Translations under genes and position numbers: made by a program | Shown here: positions 1 through 44,011 of the stretch, one piece after another | How the letters are laid out: every line of letters begins with the position of its first letter | Numbering within the stretch: the stretch's first letter is position 1 | Notes under the pieces: generated by a model | Told to the model about the DNA's origin: nothing | The model's database searches: none | What the model saw: only the letters and a program-made list of their open reading frames with translations | NCBI GenBank assembly: GCA_014874295.1 | Contig: JACWAL010000022.1 | Location: forward strand, 1-44,011 | Length of the DNA stretch: 44,011 nucleotides | Source of the DNA: Microcaldota archaeon | Lineage (GTDB): Archaea > Micrarchaeota > Micrarchaeia > Micrarchaeales > Micrarchaeaceae | Reading direction: 5' to 3'

Positions 1-147
1 AAGAAAACAGAACTAAAAATTCGTGGAATAATCGGGTTTATGGTCAAAAAGGTGACCCCTTTCGGTACTGGAGCGAAAGTAGACTGTCCTAAGGAATACA
101 TAGGAAAAGAAGTATATTTGGTTGTGACCAACAAGGAAGGGAAGTGA
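1..147 (+). CDS. DUF2080-type transposon-associated protein, 3' part only
   Basis: An open frame runs in from the left edge and stops with TGA after 48 codons. It reads KKTELKIRGIIGFMVKK, then VTPFGTGAKVDCPKEYIG and VYLVV. The pattern 'GF..kkVtpFG..AkVdcPKeyIGk' is what I know from the short DUF2080 proteins encoded beside transposases in archaeal insertion elements; their role is not established. The start codon lies outside the window. The opposite strand holds a false continuation of the neighbouring phosphatase frame. Recognition is by memory of the family pattern, not by a search. Confidence 0.7.
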   Translation, partial: KKTELKIRGIIGFMVKKVTPFGTGAKVDCPKEYIGKEVYLVVTNKEGK

Positions 148-160
148 CATCCTCCCACCC
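1..160 (+). mobile_element. End of an insertion element, possibly IS200/IS605-like
   Basis: The DUF2080 frame ends at 147. Straight after it comes TGACATCCTCCCACCC, which resembles the conserved TGACATCCTCCC right-end sequence seen near many IS200/IS605-type elements. From about 161 the opposite strand reads as a normal phosphatase gene. The element boundary therefore lies at roughly 148-165. The other end and any transposase gene are beyond the left edge, so family and target duplication cannot be determined here. Confidence 0.5.
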
Positions 161-381
161 GTAAGCTTCTTTATCCTGTTCCTGCTCATATCAATCCCAA
201 CTTCTTTCATCGCCTTTACTACTGGATCTGTGCTCTTCATCCTGCCATGCCAAAACCTGCGGTAATAGTAGTTGTCAGAGCCCACACTTACCGCCCTGTT
301 GTTTTTCGAGATTCTATTGAAGAATTCCTCAGCCATCTTGCTTCTTCCGACGTTCCCCCTGCAGATGAATAAAACCCGCAT
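161..381 (-). pseudogene. Low-molecular-weight protein tyrosine phosphatase / arsenate-reductase-like gene, 3' end lost
   Basis: The frame starts at ATG 381, ten bases downstream of the SMC stop, and opens with MRVLFICRGNVGRSKMAEEF. CRGNVGRS is the CX5R phosphate-binding loop with catalytic Cys7 and Arg13. Similarity to the family continues to about residue 74 (IDMSRNRIKKLT). Then the frame enters the insertion element and reads antisense to the DUF2080 gene until a chance stop at 13-15. The lost part would carry the DP loop with the general acid Asp, so the product should be inactive. Its position suggests it was once cotranscribed with SMC. Confidence 0.7.
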
Positions 382-391
382 CGATCCACTG

Positions 392-3300
392 TTACCTGTT
401 TATCGCTATCCCTATGGCCCTCGACTCCCTGTCCTGCATCGCTATGCCGATGCCCGTGGCGGCGCTCGTTATCATGGAGTCGTTGTGTGTGACGACTATG
501 AACTGCGACTTGCCGCTCAGCTCCCTTATGAGCAGCGAGAGCTTCTTCGAGTTCTCCTTGTCCAGCGAGGCATCGATCTCGTCGAATATGTAGAATCCCA
601 TGGGGCGCATCATCTGTATCGCGAAGAGCAGCGTCAGCATGACCAGTGTCTTCTCCCCTCCCGACAGCCTGTCAAGGTGCCTGCGGTGCTTGCCGTCGGT
701 CATCCCTATGACAAGCCCCGAGTTGAACGGGTCTCCTGGTTTCTCGAGCGACAGCTCCGCTTCCCCCTCGAAGACATAGCCATACAGCTCCCTGAAGTTT
801 TTGTTGACAACCGAGAGCGTCTGCATGAATACGTTGAGCTTCTTCGATTCTATCTCGTCCATCATCGCGAGTATGGATGACTTCTCGTTCTCGAGCACGG
901 ATATCTGTGCCTTCGCCTCCTCGACGTCCTTCTTCTTCTTGTCGTACAGCTCTGGTGCCTTGAGGTTCACCATGCCGAGTTCCTCGAGCTTCCTGCGCGA
1001 TATCGCAATCTCGGACTCGAGCTTCTCAGCTTCCATGTCAACCATTGCGGCGTTCTGGTACGACGGCAGCTCGGCCCTTATGTCCCCAAGTCTCACCTCT
1101 ATCTGCGCCTTCGCGGTCTCGTTCTCGAGTATGTCGCGGTTGAGTCTCTCAAGCGATCCCTGGAGCCTTCCCTTCTCCGTTGCTTTCGACGCTATCCTGT
1201 CGTCCAGCGCCTTGAGCCTGGCGTACAGCTCCTGCGTGTCCTTGTCGTACGTCTTCGTCTTCTCCCTCAGCGCGTCCAGTGACTTTTTCCTCGCGAGAAT
1301 CTCTGAATGCACCTTCTTTTCTTCTGAGGAGAGCCTGTCCATGTTGAGTGAGATGTCGGATATCTCTCCCTTCATCTCCGCGAGCCTCGCCTTTATCATG
1401 CTGTTCTCCTTGTTGAGCTCGGCCAGCCTGACCCTGCACTGCTCGGCCTCCTTCCTCGCGTTCTTGGCCTTGAGGGCCTGCTCCTGCGACTGGCTCCCAC
1501 CCACGAGCAGCCTCGTCAGATCGTCAGATAACCTCGCGTTCCTCGCCTTCTCGGCGTTGAGCTCCGAGACCGCAGCGTCAAGCTCCGTGGTGAGCTTCTT
1601 CATTACGTTTGTAAGCTTGAGCGAGGATTCCTCCACGGCCTTGAGCTCGGCGGCCAGCGCAGAAGCGGATGATTTCGCCTTGCCGAGCTCCCCTGCCGCG
1701 TACCTCTCTTCCACCTCGACCTTTACCCTTTCGGCCTCGGAAGCGGAGAGCCTCTTCCTCGCCTCAGTTATCGCGCTCTCTGACTCACGCAGTCTCTTCC
1801 TCTCGTCGGCGAGGCGCGCGTTCACCTCTATCAGTTTGGCGTTGAGGCTCATCGCGTTGGCTTGCGCCTTGCTGTTGCCTCCCGAAACTATTCCCGAGGA
1901 CTCGACTATCTCCCCTGAAATGGTGGCGTACCTCGCACCGCCGATGCCGCGCCTCTTGGCCTCGTCTATCGAGTCCACGACGTATGTATTCGAGAATATG
2001 TACTCAAACGCCTTCGCGAACCTGGCGTCGAACTTTATACACGACAGAGCGGGGCGCAGGTCCTTCTTCTCGCGCTGCTGCTGCACTATGACTTCATCAA
2101 GAGGTATGAACGTCGCCCTGCCCGCTCCCTTCTCCTTGAGCACTTTTATGGCCTGCTCCGCGACCTTCATTGAATCCACGAGGATGTAGTTGAAGCGCGA
2201 TCCGGCGGCGGCCTGCACGGCAAGCGCGTACTTTTGCTCGTAGCTGCAGAGATCACCGGCCCTGCCATAGAGCCCAGACTTGATTGCTGCAGACAGTACC
2301 GACGACACGCGGTCCGAATTTCCGTACACCGCAAGCTGTTCCCTGACGTTTATGCTCTCGGTCTCGAGCTTTGACAACGAATCGCGGATTGAATCTGACG
2401 ACTTCTGCAACTTTGATACTTCCGATGAGAGCTTCTCCCACCCCTCCGAGACCTTGGAAAGTCCCTCGTGCAGTGAGGAATGCGAGGCTTCAAGCTTCGT
2501 GAGCGTGCCCGCATTCCCTGCAAGCTCCGCGCGCAACCTCTCGACCTCCTTGTCCGCGCTGGTGTCGTCGAACGATACCTGCGCGTGGTCCTTCTCGAGC
2601 GCGTCCTTCCTGGCTGACAGCTCCGCGAGCCTATCCTGCGACGCCTTGTATGAGGAGGCGAGCTTTTCCGCCCCCTCGTCCGTGACGGAATCGCCGATGT
2701 CTATGCCCGCGAGGTCCGCCTCCGTTATGGCTATCAGCTTCCTGTTCTCGTCATGCTTCAATTGCAGCTTCTCGCTCTCGGCGCGGAGCTTCCTCTCGCG
2801 CTCGAACAGGTCCACCTTGCCGGACGCTATGGATTCGAGCTTTGATTCTCCTAGCGCTATCTCCTTCCCAATCTGCTCCATCGATCTAGTATTTGCGGAT
2901 GCGTCCATGGAACTCTCGTTCAGCCTCTTGCTCAGCTGCTCCTTCTGCGACGACAGCAACAGCACCTCCGCATCTATTTCGGTTATACCTCTCTCGCACT
3001 TCTGCTTCGCGTCCTGGTTCTCTTGGAATACCTTGAACCTCCTCTCATATTCCTTGTTGAGCTGATCCTCCCTCAGCTTCAAAAGCGTGTAGTTCATGTT
3101 GCGGAGCATCCCCTGGGTGCTCGTGTACAGCTCGGCCTGCACCTTCTCCTTCTCGAGCTCCTCCAGGAAGCCGGCGCGCTCGTTGAGCAGCACCTGCGCG
3201 TTGCCCATCTTTCCCTCGACCTTCTCGAGCTCTTTCTTGGCCTCTTCCTTCTTGATGTCGAACTCTCTTATGCCAGCGGCAATGTCGATCAGCTCCCTCC

Positions 3301-3736
3301 TTTCCTTCGGATTCAGCGACAGCAGCCTCGCAGTCTCACCCTGCGTTATCGTGTTGGTCTCGTTTATGTCGCAGTGGTTGTCGCGCAGCGTGTCGACCAT
3401 CTCCTGTCTGGTTATCGCCTTGCCGTCGAGCCTGTAGACTATGTTGCCGTTGCGTATCTCCCTCGATACTTCCATCTGCCTGTCGCCATCGAAAGAGACC
3501 TTGACGTAAGTGTGCTTGTCGGACTTGCTGCCTGAATCATTGACCAGCTGTGCTGCTGTCGATACCCTCATCCTCCTGAGAGACTGTTCGCCGAGAGCGA
3601 ACAGCAGCGAGTCGCAGACGTTCGACTTCCCTGAACCGTTGGGTCCCGCTATGCAGTTGAAGCCGTCGCTGAAGCCTATGCTCGCGTGCCTGAAGGACTT
3701 GAAGTTGTGTATGACAACCCTATCTATTCGCAGCAT
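392..3736 (-). CDS. smc: Chromosome segregation protein SMC
   Basis: This is the SMC ATPase of the condensin-like complex, which organises and segregates the chromosome. The 1114-residue product has the full layout: Walker A GPNGSGKSN at residues 31-39, a long first coiled coil, a hinge near residues 480-620 (around SGLYGRAGDL and AGRATFIPLDEV), a second coiled coil, then the signature LSGGEKT and Walker B FYIFDEIDASLD near the C-terminus. I chose ATG 3736 (MLRIDRVVIHNFKSF), because SMC proteins start just before this first strand. The open frame extends 41 codons further upstream, but that part is low in similarity. The gene is rich in Lys/Glu coiled coil, which produces many long shadow frames on the other strand. 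Confidence 0.95.
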   Translation of the reverse strand: MLRIDRVVIHNFKSFRHASIGFSDGFNCIAGPNGSGKSNVCDSLLFALGEQSLRRMRVSTAAQLVNDSGSKSDKHTYVKVSFDGDRQMEVSREIRNGNIVYRLDGKAITRQEMVDTLRDNHCDINETNTITQGETARLLSLNPKERRELIDIAAGIREFDIKKEEAKKELEKVEGKMGNAQVLLNERAGFLEELEKEKVQAELYTSTQGMLRNMNYTLLKLREDQLNKEYERRFKVFQENQDAKQKCERGITEIDAEVLLLSSQKEQLSKRLNESSMDASANTRSMEQIGKEIALGESKLESIASGKVDLFERERKLRAESEKLQLKHDENRKLIAITEADLAGIDIGDSVTDEGAEKLASSYKASQDRLAELSARKDALEKDHAQVSFDDTSADKEVERLRAELAGNAGTLTKLEASHSSLHEGLSKVSEGWEKLSSEVSKLQKSSDSIRDSLSKLETESINVREQLAVYGNSDRVSSVLSAAIKSGLYGRAGDLCSYEQKYALAVQAAAGSRFNYILVDSMKVAEQAIKVLKEKGAGRATFIPLDEVIVQQQREKKDLRPALSCIKFDARFAKAFEYIFSNTYVVDSIDEAKRRGIGGARYATISGEIVESSGIVSGGNSKAQANAMSLNAKLIEVNARLADERKRLRESESAITEARKRLSASEAERVKVEVEERYAAGELGKAKSSASALAAELKAVEESSLKLTNVMKKLTTELDAAVSELNAEKARNARLSDDLTRLLVGGSQSQEQALKAKNARKEAEQCRVRLAELNKENSMIKARLAEMKGEISDISLNMDRLSSEEKKVHSEILARKKSLDALREKTKTYDKDTQELYARLKALDDRIASKATEKGRLQGSLERLNRDILENETAKAQIEVRLGDIRAELPSYQNAAMVDMEAEKLESEIAISRRKLEELGMVNLKAPELYDKKKKDVEEAKAQISVLENEKSSILAMMDEIESKKLNVFMQTLSVVNKNFRELYGYVFEGEAELSLEKPGDPFNSGLVIGMTDGKHRRHLDRLSGGEKTLVMLTLLFAIQMMRPMGFYIFDEIDASLDKENSKKLSLLIRELSGKSQFIVVTHNDSMITSAATGIGIAMQDRESRAIGIAINR

Positions 3737-3827
3737 CAGTACACCGTCGCCTAAGATAATATGAACGGAAAGGCTTTTAGCCGTTGGCAACGTCGCTGCA
3801 TCGACGCCAATCAACACAGCAGCATGA

Positions 3828-4724
3828 TCAATGGTAGTAGCCAGAGGTCCAGGAGCCATTATACGCTATGGCTGTAGGCACGCCGTTGTTGTTATTGCCG
3901 CTGTAATCTTTGGTGTCGCCGTTGAGGGGCCACCACCCAATCAGGTGCTGCAGGTAGATCGGCGCGCCGCTGATGCCCTCATTGTAGAGATACTGGATCT
4001 GGTTCGCAGTCAATGACGTGTTGTAAATCTGGACGTTGGAGATCGAGCCGTTGAAGTTATGTGTTAGGTCACTTGTAATTCCGATATATAAGTTTGCGGG
4101 CGTGCTGTTCAAAGCAGTACAAGGATTTGGATTCGTTGCCCACGCCTGACCATTTACATAGCCTATAAGGCCAAGAGGCCCACACGTCATAACAACATGT
4201 TCCCATGTCTTCTCTGGGACATATGAAGCCGATTGCGCCCTTTCGAAACTAGAACCTGATTGTCCTGCGGAGACCACCAAGCTGAAGGAGCTTTCTAAGT
4301 CCATTGTAGAATGCCATGCGTAGCCTACGCTGCCAAGCATATTCTGGTATGCATTGTTATTATTGTTGTTTCCCGTGATGCCTATTGTGTTAAGCCATAA
4401 TGATACGCTTATTTGGTCTGGGGAGACCCAATTTGATATAGTTATGTAGCTGCTCTGCCCGTTGAACTGCGCGACGTACTGTGGGAGGTAACCAGCGCAG
4501 CTGCCTGTCAATGCGACGTTCCATGAAGTGCTTGGGCCGTTAGGCCTGAAGACGTGGCAGGCACCAGGCCCTATCTTCGGCATGTATGCGGACATGTTGA
4601 AGACTCCGAGAGAATAGAGCGCTCCAAGCACGACCGCGATTATTAGGATTGCCCAACCATAGGTCATGAGATATTCCATCGCGGACTGCGACCGCACAGG
4701 ATAGCGGCAGGGTAAGCGTCTCAT
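3828..4724 (-). CDS. Pilin-like LamG-domain surface protein, copy 1
   Basis: The 298-residue product begins with a short basic leader (MRRLPCRYPVRS), then QSAMEYLMTYGWAIL and a hydrophobic helix. This resembles archaeal class III (type IV pilin-like) signal peptides, cleaved before Q by a prepilin peptidase. Next comes an invariant stretch with two Cys (GPGACHVF, TGSCAGYL). Residues about 90-260 form a concanavalin/LamG-like beta-sandwich (VSLWLNT, EHVVMTC, NLYIGITSD, FNGSISNVQIYNTSLTANQ). The tail GWWPLNGDTKDYSGNNNNGV is also found in copy 2. It is rich in Asn, Gly and Ser with several N-glycosylation sequons, as expected of an extracellular protein. Two related copies lie at 23.4 kb and 43.8 kb. 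The ligand is unknown; carbohydrate or protein adhesion would fit LamG domains. Confidence 0.8.
   Translation of the reverse strand: MRRLPCRYPVRSQSAMEYLMTYGWAILIIAVVLGALYSLGVFNMSAYMPKIGPGACHVFRPNGPSTSWNVALTGSCAGYLPQYVAQFNGQSSYITISNWVSPDQISVSLWLNTIGITGNNNNNNAYQNMLGSVGYAWHSTMDLESSFSLVVSAGQSGSSFERAQSASYVPEKTWEHVVMTCGPLGLIGYVNGQAWATNPNPCTALNSTPANLYIGITSDLTHNFNGSISNVQIYNTSLTANQIQYLYNEGISGAPIYLQHLIGWWPLNGDTKDYSGNNNNGVPTAIAYNGSWTSGYYH
4567..4604 (-). repeat. 38-nt identical block in LamG copy 1
   Basis: This stretch encodes VFNMSAYMPKIG and is identical base for base in all three LamG/pilin-like genes. The flanking codons differ at many synonymous positions. Confidence 0.85.
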
Positions 4725-4783
4725 TGAATGCCTTGACTACTAATGATGGCAAACAATAAAATGGTATTTGTCCCTTTGACACA

Positions 4784-5878
4784 TCAACCCTTGCCGGAGT
4801 GCCGCAGCGCGCGTGCCCTTAGCGTTATCATGTACTCCACGTGCTGTGCCAGCAGCACACCCTTCAGTCTTTCTCCCTTGACCACGACGAGGATGCCGAC
4901 ATTCTCCGAGCTCATGAGCGACACCGCGTCGTATAGGGACTTGCCGTACTGTATGGTGCGCACCGGTATCGAGATGTCCCTTACGGTTGAGTATTTATGT
5001 TTCTCGAATTCCTGCTGTGTCGGTATCCTGTTCACTGCGCGGAACTGCCTTCCATCCCTTGCGATTATGATATGGGTATGCGCCTTCAGCAATTTCTTAT
5101 ACAGGTGTTCTATCCGCGTGTTCGCGTCGACCACCATATAATTCCTGCTCAGAGCGACCCTGAGCGGTACGCCTTCCGCGTAATGCTTCACGTACGTGTT
5201 CTGCAGCTCCGCCTTCGCACCGTCGTAAAGGAACATGGCGATTATGAGGTCCCAGAAGACGATGAGTTCCCTGCTGGCGAAATTGTAGTTCGGCACGAGC
5301 GCCGCGTAGAGTATGGTCCCGATTATGAACACCGCGAGGAAAACGTTGCTCGCCTTTACGGCTTTCCTGGTGGCCTCGACAAGGCTGTTGCGCCGCTGCA
5401 GATAGCTGCGCAGCATGCGACCGCCATCGAGCGGGAACCCGGGTAGTATGTTGAAGACGCCAAGCAGGACGTTGATCTCGAACAGGAACTGCGTGATCTG
5501 CCTAAGCAGCCCAGGCTGTATGAGTACCGCGATTATCCCGAAAGCTATGCCGAGCACGATGCTTGAGAGCGGGCCCACGGCCGCAATCCTGAACTCCGTA
5601 TCCGGATCCACACGCTTTGTCTCGTCCATCACGGACGCACCGCCGAGGGGCAGCAATATTATCTTCTTTATCACGACGTTGTTCCGCTTTGCCGTGATGG
5701 AGTGGAAGAGCTCGTGCACGAAGACGCAGACGAACAGTAGCACTATCAGTATGAAAAGATAGAGAAGGTTGAACACTGCCGCGAACAGCAGGGTCAGCAG
5801 CATAAGGACGACGAACGTCCAGTGCAGTTGAACCTTTATGCCGAGCACGCTGCCTATGTATGGAGATAGGTCTGCCAT
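4784..5878 (-). CDS. Site-2-protease-like M50 metalloprotease with CBS domains
   Basis: A polytopic membrane zinc protease of the S2P/M50 family, which cuts substrates within the membrane. The 364-residue protein has the zinc motif HELFH at residues 55-59 inside a transmembrane helix. The third ligand motif FPLDGGR follows near Asp151. A further membrane segment lies near residues 175-215. The C-terminal part, about residues 225-355, reads as a pair of CBS motifs (VDANTRIEHLYKKLL, YGKSLYDAVSLMSSENVGILVVV), which usually bind adenosine nucleotides and could regulate the protease. This layout is common among archaeal S2P proteins. The substrate is not evident from the neighbours. Confidence 0.9.
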   Translation of the reverse strand: MADLSPYIGSVLGIKVQLHWTFVVLMLLTLLFAAVFNLLYLFILIVLLFVCVFVHELFHSITAKRNNVVIKKIILLPLGGASVMDETKRVDPDTEFRIAAVGPLSSIVLGIAFGIIAVLIQPGLLRQITQFLFEINVLLGVFNILPGFPLDGGRMLRSYLQRRNSLVEATRKAVKASNVFLAVFIIGTILYAALVPNYNFASRELIVFWDLIIAMFLYDGAKAELQNTYVKHYAEGVPLRVALSRNYMVVDANTRIEHLYKKLLKAHTHIIIARDGRQFRAVNRIPTQQEFEKHKYSTVRDISIPVRTIQYGKSLYDAVSLMSSENVGILVVVKGERLKGVLLAQHVEYMITLRARALRHSGKG

Positions 5879-5939
5879 TCCAATCCAACTTTATTTATTG
5901 GCGAGCATTTATAAGTAATGAGGCATTCTTGGCGTTTAT

Positions 5940-6782
5940 ATGGAGCTCAGGTTCGTCTATGACAGGCCGGCAGCTGTTATAGGCACTGGGAAGGACGGGC
6001 TGCTCGTCGCCGGAGACATCCACATAGGGATAGAGAGGAAGCTTGTCAGGGAGGGCATAAGACTGTACAGCGCCACCGAACACACCGCCAATGCCTTGAG
6101 GGAGATCGCGGACGAGTTCCGCGTCAGGAGGATCGTGCTGCTCGGCGACATAAAGGACGCGATAATGCGCCCAGACACATCCGAAAGGAACGCCCTGCAA
6201 AAGTTCTTCTACGACCTGAGAGACTATGAGCTGGTGTTGGTGCGCGGCAACCATGATGCTTACCTGGAGGATATCGTGAGGCGCGAACTCGTAGATGAGT
6301 TGCTGTTCGACAGGTTCGCATTGGTGCACGGCAACAGATGGCCGAGCGAAGAGGCCATGCAGAAGGGTTACCTAATCACGGCGCATAACCACCTTGCCGT
6401 GTCGTTCACGGACAAAATCGGCATCTATAAGGAGAAAGCATGGGCGATGGGCGGCATCAGTACCCGCGCAGCATCGAAAAGATACAAGGTATTCAACAAA
6501 AACATCAAGATCGTGATAATGCCGGCATTCAACGATCTGATCCTGGGCCTGGAGGCGCGCAACGTGAGGGATCCCAACACCAGCCCTCTCCTGAAGAACA
6601 GGCTATTCAGCTATAGGAACTGTAGTTTCTACACGCTGCGTGGGGAGCTGATAGGTAGTGGCAGCCGAATGGCACGGCACAAAAGTGTCACTCCTTCCCG
6701 AGTATCGTTATCGGTATCACGTTCTTCGCGAACTCCAGCTCGGCGAGCTTTATCGGGTCGACCGTTCCCTCCGGTACCTTGA
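5940..6782 (+). CDS. SbcD-related archaeal metallophosphoesterase
   Basis: A calcineurin-like phosphoesterase with the five metal motifs in order: GDIHIG (Asp26, His28), GD at 69-70, GNHD at 103-106, His130 in VHGNRW, and AHNH at 148-151. The family (SbcD-related, about 225-240 residues in archaea) is thought to act on nucleic acids or phosphoesters; the substrate is uncertain. Homology-like sequence ends near residue 238 (LRGELIG). The frame then runs on for about 40 Arg/Ser-rich residues that are antisense to the 3' part of rpoK. This tail could be a real extension or the result of a small frame change, because stops lie just there in another frame. Start ATG 5940 precedes a normal first strand. 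Confidence 0.85.
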   Translation: MELRFVYDRPAAVIGTGKDGLLVAGDIHIGIERKLVREGIRLYSATEHTANALREIADEFRVRRIVLLGDIKDAIMRPDTSERNALQKFFYDLRDYELVLVRGNHDAYLEDIVRRELVDELLFDRFALVHGNRWPSEEAMQKGYLITAHNHLAVSFTDKIGIYKEKAWAMGGISTRAASKRYKVFNKNIKIVIMPAFNDLILGLEARNVRDPNTSPLLKNRLFSYRNCSFYTLRGELIGSGSRMARHKSVTPSRVSLSVSRSSRTPARRALSGRPFPPVP

Positions 6783-6876
6783 TGAGCGGCGGGGCCCCGT
6801 AAGCGAGCTCCAGTGCCCTAGCGCCGATGACTCTCGCCTTCTCATATTTCGTGTATTCCATGGAAATCAGCGTCAT
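6688..6876 (-). CDS. rpoK: DNA-directed RNA polymerase subunit K (Rpo6)
   Basis: The 62-residue product contains YTKYEKARVIGARALELAYG and ends with AELEFAKNVIPITILGKE, the conserved core of archaeal RpoK/eukaryotic Rpb6. This subunit helps assemble and stabilise RNA polymerase. ATG 6876 overlaps the TGA of the upstream geranylgeranyl reductase gene by four bases (ATGA), which favours translational coupling. A second in-frame ATG at 6861 gives a 57-residue product beginning directly at MEYTKYEKA and is also possible. Its 3' end lies antisense under the tail of the phosphoesterase gene. Confidence 0.9.
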   Translation of the reverse strand: MTLISMEYTKYEKARVIGARALELAYGAPPLIKVPEGTVDPIKLAELEFAKNVIPITILGKE

Positions 6877-8318
6877 ACCGGATTCGGCTGGAAGCGCTCC
6901 TTCGCCTCCTCTATCTCCTTCGCGACCTTCGCCCTCCACTGCTGGAACGATGACGGATCCTTCGGGTACTGTTCGTAGAGTGCGTTGAGCGCCTTCATCT
7001 TCTTCACCACATAGAGCAGGTTCACGAAGGCGTTGATGTTGCTAGCGCCCTTGAGTATCATCTTGAACTTAGACGCGATGCTCAGCTCTGGAACCAGACC
7101 GTAACTCAGGTCTTCGGCCTCCTTCGCCGTGAGGAATGTCTTCATGCCGTAGTTGATCACGTCGTTGTTGAGCGACTGCAGGTATATCCTGAAAACCTCA
7201 AGACCGGCGGTCTTCTTCCCGTACGCCTCGTTGAACGCGAGGTTGTAGTGCCACAGTCCCTTGACGGACACATCATTGCCGCGCACCGCCTTAACCGCCG
7301 CCTCTCCCGAAAGTATGCCCGCGACGAGCGCCGGACCTATGCCTCCAGCGCTTATCGGGTTGGGCATCGCCATACTGTCCCCGGCTCCCATATAACCGTT
7401 GTACACGAGGCTCTCCATCTGCCTGCGGACGGCGACAGACCAGTAACCCTTGCCATTCTTGTCGGTCTCGTCTATCTTTATGTTCTTGATCACAGGGTTG
7501 AACTTGATGTAGTTGTCGATGAGCGTATGCAGGGTGTCGTTCTTGTTGAGCTTCTTGTTGCGTATCTCGAGGCTCCTCTTCTGCACCCCGAGCCCTATGT
7601 TGACGCGATTGCCCTCTTTTGGGAAGACCCATCCGTAACCTCCGGGGGCAAGTTCCTGGTTAAGATGTATTAGCGCGTTGTCAGGATCGTAGAAGAGCTC
7701 GTCGTTGTGGTCGAGCTCGAAGCTGCAGATGTACCTTCCCGTAGACTCGACGTCGTCTATACTGACCTGCCTGTCGACATATGGGTTGTCGGGAAGCTTC
7801 CTCCTTAGGTTCGTGGCGATGCCGAGCGCGTCGATTGTGACCTTTGCCCTCACGTGCACCTGGTTGTGGTCCTTGTCCCTGCCGAACACTCCATTGACAT
7901 AGCCATCCTCTATTATTGGGCCCTCGACCTCGAACTCGTGGACGCATTCCGCGCCTTCCTTCACGGCCTTGGCGAGCAGCTTGCGCTCGAACGCGGGCCT
8001 GTTCAGCACGTAACCCTCGCCCTCGAAAAGGAACTTTGACTTCATATCAGGTGATAGAGCATAGACGCCCTTGACCTTCTTCTCCAGCTCGGGATATGCG
8101 AACTCGAGGCCGGAATGCTCCTTTATGAAGTCGAGGTGGTTCTTCGCGACCGCGTCTCCGCATACCCATCCCCAGTTGGTCTTCTTGCCCGCCTCTTCGG
8201 GCCTGTTCCTGTCCAGCAGGAGAACGTTTAGGCCCTGCTTCGCCGCCATCGTGGCAGCGAGCGATCCGGACATGCCCGCTCCTGCTACAATCAGATCATA
8301 TTCCTTGCTGTCTTGCAT
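6873..8318 (-). CDS. Geranylgeranyl reductase family flavoprotein
   Basis: An FAD-dependent reductase that, in archaea, saturates the double bonds of geranylgeranyl chains in membrane ether lipids. The 481-residue protein opens with a Rossmann FAD motif (VAGAGMSGSLAA, residues 11-21). It has the family's cysteine motif NWGWVCGDA and the conserved GGYGWVFPKEGNRVNIGLGV block. A second FAD contact GAGDSMAMPNPISAGGI follows near residue 315. I use ATG 8318 (MQDSKEYDLIV); a GTG three codons upstream would also be in frame. The C-terminal helical part after residue 370 is typical of the archaeal members. It probably forms an operon with rpoK. Confidence 0.9.
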   Translation of the reverse strand: MQDSKEYDLIVAGAGMSGSLAATMAAKQGLNVLLLDRNRPEEAGKKTNWGWVCGDAVAKNHLDFIKEHSGLEFAYPELEKKVKGVYALSPDMKSKFLFEGEGYVLNRPAFERKLLAKAVKEGAECVHEFEVEGPIIEDGYVNGVFGRDKDHNQVHVRAKVTIDALGIATNLRRKLPDNPYVDRQVSIDDVESTGRYICSFELDHNDELFYDPDNALIHLNQELAPGGYGWVFPKEGNRVNIGLGVQKRSLEIRNKKLNKNDTLHTLIDNYIKFNPVIKNIKIDETDKNGKGYWSVAVRRQMESLVYNGYMGAGDSMAMPNPISAGGIGPALVAGILSGEAAVKAVRGNDVSVKGLWHYNLAFNEAYGKKTAGLEVFRIYLQSLNNDVINYGMKTFLTAKEAEDLSYGLVPELSIASKFKMILKGASNINAFVNLLYVVKKMKALNALYEQYPKDPSSFQQWRAKVAKEIEEAKERFQPNPV

Positions 8319-8394
8319 GAAAAGCACTCAATGATCAGCTAGCTGATGCACTTGAGGTATTGGAGCGGCAAGTATTTATTATCTGCGGTCGCCG

Positions 8395-9198
8395 TCAGGA
8401 AAGCCTGCGCAGCTGCCGCTTCAGCCTGCTCCACGAAATCTTCGCCTCCCCCACGCGCCTCATCTCCTCTACGGTCTCGGGGCCACCGCGCTCTATCCTT
8501 GCCAGCATCCTGCCCGCGACCGCTTCAACCGTCTCCTCTGTGGAGTTGTGCGCCAGCACGTCGAGCGCGTCAAGCGTAAACCTCACGGACTGGTACGGCA
8601 GCGCCGCGTAGACGTCCCCAGCAAAGCTCATGACCACAGGCGCACTCGAAGGGCCTATCTCGCGTATCGCATCCGTTGTCTTTGCTACCGCCATTGCCCT
8701 GTCGAAGCCAGGAGCGAATGAATACGGGAAGGCTATCAGGTTGCGGAAAACATCAGGCCAGTGGCCCTGCGGCATCCATAGCAACATGTCAGACACCTTT
8801 ATAACCGGACCGCTGCGCTCCGTCTCCTGTGCGATGGCCGCCATTGCCGTCGGTACACCCCAGAAGGAGTCTTCCTTTGTCGCGGCGTCTATCACCGCCG
8901 CGACCTTCATAACGGCCTCGCGGCAGCTTGCCCCAATCGTGTCCTCGATATAGTACGCGACCGCGCCCAGGCTGTTTGCTACCTCGTGCGGCCTCTCCAT
9001 CTCTATAGTTCCCCACTTGTCGCTACCCTTCTGGACAGCCTGGCTCGATGCCTTCTCAATGACGAAAGGCGTCATGCCAATATGGCCAAGCGCGCCGGCG
9101 TACCTGCCGTCCATCGCATACAGCTTCGCCCTGCTGATCCTGTCCTCGAACGTGGTGCGGTGCATCTCGTAGTCCGCACTGTGGTTACGCATTACCAT
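8395..9198 (-). CDS. Unrecognised 267-residue protein
   Basis: I do not recognise this protein. It has no signal peptide and only moderately hydrophobic stretches, so it is probably cytosolic and mainly alpha-helical. Residues 1-60 contain an acidic/basic start and MDGRYAGALGHIGMTPFVIEKA. The middle has EVANSLGAVAYYIEDTIGASCREAVMKVAAVIDAA and GPVIKVSDMLLWMPQGHWPDVF. The end is rich in Arg (WSRLKRQLRRLS). No catalytic motif is obvious. A TATA-like GTAAATAT lies about 29 bases before ATG 9198, consistent with its own leaderless transcript. Start could also be ATG 9192. Codon use looks like the neighbours, and the frame is free of competing real genes. Confidence 0.7.
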   Translation of the reverse strand: MVMRNHSADYEMHRTTFEDRISRAKLYAMDGRYAGALGHIGMTPFVIEKASSQAVQKGSDKWGTIEMERPHEVANSLGAVAYYIEDTIGASCREAVMKVAAVIDAATKEDSFWGVPTAMAAIAQETERSGPVIKVSDMLLWMPQGHWPDVFRNLIAFPYSFAPGFDRAMAVAKTTDAIREIGPSSAPVVMSFAGDVYAALPYQSVRFTLDALDVLAHNSTEETVEAVAGRMLARIERGGPETVEEMRRVGEAKISWSRLKRQLRRLS

Positions 9199-9283
9199 GG
9201 TTATGCCCGCTAGACACTTTTAGACTCAGATATTTACGCGTTTTCATTGGGCGTACAGGCTAGCCATGCGCTGCCGCACGCCG

Positions 9284-10027
9284 TCAGAGGTGCGTCAGTA
9301 TCGTGAGCAGGCCGAGCAGTATCGCCCCGATGGCTACGATTGCCTTCCCGTACTTTTTGACCGCGAACCGCTTGGTCAGCGTCGGCCCTATCAGGCCGCC
9401 TATCACAGCGCCGACAATCATATACAGTATCAAGGTGTAATCGGCTATCGTGCTCGACATGAGGTAGAGCGTGAACGCGAACGCGTCTATCGCAAACACC
9501 GCGAAGAGAGACACGCCTATCGCGTCCTTCTCCTTCTCGCCCGAGGCGATAAGGCCAGTGGTTGCGACCGGACCGTACCCTCCGCCCGATATTGCCTTGT
9601 TGAAGCCGCTGAGCGCGCTCAGCGCCCCGACCTTCTTCCACGAGAATGTGACCTTGCGCTGCAGGAGCATGAAGATCCCCATCGCTATGACCAGCAGGCC
9701 TATGTACATGTTAAGGTAGAACGACGGCAGGTGCAGCGCGACGAACACCGCGAGGGCGCTGCCGATGATACCCAACCCGACCATCATCGCCGCGACCTTG
9801 GCGTTCCTCTTGTCGAGCAGCCTGAAATTCTTCAGCTTCTGATGCCTCACCACACCTGTCAATCCAGTGCACAGCTGCGATACCAGTATCGTAGGGACGG
9901 CCATCAGCGATGATACGCCCAACAGGAGCAAAAGCGGTGTGCCAAGAGTCCCATAGCCCATGCCTATGGCCGTGTCCATCACTCCGAGGAGGAAGCCGAT
10001 CATGGACCCTTCGATTCCCAAAGCCAT
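9284..10027 (-). CDS. TauE/SafE family membrane permease
   Basis: A 247-residue protein with about seven or eight transmembrane helices in two related halves. The pattern GxGYGTLGTPLLLL near the N-terminus and GGGYGPVATTGLIASG in the middle is typical of the TauE/SafE (former DUF81) family. Members export or import sulfite, sulfoacetate and other small sulfur-containing or organic anions; the substrate here cannot be read from the sequence. Its start lies just downstream of a 22-bp palindrome that overlaps the expected promoter, so it may be controlled by a dedicated regulator. Confidence 0.85.
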   Translation of the reverse strand: MALGIEGSMIGFLLGVMDTAIGMGYGTLGTPLLLLLGVSSLMAVPTILVSQLCTGLTGVVRHQKLKNFRLLDKRNAKVAAMMVGLGIIGSALAVFVALHLPSFYLNMYIGLLVIAMGIFMLLQRKVTFSWKKVGALSALSGFNKAISGGGYGPVATTGLIASGEKEKDAIGVSLFAVFAIDAFAFTLYLMSSTIADYTLILYMIVGAVIGGLIGPTLTKRFAVKKYGKAIVAIGAILLGLLTILTHL

Positions 10028-10038
10028 TGCATCATCTA

Positions 10039-10081
10039 ATGTATTTTAATTAAAATACATTGTATAATATTATGTACAATT
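10039..10081 (-). promoter_or_regulatory. Palindromic operator/promoter of the TauE-type permease
   Basis: Positions 10039-10060 are a perfect 22-bp palindrome with half-site ATGTATTTTAA. It is centred about 22 bases upstream of the permease ATG and contains the A/T-rich element expected as TATA box. A second, imperfect inverted repeat with TTGTA...TACAA arms follows at 10060-10079. A dimeric regulator bound here would block promoter access. The regulator itself is not identified. Confidence 0.5.
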
Positions 10082-10159
10082 AAGAATAAAAAGGTTTCTG
10101 TCCGAGAGACATTGGCCGCGCACCACTGCAAAGGCTATGCTATCTCTCGCAAAAACCTG

Positions 10160-10261
10160 TGCAGGGGGTGAGATTCGAACTCACGAAGGTGCTAGACCAC
10201 AGGATCTTAAGTCCTGCGCATTTTTCTGTGGCTGAGCCAAACCAGACTTTGCTACCCCTGC
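10160..10261 (-). tRNA. tRNA-Leu (anticodon TAA) with enlarged D-loop
   Basis: Read on the minus strand, the acceptor arms GCAGGGG/CCCCTGC pair over 7 bp. The anticodon stem CAGGA/TCCTG encloses CTTAAGA, anticodon TAA. A class II variable arm follows, then the T arm GTGAG-TTCGAAT-CTCAC. The discriminator is A and no CCA is encoded. The total is 102 nt, against about 86 expected. The excess of about 16 nt lies in the D-loop after the GG pair and contains a small hairpin (TGGC-TCA-GCCA). It could be an intron at a non-canonical position. The gene begins one base after the PAC2 stop and is followed by a T run (TTTTT) at 10151-10155. Confidence 0.9.
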
Positions 10262-10262
10262 A

Positions 10263-10997
10263 TCAAGCATACATCGAGGGACCGGCCTCCTTGCTGCCGA
10301 CAGAGTCCTTCGTCTCCTTGCTCCTCTTGAGGATGTTCTTTATGCGCTCCTCGACTATGCCAGCTTCCTTCTCGAGCTCGTCGGTGTCGATGCTGAGCTT
10401 CAGCACCCTGTTTATGCTCTTTATGGCGAGCTCCGCATACCTTGGGTCTATGACCTGCGGGTTGACGGGCACGAGCACGTTGATGTCGTCGATGTCGTCG
10501 AGCGAGGCGTACATCAGCATGAGCGCGCCTATTCCGGCTGCAACACCCTCTCCTATGCTCTTCAGGCCGAGGCTGTCAAGCTTGTCAACTATCTCCTTCT
10601 TGGACGCGATTGCGAAGACGTCCTGGTTGTTCGGGTTCTCGGTCGGCACGCCGCTGAGCGATATTATCTGTGACATCTTGCCGGACTTGACGAACCCATG
10701 CAGCTTCTCAGATATGTCGTATATCGCGTTCTCGGATACAACGTTCGACTCGGCGAAGAGGGCCACGATCTTGTACTTCTTTGAGTAGTAGAGCCTGCAT
10801 GGTGGCAGTGGCGTGTCACCGTGTATCGAGACCAGCGGCGGGAACGCCGTCCCCTTCAGGTAACCAACGTATTCCATGCCAAGCTTGCTTATCATGTAGC
10901 TTATCGTCATCGGGCCGACAAGTCCTGCGCCCGGAAAACCCTCTATAAACGTGCATCCTGACATATCGACCTTCTTCAGCATCTCTATCTCTATCAT
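10263..10997 (-). CDS. PAC2 family protein (proteasome assembly chaperone-like)
   Basis: A 244-residue member of the archaeal PAC2 family, related to proteasome assembly chaperones. The conserved start MLKKVDMSGCTFIEGFPGAGLVGPMTISYMI contains the family's hallmark GFPGAGLVG. SLSGVPTENPNN and GEGVAAGIGALMLMYA mark the second half, and a charged helical tail follows (ELEKEAGIVEERIKNILKRSKE). In archaea such proteins are linked to proteasome assembly or protein quality control, but many paralogues are uncharacterised. The stop codon is one base from the 5' end of tRNA-Leu(TAA) on the same strand, so the two are probably one transcript. Confidence 0.85.
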   Translation of the reverse strand: MIEIEMLKKVDMSGCTFIEGFPGAGLVGPMTISYMISKLGMEYVGYLKGTAFPPLVSIHGDTPLPPCRLYYSKKYKIVALFAESNVVSENAIYDISEKLHGFVKSGKMSQIISLSGVPTENPNNQDVFAIASKKEIVDKLDSLGLKSIGEGVAAGIGALMLMYASLDDIDDINVLVPVNPQVIDPRYAELAIKSINRVLKLSIDTDELEKEAGIVEERIKNILKRSKETKDSVGSKEAGPSMYA

Positions 10998-11025
10998 GGA
11001 ATCTGTACTACTATCCCGCTATAGG

Positions 11026-11038
11026 TTTTTATATAGTT
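11026..11038. promoter_or_regulatory. TATA region between divergent PAC2 and secreted-protein genes
   Basis: The 63-base gap between ATG 10997 (minus) and ATG 11061 (plus) holds GGTTTTTATATAG. Its distance to both starts, about 25-35 bases, fits an archaeal TATA box, so it may serve either or both genes. No other A/T-rich element is present in the gap. Confidence 0.5.
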
Positions 11039-11060
11039 GTGCGGATAAGTTATAGGTCGC

Positions 11061-12068
11061 ATGGATGAAGGTACTGGCGACGGCGCGCGAATCGCGGCCG
11101 CGATCGCCATCGCAGCTCTCATCGTCTCGTTGATTATAATCCCTTCAGCGCGCGCACAGTCAGGCGAGAGCGCAATGCAGGCACTGAGTGCATTCAACCG
11201 CGATTACGGCGCGTTCATGAGCACGCAGAACATCGCCGTGTCGTACAGCGCCAACCTGGACTACGGCTACTACGGTACATTGCTTTCCATCTTCAGTCCA
11301 ACGATAACCATGTACAAGTTCGGCAGCGACTTCTCCACAAGGATAACGCTCGGATCAGTATTCCTGCCGTTCTACAGTATATCGGCCACGTTCTACGAAT
11401 CCAACGGCACAACCCTCTACTGCCTCGGCAGCTCCACCTGGTTCGCCACAAGCGTGGCGAGATGCGGACTTGTCGGCAACATCAGTGCAGAGGGTATAAC
11501 CACGTACTATCCGAACTTCGACTCGAGCGACTTCAGCAATGTATCCTATGAAGGGACTTCCGCTTCAGGGAGCGAGAGGTGCGATGCATTCTCCGGCGCG
11601 TACTCTGGGAACCTGCTGAATGGATTGCTTTCAAAGGTGGGGCTGCACTCTGGAACCACGGCAACATTCAGGTTCTGCCTGAACAGCGCTCTTGGATACC
11701 TGCAGCAGCTGAACGCATCGCTGCAGGGTTACTCGCTAGGGATCAAGGCAACGGGCGCTACAGTGGGAGGTGCACGACAGTCCGATTTCGCGCTGCCCGT
11801 TAATTTCGTCGCGGACTGGCCAGCATGCCACGGCAATAGCGTCTCGTTCTATTACGTTCCAGTCAAGAAGGCGGTTGATCCCCACCTCACGATAACACCG
11901 AAGGGATCCCAGGCCCTGCTTTCCGAGGGAACACTGAACGGCTCGTTCAGGCCCTTTGGGATGTATCGCCTCAACATCACGGCGAGCGGGCCCGTGAACA
12001 GTGGGGAGAACCTCAGCGTCTGCATCGGCGGGCAGGGAGACACCTGCGCGATAATGCAGTGCACCTGA
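11061..12068 (+). CDS. Secreted or membrane-anchored protein of unknown function
   Basis: I do not recognise a family. The 335-residue product has a hydrophobic segment at residues 11-32 (IAAAIAIAALIVSLIIIPSARAQS) that can be a signal peptide with cleavage near ARA-QS, or an anchor. The rest is Ser/Thr/Gly-rich and beta-like. It has at least nine Cys (for example LYCLGSS, ARCGLVG, ERCDAFS, FRFCLNS, WPACHG, CIGGQGDTCAIMQC) that could form disulfides outside the cell, and several NxS/T sequons (SNGT, GNIS, SNVS, LNAS, LNGS). It stands alone, between PAC2 and a small protein gene. Confidence 0.75.
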   Translation: MDEGTGDGARIAAAIAIAALIVSLIIIPSARAQSGESAMQALSAFNRDYGAFMSTQNIAVSYSANLDYGYYGTLLSIFSPTITMYKFGSDFSTRITLGSVFLPFYSISATFYESNGTTLYCLGSSTWFATSVARCGLVGNISAEGITTYYPNFDSSDFSNVSYEGTSASGSERCDAFSGAYSGNLLNGLLSKVGLHSGTTATFRFCLNSALGYLQQLNASLQGYSLGIKATGATVGGARQSDFALPVNFVADWPACHGNSVSFYYVPVKKAVDPHLTITPKGSQALLSEGTLNGSFRPFGMYRLNITASGPVNSGENLSVCIGGQGDTCAIMQCT

Positions 12069-12193
12069 TTTTGTCGTCGCAAATACGCGGCTTTGACGAC
12101 GGCACGCGGCGTTTCAGATATATAAGCGTTTTCGGTTTAAAAGCCTGATTGCAGCGGAGCGTATGGAACTTTCCGACGGAAAATAGACGATAA

Positions 12194-12203
12194 TTATTTA
12201 AAG
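12194..12203 (+). promoter_or_regulatory. TATA box of the small repeat protein gene
   Basis: TTATTTAAAG lies about 30 bases before ATG 12233, giving a very short leader. The rest of the 164-base gap since 12068 holds an inverted repeat GTCGTC...GACGAC at about 12073-12101, just after the upstream stop, which may help end the upstream transcript. Confidence 0.5.
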
Positions 12204-12232
12204 ATGACGTTAGATATGTAACTGTGATAACC

Positions 12233-12457
12233 ATGGCCGAAAGAATTGGGAGTGAATCGATAGACAGAGAGAACGGATATCTGTACTATCTGGGCAAGGA
12301 TGGCTACGTGTGGAGGACGCCGATGAGGTCCAACACCCGCGGAAGGAAGGGCAAGGTCGGAAGCGAAAGGATCAAGAGGCAGGAGGGATACCTTTACTTC
12401 ATAGACAAGAAGGGTTATGTTGCTAGGTCGAAGATGAACAGGAGGGGAAGGAGGTAA
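12233..12457 (+). CDS. Small basic protein with two tandem GYLY...GYV repeats
   Basis: A 74-residue, Arg/Lys-rich protein (start MAERIGSESI; an upstream ATG at 12224 adds three residues). It is built of two copies of one unit: IGSESIDRENGYLYYLGKDG-YVWRTPM and VGSERIKRQEGYLYFIDKKG-YVARSKM. Each unit looks like a short beta-hairpin sheet module. I have an impression of similar two-unit proteins in other archaeal small genomes, without known function. The basic charge and aromatic/Gly pattern would fit a nucleic-acid or ribosome-associated protein; this is inference only. It has its own TATA box. Confidence 0.75.
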   Translation: MAERIGSESIDRENGYLYYLGKDGYVWRTPMRSNTRGRKGKVGSERIKRQEGYLYFIDKKGYVARSKMNRRGRR

Positions 12458-12472
12458 TCCTTCTCTACTCTG

Positions 12473-12871
12473 TCACAGCGAGAGGCGCATTCCTTTTCTT
12501 AGTCTCTTCGCACTGATGAGCCCGGATTTGCCTTCGAGCACGTAAAGCGCGGGGCGCGTCGGTGAGTAGGTCCTGCAGTGCAGCATGGACAGGCACGGCT
12601 GTAACTTTTCCTTCATGTCCACAATTCTTAGCGAGCGGTCCAGCCACAGCACGTCTATGCTGAAGCGCATGTTCTTCATCCACAGAGAATGGTATCCCTC
12701 GCCCCCGAAGATGAACAGCATGCACTCGTTCTCCTTGATGCCTGAGCGATACATGAGCCCTATCATGCGCTTGACGAACGTGTCGGCCACTATGGCGCGC
12801 ATCCTGTGGCCGTTGGCTCTTATCGTGACGGTCCTGTAGCGCTGCCTCTTCTGGAGCCACGCGAGCGCCAT
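12473..12871 (-). CDS. DUF192 family protein
   Basis: The 132-residue product matches the DUF192 pattern: VADTFVKRMIGLMYR near residue 30, MLFIFGGEGYHSLWMKNMRFSIDVLWLD in the middle, and a C-terminal PALYVLEGKSGLI. The family adopts a small beta-barrel fold and is often secreted in bacteria; its biochemical role is not settled. There is no signal peptide here. It lies seven bases after the aldehyde dehydrogenase gene, on the same strand, so probably one operon. Confidence 0.85.
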   Translation of the reverse strand: MALAWLQKRQRYRTVTIRANGHRMRAIVADTFVKRMIGLMYRSGIKENECMLFIFGGEGYHSLWMKNMRFSIDVLWLDRSLRIVDMKEKLQPCLSMLHCRTYSPTRPALYVLEGKSGLISAKRLRKGMRLSL

Positions 12872-12878
12872 AGAATCA

Positions 12879-14504
12879 CTACTGCAGCGAGAGGCTCTGC
12901 TCCCTCATGAACTGCTCGAGGTAGAATTTGCTGCCCGTTCCCTTGCCGGTCAACCCGCTGCCCTTCCAGCCCACGAACGTGTGCGCGCCGACTATCGCGC
13001 CGGTGGTCGCGCTCACCGCCCTGTTGACGTACATGACTCCTGATTCCATCCTCTTCGAGAAGGCGTCTATCTCCTTTTTGTTGGTGGAATAGAGCCCAGC
13101 TGTTAGTCCGTACTCGGTGTCGTTCGCCATGGAGAGCGCCTCGTCGAAGCCCTTGAACGGGATAAGCAGAAGCACTGGAAGGAATAGCTCCTCGTGTACC
13201 AGCTCATGGTTCTGCCTCAGCTCTGCAAGCACAGGCTCGACATAAAAGCCATCGAGCGCGGTGTCGGCCTTGCTGCCCCCATAGAGCAATCTGCCGGATG
13301 CCTTTATCTTCTCTACCGACTCCAGGTATCTCTTGAAGGCCAGTTCGCCGATGAGCGGGCCGATGAACACGTCCTTCTTGAGTGGGTTCCCTATCTTCAT
13401 GGAACGCATTCTCTCCACGACCTTGCTGATGAATATCTCCTTTATGGACTCATGCACATACACCCTCGAGAGGGCGCTGCACTTCTGGCCGGCGAAGCCG
13501 AACGCCGCACCCACCACCCCGGACGCTGCGGCGTCGAGGTCGCAGGTCTTCGACACTATCACAGGGTTCTTGCCACCCATCTCCACTATGAACGTCTTCT
13601 GCAACCCCGCAGAATAGGTCTTACGTATCATGCCAAGTCCTGTGGACCTCGATCCAGTGAAGACTATCCCTGCAACGTCTTTGTTGATGACCAACTCGTC
13701 GCCAACCTCGCTCCCCGGGCCTGTGACGAAATTAAATACTCCGGGGGGCACTCCAGCCTCGGAGAACAGTTTGTACAGCTTTAGGCCTGTGAGCATCGTC
13801 ATGTTGTCTGTGCTCGAGGGCTTGAACACAACTGTATTTCCGGTTATCATGGCGCCTATGCCCATGCCTGCCGATATCGAAACAGGAAAGTTGAATGGGG
13901 CGAGGACGCCGAACACCCCATATGGACGCAGTGCTATCCTTATTCTCTCCGATGGAGAAGGAGCGCCCTGGAATCCCACCTTGACGCTCACAGATCCGGG
14001 AAGCGTGACCTTCCTGATGAAGCCCTTGTTGCTTTCGAGCTCAATCGAGTAGTAGCGTGCGAAATCTATCGCCTCGTCCACTTCCCCTACTGATTCGTAT
14101 CGAGACTTCCCGTTTTCGATGCTGAGCACCGCGGCAAGCTCAAACTTGTCTCGTGCCGCCAAGTCTGCAAACTTCCTGAATATCGTAGCGCGCTCTCTGT
14201 AGTCCCTGTACTGCCACGTCTCGAATGCAGCTTTTGCTGCTGATATCGCTTGGCGGGCATGCTCGCGGCCTCCCCTTTGGAAGTAACCTATTACCAAACC
14301 GTCTATCGGCGACTTCTCGACCAGCTTCGACGTTGAGTATGCCTCCCGACCGTCTATGTATATCGGGTGCACTCTCCCCATGTTCCTACGGACCTTCTCT
14401 ACAGCGGAATCGAAAAGCGCGTCGAACTCATCCTCCTTGTCATCCTCGAGGAATCTTCTGTACGTGAATTCGTTCGTGAACTTTGACCGCAATTGAACAC
14501 CCAT
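12879..14504 (-). CDS. Aldehyde dehydrogenase, 1-pyrroline-5-carboxylate dehydrogenase-like
   Basis: A 541-residue NAD(P)-dependent aldehyde dehydrogenase. Oxyanion Asn is in LAPFNFPVSI (Asn205), the general base Glu308 in VEMGGKN, and the nucleophile Cys342 in FAGQKCSALSRVYV. The GQKCSA form and the long N-terminus (FTYRRFL near residue 15) resemble P5C dehydrogenases, which oxidise glutamate semialdehyde from proline or ornithine to glutamate. The class III aminotransferase in this window could supply such a substrate, but they are 21 kb apart. The gene ends TAG immediately followed in frame by TGA, the only TAG stop among intact genes here. Confidence 0.9.
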   Translation of the reverse strand: MGVQLRSKFTNEFTYRRFLEDDKEDEFDALFDSAVEKVRRNMGRVHPIYIDGREAYSTSKLVEKSPIDGLVIGYFQRGGREHARQAISAAKAAFETWQYRDYRERATIFRKFADLAARDKFELAAVLSIENGKSRYESVGEVDEAIDFARYYSIELESNKGFIRKVTLPGSVSVKVGFQGAPSPSERIRIALRPYGVFGVLAPFNFPVSISAGMGIGAMITGNTVVFKPSSTDNMTMLTGLKLYKLFSEAGVPPGVFNFVTGPGSEVGDELVINKDVAGIVFTGSRSTGLGMIRKTYSAGLQKTFIVEMGGKNPVIVSKTCDLDAAASGVVGAAFGFAGQKCSALSRVYVHESIKEIFISKVVERMRSMKIGNPLKKDVFIGPLIGELAFKRYLESVEKIKASGRLLYGGSKADTALDGFYVEPVLAELRQNHELVHEELFLPVLLLIPFKGFDEALSMANDTEYGLTAGLYSTNKKEIDAFSKRMESGVMYVNRAVSATTGAIVGAHTFVGWKGSGLTGKGTGSKFYLEQFMREQSLSLQ

Positions 14505-14562
14505 TTCGATATTACGGTAACGAACCTTTTATAGCTTTTCAGGAGAATCCTCTGTGTTTCAC

Positions 14563-15291
14563 ATGCACATCATGCAGGAGCTCAAGAAGGAGCTCCTATC
14601 TGGTGGGAGAGTCAGTGTCATATTCTTAGGCGATAGCATCACCTCTACAGAATGGGTTCATCCGAACTGGCGCGAAATCGTGGAATACGTGCTGAAGGAG
14701 GAGCTGATCAAGGCAGTGGGAGAGGACGATTGGAGGATACCGTCATGGGGGATAAGGTGCTTCAACTTCGGCTTTGATGGTTCCACCACTGTTGACCTGC
14801 TCGACAGGGTCAATGATATGCTGCGCGTCGATCCATATGTGGCCATCTACCTGGAGAATACGAATGAAATCCATTATGATTTCACTCCGCAGCAGCATGC
14901 TAAGAACGCCTTGAAGTTGGTCAATGGTCTGCTGAAGAAGTGCAGACATGTGATCGTGTGCAACTCGATTGCGGGAAACAAAAAGGAATACAACAAGCGA
15001 ATGGCAGGGTATGCTGCGGCTGTACGCGAAGTGAGGTTCGACAAGAGGGTCACATTCATAGACACGTTCTCCGAATACGCAAAGTACGACCTGGACAGGT
15101 TCTTCACCTTCACGTCAGAGGGCAATCCATTCCTGGGCCTGAAGCGCGGGGACACTGATTTTGCGCATCCGAACCAGCTGGGCAATGCCTACATCGCGAT
15201 GATAGTGCTTAAGAAGGGCTTTGGCATAAGGTTCGATCCGGAGCTCTATATGAAATCGACAAACAATGGGGAGATGTTCCCGAGGTACTGA
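14563..15291 (+). CDS. SGNH/GDSL-family hydrolase
   Basis: The product has the block I motif FLGDSIT with nucleophile Ser near residue 25, Gly and Asn positions in FNFGFDGSTTVDLL and YLENTNEIH, and a C-terminal DTDFAHPNQLG with the catalytic Asp-x-x-His. SGNH enzymes cleave esters of lipids or acylated sugars. There is no signal peptide, so it is probably cytosolic. A TATA box TTTTATAG at 14527-14534 places transcription start near 14557, which is why I prefer ATG 14563 over GTG 14554. The gene ends two bases before Cgi121, giving a two-gene operon. Confidence 0.8.
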   Translation: MHIMQELKKELLSGGRVSVIFLGDSITSTEWVHPNWREIVEYVLKEELIKAVGEDDWRIPSWGIRCFNFGFDGSTTVDLLDRVNDMLRVDPYVAIYLENTNEIHYDFTPQQHAKNALKLVNGLLKKCRHVIVCNSIAGNKKEYNKRMAGYAAAVREVRFDKRVTFIDTFSEYAKYDLDRFFTFTSEGNPFLGLKRGDTDFAHPNQLGNAYIAMIVLKKGFGIRFDPELYMKSTNNGEMFPRY

Positions 15292-15293
15292 AC

Positions 15294-15776
15294 ATGCCAG
15301 ACCTTAACGCGTCAGGAATCGTGATAAAGACCGCGACCAGCGATGCGAATGTGGACGAAGTGCTCGAGTTTGTTGAGCTGGGGAACTCCAAGGGGAAGCT
15401 GTTCCAGGTCTTCAGCTACGACAGCGTCATTAGCGAGACCCATCTGAAGGCTGCGTACGTCAACACGCTGCTCGCATTCGAGGATAAGTCTAACATAGCC
15501 AGCCGTCCGCATATAGAGGTGTTGCTCTTTGCGGCCATGACGAAGCAGATAGGGGACGCAATACGCGCAGTAGGGATAAAGAGCACTAAGAGGTTCGTCG
15601 CGCTCTCCGACAATGCGGAATCGATGAGGAGGTTCGGCTCCGTCGCGAAGCTCAGCAGGTTTTCGATTGACCAGGAGCACAGCATGGAGGCCTCGAGAAG
15701 GCTCGGATTCAGCGGCAGCGTGCCCGACGAGCATGCAATCCTTACGAGGATGGCTCAGTCAAGGCTCAACATCTGA
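15294..15776 (+). CDS. KEOPS complex subunit Cgi121
   Basis: The 160-residue protein contains ETHLKAAYVNTLLAFEDKSNIA and PHIEVLLFAAMTKQIGDAIRAVGIK, the core of the Cgi121 family. Cgi121 binds Bud32 and the tRNA 3' end in the KEOPS complex that makes N6-threonylcarbamoyladenosine at position 37 of ANN-decoding tRNAs. The other KEOPS genes are not in this window. Its last 18 bases overlap, tail to tail, with the XPF-type nuclease gene. Confidence 0.85.
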   Translation: MPDLNASGIVIKTATSDANVDEVLEFVELGNSKGKLFQVFSYDSVISETHLKAAYVNTLLAFEDKSNIASRPHIEVLLFAAMTKQIGDAIRAVGIKSTKRFVALSDNAESMRRFGSVAKLSRFSIDQEHSMEASRRLGFSGSVPDEHAILTRMAQSRLNI

Positions 15777-16409
15777 ATTGTACTCGCCGGACATTACAGC
15801 GTGTATGTGCGACGCCTTCTTCTTCCCTATCTTGTCCACCTCCATAAGCTCCTTCTCCGCGGCGTTCGCTATGTTCCTGACGCTCCCGAAGTGCTTGAGC
15901 AGCGCCCGCGCCATTTTGGCGCCAACTCCAGGTAGGTTCCCTATGATGTGTTCTTGGTATTGCGCGTCGTTGTGCGCACGCGCACCCCCCTTTGGTGACA
16001 GTTCTCTTTTCTCACCGCGCTGCTCATGCCTTGCCAGTGCGGCTATTATGCGGGCTGTGTCCCGCGCATCATCAGACATAATGACCTGCGCTCCCACATC
16101 TATATAGAGGTGGGCAATCGCTCCTGTTATGACGTTGCTTGATAGCGTGAAATCTTCCTTGCTTCCCTCCACGATTACTATTGGGGAATTGTAGTGTTCC
16201 TTCAGCCTTTCCACCTGGTCGAAGAGCCTCGTGCTTATCAACGAGCTTTCGAAGTCGCACACCGTCTTGCGCTCTATGCATACCCTGTCCGATATCAGAT
16301 AGTCCCCTACGGGCAGCGTCTTTACTTCTACAGATATGCCGCTGCTCTCCAGTGCACCTATGAGCCTCATATTCCTCTCGCGGCTGTCAACCACGACCAC
16401 CAGTTCCAT
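15759..16409 (-). CDS. XPF/Hef-type structure-specific nuclease
   Basis: A 216-residue protein with an ERCC4 nuclease domain: D8SRE, GDYLIS (Asp36) and ERKTVCDF (Glu46, Arg47, Lys48, Asp52), the family's metal-binding ERKxxxD site. The second half is a tandem helix-hairpin-helix region (GNLPGVGAKMARALLKHFGS, then KIGKKKASHIHAVM). It has no helicase domain, so it corresponds to the short crenarchaeal-type XPF rather than full Hef. Such enzymes cut branched DNA at stalled forks or during repair. It lies four bases downstream of the large GT-C-like membrane gene. Confidence 0.9.
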   Translation of the reverse strand: MELVVVVDSRERNMRLIGALESSGISVEVKTLPVGDYLISDRVCIERKTVCDFESSLISTRLFDQVERLKEHYNSPIVIVEGSKEDFTLSSNVITGAIAHLYIDVGAQVIMSDDARDTARIIAALARHEQRGEKRELSPKGGARAHNDAQYQEHIIGNLPGVGAKMARALLKHFGSVRNIANAAEKELMEVDKIGKKKASHIHAVMSGEYNSDVEP

Positions 16410-16413
16410 GGGC

Positions 16414-18717
16414 TCACCTGCTGAACGTAATGTTGCTCATCACTACGTAGCTGCCCTGCGTCGCACTGCTCGGCATGAAGAAGAGGGTGTTCGGCAGCCT
16501 CGGCCCTGAGTTGAGCACCGCGTTGGCAGTGTAAGTCCTGAGCGACGGCGTCAGGCTGAACTGCGCTATCGGGTGCACGTGACCGTACCTGTCGAGGCTC
16601 TCGATAACCAGATTGGCCGGCGAGCCGACGTATTCAGCCTGGAACGAGAGAGTGGTATTTACCTGGTCTGAGTAACCGGTTGCGATCTTATTCTGGATTC
16701 CTGTCTCATTGGCGTAGGGCGCATAAGTTATCACAGCACCGTAGCTCAGTGGGACCCATAGCGTCCTCGTGCTGCCGTTGACCACAACATACTGCGAGCC
16801 CCAATCCGACAGCACAGGGTAAGAGACATAGCTCCTGAAGAGCGACGACGACACGGCCTGCGACGTCGTGTATGCAAGCGTCGTGTTCGAAACTATCGGC
16901 TTGCCGAAGACGGAGTTTAGATATGATGCGATTTGGTTGAGTGAGCTCTGGTTGTATGCGCTCCCGTCGAGCGCGACTATTCCAACGTTGTAATTATACA
17001 TGGCAAGCAGCGTCTGGGTCGTGTAGTTTTGCTGTATTGGCGATTCGAAGACCATACTGCCTCCGGCCTGTAGATTGTACGCCTGCACTATCAAAGGCAT
17101 GTTGAGCATGTATGCCTGCTGCGTGGAGTTCATGCGCGTGAGGTACGCACCCACTGTGGGCTTGTGCGTTATCGCAGTGTAAAGCAGCGCCTTGCCTCCG
17201 TAGAGCTGCGGGTTGGGCGACTGCTGGTTGGGAAGCAGCGGCAGGTTCAGGACGCTGAAGTTGCCAGGAGTGTTGGCAATGCCGTAATAGATGTCGGGCA
17301 CGCTTATCGGTGTAGTCGTGGCTGAAGCTATGCTTCCGGTCATTATGCCGCTGCCCTCGATGACGACCAGTGCGGCGATTACGATTGTTATTACAGGAGC
17401 ATACCTCTTGGCCTTCTGGTTGGACAACAGCTGGGACACGCCCAGCGCGGCGAGCACCGCCATTGCCATGCTGACCACGAGGTCGAATCTTCCGGCTTCG
17501 CGTATGACACTTGTTACAGGAACCTGACTCAATGCGGAGTATATGCCAGGTATGCCTGTATTGATTGTGCCTATGTTGAGCGAAGGCCCTACCGCCACCC
17601 AACCGAACAGCGCCGCGATTACCGCCCATAGCACCGCCCTCCTCCTGTCCCTGTACAGCGCGTATAGCGACAGCGCAAGTACTGTGTAGCCAATGTAGGC
17701 GGTAGTTTCAGTAGGGTCGTATCCGAACACGTAAGATGTGTTCGGCACCGCGAGTATGCTGTTGAGCGGCCCAGGAATGAAGAACGAAAGCAGGTTGTCG
17801 CTCCATGATTGCAATGTCTGCGGGGTGTTATACTGGTTGATCGACGAGAGCGCGCCAGGCTGCAGCAGCGCGTGCAAAATTGGTACGAAACCGAACGAAC
17901 CAAGCACGGCCGTTGCCACTGCGGCTATCCCTATGTCAATCCAAAACTTCCTGCTAAGCATGCGCTTCCTCCTGAAGAGCAGATACGCGAGGAACATGAC
18001 GACTAGCAGCATGAGCACCATTATACCCTGTTCCACGTCGCCCATGAACATCGCTAGCACCATAGAGGTACCGAGGCCGATTGGCTGCCATATACCGCCA
18101 TCCTGCCTTGCTATCCTCATGAAGAAATAGGCGGCGAGCGGCACCCATGATATGAAGAGCCAGTCGATGTGCGCTGTCGCCTGCATGAAGTGGAATGCGC
18201 TGAACGAGAACGCGAGGCCCGCCACGAACGCAGCATAAGCGTTCTTCGTCAGGTAACGCGCCAATACGAACATCGTGATGCCAGATACGGCGAAGGAGGC
18301 GAAGAACATAACGTTGTACGCGAATGCGAGGCTGACTCCCTGGAACGGCGCTGACAGCAGTGAGCCTATCGGCATCATTGTCTGGAATGCTAGGCTCGCA
18401 CCTATCGGCGGGAACACAAGGTTGGTGTACCAGATGCTAGAGTGCAAAGTGAATGTCGCATAACTGACCCACCATATATCCCACAGATTCTGGTACACGT
18501 CCCCACCCGTGCCAGGAGCCGTGGTGGTCACGTTCGCAAGGACTGGCGAGAACACAATGAACGCAACGATTAGGAACACGACGAATAATGCAGTGTACGT
18601 CAGCGCGTGCCTTGCCAAGTATGACGGGTCAGCGATGTACTTATGCCACTTTGCGCCCGCGGCGGCGCTGCCTTCCATGCCGGCAGCGTGATGTACCCCT
18701 ACAGACTCTTCACCCAT
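16414..18717 (-). CDS. Large polytopic membrane protein, GT-C glycosyltransferase-like
   Basis: The 767-residue protein has a cytosolic start of about 40 residues, then about ten to twelve transmembrane helices to about residue 440. A C-terminal extracellular domain of more than 300 residues follows, with many NxS/T sites. The first outer loop after helix 1 carries GTGGDVYQNLWDIWWV. An acidic residue in this loop is typical of the GT-C fold, which transfers sugars from lipid carriers. REAGRFDLVVSMAMAVLAALG and the YGIANTP segment resemble uncharacterised archaeal and bacterial membrane glycosyltransferases of the YfhO kind. The divergent GT2 and flippase genes support a role in surface glycan assembly. 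The exact reaction is unknown. Confidence 0.65.
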   Translation of the reverse strand: MGEESVGVHHAAGMEGSAAAGAKWHKYIADPSYLARHALTYTALFVVFLIVAFIVFSPVLANVTTTAPGTGGDVYQNLWDIWWVSYATFTLHSSIWYTNLVFPPIGASLAFQTMMPIGSLLSAPFQGVSLAFAYNVMFFASFAVSGITMFVLARYLTKNAYAAFVAGLAFSFSAFHFMQATAHIDWLFISWVPLAAYFFMRIARQDGGIWQPIGLGTSMVLAMFMGDVEQGIMVLMLLVVMFLAYLLFRRKRMLSRKFWIDIGIAAVATAVLGSFGFVPILHALLQPGALSSINQYNTPQTLQSWSDNLLSFFIPGPLNSILAVPNTSYVFGYDPTETTAYIGYTVLALSLYALYRDRRRAVLWAVIAALFGWVAVGPSLNIGTINTGIPGIYSALSQVPVTSVIREAGRFDLVVSMAMAVLAALGVSQLLSNQKAKRYAPVITIVIAALVVIEGSGIMTGSIASATTTPISVPDIYYGIANTPGNFSVLNLPLLPNQQSPNPQLYGGKALLYTAITHKPTVGAYLTRMNSTQQAYMLNMPLIVQAYNLQAGGSMVFESPIQQNYTTQTLLAMYNYNVGIVALDGSAYNQSSLNQIASYLNSVFGKPIVSNTTLAYTTSQAVSSSLFRSYVSYPVLSDWGSQYVVVNGSTRTLWVPLSYGAVITYAPYANETGIQNKIATGYSDQVNTTLSFQAEYVGSPANLVIESLDRYGHVHPIAQFSLTPSLRTYTANAVLNSGPRLPNTLFFMPSSATQGSYVVMSNITFSR

Positions 18718-18797
18718 GCGATCAACAGGAACCAGTAGCGTCAGTTAGAACAGTTATATTAGTTTGTTTGTAAGGTTATGTATTAAGCTCTTTTGCC

Positions 18798-19505
18798 ATG
18801 ATCGCGATGGACTACGGCAATCTCACGATAATAATACCGACTCTGAACGAGGCGGGCAACATAGGCAGGCTCATCAAAATCCTCTCGTCATCCTATCCTA
18901 ACGCCAAAATAATAGTGAGCGACGACGGTTCGCATGACGGCACGAAGGAGGAAGTCACAAAGTACGGTAAGAAGGCTGATGCCATTCTGCTTGACAGAAG
19001 CCAAAAGACGGTGCATGGCCTGACTGCGAGCGTAGTAGACGCCGCCACAACGGTAAGGACGAGGTACATAATCGTTATGGATGCGGACCTCCAGCATCCT
19101 CCAGAGGCAGTAGGAAAAATTTACGATAAGCTGCTGAATGGTGCTGATATCGCAATAGCCACAAGGACCAGTGTAGAGAACTGGAGCCTCTACAGGAAGA
19201 TGGTCTCGCTCGGCATAACTGCAATCGCGACCATGGTCTTCAAAGCAAGGCATAAGCCAGTCACAAGGGACATGATGTCGGGGTTCTTCGGTATAAGGGC
19301 GCGACTCTTCAAGAATCTAATCAGCAGGGACATAGGTGGCTTCATCATGGGGGGCTACAAGGTGTTGCTCGACACGTTGCGCATGGTGGGCGACGATACC
19401 GTGATAGCAGAGGTGCCTTACTCTACCTTCCATTCTAGGGAACATGGCAGGTCGAAGTTTAAGCCGAATCACATGCTCGAAACGCTCAGGTCAATATTCC
19501 GGTGA
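18798..19505 (+). CDS. Family 2 glycosyltransferase, dolichol-phosphate-sugar synthase-like
   Basis: The 235-residue enzyme starts IIIPTLNEAGNIGRLI, has VSDDGSHDGT, and the metal-binding MDADLQHPPEAV, all typical of DPM1-type GT2 enzymes that load a sugar onto dolichol phosphate. R/G-rich end FHSREHGRSKFKPNHM is also family-typical. No C-terminal membrane helices, so a soluble or peripheral DPM1-like form. It heads an operon with the flippase and ThpR genes and is divergent from the GT-C-like gene. Together these look like an archaeal N-glycan or surface polysaccharide set. Start ATG 18798 or 18807. Confidence 0.85.
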   Translation: MIAMDYGNLTIIIPTLNEAGNIGRLIKILSSSYPNAKIIVSDDGSHDGTKEEVTKYGKKADAILLDRSQKTVHGLTASVVDAATTVRTRYIIVMDADLQHPPEAVGKIYDKLLNGADIAIATRTSVENWSLYRKMVSLGITAIATMVFKARHKPVTRDMMSGFFGIRARLFKNLISRDIGGFIMGGYKVLLDTLRMVGDDTVIAEVPYSTFHSREHGRSKFKPNHMLETLRSIFR

Positions 19506-19556
19506 TGCCGCAACTATTGCTGCTGCTTTTTAGCGTTTTGTCTGCAATATCTGTGC

Positions 19557-21131
19557 ATGGCTGCTTCGAAGAGGTCAATCGCGAGTGGCACGAAGCTCGA
19601 ACATGGCAGGAGGGCCGCGCGGATGGCCAGCTATATACTGATAGCCAAGGTGCTCTCGTTCCTCGCTATGGGCATTGCATTCCTTGTGGTGGTGAGGCTT
19701 CTCGGGCCCAATCTCTACGGGGTATACACGGTCGCGCTTGCCGCATCGGGCTTCTTTGGTACATTCGGCAGCCTTGGGATAAGCTCGGCGCTGATGAAGT
19801 TCATACCGGAATATATGGAGCGCAAGGAGAAGAAGAAGGTTGGTAGGACAATTGCGGACGGCATGTGGATAATGCTGCTGATGGGAACTGCCTTCGCGGC
19901 TATAACTTTCCTCCTGAGCGGCTACCTTGCCGCGGGCATGCACAATCCATCATACGGGCCGGTTATACAGGTCGCCTCGCTGGTCGTGGTGCTCAGCGTG
20001 CTATACGGGGCGATAACATCTGTTCTGATCGGCCTTGGAAGGGAAAGGCAGTTCGCAGCCGTCACCATAATCCAGGTAGTATCGCAGGCAGCACTCGCCA
20101 TATTGCTCGCGCTGTCCGGATGGGGCGCTTACGCCCCGCTGGTCGCGCTCATACTTGGATATGTAATAGGCCTCGCGCTCTCGCTCGCGTTCGTCTATCT
20201 GCGCGACGCGGTTACGGCCATGCGCCCATCGGGCAGCGGCATGAGGGAACTGTTGAAGTTCTCGTGGCCAATTGGGCTGTCGGGAATACTCGGGTCTTCG
20301 ATCAACAACATCATTCCGATAGTGCTGGGTGTGTTTGCGACCGCATTCGTGCTCGGCAACTTCGGGGTAGTGTCGAAGATATCGTCGCTGATGGACATAG
20401 TGACAGGATCGATAGGCATGGCGCTACTGCCCAGCTTCGCTGGCAGCTTCGCCCGCGGCGAGTCCACCAAGAGGGTTGGGAAGTATTACGCATATTCGGT
20501 GCACTTCTCGTTCGTGCTCATGGCGCCAGTCATAATAGCGGTCATAATGCTGGCACAGCCCGTCTCAGTTACCGCATTCTCGGCGCTGTACACCCTTGCT
20601 CCAGCATATGTGCAGATCTTCGCGCTCGGCCTGCTTGTCAGCATCTTCGGCATATACACCACGCAGCTGCTGATAGGAGCGGGGAAGGTGAAGCAGCTCA
20701 TCAAGTACACCGCCGCCATGACTGCCATACAGCTCGCTCTCATACCTATGCTGATACCCACGCTCGGGGGGTACGGTGCGGTATTGCTGCTTTACCTTAT
20801 AACACCACTGCTCACTGACACACTGTTCATATACGCGATAAAGAGGGACTTCGGCGCCGGCATATGGGTCGGCAAGCTCGCGAGAGCGAGCGCGGCCAAT
20901 GCGATGATGGCCGTGCTACTGCTTCCGGTGATGTGGTTCCTAGGCAGCTCGTATGTCTCGATAATAGCGGCCGCGGTGCTAATATTCGCGGCCTATCCGC
21001 CTCTCATAGCGGTTACTGGGGGCCTTACCGCCAAGGACCTTGACATAATGAGGAATGTGATGCGCGGGGTGCCAGCATTAGGGCAGCTGATGGGGGTGCT
21101 ATCATCTTATGCAGGACTGTTCTCACGGTGA
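19557..21131 (+). CDS. Polysaccharide/lipid-linked oligosaccharide flippase (MOP superfamily)
   Basis: A 524-residue protein with about 14 transmembrane helices. The start YILIAKVLSFLAMGIAFLVV followed by RLLGPNLYGVYTVALAASG is characteristic of Wzx-type transporters that flip lipid-linked glycans across the membrane. Charged loops such as EYMERKEKKKVGRTI sit between helices 2 and 3. The upstream GT2 gene ends 51 bases before it, and ThpR begins four bases after it, so they are probably cotranscribed. Confidence 0.9.
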   Translation: MAASKRSIASGTKLEHGRRAARMASYILIAKVLSFLAMGIAFLVVVRLLGPNLYGVYTVALAASGFFGTFGSLGISSALMKFIPEYMERKEKKKVGRTIADGMWIMLLMGTAFAAITFLLSGYLAAGMHNPSYGPVIQVASLVVVLSVLYGAITSVLIGLGRERQFAAVTIIQVVSQAALAILLALSGWGAYAPLVALILGYVIGLALSLAFVYLRDAVTAMRPSGSGMRELLKFSWPIGLSGILGSSINNIIPIVLGVFATAFVLGNFGVVSKISSLMDIVTGSIGMALLPSFAGSFARGESTKRVGKYYAYSVHFSFVLMAPVIIAVIMLAQPVSVTAFSALYTLAPAYVQIFALGLLVSIFGIYTTQLLIGAGKVKQLIKYTAAMTAIQLALIPMLIPTLGGYGAVLLLYLITPLLTDTLFIYAIKRDFGAGIWVGKLARASAANAMMAVLLLPVMWFLGSSYVSIIAAAVLIFAAYPPLIAVTGGLTAKDLDIMRNVMRGVPALGQLMGVLSSYAGLFSR

Positions 21132-21135
21132 GCTT

Positions 21136-21687
21136 ATGGCTAGGGCGTTCATAGCTGTTGAACCTCCGAAAGAATTGAAGCGGTCAATTGTATCCGCAAT
21201 CCCAAGACTTGCTGGCGTCAGGATGCTCGGCGAGAGCATAATGCATATAACGCTTGCATTCCTTGGCGAGGTCGATGAAAAGCGGGTTGCTGACCTCAAG
21301 GTAGAGCTGGGCAAGGTAAGGATGTATCCCTTCGATATCACGTTCAGGGGAACAAGGCTCCTCGGAACGCGCGAGCATGCTGTGCTCTGCGCGAATGTTG
21401 GCACTGGAGCTGTCGCGCTCGCATCGCTCCATGCAGCTGCCAGAGAGGCATGCACTGCATCAAACATAAGGCTTGATGAAACGAGATTCATAGCGCACAT
21501 GACAATTGGAAGGATAAAAGACACAAAGGAGTGCGGGCCGGATCTTGAGGGGTTTATGCGCTCCTCCCAATCCAATGAGTTCGGCGGCTTCGCGTGCGAG
21601 TCCTTCTTTTTGGAATCAAGCATGTTGACCCCATCAGGGCCTGTTTACACAAAGCTACTTGAGGTGAAGCTGCGCGGCTGGCAGTGA
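21136..21687 (+). CDS. thpR: RNA 2',3'-cyclic phosphodiesterase (2H family)
   Basis: A 183-residue 2H phosphoesterase. The two HxTx motifs are HITLAFLG (His37) and HMTIGR (His121), with the typical N-terminus MARAFIAVEPP. The family hydrolyses 2',3'-cyclic phosphates or ligates RNA ends 2'-5' in vitro. I chose ATG 21136, which follows the flippase stop by four bases and gives the standard family start; an earlier in-frame ATG at 21109 lies inside the flippase gene. RNA-end chemistry may connect it to tRNA splicing, but the genetic context is glycan synthesis. Confidence 0.9.
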   Translation: MARAFIAVEPPKELKRSIVSAIPRLAGVRMLGESIMHITLAFLGEVDEKRVADLKVELGKVRMYPFDITFRGTRLLGTREHAVLCANVGTGAVALASLHAAAREACTASNIRLDETRFIAHMTIGRIKDTKECGPDLEGFMRSSQSNEFGGFACESFFLESSMLTPSGPVYTKLLEVKLRGWQ

Positions 21688-21721
21688 GCAGTGCGCACGT
21701 GCAACCGTAAAAACTAGACAC

Positions 21722-21773
21722 CCGATTGCTCTAGCAATAATAGCTGTATTAGAGCGGCAGCCTGCCCAATCGG
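21722..21773. other. Nested inverted repeats between convergent genes (three-way junction-like)
   Basis: CCGATTG (21722-21728) pairs with CAATCGG (21767-21773). Inside, CTCTA/TAGAG (21729-21733 and 21750-21754) forms a second stem, and GGC/GCC (21756-21758 and 21764-21766) a small third one. The 132-base gap between the ends of thpR and the convergent ATPase gene contains nothing else I can read. It may be a bidirectional terminator or a structured RNA. Confidence 0.4.
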
Positions 21774-21819
21774 AGATAAACAGATTGTTACAACATACCA
21801 CAGCGGAATCTACAATAGA

Positions 21820-23256
21820 TTAACCGGTTGCTTCCTCGATTGCTGCGAGGTCGAAAAGCATCACATCCTCTTTTTTGGCGCGCTCCTTCATGCCTTCGGT
21901 GAAACCTGCCTTGCTGAACAACACATAGCTTATCTTTTTGAGCTTCCCATGCCATTGCATTGTTTCTACTTTCCTCCTTAAATTGTCATAGATATCAATG
22001 CCGGCCTGTCTATTAGTCCATTTGCAATCGGCAAACAGCGCAGCCTTTGTTTCATAGTTCAGTGCAACTATATCTATTTCCTCTTCGTCAAGCGCCTGCC
22101 CCTTGTTCGGGTTCCTGCCCCACCACTTTCCTATTCTTGTGAATCTCGGTAATTTGCCCTCTTGTGACAATTTGTTGATTACATACCTAGAGATATCTTC
22201 GAACCTGTAAGGAACTATGGCTTCGGCGCTGCTTTTAGCAGCTTCTCTCAAACCATCATAATTTCCAAGTTCGAGTTGATCTGCGTTCTTATGAGCGAAG
22301 TTAAACCAGAACGCCAAGTAGTTGCTATTTAACACATACCTGCCTCTCTTCTGCGGTCGGTCCGCCTTTATATCTATAGGTTTTTCATACCTTACCATAT
22401 TCAGCACATCCATAAGCGCATATAGGTATGGCTGCACAGACGTCTGCTTTATATCGAGTAGGCTGCTTATCTCGCCCCTTGTGTGCCTGCCGGATGCAAT
22501 CGCATAAAGTATCGAAAAGTATGTTGGAGAGGCCCTACCAAACTCCTCCATCAGGAAGTCTCTAGGTTGCGTGAGGAGCGTGCTATTTTCTTTTACAAGC
22601 ACATTATCGATAAACCCTTCCATTGTGTTTATTCTATTGTCCCTCATCATGCCGTAGAACTGCGGTAGACCTCCGAAAACAGAGTAAAGCTTTATTTTTT
22701 CTTTCATGCCGCCTCTAGTTATCTTGGTTACGGCACCAAAGTCAAATTCCTTCAGATGTAGGCTTGCGGTTGCCCTGCCGAAGAGGGGGTTCCCACGGTC
22801 AAAGAACAGTCTCTTCATCATGCCTATGGATGAACCTGATACAAGTATGGAGATTTTTGTACTCTTTAATCGTGTATCTACATACTTCTGTATGTTTGCA
22901 ATTAATTGAGGGCTCACCTTCGAAAAACGCTGGAATTCATCGAAATATAATATCAACCTTCTTGATGTACCGAGGTTGAAAATGCCTTCAAGAAACGAGT
23001 CCCACGAAGCTGGATAAAAGGCGGCCGTTGCCTCTTGCTTCCTTATTGCCGATGAAAACTCGTTTAGTAGTTCCATGCTGCTTTTTTCCGAGTTAACGTA
23101 CAAGTAAACGCCACCAAGGCTATCGATCAACCTGCCTATGAGCGCAGTCTTGCCAATCCTCCTTCCCCCGTAGAGCACAATGAATGACCCTTCTTTCTTC
23201 AATTCGCCTGCGAGATACGTTAGCTCCTTCTCACGGTCTAGGAACGTGCCTGCCAT
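21820..23256 (-). CDS. Archaeal ATPase (AAA, ATPase_2 type) with DUF234 nuclease-like C-terminus
   Basis: A 478-residue protein of the archaeal STAND-like ATPase family common in accessory regions. Walker A is GGRRIGKTA (residues 30-38), Walker B LILYFDEFQRF near residue 120, and sensor-like ILVSGSSIGMM follows. A winged-helix region lies near residues 260-320 (SGRHTRGEISSLLDIKQTSVQPYL). The C-terminal DUF234 part contains EEEIDIVAL and ALFADCKW, which fits the PD-(D/E)xK nuclease-like core of this family. Function is unknown; links to mobile elements or defence have been suggested for the family. I chose ATG 23256 (MAGTFLDREKEL); the upstream codons are A/T-rich promoter sequence. The gene is noticeably more A/T-rich than its neighbours, consistent with transfer. 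Confidence 0.85.
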   Translation of the reverse strand: MAGTFLDREKELTYLAGELKKEGSFIVLYGGRRIGKTALIGRLIDSLGGVYLYVNSEKSSMELLNEFSSAIRKQEATAAFYPASWDSFLEGIFNLGTSRRLILYFDEFQRFSKVSPQLIANIQKYVDTRLKSTKISILVSGSSIGMMKRLFFDRGNPLFGRATASLHLKEFDFGAVTKITRGGMKEKIKLYSVFGGLPQFYGMMRDNRINTMEGFIDNVLVKENSTLLTQPRDFLMEEFGRASPTYFSILYAIASGRHTRGEISSLLDIKQTSVQPYLYALMDVLNMVRYEKPIDIKADRPQKRGRYVLNSNYLAFWFNFAHKNADQLELGNYDGLREAAKSSAEAIVPYRFEDISRYVINKLSQEGKLPRFTRIGKWWGRNPNKGQALDEEEIDIVALNYETKAALFADCKWTNRQAGIDIYDNLRRKVETMQWHGKLKKISYVLFSKAGFTEGMKERAKKEDVMLFDLAAIEEATG

Positions 23257-23422
23257 GATTATTTTTATAATGATTATATTTATAATCCTTTGTCCGATTT
23301 GTTGGCAAGTCCTCTTTGGAATGGCAGTGCGCACTCAGTGCACGCTATTTGAAATTGAGCTGAACTGCAACATGCAATATGGGAATCTATTTATGTTTTT
23401 TTTGATTAGTATCAGCGGGATC
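23257..23422. promoter_or_regulatory. Divergent promoter region, ATPase gene and LamG copy 2
   Basis: Next to the ATPase start is a run of ATTATTTTTATAATGATTAT followed by ATTTATAAT, overlapping A/T-rich dyads that hold the minus-strand TATA box. Toward the LamG gene, CTATTTATG at about 23389-23397 is the best plus-strand TATA candidate, about 30 bases before ATG 23423. A 10-bp palindrome AGTGCGCACT lies at 23336-23345. Nothing in the gap looks coding. Confidence 0.4.
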
Positions 23423-24346
23423 ATGAAGATAACACACACACACAAGATAAGCATCATCAGCAGCAACTTTAGGAACCAGTCCGCGATGGAGTACCTGATG
23501 ACCTATGGGTGGGCGATCCTCATCATCGCGGTGGTCCTGGGCGCGCTCTATTCCTTAGGTGTCTTCAACATGTCCGCATACATGCCGAAGATAGGGCCTG
23601 GAGTCTGCCACGTCTTCAGGCCGAACGGCCCCGGCACTTCGTGGAACGTGGCGCTCACAGGAAGCTGTGCTGGTTACCTTCCACAATACGTCGCGCAGTT
23701 CGCAAATACACTAGGCAGTGGAAACGTACAAATATCAATCAAAAGTCCTTCGGCTCTACAAAACAATAACGGGCCTTTCACAATAAGCGTGTGGTTAGAC
23801 TCAAACCTGTGGCTATCTACTAGTGTACAACAAATTGTAATGTACAATGAACAACCTTCAATCAGCGGTTTCAGATTTGGTACTGTGGGTCCAGCAGGGG
23901 ATATTGGCTTCTGGACAACCCAGAGCGGCGGTACATTGAGCTTAATTATATCAAGTAACTTTTTGAACTCGCACACGTGGTATCATGTGGTGGTTGTCTA
24001 CCAAAACCAGGCAGGTACGCTCTACGTGAATGGCGTAAATGTGGTAAGCGGCACCGGAAATTACATTGGTAACACGCAGAATTTGATTATCGGGCCGCAG
24101 GGTGGGTCATATTCTATAAACGGCTCCGTCGCCAACGTCCAGGTCTACGACGCCTCGCTGACGGCCAATCAGGTGCAATATCTCTATCAAGAAGGTATCG
24201 GCGGCGCGCCCATCTACCTGCAGCACTTAGTTGGGTGGTGGCCCCTCAACGGCGACACCAATGATTACTCTGGAAATAATAACAATGGAGTTCCCACCAA
24301 TATAGCTTTTAACGGTTCATGGACTAGCGGGTATACAATTCCATGA
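23423..24346 (+). CDS. Pilin-like LamG-domain surface protein, copy 2
   Basis: The 307-residue product has a leader MKITHTHKISIISSNFRN, then QSAMEYLMTYGWAIL and the membrane helix shared with copies 1 and 3. The next ~45 residues (through TGSCAGYLPQYVAQF) are nearly identical to copy 1. The centre (residues about 85-230) is a LamG-like beta-sandwich (FTISVWLDSNLW, TWYHVVVVYQNQAGTLYVNGV, SINGSVANVQVYDASLTANQ) but shows little identity to copy 1 in loops. The tail GWWPLNGDTNDYSGNNNNGV is again shared. I start at ATG 23423, since upstream codons overlap the divergent ATPase gene. Prediction: exported and held at the cell surface after prepilin-peptidase processing; binding partner unknown. Confidence 0.8.
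   Translation: MKITHTHKISIISSNFRNQSAMEYLMTYGWAILIIAVVLGALYSLGVFNMSAYMPKIGPGVCHVFRPNGPGTSWNVALTGSCAGYLPQYVAQFANTLGSGNVQISIKSPSALQNNNGPFTISVWLDSNLWLSTSVQQIVMYNEQPSISGFRFGTVGPAGDIGFWTTQSGGTLSLIISSNFLNSHTWYHVVVVYQNQAGTLYVNGVNVVSGTGNYIGNTQNLIIGPQGGSYSINGSVANVQVYDASLTANQVQYLYQEGIGGAPIYLQHLVGWWPLNGDTNDYSGNNNNGVPTNIAFNGSWTSGYTIP
23561..23598 (+). repeat. 38-nt identical block in LamG copy 2
   Basis: Same bases as 4567-4604 (minus strand) and 43889-43926, encoding VFNMSAYMPKIG. Confidence 0.85.
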
Positions 24347-24469
24347 TATTAGGCTCCAGGCGTGGCATATTGTTTTTTAAACGTTGCCGACAATAATATA
24401 ACGACTGTTTGTACAGTGTCAGCGCAGTGCCGCTACCGCAGCGTATCTTGCGCAATCGCGAGTGAATGC

Positions 24470-25039
24470 ATGAAGATCGACGTGAAGGAGAACGATGACA
24501 AAGTGTTCAGATTCGAGCTTAGCGGAGCGGACAGCGGCTTCGCAAACGCGCTGCGCCGCACCGCGATGAGCAGGGTTGAGTGCTTCGCCATAGACAAAGT
24601 CACGTTCTACGAGAACACGAGTGCCATGTTCGACGAGTACATAGCGCACAGGATAGGGCTTGTACCGATAAACAGCACGGGCAAGCATAACGCCGATGAG
24701 GAGGTGCTGTTCACGTGCGAGGCGCAGGGTCCATGTACCATATACTCGAAGGACCTTAAGAGCTCTGACAAGGAGGTCAGGGTCGCCAATGAAAACATTC
24801 CAATAATAAAGCTTGCGGACGGTCAGTCCATAAGGATAGATGCGAAGGCCGTGCTGGGCAACGGATACAGGCACGCGAAGTTCCAGCCGGGCCTCGCTAC
24901 CTTCGAGGAGAAGGGCGATGGCAAGTTCGACTTTTACGTTGAATCGTTCGGGCAGCTGCCACCACGCGAGATAGTGTCCAAGGCGGTGGAAGCGATCAAG
25001 GACGAGATGAAAGAGCTAAAAAAGGAGGCGAAGAAATAA
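24470..25039 (+). CDS. rpoD: DNA-directed RNA polymerase subunit D (Rpo3), short form
   Basis: The 189-residue protein matches the archaeal alpha-like subunit: FELSGADSGFANALRRTAMSRVECFAIDKV, AHRIGLVPINS, KDLKSSDKEVRV, IPIIKLADGQSI and HAKFQPGLATF. It forms the RpoD-RpoL assembly platform of RNA polymerase. It has no ferredoxin-like 4Fe-4S domain; the Cys-rich insertion found in many archaea is absent and the chain goes directly to the last dimerisation helices (REIVSKAVEAIKDEMKELKK). ATG 24470 gives the family start MKIDVKEND; the frame is open 36 codons further up without similarity. It starts a plus-strand transcription/translation cluster. Confidence 0.93.
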   Translation: MKIDVKENDDKVFRFELSGADSGFANALRRTAMSRVECFAIDKVTFYENTSAMFDEYIAHRIGLVPINSTGKHNADEEVLFTCEAQGPCTIYSKDLKSSDKEVRVANENIPIIKLADGQSIRIDAKAVLGNGYRHAKFQPGLATFEEKGDGKFDFYVESFGQLPPREIVSKAVEAIKDEMKELKKEAKK

Positions 25040-25047
25040 TGTTGTGC

Positions 25048-25134
25048 GCGGGGGTGGCAGAGCATGGTCAAATGCGCAGGACTGAGGCTCCTGTGTCTTT
25101 AGTGACTGCGTGAGTTCAAATCTCACCCCCCGCA
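25048..25134 (+). tRNA. tRNA-Leu (anticodon GAG)
   Basis: Acceptor arms GCGGGGG/CCCCCGC pair over 7 bp. The anticodon stem CAGGA/TCCTG encloses CTGAGGC, anticodon GAG. A class II variable arm and T arm GTGAG-TTCAAAT-CTCAC follow; discriminator A, CCA not encoded. The length of 87 nt is normal, with no insertion. It sits 8 bases after rpoD and 12 before the L18e gene, on the same strand, so it is probably cut out of the operon mRNA. Confidence 0.95.
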
Positions 25135-25146
25135 TATGGTGACGCT

Positions 25147-25512
25147 ATGAAGATAAACGCCGAAAAGCGGAATGTTAAGGAATGGGTCTCCCTGACCAGC
25201 GAGGGAAGGAGAGCGAAGCTCCACGGCAAGATGTGGGGCAAAGTCAACAGCATAGTAGCCGTTCCGAGGAGGAAGAGAGTTGATGTAAACATAAACAAGA
25301 TAAACCGCTTCTCCAAGGAAGGCGACCATGTCATAGTGCCGGGAAAGGTGCTCGGCATAGGGAAGATGGACCATAGCGTAAGGATAACGGCTCTCGAGTA
25401 CTCGGAGGGCGCGATGGAGGAGCTCAACAGGGCGAAGTGCAGCGTCGTCAAGCTTAAGGACGCATACGAGGAGCTCGGCAAGGGGAAGGCGAGCGTCAAG
25501 ATAATAAAGTGA
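25147..25512 (+). CDS. rpl18e: Ribosomal protein L18e (eL18)
   Basis: The 121-residue product matches archaeal L18e along its length: WVSLTSEGRRAKLHGKMWGKVN, AVPRRKRVDVNINKINRFSKEGDHVIVPGKVLGIGKMDH and the end ELGKGKASVKIIK. It is a large-subunit protein of archaea and eukaryotes. It follows the tRNA-Leu(GAG) gene and precedes L13, the usual archaeal order rpoD-L18e-L13-S9-rpoN. Confidence 0.93.
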   Translation: MKINAEKRNVKEWVSLTSEGRRAKLHGKMWGKVNSIVAVPRRKRVDVNINKINRFSKEGDHVIVPGKVLGIGKMDHSVRITALEYSEGAMEELNRAKCSVVKLKDAYEELGKGKASVKIIK

Positions 25513-25522
25513 AGTGGCAACC

Positions 25523-25972
25523 ATGAAAGTGGAATCGAAGGATTACGTCGTAATCAACGCGGACAGGCAGGTGCTGGGCAGGGTGGCCAGCGCGGTCGCG
25601 AAGATGCTACTCGACGGCAAGAAGGTCGCCGTGATAAATGCTGGCAATGCTGTGGTGAGTGGCGACAAGCGCGTGCTCATAAAGAAGTACAGGACGAGGC
25701 TCAACCTGCAGGACAAGGCGAATCCGGAGCACTCGCCGTACTGGCCGAGGAGGCCGGACATGCTATTCAAGCGCATAGTGCGCGGAATGCTTCCGTACAG
25801 GTTGCCGAGGGGCAAGGATGCCTACAGGAGACTGTTAGTCTTCTCGGAGGCACCTAAGGAGTTCGAGGGCTCCAAGCCCGGAAGCATGGAAACAAAGGAC
25901 ACGAGGGCAATGTACGTCAGGACAACCACTCTCAAGGAGCTGTCAGGCCTGCTCGGCTACGAGCGCAGATGA
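25523..25972 (+). CDS. rpl13: Ribosomal protein L13 (uL13)
   Basis: The 149-residue protein contains YVVINADRQVLGRVASAVAKMLLDG, AVINAGNAVVSGDK and MLFKRIVRGMLPYRLPRG, the uL13 core. ATG 25523 (MKVESKDYVV) is preferred over an in-frame GTG at 25514 that lies directly after the L18e stop. It ends in an ATGA overlap with the S9 gene. Confidence 0.93.
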   Translation: MKVESKDYVVINADRQVLGRVASAVAKMLLDGKKVAVINAGNAVVSGDKRVLIKKYRTRLNLQDKANPEHSPYWPRRPDMLFKRIVRGMLPYRLPRGKDAYRRLLVFSEAPKEFEGSKPGSMETKDTRAMYVRTTTLKELSGLLGYERR

Positions 25973-26508
25973 TAGTCATGGAAGAGCAAAAAACAGAAGG
26001 AGCCGTGAAGGAAGAAGCTGCAACGGAAGCGCCCGCATCCAAGGATGCGAAGACGAAGCTGAAGAGGAAGAGCACAGCCAGGAAACCAGCAAAGAAAGAG
26101 GGCAATGTGGTGCGCGTCAAAAGCAGGCGCAAGTCCGCTGTGGCAAGGGCCAGTATAAAGAGCGGCTCTGGGGTTATAAGGGTGAACAGCTCGCTCATAT
26201 CTGTTGTGCATCCTGAGGAGCTGAGAAGGCTAATGCTTGAACCTATATCGGTGTCGGACAGCACCAGGAGTCTGGCCAAGACGGCCGATATAACGGTGAG
26301 CGTCACTGGTGGAGGATTGACCGCTAGGGCAGAAGCTGTGCGCGGTGCGATCGCGAAGGCACTGGCCGGATTTTCTAACAACGATATAATAAGGAAGGAA
26401 TACCTTAGATATGACAGGAGCATGATAATCGACGACCCGAGAAGGGTAGAGCCGAAGAAGTTCGACGGGCCCAAGGCTAGGGCGAGGACGCAGACGAGCT
26501 ACAGGTGA
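25969..26508 (+). CDS. rps9: Ribosomal protein S9 (uS9) with basic N-terminal extension
   Basis: The core from about residue 47 ([22 protein letters not shown]) to the end ([15 protein letters not shown]) is archaeal S9, a small-subunit protein whose C-terminal tail reaches the P site. Before it lies a 45-residue Ala/Glu/Lys-rich extension ([34 protein letters not shown]) that most archaeal S9 proteins lack. ATG 25969 overlaps the L13 stop (ATGA); ATG 25978 is an alternative. The extension is low-complexity and probably disordered. Confidence 0.9.
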
Positions 26509-26512
26509 TACC

Positions 26513-26716
26513 ATGATGATACCGGTACGTTGTTTCAGTTGCGGCGCTGTCGTGGCCGATAAGTGGGAGGAGTATGACAGGAGGGTCAACAAGGACCACG
26601 AAGACGCGGGCAAGGTGCTCGATGAGATGGGAGTGAAGCGCTACTGCTGCAGACGCATGCTCATCAGCAACCTCGATCTCATAGAGGAATTCATAAGCAT
26701 AGGCAACAAGGCGTGA
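26513..26716 (+). CDS. rpoN: DNA-directed RNA polymerase subunit N (Rpo10)
   Basis: A 67-residue zinc protein with [12 protein letters not shown] at the start and [19 protein letters not shown] later; the CxxC and CC pairs bind zinc as in Rpb10. It belongs to the polymerase assembly platform with RpoD and RpoL. Two adjacent ATG codons (26513, 26516) both give acceptable starts. It is four bases after the S9 stop. Confidence 0.93.
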
Positions 26717-26759
26717 TTTTTAGAGTTATTATTAATCTTGCGATAAAATACGATACTGT

Positions 26760-26846
26760 GGGGCCGTGTGCTAACCTGGCATGCTTCTGCCTTGGGGTGG
26801 CAGCGATCCGAGTTCAAAAGCGAATCTGAAAATCTCGGCGGCCCCA
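26760..26846 (+). tRNA. tRNA-Pro (anticodon GGG) with a T-loop insertion
   Basis: Acceptor arms GGGGCCG/CGGCCCC pair over 7 bp. The anticodon stem CTGCC/GGCAG encloses TTGGGGT, anticodon GGG. The T stem CCGAG/CTCGG is perfect, but the loop between its arms is 21 nt instead of 7. Removing 14 nt restores TTCAAAT, the normal T-loop. Total 87 nt against about 73 expected. This looks like an intron in the T-loop, although I could not draw a canonical bulge-helix-bulge around it. Located between rpoN and the S2 gene on the same strand. Confidence 0.9.
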
Positions 26847-26870
26847 CATGACTGAAAAGAAAGTGTTGAA

Positions 26871-27497
26871 ATGGAAGAGCAGGAACAACAGCAGCAACAG
26901 ATGCTGGTCAACCAGAATGAGTACCTTGAGGAGGGCATCCACATCGCCACGAAGGCCAAGGCCCAGGGGATGGAGAGGTTCGTCTACAAGGTCAGGGAGG
27001 ACGGCCTGTTCCTCCTGGACATAGCCTCGATAGACGAGCGCATCAAGATCGCGGCGAGGATGCTCGCAAGGTACGACCCGTCCAAGGTGGTCGTGACGGC
27101 GTCGAGGACGTACGCCATATACGCCGCGGAGAAGTTCGCGGCGCTGATAAGCGCGAGGTTCATAAAGGGGAGGGTTGAACCTGGCATATTCACCAACCCG
27201 AACAGACAGGAGTTCATGGAGCCAGAGCTCATATTCATAAGCGATTCGAGGAACGAGAAGCAGGCAGTAAACGAGGCGAGCAAGACGAGCATAACCGTCA
27301 TGGCGCTGAGCGACACCGACAACTCGACCAAGTTCGTAGACTTTATAATACCCGTCAACAACCGCGGAAGAAGGTCACTGGCCTTTGTTTATTACCTGTT
27401 GAGCAGGGAAGTGCTGAAGGAAAGGGGGGCCATCAAGTCGAACGAGGAGTTCCAGTACAAGGTCGACGACTTTGAAGCGAAGCTCGAGACGAAGTGA
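26871..27497 (+). CDS. rps2: Ribosomal protein S2 (uS2)
   Basis: The 208-residue product contains NEYLEEGIHIATKAKAQGMERFVYKVREDG, LDIASIDERIKIAARMLARYD, VVTASRTYAIYAAEKFA, RFIKGRVEPGIFTNP and FIIPVNNRGRRSLAFVYYLL, the archaeal S2 core. The N-terminus is unusually Gln-rich (MEEQEQQQQQM). It is 24 bases after tRNA-Pro and ends the plus-strand cluster; the next gene is on the other strand. Confidence 0.95.
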   Translation: MEEQEQQQQQMLVNQNEYLEEGIHIATKAKAQGMERFVYKVREDGLFLLDIASIDERIKIAARMLARYDPSKVVVTASRTYAIYAAEKFAALISARFIKGRVEPGIFTNPNRQEFMEPELIFISDSRNEKQAVNEASKTSITVMALSDTDNSTKFVDFIIPVNNRGRRSLAFVYYLLSREVLKERGAIKSNEEFQYKVDDFEAKLETK

Positions 27498-27519
27498 CCC
27501 GCAACAGCGCGTCGTCGCG

Positions 27520-28158
27520 TCAGAGGAGCAGCTCTTCCAGTTCGTATATGGCATCTAGGTTGTAGTCCGCCTCTTTCGACCTGCCATTGACAATCGCGGT
27601 TTTTACCCCGAGGCTTTTCGCAGGCAGTATGTCTATCGCTTCCCTGTCGCCGATGAACATCATCTTCTGCAACGGGACTGAAAGTATCTCCGATACGCGC
27701 CTGAAAGCCGAGCCGTCCTCCCTCCTATATGCGGAATCGCTGCATATCTGCGCCTTGAACAACCCGGGATCGGAGAGCCCAAGCGCCCTCAGTTTGGCAT
27801 GTGTGTGCTCCAGCGAACTGCCAGTTATCAGGAAAAGTTTGTATCTTTTCGACAGAGAGAGCATTAACCTCCGGAGTTTGGCATCCTTGCGCAAGACCGA
27901 AGCCATGCCTGCGTTCTCCATCGCCTCCTGTACGAGCGCCTTTCCATTTGGCACCCCCATCTTCGCCAGCGAGGCGCTCGCGCTATGCAATTCATTGTAA
28001 TGTGCAAAGAAGTCATCTCTCGCTTCGTTGTAAGCCTGACCCCTGACGCTGCTTACGGAATGCACAATATTCTCCAGCAATACCATCTCGATGTCTGGCC
28101 CAAGCTTGTAGAGCGTATTGTCGACGTCGAACCCAACAGCTTCAATGTCCCTTGTCAT
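27520..28158 (-). CDS. HAD-family phosphatase
   Basis: A 212-residue haloacid dehalogenase-type hydrolase. Motif I is GFDVDNTLY (nucleophile Asp11, acid Asp13), motif II LITGSS, and motif IV FIGDREAIDILPAKSLGV. A helical cap lies between residues 20 and 100. This resembles pyrimidine 5'-nucleotidase or phosphoglycolate phosphatase-like HAD proteins. Its ATG lies 17 bases inside the upstream thymidylate-kinase-like gene, so it is translationally coupled. A nucleotide substrate is therefore plausible, as inference from context. Confidence 0.85.
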   Translation of the reverse strand: MTRDIEAVGFDVDNTLYKLGPDIEMVLLENIVHSVSSVRGQAYNEARDDFFAHYNELHSASASLAKMGVPNGKALVQEAMENAGMASVLRKDAKLRRLMLSLSKRYKLFLITGSSLEHTHAKLRALGLSDPGLFKAQICSDSAYRREDGSAFRRVSEILSVPLQKMMFIGDREAIDILPAKSLGVKTAIVNGRSKEADYNLDAIYELEELLL

Positions 28159-28798
28159 GCGATTCCTCGATGAGCGTTTCCAACACGCGCAATTTGCACT
28201 CCTCGTGCACTGACTGTATTGTACGCTTGGTAGTATCTATTACGTGCATATTGTTGAAATATCTTGCTGCCTGTCTATATGCAGCAGCGAACGCATTGAT
28301 CCTTTCTGGAGTTTCATCCTTCGTAACAGGCTCTCCTGTTTCGCACTCCCTCAAAATTGCGCGGCTGTTGCCATCTCTCCCATCCACCACCAGACACAAG
28401 TATAGGTCTGACATGGGTATCGAAGAATTCATACGCAATATCATGTCTATCGGGGCGCCACCGATTATCCCTTGATATACCACAGAGTCCGGCAGGCCTC
28501 TATCAAACAGAAAAACAAGGCTTCCGTCGCCCATCCTAGGCATTACCTTTTTCCCGTATGTTATCAGTCTGTCGGTAGCGAATATTGAAGCTTCGACGAG
28601 CGCGTCGCGCTCACTTTCCGGTTTTCTTCTGTAGTTTTTTGCGAGATCGCGCAGCGGCCCCGGTTCTACAATTGTTTCGACCACGTAGTTGCAGGCTTCG
28701 GCATCGCGTCGCAGCATTTCGATTACTGTGCTCTTGCCGGAGCCGGATGTTCCGACAAGATGTATTATCTTAGCCACTCCCTTCTCCCCGCACTCCAC
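28142..28798 (-). CDS. Thymidylate kinase-like P-loop kinase
   Basis: The 218-residue protein has P-loop VGTSGSGKST near its start, FLFDRGLPDSVVYQG in the middle (the DRx...S..YQ motif of TMP kinases) and a late TPERINAFAAAYRQAA. TMP kinases phosphorylate dTMP to dTDP. ATG 28798 overlaps the upstream gene by 29 bases. A GTG at 28777 with GGAGAAGG just upstream would give a shorter start VAKIIHLVG and an 8-base overlap, and may be the real one. Its position two genes after a ThyX-like gene supports the dTTP pathway. Confidence 0.75.
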   Translation of the reverse strand: MECGEKGVAKIIHLVGTSGSGKSTVIEMLRRDAEACNYVVETIVEPGPLRDLAKNYRRKPESERDALVEASIFATDRLITYGKKVMPRMGDGSLVFLFDRGLPDSVVYQGIIGGAPIDMILRMNSSIPMSDLYLCLVVDGRDGNSRAILRECETGEPVTKDETPERINAFAAAYRQAARYFNNMHVIDTTKRTIQSVHEECKLRVLETLIEESHDKGH

Positions 28799-29444
28799 GC
28801 GGCTTTCCGCAGCCTATCACGTCGAAGTCCCTGTAGACTTTGTAGCAGTCCGGCAGCCTGTACATCTTCTTCTCTCCCTTGATCATCGGCAGCTCGTCCA
28901 ACACCTTGACCAGCGGCCAATCGTTCGGATGTGCATAGAACTGGTACTGGTAACGCTCGTCCACGCCCGATATCCACAGTGCAGTGAACGTGCTTCCTTC
29001 CTCTCTCGCGATCGATACCCTGTGGATTCCGTCGTTTATTATTGGTATCATCACTCTGAACGGTGGCATGTATGCAACCTCGCCGTCCTGCGGCGCATAG
29101 CGGACGTACCTCTGCGTGACCTCTATAACAGGTGGTATCAGCGTCCACACTTCTCCCTTGTTATTCAGCACCATGAGTGCGCCTTCCAGGTGCAGCGGGT
29201 CGTAGCCCAGACGCATCAGGTCGTGCCGCATCTCGCGCTGCGTCTCCAGGCTCTTGCGCAGCATGTAGAACGTCGTGGGGTTGACCTCGTTCGGGTTCAC
29301 ATCCCTGCGCAGGCTTATACGTGCGTCTTTGTAGACGAATATCTTGTTACCTGATTCGTCAAGCCCCTTGAGGGGCACCATCCTTATCATGCTTTCGAGT
29401 TCCTTGAAATCCTTTTCCCCAACCACTTTCGCTATCATTTTCAC
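28770..29444 (-). CDS. Unrecognised protein in the ThyX/TMK-like operon
   Basis: I do not recognise this 224-residue protein. It has no signal peptide or membrane helix. It reads as a mixed alpha/beta soluble protein: RMVPLKGLDESGNKIFVYKDARISLRR, FYMLRKSLETQREMRHDLMRLGYDP, then GEVWTLIPPVIEVTQRYVRY, PFRVMIPIINDGIHRV and YQYQFYAHPNDWPLVKVLDELP. The run 'NDGIHRVSIAREEG' and the Arg-rich N-terminal half could form a nucleotide or RNA site, but no known motif is clear. It lies 35 bases after the ThyX-like gene and overlaps the kinase gene, so it belongs to that operon. Start ATG 29444 or 29438. Confidence 0.75.
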   Translation of the reverse strand: MKMIAKVVGEKDFKELESMIRMVPLKGLDESGNKIFVYKDARISLRRDVNPNEVNPTTFYMLRKSLETQREMRHDLMRLGYDPLHLEGALMVLNNKGEVWTLIPPVIEVTQRYVRYAPQDGEVAYMPPFRVMIPIINDGIHRVSIAREEGSTFTALWISGVDERYQYQFYAHPNDWPLVKVLDELPMIKGEKKMYRLPDCYKVYRDFDVIGCGKPRGVRGEGSG

Positions 29445-29479
29445 ACCATCTTCACGCTAATCGCAAACGTCTGCAAAAA

Positions 29480-31267
29480 TCATGGCTTGCCCCTTACCTC
29501 TGTATCGTACCAGTTGAGCCCCCTCTTCCATATGTGGGCTGGGTAATCCTTCGTGTCGTACTTGAAGTACTGTCCGGTTATCTGCATCTTCTCCCTGACC
29601 TGTTCCACCATATCGCGCACCATGTACATGTACGACAGGTTCGCCTTGTCGAAGGGTGATCTGAGCACCCCTATGTAACCAATCTCGTCCATCTGCCATG
29701 AATGCAATGACTGCACTAGCGCGGCGAACGGCACGGTCTTCTCTGCCTTGTGCCTGTCCTCCCTCCTGGCCAGCTCGTATGCCCTTGCAGCGTATTCCAT
29801 ATCCTTCCTGAGCCCATCATCCATGCCGAACGTAACGAATATCTCGGGCACTTCAAACCCGTGTCTGGTGGTCAGCAGCTGCGTCGTACGTGATCCCTTC
29901 CTGTGGCGGAATATGTCCCTGTAGCCGCCGTAGCTCATCAGCGGCTCGACTATTATGCCACCATGTGATATCGCCGGGTGCAGAACGTCCCACTTTCCTC
30001 TGTACTGGTGCGCCTTCGCCATGATCTCTACCACGTCCTTCTCGCTGAGCTGCGGTATTATGTCCTCTAGCGAGGCGTCACTGTACTGGAACACTATGAG
30101 CGCGGTGTTGAACCTGTCCGTGTACATCTCAATGTCCTGCGGCGTCAGGACTTTCACGATGTGGCGTTCCCCGTTGTCGTTCCTGCGCGGCGCTATGTCG
30201 CCGAACTTATCTTCTATGTAGCCCCTAAACTCTGATTCGTTGTGCACCTTCCACATGTCCACTGCTATGTGGCTGTGCTTGCCGGCCAGGACGGGAGCGA
30301 CTTTCTCCGCCTCTTGCCAGAGCCCGTACCCTCTGCGCTGGTCCTCGATCCTCGGGCTCGATATCATCGAGGTAATGGTGTCGCCGAACGTCCTGACGTC
30401 ATCGGAGAACACGAGCGACGAGCGCGTCACTGCAGTGAGATACTGCCGCGAGTAGTCCAGGGCAAACTTCCCGAGCTGCTTCCTTACCTCCACAGGGTCT
30501 GTGACGGACTTCAGGTACTTCTCGCGCGTCTCGTTCACGAACTTTTCATCGGGCTCAAACTCATCGTCGATGGATTTCTGAAGCTCCGCTTCCTTAGCGA
30601 TCTCAACGTCGACGATGTCGTCCCTGCGGAGAAATTTCAGCATGCGGGCAGTGTCCGGGTGGCTATTTACCTTATCGGCCAGTTGCTCCGTCACCTCAAG
30701 GTAGCGCGAATTCATGTATCTTACGAACTCAAGCGCTTCGTCAGCGCACTTGAGGCTCTTCAGGTCCTCGTCTCCAAGGCTGAGGTCCAGGACCTTGCCG
30801 TACGACAGGTACCTCGTCGACTTGGCCTGCGGCTTCGCGAGCGGATGACCAGTTATGTGCTTGCCCGTTATATCGGAGTGATTCTCCGAGTAGCCGAACA
30901 GCTGCGTTCCCTCCTTCACGGAGTTGTGGCCGTGCGCTAGCACCCATTTCCTGTTGAAGTACGCGGTCTTCGGCTTGACGTCAAGCGAGCCGTCTGGCTT
31001 CCTGAATATGTCCATCAGCGGCTCCATCATCGGGAGCATCGCCCTCGTCTGCTCCGGCTTCGCCTCGTCGAGGAAGGTGAGCACTCTCTCCTGCAGCCCA
31101 ACGTGGGTGCGCGAAACAGCCGACATGAGCGGCGAGAGTTCCTCTCCGGAAACCAGCTCCTGCGGATACATGAACCCGTATTCGCCATGTGGGGTAGTGA
31201 ACAGGAAAGCGCGGAGCACTTCCGACTCCTTCTCGCTGAAGTTCTTCATCTTGTATGCTGTAGCCAC
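29480..31267 (-). CDS. Two-domain ThyX-like protein (FAD-dependent thymidylate synthase family)
   Basis: The 595-residue product is more than twice the usual ThyX length (about 220-250) and seems to hold two ThyX-like units. The first has HNSVKEGTQLF (residues 115-125) and AKSTRYLSYG near 149-157, like the '..QSTRY' half of the ThyX signature. The second has SHGGIIVEPLMSYGGYRDIFRHRKGSRTTQ, where RHR at 454-456 matches the RHRx7S flavin/dUMP motif, but the Ser position is Leu. So each half retains a different part of the active-site signature. ThyX makes dTMP from dUMP with FAD and methylene-tetrahydrofolate. Whether this version is active is open. It heads an operon with an unknown protein, a TMP kinase-like and a HAD protein. 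Confidence 0.75.
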   Translation of the reverse strand: MATAYKMKNFSEKESEVLRAFLFTTPHGEYGFMYPQELVSGEELSPLMSAVSRTHVGLQERVLTFLDEAKPEQTRAMLPMMEPLMDIFRKPDGSLDVKPKTAYFNRKWVLAHGHNSVKEGTQLFGYSENHSDITGKHITGHPLAKPQAKSTRYLSYGKVLDLSLGDEDLKSLKCADEALEFVRYMNSRYLEVTEQLADKVNSHPDTARMLKFLRRDDIVDVEIAKEAELQKSIDDEFEPDEKFVNETREKYLKSVTDPVEVRKQLGKFALDYSRQYLTAVTRSSLVFSDDVRTFGDTITSMISSPRIEDQRRGYGLWQEAEKVAPVLAGKHSHIAVDMWKVHNESEFRGYIEDKFGDIAPRRNDNGERHIVKVLTPQDIEMYTDRFNTALIVFQYSDASLEDIIPQLSEKDVVEIMAKAHQYRGKWDVLHPAISHGGIIVEPLMSYGGYRDIFRHRKGSRTTQLLTTRHGFEVPEIFVTFGMDDGLRKDMEYAARAYELARREDRHKAEKTVPFAALVQSLHSWQMDEIGYIGVLRSPFDKANLSYMYMVRDMVEQVREKMQITGQYFKYDTKDYPAHIWKRGLNWYDTEVRGKP

Positions 31268-31351
31268 GCCCCCACTACAGCATTGGTTTTCTTCCGTGAT
31301 ATATATAGTTTGCTTGATGCTGTGCGTCGCTTAATAAACTTGCGGGCACGG

Positions 31352-32674
31352 TCAGCCGTCCAGCTTTATCGTCTCGCCCACTTTCGGCGCGAACGCGTCG
31401 AATCCCTCCCCCCTTATCTCCTCGACGAACGCCTTCGCACATTCCTCATCGGAGTGCACGCATATGACAGTGTTGGGCGCACTCCCACGCACATACCTTA
31501 GAAGGTCAGTATTACCCGCATGCGCACTGAAGTCGTAGACACTTACCGGCGTGCCTATCCTGACCTTGCCATCCTCTGTGTTTATGTGGCCATTCTCTAC
31601 GAGCGAGCGGCCGTTCGTGTCCTCGGCCTGGTAGCCAGTTATGAATATCCGCGAGTTGGAGTTCAGCCTGCTTATGTAGTTGAGCACAGGTCCTCCCTGC
31701 AGCATGCCTGCGGTTGTGAGTATAATGCTCGGCCCCTTCAGCACCGACGGCCTTTCCCTCGCCTGGACGAACTCCGCCTCCTCTATGGCCTTCGACAGTA
31801 TGCTTGAGTTGTCGATGAACCTAGGGTTCCTTGCGACTATCTTGGTGGCTTCCCGCGCCATTCCATCGACGTACGTGCTGCCCGCGAGGCCGTTCTGGTA
31901 GAGTATCGCCAGCATCTCCTGTGCCCTCCCGACCGCGAATACTGGTATGAGCGCGTTGCCACCCCTGTCGAGCACTTCCTCGACCTCGTCTATCAGCCTC
32001 GCAATCTCCTTGTTGCGCTCCGGATGCTCCCTACCGGCGTAAGTGGCCTCTGTTATGAGTACGTCGCTCTTCACTATCTCCGCTCCCCTATGGAGCGTCT
32101 GCGGCTCGAGCTTGAAGTCTCCCGTGTAGACTATGCGCCTGTTCTCCTTGGCGTTGGCACGCTCTATGAGCGTTATCGCCGACCCGCTTATGTGCCCAGC
32201 GTCGTGCAGCTCTATGTCGAATTTGCCGAACTTGACCGGCTTGTGGTAGTTGAGGTCCACGAAGCTGTTCCTCAGCAGGTTAAGCTGTCTCCTGTGGAAC
32301 GGAGGCTTGAAGTGCTCCTTCCTCGCTATGCTCAGCGAGTCCTCCAGCAGCAGCGTCGATAGCTCCAGTGTCGGTTTGGTGCCGAATGTCGGAACGTGCG
32401 ACATCTCGTACAATGCCGGGGCGTAGCCGCTGTGGTCCAGGTGGGCGTGGCTGAGTATGAAGGCGTCAACCTTCGGCACGTCTATCGGGTACTCAGTCTT
32501 TCCATCGAGCTTGACGCCGAAGTCCATCATTATGGAGCGCTCGTCCTTAAGCAGGATAGATGATCTCCCGACCTCCTGCGCACCTCCATGGAACTTGAGT
32601 ATCACTGTACCGCCAGAAATGCGAACCGCATCGCCTCCTACAGTATCATCACGCAGCTTAATAGATGTTCTCAC
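31352..32674 (-). CDS. Beta-CASP metallo-beta-lactamase RNase (aCPSF2-like)
   Basis: A 440-residue protein of the CPSF73/RNase J superfamily. It has the zinc motif SHAHLDHSG, DAGHISGSA with the next His, and TGDF with the bridging Asp. The beta-CASP part has PVFAVGRAQEM (motif A/B) and ends with DFSAHAGNTDLLRYV (motif C His). There are no KH domains, so it resembles archaeal aCPSF2 rather than aCPSF1. Such enzymes are endo- or 5'-exoribonucleases in RNA processing and decay. Start is GTG 32674; about 25 residues precede the first conserved strand. Confidence 0.9.
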   Translation of the reverse strand: MRTSIKLRDDTVGGDAVRISGGTVILKFHGGAQEVGRSSILLKDERSIMMDFGVKLDGKTEYPIDVPKVDAFILSHAHLDHSGYAPALYEMSHVPTFGTKPTLELSTLLLEDSLSIARKEHFKPPFHRRQLNLLRNSFVDLNYHKPVKFGKFDIELHDAGHISGSAITLIERANAKENRRIVYTGDFKLEPQTLHRGAEIVKSDVLITEATYAGREHPERNKEIARLIDEVEEVLDRGGNALIPVFAVGRAQEMLAILYQNGLAGSTYVDGMAREATKIVARNPRFIDNSSILSKAIEEAEFVQARERPSVLKGPSIILTTAGMLQGGPVLNYISRLNSNSRIFITGYQAEDTNGRSLVENGHINTEDGKVRIGTPVSVYDFSAHAGNTDLLRYVRGSAPNTVICVHSDEECAKAFVEEIRGEGFDAFAPKVGETIKLDG

Positions 32675-32752
32675 TTCGTCAACCGGAGAAAAAGCAATAA
32701 AAAGATATCATGCGGATAGAGGTATGACTTTAGGCGACCGATAGATGATGCA

Positions 32753-33409
32753 ATGAGCGACGAACCTACGTTTGTGGACCTGTATGCACTGACAAAGATA
32801 ACACCTGACTCTGTGGTTGAGAGATTCGGGAGCTCGATAAACTCCTCTTTCTTCGACGCCTCGAACATACTGGGAGGCTTGAAGATAAAGAAGCTAATAG
32901 ACTTCACGACTCTTTTCGGCAACCAGAATGCGATAACCATAACGGATGAGGGGAAGAAACTGCTTGATGAGGCGAACACGCGTGCTGCAGAGCCTTTCGA
33001 TCACCTGGACCTGACGATCCTTACACAGCTCTCCAAGGGCAGCAGGAGTCCGAACGACCTCTCCACCTCGATGAACATAACGCCGAAGGACCTCGCCATG
33101 CACATATACAAGATGGAGGCGCAGGGCTTCATATCGGCCGAATTCAGGAACGGCAACCTCGGGATATCGCTCACGGAAAAGGGCTTCATACAAGCCAAGA
33201 CAGGCATGCCTGGAGCCGCTCCGATGTCGCAACAGGCTGGGGTTGTGGCACAGCCTGGCCAGCAGGCGCAGCAAGGAGCGGAGCAGCCCATGCAGGACCA
33301 GCCCTTGCCAAAATCCCACAAACCGTTGATCATAGCGGTCGTTGTGGTTGTCATAATCGTTGTCGTGTTCGCGCTTTGGCAGCTGCACATAATCAGCCTG
33401 CCGTTGTGA
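32753..33409 (+). CDS. Membrane-anchored winged-helix protein
   Basis: The 218-residue protein has two helical parts. Residues about 80-150 (HLDLTILTQLSKGSRSPNDL, NITPKDLAMHIYKMEAQGFI, LGISLTEKGFIQAK) read as a winged-helix DNA-binding domain. The first 75 residues may be a second such domain. A Gln/Pro/Ala-rich linker of about 40 residues follows, and then a single C-terminal membrane helix (PLIIAVVVVVIIVVVFALW). It would thus be tail-anchored with the DNA-binding part in the cytosol. Its stop overlaps the GTG of the ACD beta gene (GTGA), making it the first gene of the acyl-CoA synthetase operon and a candidate regulator. TATA-like ATAAAAAGATAT lies at about 32697-32708. Confidence 0.75.
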   Translation: MSDEPTFVDLYALTKITPDSVVERFGSSINSSFFDASNILGGLKIKKLIDFTTLFGNQNAITITDEGKKLLDEANTRAAEPFDHLDLTILTQLSKGSRSPNDLSTSMNITPKDLAMHIYKMEAQGFISAEFRNGNLGISLTEKGFIQAKTGMPGAAPMSQQAGVVAQPGQQAQQGAEQPMQDQPLPKSHKPLIIAVVVVVIIVVVFALWQLHIISLPL

Positions 33410-34059
33410 GGGTGCTTTTGACGGATGGGAAGAGTGGCTTGATGGACTACATGGATGCCTACAGGCTGATTTCAGGCTATGGCATAAGGACAGTCCCAGG
33501 CAAGTACGTCGGCAGCGCGGATGAAGCCGTAAAGTTCGCCGCCGGCAATCCAATAGTGATGAAGGCGCTCTCGCCCAAGGCGCTGCACAAGTCGAAGAGC
33601 GGTCTGGTCGCGCTGAACGTGGACGGCATGGATGAGATAAGGAAAACGTTCTCCTCGCTGAGCAGAAAAGCGGATAGGTACAGACCGTACAAGATCCTGG
33701 CGCAGCAGATGGTTCCATTTTCGGGAGACAACATCGAGATAATAGTTGGAGGCAATGAGGATGCACAGTTCGGCAAGATGGTGCTGCTCGGCCTCGGCGG
33801 CATCTACGTGGAGGCGTTCAGGGACTTCTCACTCAGGATCTGCCCGATAACGAGAACCGACGCGGAGAGCATGATAGACGAGCTCAAGTCCAGCCACGTG
33901 ATAGCGAAGGACGACAGGTCGAGGAGTATGATAACGGACCTGTTGCTCAGGGTGTCGAGAATGCTCACCGAAAACAAGGGGGTGAGGGAACTCGACCTGA
34001 ATCCAGTCATACTGCACGGTGGCACATACAGCGCGGTCGACCTGCGCATAGTGAGGTGA
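33406..34059 (+). CDS. ADP-forming acyl-CoA synthetase, beta (ATP-grasp) subunit
   Basis: A 217-residue ATP-grasp subunit: DAYRLISGYGIRTVPGKYVGSADEAVKFAA, VMKALSPKALHKSKSGLVALNV, and C-terminal VRELDLNPVILHGG. These are the lysine-bearing KxxSPxxxHKS(D) and ELDLNPV motifs of the acetyl-CoA synthetase (ADP-forming) beta chain. With the alpha chain it converts acyl-CoA + ADP + Pi to acid + ATP + CoA, the main substrate-level ATP-forming step of many fermenting archaea. The start is GTG 33406, overlapping the previous stop by four bases. Confidence 0.88.
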   Translation: MRVLLTDGKSGLMDYMDAYRLISGYGIRTVPGKYVGSADEAVKFAAGNPIVMKALSPKALHKSKSGLVALNVDGMDEIRKTFSSLSRKADRYRPYKILAQQMVPFSGDNIEIIVGGNEDAQFGKMVLLGLGGIYVEAFRDFSLRICPITRTDAESMIDELKSSHVIAKDDRSRSMITDLLLRVSRMLTENKGVRELDLNPVILHGGTYSAVDLRIVR

Positions 34060-34063
34060 ATGG

Positions 34064-35461
34064 ATGTCGCACTACTCAAGCTTCAGGTTCATGATGGAGC
34101 CAAAGTCTGTCGCGGTCGTCGGGGCTTCCGACAACCCGAAGAAGGTCGGACACATAATACTGCAGAACTTCATAGACATGGGTTATCGTGGCAGGATTTA
34201 CCCAGTGAACATAAACAGCACTGGCAGAATAGCGGGGTTGAAGTCGTACAAGAGCGTTAGGGATATAAAGGGAAGCATCGACTTCGTGGTCATCGCTGTG
34301 CCTGCAGAGGCTGTGCCGAGCGTTCTCGACGACTGTGGGGCGGCTGGGGCGAAATCCGTAGTAGTGGTGAGCGGTGGGTTCGCAGAGGTCGGCAACACAG
34401 ACCTGCAGCAGCAGCTGGCCGACAAGGCCAAGAAATACGGCTTCGCGTTGCTGGGGCCGAACTGCCTTGGAGTCATGAACATGCGCAACCACATCAACAC
34501 CATGTTCCTTCCGCTTTACAAGTTTGACTCCCCGAAACTGGGTGGAGTGAGCTTCGCATCGCAGAGCGGCGCAGTGGGCAGCACCGTGCTGGACATGGTA
34601 TCGAACGAGGGGTTCGGAATAGCGAAGTTCATATCGTACGGCAACGCGGTCGACCTTGACGAAGTCGACATACTGGACTACCTTGCGCACGATTCTGACA
34701 CGCGCGTCATAATCTTCTACCTTGAGGGCGTGAAGCGCGGCAGGGAATTCCTCGAGGCTGCGAAGAGGACGACTAAGGTCAAGCCCGTGGTCGTGATAAA
34801 GGGCGGTATGAGCCCCGCAGGGGCTAGTGCCGTGCACTCGCACACCGCATCGCTCGCGGGCAGCTACCAGGCGTACGAGGCGGCATTCAAGCAGTCTGGC
34901 ATAATACAGGCAGATAGCCTTGACGACCTGCTCGACTACGCGAAGATATTCGAGACCGAGCCCCTGGCCGAAGGGCCGTCTGTGGCGGTCATAACGAATG
35001 GAGGAGGGGCGGGGGTGCTCGCCACCGATTCCATATATGACAACAACCTGGTAATGGCGGAGCTGAAAAAGGAGACCGAAGCAACATTGAGGAAGGCGAT
35101 GCCGCCGATAGTCAACATACGCCTTCCGCTCGACATGGCGGGAGACGCGGACGACAAGAGGTTCGAAGCCGCACTGAACGCGATAGGAAGCGATCCGAAT
35201 GTAGACATGATAATCACGATAGCGCTCTTCCAGACACCTGGAGCCGATTCGGCAGTCGCGGCCAGTCTGATAAACTACAAGGCGAGCATAACAAAGCCGC
35301 TCGTCGTGGTGAGCTCCGGAGGGTCGTACACGCAGGCGCACAGGCGCATGATGGAGAGTTCTAACGTTCCAGTGTATTCGTCGCCGGAGCAGGCCGCCAG
35401 GGCGCTCGCGGCGCTGTACAAATACTCGAAAACGAGGGGAGCGGCACGGAAGACAAAGTGA
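34064..35461 (+). CDS. ADP-forming acyl-CoA synthetase, alpha subunit
   Basis: The 465-residue protein starts with the CoA-binding fold (PKSVAVVGASDNPKKVGHIILQN) and has GPNCLGVMN and SFASQSGAVGSTVLDM. It carries the phosphohistidine segment VHSHTASLAGSYQAYEAAFKQSG; the His of SHT is the expected phosphorylated residue. The C-terminal ligase domain has VAVITNGGGAGVLATDS. It pairs with the beta subunit just upstream (4-base gap), as separate chains like in Pyrococcus. ATG 34064 gives MSHYSSFRFMMEPKSV. It overlaps the aminotransferase start by four bases. Confidence 0.92.
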   Translation: MSHYSSFRFMMEPKSVAVVGASDNPKKVGHIILQNFIDMGYRGRIYPVNINSTGRIAGLKSYKSVRDIKGSIDFVVIAVPAEAVPSVLDDCGAAGAKSVVVVSGGFAEVGNTDLQQQLADKAKKYGFALLGPNCLGVMNMRNHINTMFLPLYKFDSPKLGGVSFASQSGAVGSTVLDMVSNEGFGIAKFISYGNAVDLDEVDILDYLAHDSDTRVIIFYLEGVKRGREFLEAAKRTTKVKPVVVIKGGMSPAGASAVHSHTASLAGSYQAYEAAFKQSGIIQADSLDDLLDYAKIFETEPLAEGPSVAVITNGGGAGVLATDSIYDNNLVMAELKKETEATLRKAMPPIVNIRLPLDMAGDADDKRFEAALNAIGSDPNVDMIITIALFQTPGADSAVAASLINYKASITKPLVVVSSGGSYTQAHRRMMESSNVPVYSSPEQAARALAALYKYSKTRGAARKTK

Positions 35462-36753
35462 GCAAGATAATCAAGAGAGATAGGGGCCTTTTCCTCACCA
35501 CCACAAGAGAGGATTTCAACTTCGTGGCCGACCATGGCGAGGGGGATTTCGCATACGACGTGACTGGAAGGAGGTTCATAGACTTCACGAGCTTCGTCTC
35601 GGTCTACAACCTCGGTGTCAACGGCAACGCCGAGATACGCAACGCCGCGAAGAAGCAGATTGACAAGATGATGCATGCCGCCTTCACTGATTTCTACGCA
35701 GAGCTTCCGGTGCAATTCGCAGAAGAGATGCTCAAGCTGCTGCCGAAGGGCTTCGGCAGATTCTTCCTGTCGAACTCAGGTACTGAAGCGAACGAGGCGG
35801 CGATGAAGTTCGCCAGGCTGTTCACGAGGAGGCAGTACTTCCTCGCTTTCTATGGAGCCTTCCACGGCCGTACGATGGGCTCGCTCGGCATGACCGCGTC
35901 CAAAACCGTGCAGAGGGAGCACTTCGGCCCGTTCCCAAATACCGTGCACGCACCTTACGCGTACTGCTACAGGTGCCCGCTCAAGCTCAAGTACCCGGAT
36001 TGCGGCATAGCCTGCGCAGATTACGTCAGGAAGTACACGTTCTCGAAAGAAGCGAGCGGAAAGGAGTTCGCTGCGGTGTTCATCGAGCCAATACAGGGCG
36101 AGGGCGGCTACATAGTGCCGCCGAAGGAATTCGTGAAAGAGATAAGAAAGATATGCGACGACAATGGAGCGCTGCTCGTCGCCGATGAGGTGCAGTCAGG
36201 GTATATGCGCACCGGCAAGTTCCTCGCCCTTGACAATTTCGGGGTCACTGCTGACATTTATACGATGGCAAAATCGGTAGGCGCTGGCCTGCCTATGGGC
36301 GTGACCGTAACCAGGAAGAGCCTGGGTGACATACCATCTGGCAGCCACGCCAACACGTTCGGCGGCAACCTCGTTGCCGTTGCGGCCGCGCTTGCTGCGG
36401 TGAAGCACACGGTGAGAAACAAAAGAAAGCTCTCTTCGATGGCAAAAGAGAAGGGAGGGGTCATAATGAAGAGGCTGGAGAGGATGAAGGAAACGTACGA
36501 GATAGTCGGTGACGTGAGGGGCATCGGGCTTTCCATAGGAGCAGAGTTCGTCAAGACCAAGGAAGGCAAGGAGCCCGCAGTTAAGGAAAGGCAGAAGATA
36601 CTCGATTATTGCTTCGAAAAGGGATTGCTGCTGCTTCCGGCCGGAGAATCAACGATAAGATTGATACCCCCGCTCACGATAAGCCATGCTTCATTGAAGA
36701 GGGGCATGAATATATTCGAGGATGCCGTCAAGGCGGTCAACGCCGGCCGGTGA
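35458..36753 (+). CDS. Class III pyridoxal-phosphate aminotransferase
   Basis: A 431-residue enzyme of the acetylornithine/4-aminobutyrate aminotransferase group. Seen are FLSNSGTEANEAAMKFAR (cofactor phosphate site), AFHGRTMGSLG, EPIQGEGGYIVPP, LLVADEVQSGYMRTGKF (cofactor Asp) and IYTMAKSVGAGLPMG with the Schiff-base Lys. Archaeal members act on 4-aminobutyrate, ornithine or other omega-amino acids; the exact substrate is not readable. The start is GTG 35458 in a GTGA overlap with ACD alpha. Together they suggest amino-acid breakdown to an acyl-CoA that ACD uses to form ATP. Confidence 0.9.
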   Translation: MSKIIKRDRGLFLTTTREDFNFVADHGEGDFAYDVTGRRFIDFTSFVSVYNLGVNGNAEIRNAAKKQIDKMMHAAFTDFYAELPVQFAEEMLKLLPKGFGRFFLSNSGTEANEAAMKFARLFTRRQYFLAFYGAFHGRTMGSLGMTASKTVQREHFGPFPNTVHAPYAYCYRCPLKLKYPDCGIACADYVRKYTFSKEASGKEFAAVFIEPIQGEGGYIVPPKEFVKEIRKICDDNGALLVADEVQSGYMRTGKFLALDNFGVTADIYTMAKSVGAGLPMGVTVTRKSLGDIPSGSHANTFGGNLVAVAAALAAVKHTVRNKRKLSSMAKEKGGVIMKRLERMKETYEIVGDVRGIGLSIGAEFVKTKEGKEPAVKERQKILDYCFEKGLLLLPAGESTIRLIPPLTISHASLKRGMNIFEDAVKAVNAGR

Positions 36754-36757
36754 ATGG

Positions 36758-37327
36758 ATGGCAGGGGCACCTGTAAGGATAACCTATTTCGTGCATGGCA
36801 CCACCGTTGACAATGAGATGCACCTCGCATCAGGATGGAATGACACTGAGCTGTCGAAGCTCGGCATCAGGCAGTCAATCGAGCTCGGGCGGTAGATTGG
36901 TCGCAAAAGCTTTGACGCGATCTTCGCTTCCGACCTCGGAAGAGCGGTGGATTCCGCGAGACTGATGTTCGGCAAGAGCGCAAGGATTATACAGGACAGG
37001 AGACTTAGGGAGTGCGACTACGGCAGGTTCACCAGGAAGGACTCGAAGATGGTCGACACGCTGGCGAAGAAGTGCGTGACGAGGCCGTTCCCTGGGGGCG
37101 AGAGCTACAAGGATGTCGAAAAGAGGATGAGGGGCTTCCTCGGCGACCTGTATGAAAAGCACCAGGGCGAGCGTATCGCGATAGTGGCGCACAAGGTGCC
37201 ACAGCTCGCCTTGGATGTCATATTAAAGGGCAAAACGTGGGGCAGGGCCTTCAGGGAGGACTGGAGGAGGAAGGGCCATGCAGGATGGAGGCCTGGCTGG
37301 AGCTACACGTTAAAAGAAAGGGTGTGA
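36758..37327 (+). pseudogene. Histidine phosphatase family gene interrupted by an in-frame TAG
   Basis: Reading from ATG 36758 gives ITYFVHGTTVDNEMHLASGW and TELSKLGIRQSIELGR, then TAG at 36893-36895. In the same frame IGRKSFDAIFASDLGRAVDSA, PFPGGESYKDVEKRMRGFL and RIAIVAHKVPQLALDVI continue to TGA 37327. Apart from the TAG this is a complete 189-codon phosphoglycerate-mutase/histidine-phosphatase protein: N-terminal catalytic His in FVHGT and second His in VAHK. The RHG arginine is missing (VHG), as I recall for some archaeal relatives. TAG replaces what would naturally be Gln (CAG). It could be a young nonsense mutation, a sequence error, or a readthrough codon. It starts four bases after the aminotransferase stop. 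Confidence 0.75.
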
Positions 37328-37333
37328 GCGGGC

Positions 37334-37756
37334 TCACTTCTTCTCCTGCTCCTGTATTTTTATAGTGCTGATGCCCAGCGGCGGTATCAGTCCCAGCGAA
37401 TAGGCGACTAGAGTGCCTGTTGCGCTGCACCTGAAGTTCAGGCCGTTCATTATCTCCTCCGCGAGCTGCGTGGGGAGTGTGTGCTGGTCGTTCCACCTCT
37501 TCATTATAGAGGCGATCTCGTCCTTGCTATCCTTCACTTCCACTGAGCCCACGAGCTTCAGCTCGCCTATGCTCTCGGAGCTGCTGGACTCGCCGTCCAG
37601 GTAGTTGGCGACGAAGCTGTACTTGACGGAAAGCTTATCGTTCTGGCCCGTGACCTCCTCTAGGTTGACATTTATCTTCGGGTACCTCTGCTTCGCAAGG
37701 GCTCCGACAGAATTTATCTTGCCCTCGACTCTGGATATTGTGAACTCGGTTATCAT
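37334..37756 (-). CDS. Unassigned 140-residue protein, possibly SecB-like
   Basis: I cannot place it firmly. The protein has alternating beta-strands (EFTISRVEGKINS, INVNLEEVTGQNDKLSVKYSFVANY, IGELKLVGSVEV) and then two helices (EIASIMKRWND; QLAEEIMNGLNFRCSATGTLVAYSLGL). This strands-then-helices order, with an NxxxRCxxxxxLV helix and a proline-rich end (GLIPPLGI), resembles small SecB-like proteins seen in archaea. That assignment is weak. TATA-like TTTTATATA lies at 37792-37800 upstream on its strand. It is convergent with the histidine phosphatase gene. Confidence 0.65.
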   Translation of the reverse strand: MITEFTISRVEGKINSVGALAKQRYPKINVNLEEVTGQNDKLSVKYSFVANYLDGESSSSESIGELKLVGSVEVKDSKDEIASIMKRWNDQHTLPTQLAEEIMNGLNFRCSATGTLVAYSLGLIPPLGISTIKIQEQEKK

Positions 37757-37840
37757 GTTACCACGTTACTGCTACCTTATCACCAAGAAACTATATAAAA
37801 GTGTGGGGCTTGGCGTACTAGAACCAAAAAGCTGTTATCG

Positions 37841-37873
37841 AAAGTGTTATATATCATCAGAGCGTAACACTTT
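37841..37873. repeat. Inverted repeat beside the IS66 remnant
   Basis: AAAGTGTTA (37841-37849) and TAACACTTT (37865-37873) form a perfect 9-bp inverted repeat with a 15-base spacer, just beyond the 3' end of the IS66 fragment. It may be a terminator hairpin or a leftover element end. Confidence 0.5.
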
Positions 37874-37880
37874 AAAATTC

Positions 37881-38180
37881 TCACGGTTTCGAGGAGGCCC
37901 CAGACATCAGAATGTTCGACAGGTTTTCGACATAATCCTGTCCTTGCAGTTTCGATGACATGTAAAGGGACATCTGCATCGCATAGCTGCCCATGCTGTC
38001 CTCTCCTCTGGTTTGCTGACTTACCCTCCTTTTTATCACGACGGGTCTCATTGCCCTCTCCGCCCTGTTGCTGGTCGGTTCGACGTCCTTGTACTCGAGG
38101 AACGTGAACCATTCGTTGTTGAACCGCATTATGTAGTCGTTGAGCCTCGAGGCAATCCGAAGTTGTTCAACTAGGTTCAC
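37881..38180 (-). pseudogene. IS66-family transposase remnant (C-terminal part)
   Basis: Only about 99 codons are left. They read FTFLEYKDVEPTSNRAERAMRPVVIKRRVS, the C-terminal signature of IS66 transposases (the '..ePTNNrAEralRp.vi.Rk' block with the last catalytic Glu of the DDE site). A stop lies in frame two codons before the first possible start (GTG 38180), and intact IS66 TnpC proteins are about five times longer. So this is a decayed copy. No companion tnpA/tnpB genes are present. Confidence 0.8.
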
Positions 38181-38272
38181 AGCTCAATACATTTATGTGG
38201 CGACCTTGATAGGTGCGGAGGCTCACCCTTTAATAATTATAGAGTCCTTATCCTTCCAGATAGAGTGATTGT

Positions 38273-38506
38273 TTGCGAGGAAAGGAAACGATAGTCATAT
38301 GCGAACAGTGCGGCAGGAAGGTCCCCAGGAACAAGGCCGTGAGCTTCCAGAAGTCCGTGAGCTTCAACACGGAGCTGAAGAACGCCAATGACGTCAGGTT
38401 TTTCGAGCGCATGAAGATCTATTACTGCATTAGCTGTGCCAAGCACAGGGGCATATTCGAGAGGAAGAAGAGGATGGCGGAATCGCGCTCCAGGAGATGG
38501 GCCTGA
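38273..38506 (+). CDS. rps26e: Ribosomal protein S26e (eS26)
   Basis: A 77-residue zinc-binding protein: VICEQCGRKVPRNKAVSF, then YYCISCAKHRGIFERKKR. The CxxC...CxxC arrangement with GRxVPxDKA- and YYCxSCAxH-type motifs is that of archaeal S26e. The usual N-terminal basic part (about 20 residues) is missing. TTG 38273 seems to be the start, because a stop lies four codons upstream and no ATG or GTG precedes the zinc motif. A TATA-like TTTAATAATTATAG is at 38230-38243. It overlaps the next gene by 10 bases. Confidence 0.75.
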   Translation: MRGKETIVICEQCGRKVPRNKAVSFQKSVSFNTELKNANDVRFFERMKIYYCISCAKHRGIFERKKRMAESRSRRWA

Positions 38507-39462
38507 TGGATCCGAATGACCTGCTGATATTCAAGGAAAGGAAGACGACTGTTTCTAAAGAGGGTGCGGAAGCTCAGAAAGCGCAGGAAGAGCCCGCACA
38601 GAAGGCTCAGGCCAAGGCGAAGAGCGATGCGTTGGAGGAGCTCAGGACCAAGATAGCTAGGCACGAGGAGGCGGCGAGGAAGGAAAAGGAGGAGAAGGCG
38701 GCCAGAAAGGCTGCAGCCAAGGAGACAGCCCACAAGGAGACGAAAGAGAGGGGGGAGACAAGAAGGGTGGAACCCACATTCGAGCCGAAGCCACCAAAAC
38801 AGAGGAAGGAGACGAAGTCAGAGGTCATGGCTAGGGAGAGCGCTGTGGGGCTCAGCTGCGTCTGGCATCCATGGAGGCCCTCCTATGCGATTTGCAACTA
38901 CTGCCATAGGGCCTTCTGCTTCGAGGACATAGTGACGGAGAGGGGCAACTATTACTGTCTTGAGGACATGGACACAGCGATACGCGCCAAGATAGAGGCA
39001 GCATCGAGCAAGTCGTCTAACGCCGGCATCATATCCGGCGGCGCGTTCCTCATACCGGTGCTCATATTCATCTACACGTACAACACCGTGCTGGCGAACG
39101 CCGTATCGTACGTCGTATCCATCGGCTTTATCCCGTTCATCTACAATCCAATATACCAGTATGCCTTCCCGATAATGGGGGCCGCCGCCACAATGCTGAG
39201 CTTCATATTGGGATTATGGCTGTTCCTGGGCAACAGGAATGTCTTCCCCGGCCTTGCGGTAGGATCGCTCACATCCGCCATGTTCCTGTATAATTACCTC
39301 CAGTCCAACAACATATATGACCTGGTGATAGGGCTAACATCGCTGGCCGCGCTCATGCTGTTCGCCTATTCGAGGTCCGTCTACGTGCCTCTCGCGGAGG
39401 AGGTAGTGGTACCAATGGAGGAGGAGATAGCTCCACAGTGGACGAACGCCGGCAGGTTCTGA
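38497..39462 (+). CDS. Zinc-finger (B-box-like) multi-pass membrane protein
   Basis: The 321-residue protein has three parts. Residues 1-115 are a highly charged Lys/Glu/Ala coiled coil (EEPAQKAQAKAKSDALEELR and so on). Residues about 118-160 form a small zinc module, CVWHPWRPSYAICNYCHRAF, then CFEDIVTERGNYYCLEDM. The C/H spacing (C..H...C..C...C..D...C) resembles a B-box zinc finger. Residues about 170-300 hold four or five transmembrane helices. A short acidic tail follows. Such B-box plus membrane proteins are known in archaea without clear function. Overlap with the S26e gene suggests joint expression. Confidence 0.75.
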   Translation: MGLMDPNDLLIFKERKTTVSKEGAEAQKAQEEPAQKAQAKAKSDALEELRTKIARHEEAARKEKEEKAARKAAAKETAHKETKERGETRRVEPTFEPKPPKQRKETKSEVMARESAVGLSCVWHPWRPSYAICNYCHRAFCFEDIVTERGNYYCLEDMDTAIRAKIEAASSKSSNAGIISGGAFLIPVLIFIYTYNTVLANAVSYVVSIGFIPFIYNPIYQYAFPIMGAAATMLSFILGLWLFLGNRNVFPGLAVGSLTSAMFLYNYLQSNNIYDLVIGLTSLAALMLFAYSRSVYVPLAEEVVVPMEEEIAPQWTNAGRF

Positions 39463-39547
39463 CTGATTTTGCGGGGAGAGTTTCTTTACCTCCAATTAGG
39501 GATTGCACTGCATTTTATGCTGCTCGCCGGCTTCGGTGATAAGCCGA

Positions 39548-40465
39548 TTACTTTGTTCTCTCTGGTTCGACGGCCGTGTACTGCAGGAGAAGCTGCTCTG
39601 ATAGATACTGGGCAAAGATTTTCATCCTGCCCTTATCGGCCTCCTCGATGGCAAGGTAGTACCTTTCTTTGTTCTTTACTTCTATAACGACCGGTGGAAA
39701 CAGGTTCCTCATTAGTATCCAGTTCATTATCAACCTGCTCGTCCTTCCATTGCCGTCAGTGAACGGATGGATTTGAGCGATCCTGCAGTGTACCAGGGAT
39801 GCAATCTCAACAGGGTGCATGGCGCGCCTCTGCTTCGAATAGGAGCGAAACAGCCTGTCAAGCATGAGGGGCACATCCGTGTGCAGTGGCGGCTTCCATT
39901 CAGAGCCCATTATCCTGATCGGTCCGTCTCTGTATGCGCCTTGTATCCTGCAGGAGGTGCCCTTCGTTATCAGGTAATGCACTTTCAGAAGGAACGCCTT
40001 GTTAAAGGCGCCCTTATACGACTTCACGAATTTCCATGCATCTTCAGAGTTCAGGGCCTCAATCACGTCATCGGATCTGGCTCCTTCGGGTGCGATCCTG
40101 TCGGCGAGCACAAGGGCTGTCTGCCTCAATGTGAGCTTGTTGCCCTCTATTGCATTGGTATTGTATGTGAAGCGCACAAGGAAATCTTTTGGCAAAACAT
40201 CGTCCGGCGTTTTTTTGAAGACGACAGCCGCAGACCTCAAATCCTCGAGCCTCTCTATCATGGCATCTGACAGCCAGCCTGCTCGATGCTCTTTCGCCGC
40301 CTCTTTTTCCAGCCTGACAAGAGCCTTTTGGATCTGGGTCTTAGATGGCAGTTCCCTCCCAAGAAGTATCCTGAATTTCTTGGTCTTGCCGCCCTTCGTG
40401 CGTATGCTCTTCGCTAGGTAATAGTAGGTGTGACCACCGTGAAGCTGCCTTTCGATGAACGCCAT
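39548..40465 (-). CDS. Fic-domain protein (AMPylator-like)
   Basis: The 305-residue protein has the complete Fic active site HPFTDGNGRTSR (residues 233-244, catalytic His233) and the upstream inhibitory helix motif TNAIEG (residues 103-108; Glu107 expected to block ATP). It is thus an N-terminally auto-inhibited class II Fic protein. Fic enzymes attach AMP or other phosphate groups to target hydroxyls. The first 60 residues (YYYLAKSIRTKGGKTKKFRILLG) form a small basic strand region also seen in archaeal Fic proteins. No antitoxin gene is adjacent. It has its own promoter with a palindromic operator. Confidence 0.92.
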   Translation of the reverse strand: MAFIERQLHGGHTYYYLAKSIRTKGGKTKKFRILLGRELPSKTQIQKALVRLEKEAAKEHRAGWLSDAMIERLEDLRSAAVVFKKTPDDVLPKDFLVRFTYNTNAIEGNKLTLRQTALVLADRIAPEGARSDDVIEALNSEDAWKFVKSYKGAFNKAFLLKVHYLITKGTSCRIQGAYRDGPIRIMGSEWKPPLHTDVPLMLDRLFRSYSKQRRAMHPVEIASLVHCRIAQIHPFTDGNGRTSRLIMNWILMRNLFPPVVIEVKNKERYYLAIEEADKGRMKIFAQYLSEQLLLQYTAVEPERTK

Positions 40466-40470
40466 ATATT

Positions 40471-40550
40471 ATGACTACATTATAAAGCTATTTAAATATT
40501 GTGGTCATAATGACCACAAATATAGATATATATTTAAAAGTGGTCATAAA
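40471..40550 (-). promoter_or_regulatory. Fic promoter with GTGGTCA/TGACCAC operator
   Basis: GTGGTCATAATGACCAC at 40501-40517 is a perfect palindrome (7-bp arms, 3-bp spacer). Further half-sites lie at 40540-40547 (GTGGTCAT) and 40471-40478 (ATGACTAC, one change). TATA-like TTTAAATA (40491-40498) lies between, about 28 bases before the Fic start. Four half-sites around a TATA box point to a repressor, perhaps autoregulation by a partner not present here. Confidence 0.55.
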
Positions 40551-40557
40551 TATTAGA

Positions 40558-40642
40558 TGCAGGGGGAGAGATTTGAACTCTCGCATCCCTAGGGAACAAG
40601 GTCCTAAGCCTTGCGCGTTTGACCAGGCTCCGCCACCCCTGC
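40558..40642 (-). tRNA. tRNA-Leu (anticodon TAG)
   Basis: On the minus strand, acceptor arms GCAGGGG/CCCCTGC pair over 7 bp. The anticodon stem CAAGG/CCTTG encloses CTTAGGA, anticodon TAG. A class II variable arm and T arm GAGAG-TTCAAAT-CTCTC follow. Discriminator A; no CCA encoded. At 85 nt it is a normal length and serves as a comparison for the enlarged tRNA-Leu(TAA). Confidence 0.95.
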
Positions 40643-40708
40643 ATTTCCGCTATTGAATTCCGCGGTAAGGTTTATTACACTTCTCGGCAAGATATCTGAG
40701 GCGATTCA

Positions 40709-41818
40709 GTGGCAGTCAAGAAGCAGGGCAACGAGACAGCGGCGAAAATCGAAGGATTCGGCTCCGGCATAGTTGATTCCATTTACAAGGGGAAGAACCC
40801 GAGTTTTGAGGCACTCACGAGGTCGAGATCCAACATAAAGTTCGACGACAAGGAATCGATACTGAAGCTAGGGGATTCAAAGGAGGAACGCAGCTTCATA
40901 AACATAGCACAATCGAAGAAGTTCATGCAGACCGTAGCTGTGGCATCGAAGTGCAATGCCTTCCTGAAGGAGAACCTGCACACGTCGATAAGGGGACTTT
41001 ATTATCAGTTGAAGTTCTCTCTCGGTGAGGACGTCGACGAGAATCTCTTTGAAGAACAGAGCGAATCCAACCCGCTCATAGAAGACCTTGAGGTCGCGCT
41101 GGGCGTGAAAAGGGAGGACCTGAACCTTAGCGCGGACAGGAAGGGCTTCCTCGCAGGCAACATGCGCATAATAGACAGGTTCGGCGACGAGCGCCAGGAG
41201 ATAGACGCGACCAAGCAGGGAAGGGGCGGATGGCCCATACCGAGCGATGTCGACAACGACATCGAGTTCGTCGACGTGAAGGCAAAATATGTCCTAGTGG
41301 TGGAAAAGGATGCCATATGGCAGAGGCTTAACGAGGACCAGTTCTGGAGGAAGGAGAACTGCATACTCATAACACCCAAGGGCCAGGCCTCGAGGGGGAC
41401 GCGCAGGCTGATAAGGAAGCTGTCTGACACGGGGCTGCCCGTCTATGTCTTCAACGACTGCGACGCGTGGGGGTGGTACATTTACTGGACGATAAAGACA
41501 GGTAGCATGAACCTCGCCTACATAAGCAACGAGATCGCGACTCCGAAGGCGAAATTCCTAGGAGTCACTATGTCTGACATAGAGCGCTACGACTTCCTGA
41601 AGAAGTTGACAATGAAGGCGAACGAGATGGATCTAAAGCGCGCGCAGGAGATGCTTTCTTACCCTTGGATAAGCAGACACAAGGAATGGGCAGCCGAGCT
41701 CAAGAAGGTGATACAGACCAAGACCAAGCTTGAGCAGGACTCTCTGCAAGGGCCGAGGCTGACGTTCATAGGCGACTACATTCGTGATAAGGTGCGGGCG
41801 CAGGAGTTCCTGCCGTAA
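40709..41818 (+). CDS. top6A: DNA topoisomerase VI subunit A
   Basis: The 369-residue subunit makes the double-strand break through a tyrosine. TSIRGLYYQLKFS contains the catalytic Tyr (one of Tyr98/Tyr99). The TOPRIM metal site follows with VVEKDA and YVFNDCDAWGWYIYWTI. In most relatives the latter is DxDPxG; here Pro is Ala. The usual ending around SYPWISRH and KVIQTKTKLEQDSL is present. The partner subunit B gene is not in this window, although it is often adjacent. GTG 40709 is the start giving MAVKKQGNE. Confidence 0.92.
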   Translation: MAVKKQGNETAAKIEGFGSGIVDSIYKGKNPSFEALTRSRSNIKFDDKESILKLGDSKEERSFINIAQSKKFMQTVAVASKCNAFLKENLHTSIRGLYYQLKFSLGEDVDENLFEEQSESNPLIEDLEVALGVKREDLNLSADRKGFLAGNMRIIDRFGDERQEIDATKQGRGGWPIPSDVDNDIEFVDVKAKYVLVVEKDAIWQRLNEDQFWRKENCILITPKGQASRGTRRLIRKLSDTGLPVYVFNDCDAWGWYIYWTIKTGSMNLAYISNEIATPKAKFLGVTMSDIERYDFLKKLTMKANEMDLKRAQEMLSYPWISRHKEWAAELKKVIQTKTKLEQDSLQGPRLTFIGDYIRDKVRAQEFLP

Positions 41819-41823
41819 AGGGC

Positions 41824-42278
41824 TTATTCCTGAGTCACTAACTTTTCAATGAATGCGTTGTTGAATTTAGTGCTCAACAGTTTTGCGGCGGTTGCTACAG
41901 GCGCCCAATTGTATTTTACATGCTCATTCGAGAGCCTAAATTTTCCTTCCTTTAGTTTGCAGTTGAATGTGACCAGTACCAGAGGTATCTTTTTGCCAGG
42001 CTGTACTTTGAGTTTAGACACAGATGCATCAAATAGCCCGCCGATTTTCAGTGCATATTTAGGGACACCGAGCTCTTCAGATACTTCCCTGCTTAATGTC
42101 ATCTTTATATCCGTCTCACCAATCCTGATTTTACCACCTGGTAAATCCCAGAATGGGTTATTCTTTTGGTGGATTTCAGCACAGCTGGCCCAGATTTCAG
42201 GATAAGGATCTCGTTATTGCTGTTTTTGATTAACGCTTTTATGCCGACAAAGAATCTGGCGTCCGTCTCACGCATCAT
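41824..42278 (-). pseudogene. Nudix hydrolase gene with a frameshift
   Basis: From ATG 42278 the frame reads MMRETDARFFVGIKALIKNS and NEILILKSGPAV, the typical first strands of a Nudix enzyme, and then runs out of similarity. One frame over, the sequence continues as EIHQKNNPFWDLPGGKIRIG and ETDIKMTLSREVSEELGV, a Nudix box, and goes on to a normal C-terminus ending at TAA 41824. The switch lies near 42165-42180. The box has one residue more than the textbook GX5EX7REUXEEXGU. A single inserted or deleted base would restore a protein of about 150 residues that hydrolyses nucleoside diphosphate derivatives. Starts two bases after the secretion ATPase gene. Confidence 0.75.
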
Positions 42279-42279
42279 A

Positions 42280-43596
42280 TTATACCCTTATCGCAGGCGA
42301 CAGGCTGGTCAGCCCCAGTTTCTTGAGGGTCTGTTCTGGGCTGTCATAGTAGTCCTTGACCATGTTGTTTATACTTACTATGTCCCTCATGCCCTGCTTG
42401 TTCATCGCGTAGAGTATATTCGCGCGCACGTCTTCCTCGGCAAGCAGTGCCGGAGGGGGCACACCGAGCAGCCCGCATATCGTGTCCCTGTAGGTAACGC
42501 TTGATAGTATCGGAGCAGCCTTGTGGGTCTTGTAGTCAAACCTGTACAGGTCCGACAGGAGTATCTGCGTTTCTATCCCAGATATCTCCGATATCTGGGT
42601 TATTTTCCTGACTGGCTTCCCGTTCTCGTATATCTGCGAGAGCGAGATTAGCCCGTCAACCACGGGTATGATGTCCTTTGGCACGTTCATCGGGGAGTGC
42701 TGCAGCCTGTTGACTATGTCCCTTGCCGAAGAGGCGTGGATTGTGCCGATGCATATCTTGCCGATGTTCATGGCAGTTATCATGTCGTTCGCCTCCTCGC
42801 CCCTTACCTCACCTATGATGATCATGTCGGGTCTCATCCTGAGGGCATTTTTCACGAGCTCCTCCATAGGCATATCCGTGCTCGTCTCGAGGCGTGCGCA
42901 GTTCTCCTGCGTGGAAGTATCAAGCTCGTATGTCTCCTCTATTGTAACTATGCGCGCCTCAGGCCTGAAGAATGAGAACATCGCGTTGAGAAGCGTTGTC
43001 TTTCCGGCAGCAGGCATACCGCCTATTAGCAGGTTGGCGGGCCTTGTCTTGAACCCGTCCATGTAGATCCATAGCCTCGCGGCTATCTGGTAGTCGAGTT
43101 CGCCGTAGTTTATCAGGTCGATAATACTCATCGCCTTCTGCTTGAACCTCCTTATCGTTATGTTGTATCCCATAGGAGAGGTAACTATGTTAGCCCTGCT
43201 GCCGTCGGGCATGTGAACGTCGAGTATGTTGTTGCCCGCTATTTCGTTGGTGGCGAAGAGCTTCAGCTTCCCGACCAGCAGGTCGAGGTCGCGCCTGCTC
43301 TTGACCTTTTCCTCCAGCTTCTTCTCGCCCAGCTGGGAGTCGTAGACGAATATATTCTCCGTGTTGTTGACCATTATGTCCTCTACGGTGTCCATGCCAA
43401 GGGCGCGCGATAGAGGGTCGAGGTTGAATACATCGGGAACGAGCGCGGCCATCTCCTCATCGGTTATGTTGGGCTTCAGCTTCCTTGCCGTTGACTCTAT
43501 CAGCTCCTGGCGCTCGTCCTCAAGCGACACGGAGACGAACTTCCCCTTCAATTCCTTCAGGACCTGCGTCTCGATGTCATAAAGCTTTCCATCCAT
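42280..43596 (-). CDS. Type II/IV secretion or archaeal pilus assembly ATPase
   Basis: A 438-residue ATPase of the GspE/PilB/FlaI group. Walker A is GGMPAAGKTT (residues 192-201), the Asp/Glu box TIEETYELD follows, Walker B is MIIIGEVRGEEA and the His box GTIHASSARDIVNRL. The N-terminal domain (residues 1-150) carries VEDIMVNNTENIFVYD, typical of archaeal type IV pilus/archaellum ATPases. No membrane platform gene (TadC/FlaJ type) is in view. The next gene upstream is the third pilin-like LamG protein, so this ATPase is a candidate for assembling those proteins. Confidence 0.88.
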   Translation of the reverse strand: MDGKLYDIETQVLKELKGKFVSVSLEDERQELIESTARKLKPNITDEEMAALVPDVFNLDPLSRALGMDTVEDIMVNNTENIFVYDSQLGEKKLEEKVKSRRDLDLLVGKLKLFATNEIAGNNILDVHMPDGSRANIVTSPMGYNITIRRFKQKAMSIIDLINYGELDYQIAARLWIYMDGFKTRPANLLIGGMPAAGKTTLLNAMFSFFRPEARIVTIEETYELDTSTQENCARLETSTDMPMEELVKNALRMRPDMIIIGEVRGEEANDMITAMNIGKICIGTIHASSARDIVNRLQHSPMNVPKDIIPVVDGLISLSQIYENGKPVRKITQISEISGIETQILLSDLYRFDYKTHKAAPILSSVTYRDTICGLLGVPPPALLAEEDVRANILYAMNKQGMRDIVSINNMVKDYYDSPEQTLKKLGLTSLSPAIRV

Positions 43597-43756
43597 CCAA
43601 ACATCCTCAATGCTAATCGCATGTCAAGGCTAAAAACCTTAGCTGCCTTCCACAACCCCACACATAGACATTATGCCAATGTCACAGAGGAACCGGCACC
43701 AGACTAAACGAACCACAAAGCTTTTATGCGTTGACTAGGAATGTGTACTGAGTCGC

Positions 43757-44011
43757 ATGGCAATCGCACATTCCACGGAAAGGGCACCACAAAAGATCCA
43801 CTTGCAGTCCGCCATGGAATACCTAATGACATATGGCTGGGCAATCCTTATCATAGCAGTTGTATTGGGGGCTCTTTATTCTCTCGGAGTCTTCAACATG
43901 TCCGCATACATGCCGAAGATAGGGCCGGGTTCCTGCCATGTCTTCCGACCTAATGGACCAGGAACATCGTGGAACGTGGCACTCACAGGCAGCTGCAACA
44001 ACGCATTGCCG
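43757..44011 (+). CDS. Pilin-like LamG-family surface protein, copy 3, 5' part
   Basis: The 85 codons in view read a leader MAIAHSTERAPQKIHL, then QSAMEYLMTYGWAIL, the membrane helix and GPGSCHVFRPNGPGTSWNVALTGSC, matching copies 1 and 2. After that Cys it diverges (NNALP) and leaves the window, so its LamG domain is not seen. TATA-like GCTTTTATG lies at about 43720-43728, some 30 bases upstream. The leader lacks the basic residue directly before Gln that copies 1 and 2 have close by (RSQ, RNQ; here HLQ). Confidence 0.8.
   Translation, partial: MAIAHSTERAPQKIHLQSAMEYLMTYGWAILIIAVVLGALYSLGVFNMSAYMPKIGPGSCHVFRPNGPGTSWNVALTGSCNNALP
43889..43926 (+). repeat. 38-nt identical block in LamG copy 3
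   Basis: Same bases as in the other two copies, encoding VFNMSAYMPKIG; identity with copy 1 extends several bases further upstream (through TATTCTCTCGGA). Confidence 0.85.

Follow-up and report, generated by a model that had tools for sequence, protein, structure and literature searches.

Pilin-like LamG proteins of Micrarchaeota with constant ends and centres probably exchanged by recombination

The LamG proteins encoded in the window, i.e., the whole stretch of 44,011 nucleotides analysed here, probably belong to a modular family of pilin-like lectins whose variable centres are swapped through recombination of the constant ends. As judged by comparing genomes, centres have been replaced between intact flanks, the ends cluster by genome, and the silent sites of the ends are mosaic. 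The source genome (G000) is a MAG of 823,640 bp (0.82 Mb) in 42 contigs and belongs to the Micrarchaeota, so the DPANN archaeon surmised from the letters alone was the right guess. The window is the entire contig C19 of this genome and holds the following features:

3828..4724, minus strand: LamG copy 1, complete, 298 aa (leader, pilin-like helix, cysteine-pair subdomain, LamG centre, constant tail)
4464..4688, minus strand: copy 1, 5' constant part (QSAMEY...PQYVAQF, 75 aa)
4056..4463, minus strand: copy 1, variable LamG centre
3831..4055, minus strand: copy 1, 3' constant part (FNGSISNVQIYN...GWWPLNGDTKDYSGNNNNG...YYH)
392..3739, minus strand: SMC gene, downstream flank of copy 1
4784..5878, minus strand: Peptidase_M50 gene, upstream flank of copy 1
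23423..24346, plus strand: LamG copy 2, complete, 307 aa from the ATG at 23423
23477..23701, plus strand: copy 2, 5' constant part
23702..24115, plus strand: copy 2, variable LamG centre
24116..24346, plus strand: copy 2, 3' constant part
42280..43596, minus strand: type II/IV secretion ATPase (T2SSE, TadA/PilB-like), divergent from copy 3
43757..44011, plus strand: LamG copy 3, 5' part only, cut at the contig end

The three loci with the same N-terminal module that the initial annotation had described are present, the third running off the contig end. Copy 3 is truncated by the end of C19 and resumes at G000:C6:1-744; the end of C19 and the start of C6 are identical at 141/141 positions, and once joined the copy encodes an intact 270-aa mature protein. 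The common tail proposed for the two complete copies is likewise real, reading GWWPLNGDTKDYSGNNNNG and GWWPLNGDTNDYSGNNNNG. The RNA fold of the region upstream of copy 1 is unremarkable (z -1.8).

Each protein is predicted to have a short, positively charged leader, a hydrophobic helix starting QSAMEYLMTYGWAIL, a small and constant cysteine-pair subdomain and a LamG (ConA-like) head, to which a constant tail folds back. The centres of the complete window copies match Laminin_G_3 (PF13385) at 64.4 and 71.8 bits versus a cut-off of 27.6 (Pfam E-values 1.7e-17 and 8.8e-20), and the same domain was matched in 72/72 relatives tested. An AlphaFold2 model built on 72 relatives (pLDDT 85.4, pTM 0.81) shows a helix at 15-39 followed by a short stretch that is constant and holds two invariant cysteines, then a jelly roll and lastly a tail that packs well, and its closest PDB match is a SAP-like pentraxin (Foldseek, E 2e-10). 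The window copies are predicted to carry this Laminin_G_3 / ConA-like jelly-roll fold. The model of the TafC family fimbrial protein (NF052521) matches the LamG part alone, at 40.8 and 32.0 bits versus a cut-off of 410, and membership in that family was rejected because the match is weak, far below the curated cut-off and confined to LamG. Larger multi-LamG proteins of 585 and 776 aa are found at G000:C33:1-5530 (L083) and G000:C37 (L105), and one larger multi-LamG protein has a canonical AQIALEF prepilin motif; C33 and C37 may be a single type IV pilus locus split across contigs, C37 also having T2SSF domains. In the multidomain C33 protein a GWWPL..DYSGNGNNG motif stands before the LamG head, which prompts a possible circular-permutation reading of the tail, and in the L117 LamG protein the tail segment IQALYQEGIGGAPIDLQHLVGWWPLNGNAN occurs twice in tandem, an arrangement that unequal recombination in the tail would be expected to produce.

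The pilin-like signals proposed from the sequence are for the most part borne out. The leader has K/R at position -2 in 146/177 proteins, Q at +1 (by definition of the set) and E at +5 are invariant in the alignment, and a hydrophobic helix follows. Position -1, in turn, is A/S/G in 98/177 proteins and Leu in 65/177, unlike canonical class III signals, which makes leader processing uncertain, and the Pfam class III signal model has no match. Both the membrane helix and leader processing are given here as predicted. Regarding assembly machinery, a T2SSE ATPase lies in the window and T2SSF platform domains score above cut-off on C37, while for Peptidase_A24 (prepilin peptidase) there is only a weak, sub-threshold candidate (19.6 versus 26.5 bits) that bears GxGD and has no Pfam match in hmmscan.

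Three copies in the window had been taken to imply many in the genome, and many there are. A tblastn-type search with the 75-aa 5' constant part gave 34 matches across the genome of 823,640 bp, including 13 that are nearly full length at 93-100% identity, the 3' constant part gave 26, and about 18 copies of the close subfamily are counted after joining contig ends, with further, more distant copies also present. In most close copies a 225-bp 5' constant part precedes a Laminin_G_3 centre, with a 3' constant part after it, and most copies are intact ORFs; at least three are frameshifted (C11, C20 and C30), and one LamG copy is interrupted by an IS-like insertion (C42/C27) with a 9-bp target duplication, TAAATACGG. 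The ends of this IS-like element nearly match each other (CCCTGTAGAAATCC / GGATTTCTACAAGGCCC; G000:C42:13440-13558, L085, and G000:C27:1-150, L098), and an end of the same element lies upstream of the C11 copy (G000:C11 end, L088). The overlap between contig ends reaches 141 bp, which is the word of the assembler. No fewer than 15 contig ends of the source genome fall within the LamG family; the family breaks short-read assemblies, and MAGs therefore underestimate its size. Across the order of the source organism, the family is present in 142/148 genomes searched, per-genome counts being lower bounds (at most about 16 candidates scored per genome).

How the parts of these proteins relate within and between genomes was compared for 127 proteins from 30 genomes. 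Identity of the N parts is about 0.85-0.96 within most genomes versus about 0.70 between genomes, centres are about 0.2 identical within and between genomes alike, and the tail is intermediate. The AUC, i.e., the chance of a same-genome pair outscoring a different-genome pair, amounts to 0.96 for the N part and 0.91 for the tail versus 0.50 for the centre. The best match comes from the same genome for about 100/120 N parts, about 78/120 tails and 15/108 centres, the latter being 14% versus a random expectation of 7.6%. Finding a centre's best match elsewhere was dropped as proof, as the random expectation is also mostly elsewhere, and positionally matched loci were used instead because the best-match argument on centres is indecisive alone. 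Five centre pairs are 45-68% identical, and four of these five join different genomes, with N parts 64-72% identical across the pair versus 90-99% within those genomes. These data bear on the view that the family arose by lineage-specific duplication, with ends under purifying selection and centres evolving very fast with no exchange at all. Expansion after speciation could cluster the ends by genome, most paralogous centres are at background identity, and silent sites in the ends are strongly diverged, all of which would fit; yet centres that reach 68% identity although the N parts of the genomes in question share just 70% do not, and we consider duplication without exchange unlikely, also in light of the loci described below.

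All genomes compared are MAGs as far as records show; G011 is a single 952-kb contig and G034 its congener. In G011 and G034, a LamG gene is bordered by a helicase gene on one side and by a conserved block downstream, with flank and N part aligning at 65-95%; from about +240 bp onwards identity is at background level, and it recovers near +600-660 bp. The centre found in G011 at this helicase locus shares 84% identity with the LamG at the other locus of G034, and the G034 centre is 86% identical to a LamG in the G011 array at the other locus. The comparison shows that two centres traded loci, with breakpoints at the constant/variable junctions. Among neighbours within G011, genes 17471/18402 are the same in stem and centre and differ in their tails, and genes 16537/17471 have identical tails and 3' flanks with unrelated centres. 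In two other genomes, the two-gene locus L178/L211 has flanks that are 97% identical for 2.9 kb on the upstream side and 86% identical for 10.2 kb on the downstream side, with both centres unrelated (about 20%) and homology resuming at the 3' constant part. L153/L198 align at 88.6% over a stretch of 781 bp that takes in the N part, and then at 14% in the centre and at 82% in tail and flank. These matched-locus cases indicate that centres were exchanged and are not simply fast-evolving, and the reshuffling of centres that was to be sought by comparing related genomes is seen in the G011/G034 swap and the L178/L211 replacement. Very fast evolution of centres after duplication is hard to square with orthologous centres of 84-86% identity between congeners whose flank DNA is about 80% identical, with matching centres at exchanged loci, and with identical tails and 3' flanks around unrelated centres. 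The initial annotation had named beforehand the outcome that would speak against it, namely only three copies with centres conserved one-to-one; what we found is about 18 copies with centres exchanged. As a separate observation, L295 6314-15411 (G011:C1) has four LamG genes with an exact 1974-bp period and identical centres, and this array is a recent tandem amplification.

The constant ends themselves carry traces of exchange at silent sites. Using in-house implementations of recombination tests on the source genome, the PHI-type statistic is 0.28 for the 5' part versus 0.71 in shuffled order (p 0.0005, the floor) and 0.46 for the 3' part versus 0.77 shuffled (p 0.0005), and a run test detects an improbably long identical run in 16/91 pairs (p 0.0005). 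The mosaic signal is also found in the N part of the other genomes tested, weaker in some, and more weakly in about half of their tails. Such mosaic silent sites are a further point against duplication without exchange. Third-position divergence in the ends has a median of 0.38 in the source genome and about 0.5 elsewhere, and from so high a silent divergence it follows that conversion lags behind silent substitution; on this ground, a recent homogenisation was rejected as the whole story for the ends. The exchange would thus be fast enough to keep the protein ends alike though slow compared with silent change. Mosaics and swaps might in principle be artefacts of metagenome assembly, given a MAG in 42 contigs with many contig ends inside the LamG family. 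However, most mosaic blocks in uninterrupted copies are shorter than the 141-bp word, so they would not be chimeras of it, and the clearest swaps lie within the single-contig genome G011, making this explanation very improbable.

The surroundings of the window copies differ in congeners. In G001, the M50 gene adjoins the SMC gene without LamG in between, the last (promoter-proximal) stretch before SMC being conserved with the source genome, and Rpb3 has no LamG or ATPase neighbour; the upstream neighbour of TadA differs in G001 and G002, and relatives keep the T2SSE ATPase gene beside Topo VI-A. With these loci empty or rearranged in the congener, each of the three window loci is an insertion in this lineage or the site of a rearrangement. 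At the matching place in G001, there is no counterpart of the ATPase_2/DUF234 gene beside copy 2 (window 21820-23334), and a NUDIX-like ORF (window 41824-42102) between Topo VI-A and TadA is absent from G001 and G002, where these two genes nearly touch. Homology between copies covers the ORF and at most about 85 bp upstream and ends at the stop codon, with the C6/C20 pair as the exception, and no downstream similarity was found among 17 flanks compared. Shared flanking elements that would mobilise LamG genes were rejected on these grounds. In the exceptional pair, G000:C6:7548-7721 and G000:C20:19677-20085 both have an MCM 3' end upstream of the LamG 5' end, and MCM is otherwise single copy in the source genome; the flanks are 95% identical, the LamG starts differ, and the last 141 bp of C6 equal the C5 end, so that C6 and C20 may represent a single locus in the form of two population alleles, its 5' end having been converted.

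Window loci that are absent or rearranged in a congener, and homology limited to the ORF and at most about 85 bp upstream in all but one pair, are also what one would expect if whole LamG genes moved like transposons and their similar ends merely reflected recent transposition. Yet the surroundings of the genes showed no transposase, terminal repeats or target duplications, the breaks in identity fall within the gene, at the constant/variable junctions and not at its ends, and silent-site mosaics need intragenic exchange. We therefore regard transposition as an improbable source of the pattern, though some gene-level dispersal of LamG copies must have happened as well. Diversity-generating retroelements (DGRs) occur in DPANN archaea and invertible surface-protein genes are known, so variation might also be made by such an element or by site-specific inversion. 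The source genome has no reverse transcriptase (RVT_1) match, on which ground a DGR was rejected, the centres differ along their whole length including indels and not at adenine positions, and the copies are direct and dispersed, contrary to inversion; we see next to no likelihood in either mechanism.

In the recombination reading favoured here, stem and tail, both conserved, would serve as homology arms between dispersed, tandem or incoming copies, and recombination would replace the centre and patch the ends. DNA arriving from relatives could enter by the same route. As a result, ends would evolve in concert within a genome and centres would circulate as exchangeable cassettes. Ordinary RadA-type recombination would presumably suffice, and no dedicated recombinase or recombination signal was identified. 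Being deduced from genome comparison, such exchange does not imply fast clonal switching.

Both the expansion of LamG proteins in Micrarchaeota and lectin-bearing pilins have been published before. In Mia14, another member of this phylum, an expansion of LamG-like jellyroll genes was described; some of these were associated with loci for type IV pili, and the authors suggested that they take part in interaction with host cells (Golyshina et al. 2017, PMC5498576). Phylum and LamG fold are thus common to both, whereas the portion of that account drawn on here mentions no constant pilin-like ends, concerted ends or centre exchange (PMC5498576). The ConA/LamG proteins of Undinarchaeota (arCOG07813) are likewise LamG proteins of DPANN archaea and have been proposed as adhesins (PMC7414124). 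PilC of Streptococcus sanguinis, a modular type 4 pilin with demonstrated glycan binding, also joins a pilin-type N terminus to a ConA-like lectin head, but it is a bacterial minor pilin of one pil locus with an extra Ig-like module and not a large shuffled family (PMC9934059). By analogy with PilC and the Mia14 proposal, the LamG heads are probably adhesins, and we infer that they bind host-cell glycans or glycoproteins and that shuffling broadens or varies host recognition.

In Neisseria, one expressed gene is converted from silent copies. PilE/PilS resemble the LamG family in being pilin-type, with a constant N terminus and diversity via recombination between copies (PMC12871193). Unlike in PilE/PilS, most of the about 18 LamG copies are full ORFs at separate loci, and it is the complete lectin head that is exchanged. 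Inter-copy recombination with constant parts flanking a variable one is found in the LamG family as in pilE/pilS, and one expression locus with silent partial donors is not. To the extent covered by a limited search of open-access literature, we found no report of concerted ends with exchanged centres in archaea. Read from its sequences, the family is an apparent case of recombination-driven surface-adhesin diversity in an archaeal, many-locus and head-swapping form.

A broader reading, to which we give slightly less than even credence, is that of combinatorial adhesins: nearly all members of this order of host-dependent archaea would keep repertoires of pilin-anchored lectins whose heads are swapped as cassettes between loci and lineages by way of the conserved ends, tuning recognition of hosts or viruses on population time scales. 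If true, archaea would have their own counterpart to the pilin variation of bacteria or to VSG-like variation, with many loci intact at once. The LamG repertoire is a concrete candidate for the means by which DPANN archaea recognise their hosts and change them, with exact exchange boundaries, presence in nearly all genomes searched in the order and testable predictions. The swaps seen between genomes suggest that dependent archaea reshuffle the very proteins that they may use to hold their hosts.

Follow-up and report, generated by a model that had tools for sequence, protein, structure and literature searches.

The tRNA-Pro(GGG) gene described here lies between rpoN and rpsB on a stretch of 44,011 nt from a Microcaldota archaeon, an ultrasmall member of the Micrarchaeota (assembly GCA_014874295.1, contig JACWAL010000022.1); this whole stretch of DNA is referred to below as the window. 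The gene and its surroundings comprise the following features.

26513..26716, + strand: rpoN (RNA polymerase subunit N), upstream neighbour (Pfam PF01194, E 4.9e-29)
26760..26846, + strand: tRNA-Pro(GGG) gene with one predicted intron; the mature tRNA is 73 nt after removal of 14 nt (sequence and ARAGORN on the spliced form)
26794..26796, + strand: anticodon GGG, in the anticodon arm CTGCC-TTGGGGT-GGCAG (ARAGORN on the spliced form)
26808..26812, + strand: 5' strand of the T-stem, CCGAG, outer helix of the splice motif (sequence, fold)
26834..26838, + strand: 3' strand of the T-stem, CTCGG (sequence)
26871..27497, + strand: rpsB (ribosomal protein S2), downstream neighbour and synteny anchor for relatives (Pfam PF00318)

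The T-stem CCGAG/CTCGG closes a T-loop of 21 nt, and taking out 14 nt restores the loop TTCAAAT, as the sequence-only reading had noted; four registers of this removal serve equally. ARAGORN calls tRNA-Pro(ggg) only once the 14 nt are removed; the unspliced gene in the window is missed both by ARAGORN and by Rfam at the gathering threshold, and two tRNA-Leu genes are all the tRNAs that they call there. The earlier description of all stems as perfect holds for the acceptor stem (GGGGCCG/CGGCCCC), the anticodon stem and the T-stem. It fails for the D-stem: in the standard register, U10.U25 and U13.U22 lie on either side of its two Watson-Crick pairs (G11-C24 and C12-G23). The relatives share U10.U25, and this mismatch is therefore a trait of the lineage and no sign of decay. 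The invisibility of the gene to standard tRNA finders might suggest a pseudogene or an artefact of assembly, but either is exceedingly improbable: it is the sole tRNA-Pro(GGG) found, alongside Pro(TGG) and Pro(CGG) genes that are intact and intronless, and its place upstream of rpsB is conserved across many independent assemblies. A second, intact tRNA-Pro(GGG), which the sequence-only reading had allowed for, was not found in the assembly (824 kb, 94.5% complete).

The enlarged T-loop contains the elements of a splice motif.

26813..26816, + strand: TTCA (T-loop positions 54-57), 5' strand of the central 4-bp helix (MFE fold; register control across relatives)
26817..26819, + strand: 5' bulge AAA, with the predicted cut after its second base, 26818/26819 (EndA cutting rule; comparison with canonical bulge-helix-bulge motifs of relatives)
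26819..26832, + strand: 14-nt predicted intron at 59/60, AGCGAATCTGAAAA (motif, relatives, in-silico splicing; an intronless relative reads TTCAAAT)
26827..26830, + strand: TGAA, 3' strand of the central 4-bp helix (fold, relatives)
26831..26833, + strand: 3' bulge AAT, with the predicted cut after its second base, 26832/26833 (fold, relatives)

With the layout CCGAG-TTCA-AAA-GCGAATC-TGAA-AAT-CTCGG, the arm forms a central helix of four Watson-Crick pairs (TTCA/TGAA) with the 3-nt bulges AAA and AAT on either side. The apical 7-nt stretch GCGAATC is unpaired and the 5' bulge opens into the apical loop; the inner helix is absent, which makes the motif a relaxed bulge-helix-bulge (BHB) of the hBH/BHL kind and not a canonical one. 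When the T-arm is folded by itself the relaxed motif is its MFE structure, and the outer helix, central helix and 3' bulge also appear in the MFE fold of the whole pre-tRNA; the sequence-only reading, which could fold no canonical bulge-helix-bulge, had missed this splice motif. The fold is favoured over an open T-loop by 1.4 kcal/mol, and its z-score is modest (-1.4). When the insert is shuffled, the central helix still forms in the same register in about 2% of cases; the helix alone is thus not very improbable, and the weight falls on its conservation. Archaeal EndA cleaves a 3-nt bulge between its second and third bases. Applied to AAA and AAT, this rule would place the intron at 26819-26832, between positions 59 and 60, and join TTCAAA to T60, so that the splice motif picks one of the four possible removal registers.

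Relatives were fetched with rpsB as an anchor, the nearest being Candidatus Micrarchaeota MAGs with S2 proteins 88-89% identical, and the tRNA-Pro itself was used as a query over 60 genomes, that of the window included. This gathered 35 distinct tRNA-Pro sequences, the window's own among them. An insert at 59/60 is present in 34 of the 35, and its removal gives TTCAAAT in every case; recurring in this way at the same place, the insert is not a product of chance. The remaining sequence (L056) is intronless, its T-loop being TTCAAAT as it stands. After splicing in silico all 35 sequences are recognised as tRNA-Pro, against two of 35 before it, one of these being the intronless L056. Of the 34 intron-bearing sequences, 33 form all four pairs of the central helix, and 135 of the 136 central-helix cells pair in the expected register; registers shifted by 1-4 nt pair in 1-53% of cells and yield at most one full helix. 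The 3' strand of the helix varies to TGAG in three sequences and to TGGA in two, with G.U pairs, and L079 is the sole exception to such pairing-compatible variation. Little true covariation is possible, since the 5' strand belongs to the near-invariant T-loop. In the arms of some relatives (L052, L068 and L049) the MFE fold does not choose the central helix, which is supported there by register and conservation. An inner helix, and hence a canonical BHB, occurs in L052, L053, L054 and L055, and the intron of L068 contains GC-TTCG-GC.

The same comparison bears on whether the 14 nt might be retained, the mature tRNA working with a T-loop of 21 nt. This alternative is very improbable. The insert ranges from 12 to 31 nt across the 34 sequences and drifts freely outside the splice motif, and L056 does without it altogether. 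The T-loop bases of a tRNA contact the D-loop, and an enlarged loop would disrupt this contact.

The enzymes expected of protein splicing are encoded in the genome, which was searched as 42 contigs totalling 824 kb. Its single EndA carries PF01974 twice in tandem and matches the EndA of ARMAN-2 (4FZ2) over its full length (E 7.6e-166, 63% identity); residues 17-405 align to 4FZ2 residues 1-387, as in a three-unit protomer (alphaN-alpha-betaC). The catalytic triad Y236/H251/K282 is conserved, as are Y160/K161 of the ARMAN-specific loop (ASL), R275 and W384. The sequence assigns this EndA to the epsilon type (epsilon2), the outcome expected when inspection of the endonuclease was proposed. An RtcB is also encoded (E 1.9e-168). 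The epsilon2 EndA of ARMAN reportedly cleaves BHL/hBH introns at various tRNA positions, a breadth ascribed to its specific loop (PMC4033280, PMC6379350, PMC12397907). Removal of the insert by self-splicing, through a group I or other ribozyme, or by some further route is hardly credible. Group I introns do occur in archaea (PMC6125680), but 14 nt is far too short for a ribozyme, an Rfam search of a 301-nt stretch at a permissive threshold gave nothing relevant, and both the EndA motif and the enzyme are present. The only match of that search, a sub-threshold one to CyVA-1, lies on the opposite strand, mirrors the stems of the tRNA itself and was rejected.

The insert in tRNA-Pro(GGG) thus combines the features of an archaeal protein-spliced intron—a central helix, two 3-nt bulges, a mature tRNA restored by its removal, and genes for EndA and RtcB—and departs from the strict canonical BHB in having no inner helix. 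We consider it almost certain that the 14 nt are an archaeal-type (protein-spliced) intron at position 59/60 of the T-loop, presented in a relaxed BHB, cut by EndA and joined by RtcB. From the gene, its fold, the motif conserved in relatives and the enzyme genes, we infer the cleavage, the ligation and the exact cut sites as follows. In the precursor, the T-stem would serve as the outer helix, and UUCA of T-loop positions 54-57 would form the central 4-bp helix with UGAA, which lies close to the intron's 3' end. The 3' cut would be held in the 3-nt bulge AAU, and the 5' bulge AAA would run into the 7-nt apical stretch with no inner helix. The epsilon2-type EndA, probably a broad-specificity homodimer with the ARMAN-specific loop, would then cut after the second base of both bulges, and RtcB would ligate the exons, whereupon the T-loop UUCAAAU could form. 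The suggestion of the sequence-only reading that an archaeal endonuclease of relaxed specificity removes a T-loop intron is in this way supported, and the other processing route that it considered is not required, a relaxed BHB and EndA being sufficient.

A second intron, at 53/54 and 12-21 nt long, is found in 14 of the 35 tRNA-Pro sequences, which therefore bear two T-arm introns (53/54 and 59/60: L048-L051, L060, L081, L082, L088-L093 and L097). The helix CCCG/CGGG of the 53/54 intron is complete in 13 of the 14 and has one G.A mismatch in the other, L051. Between the two introns lies the 6-nt exon TTCAAA. Since part of the 5' strand of the T-stem is paired with the first intron in these sequences, their splicing is probably ordered, with the 53/54 intron leaving first. 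tRNAscan-SE 2.0 already provides for closely spaced introns whose removal has to follow an order (PMC8450103). A broader and rather unlikely proposal is that the 59/60 intron, which both families examined carry, is an old feature of the order and kept by selection, for example for timing the folding or modification of the T-arm, and that in the two-intron relatives it can be spliced only once the 53/54 intron has gone, the two steps being obligatory and passing by way of the 6-nt exon.

Introns are widespread among the other tRNAs of the genome. Among the 41 tRNA genes found with Rfam and Pro(GGG) taken together, at least 16 contain one, 12 appearing canonical (37/38) and four lying elsewhere; positions were read by hand, and the four outside 37/38 (Pro, Arg, Leu and Val) were also checked by splicing in silico. 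Two of these four lie at 59/60, in Pro(GGG) and Arg(CCT); the intron of Leu(CAA) is at 58/59 and that of Val(TAC) (L040) at 29/30. The T-loop introns of tRNA-Arg(CCT) (L041), with a full BHB, and of tRNA-Leu(CAA) (L037), with a relaxed one, have the same kind of motif as that of Pro(GGG), and a T-loop insert in Leu(CAA) recurs in family f2 (L138). ARAGORN further calls a tRNA-Ile(TAT) in the genome of the window (L023) and in the single-contig f2 genome G039 (L103); tRNA-UAU is reported to be rare in archaea (PMC6000648).

The anticodon of the orthologous tRNA-Pro differs between sister families of the order. A GGG pattern matched in 64 of 85 genomes of family f1 and in none of 79 of family f2, and an AGG pattern in none of the 85 and in 58 of the 79, the two patterns differing in design and their misses not all being true absences. 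Orthologues with AGG (A34) in f2 include L050-L056, L059, L085 and L086, and the proline tRNAs found in G039 are TGG, CGG and AGG. A TadA-type deaminase (PF00383, PF14437) was unmatched in six of the seven f2 genomes tested with both profiles, five of these six matching the AGG pattern. Tangential as it is to the T-loop intron, a tRNA-Pro(AGG) in a family whose tested genomes mostly lack a match to such a deaminase is the more surprising observation, A34 tRNAs being reported as nearly absent from archaea (PMC6000648).

The occurrence of the same T-loop intron in close relatives in relaxed, canonical, doubled (with a second intron) and absent states amounts to a natural set of substrates for the epsilon2 endonuclease, which could be used to test how the bulge and helix requirements co-evolve with the specificity loop of the enzyme. 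The intron also explains why standard finders miss tRNA-Pro(GGG) in such genomes. T-loop introns with relaxed motifs, and the broad range of cleavage by epsilon2 EndA, are already described (PMC6379350, PMC4033280). Such an intron in this isotype and lineage was not found in the literature searched.

Several known systems are comparable. Thermofilum pendens and C. merolae have permuted tRNAs whose joint also falls at 59/60 in the T-loop (PMC3218864), whereas tRNA-Pro(GGG) has an ordinary cis intron and no permutation. Multiple-intron tRNAs of Thermoproteales and ARMAN-1/2 (Sugahara et al., as cited by PMC4033280) are matched by those relatives of tRNA-Pro(GGG) that have two introns, here in one T-arm; the relatives differ in the 6-nt exon TTCAAA between the introns and in the probable order of splicing. 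The epsilon2 EndA of Candidatus Micrarchaeum acidiphilum ARMAN-2 (PDB 4FZ2, 9W2K) has the same three-unit architecture over its full length, with the triad and the Tyr/Lys pair of the ASL kept, and the EndA of this genome departs from it by ordinary sequence divergence only. The closest parallel is with the relaxed BHB/BHL introns of archaeal tRNAs processed by broad-specificity EndA, which are alike in the 4-bp central helix, the 3-nt bulges, the T-loop position, the short intron and the accompanying genes for EndA and RtcB, and from which the intron of tRNA-Pro(GGG) shows no qualitative difference.
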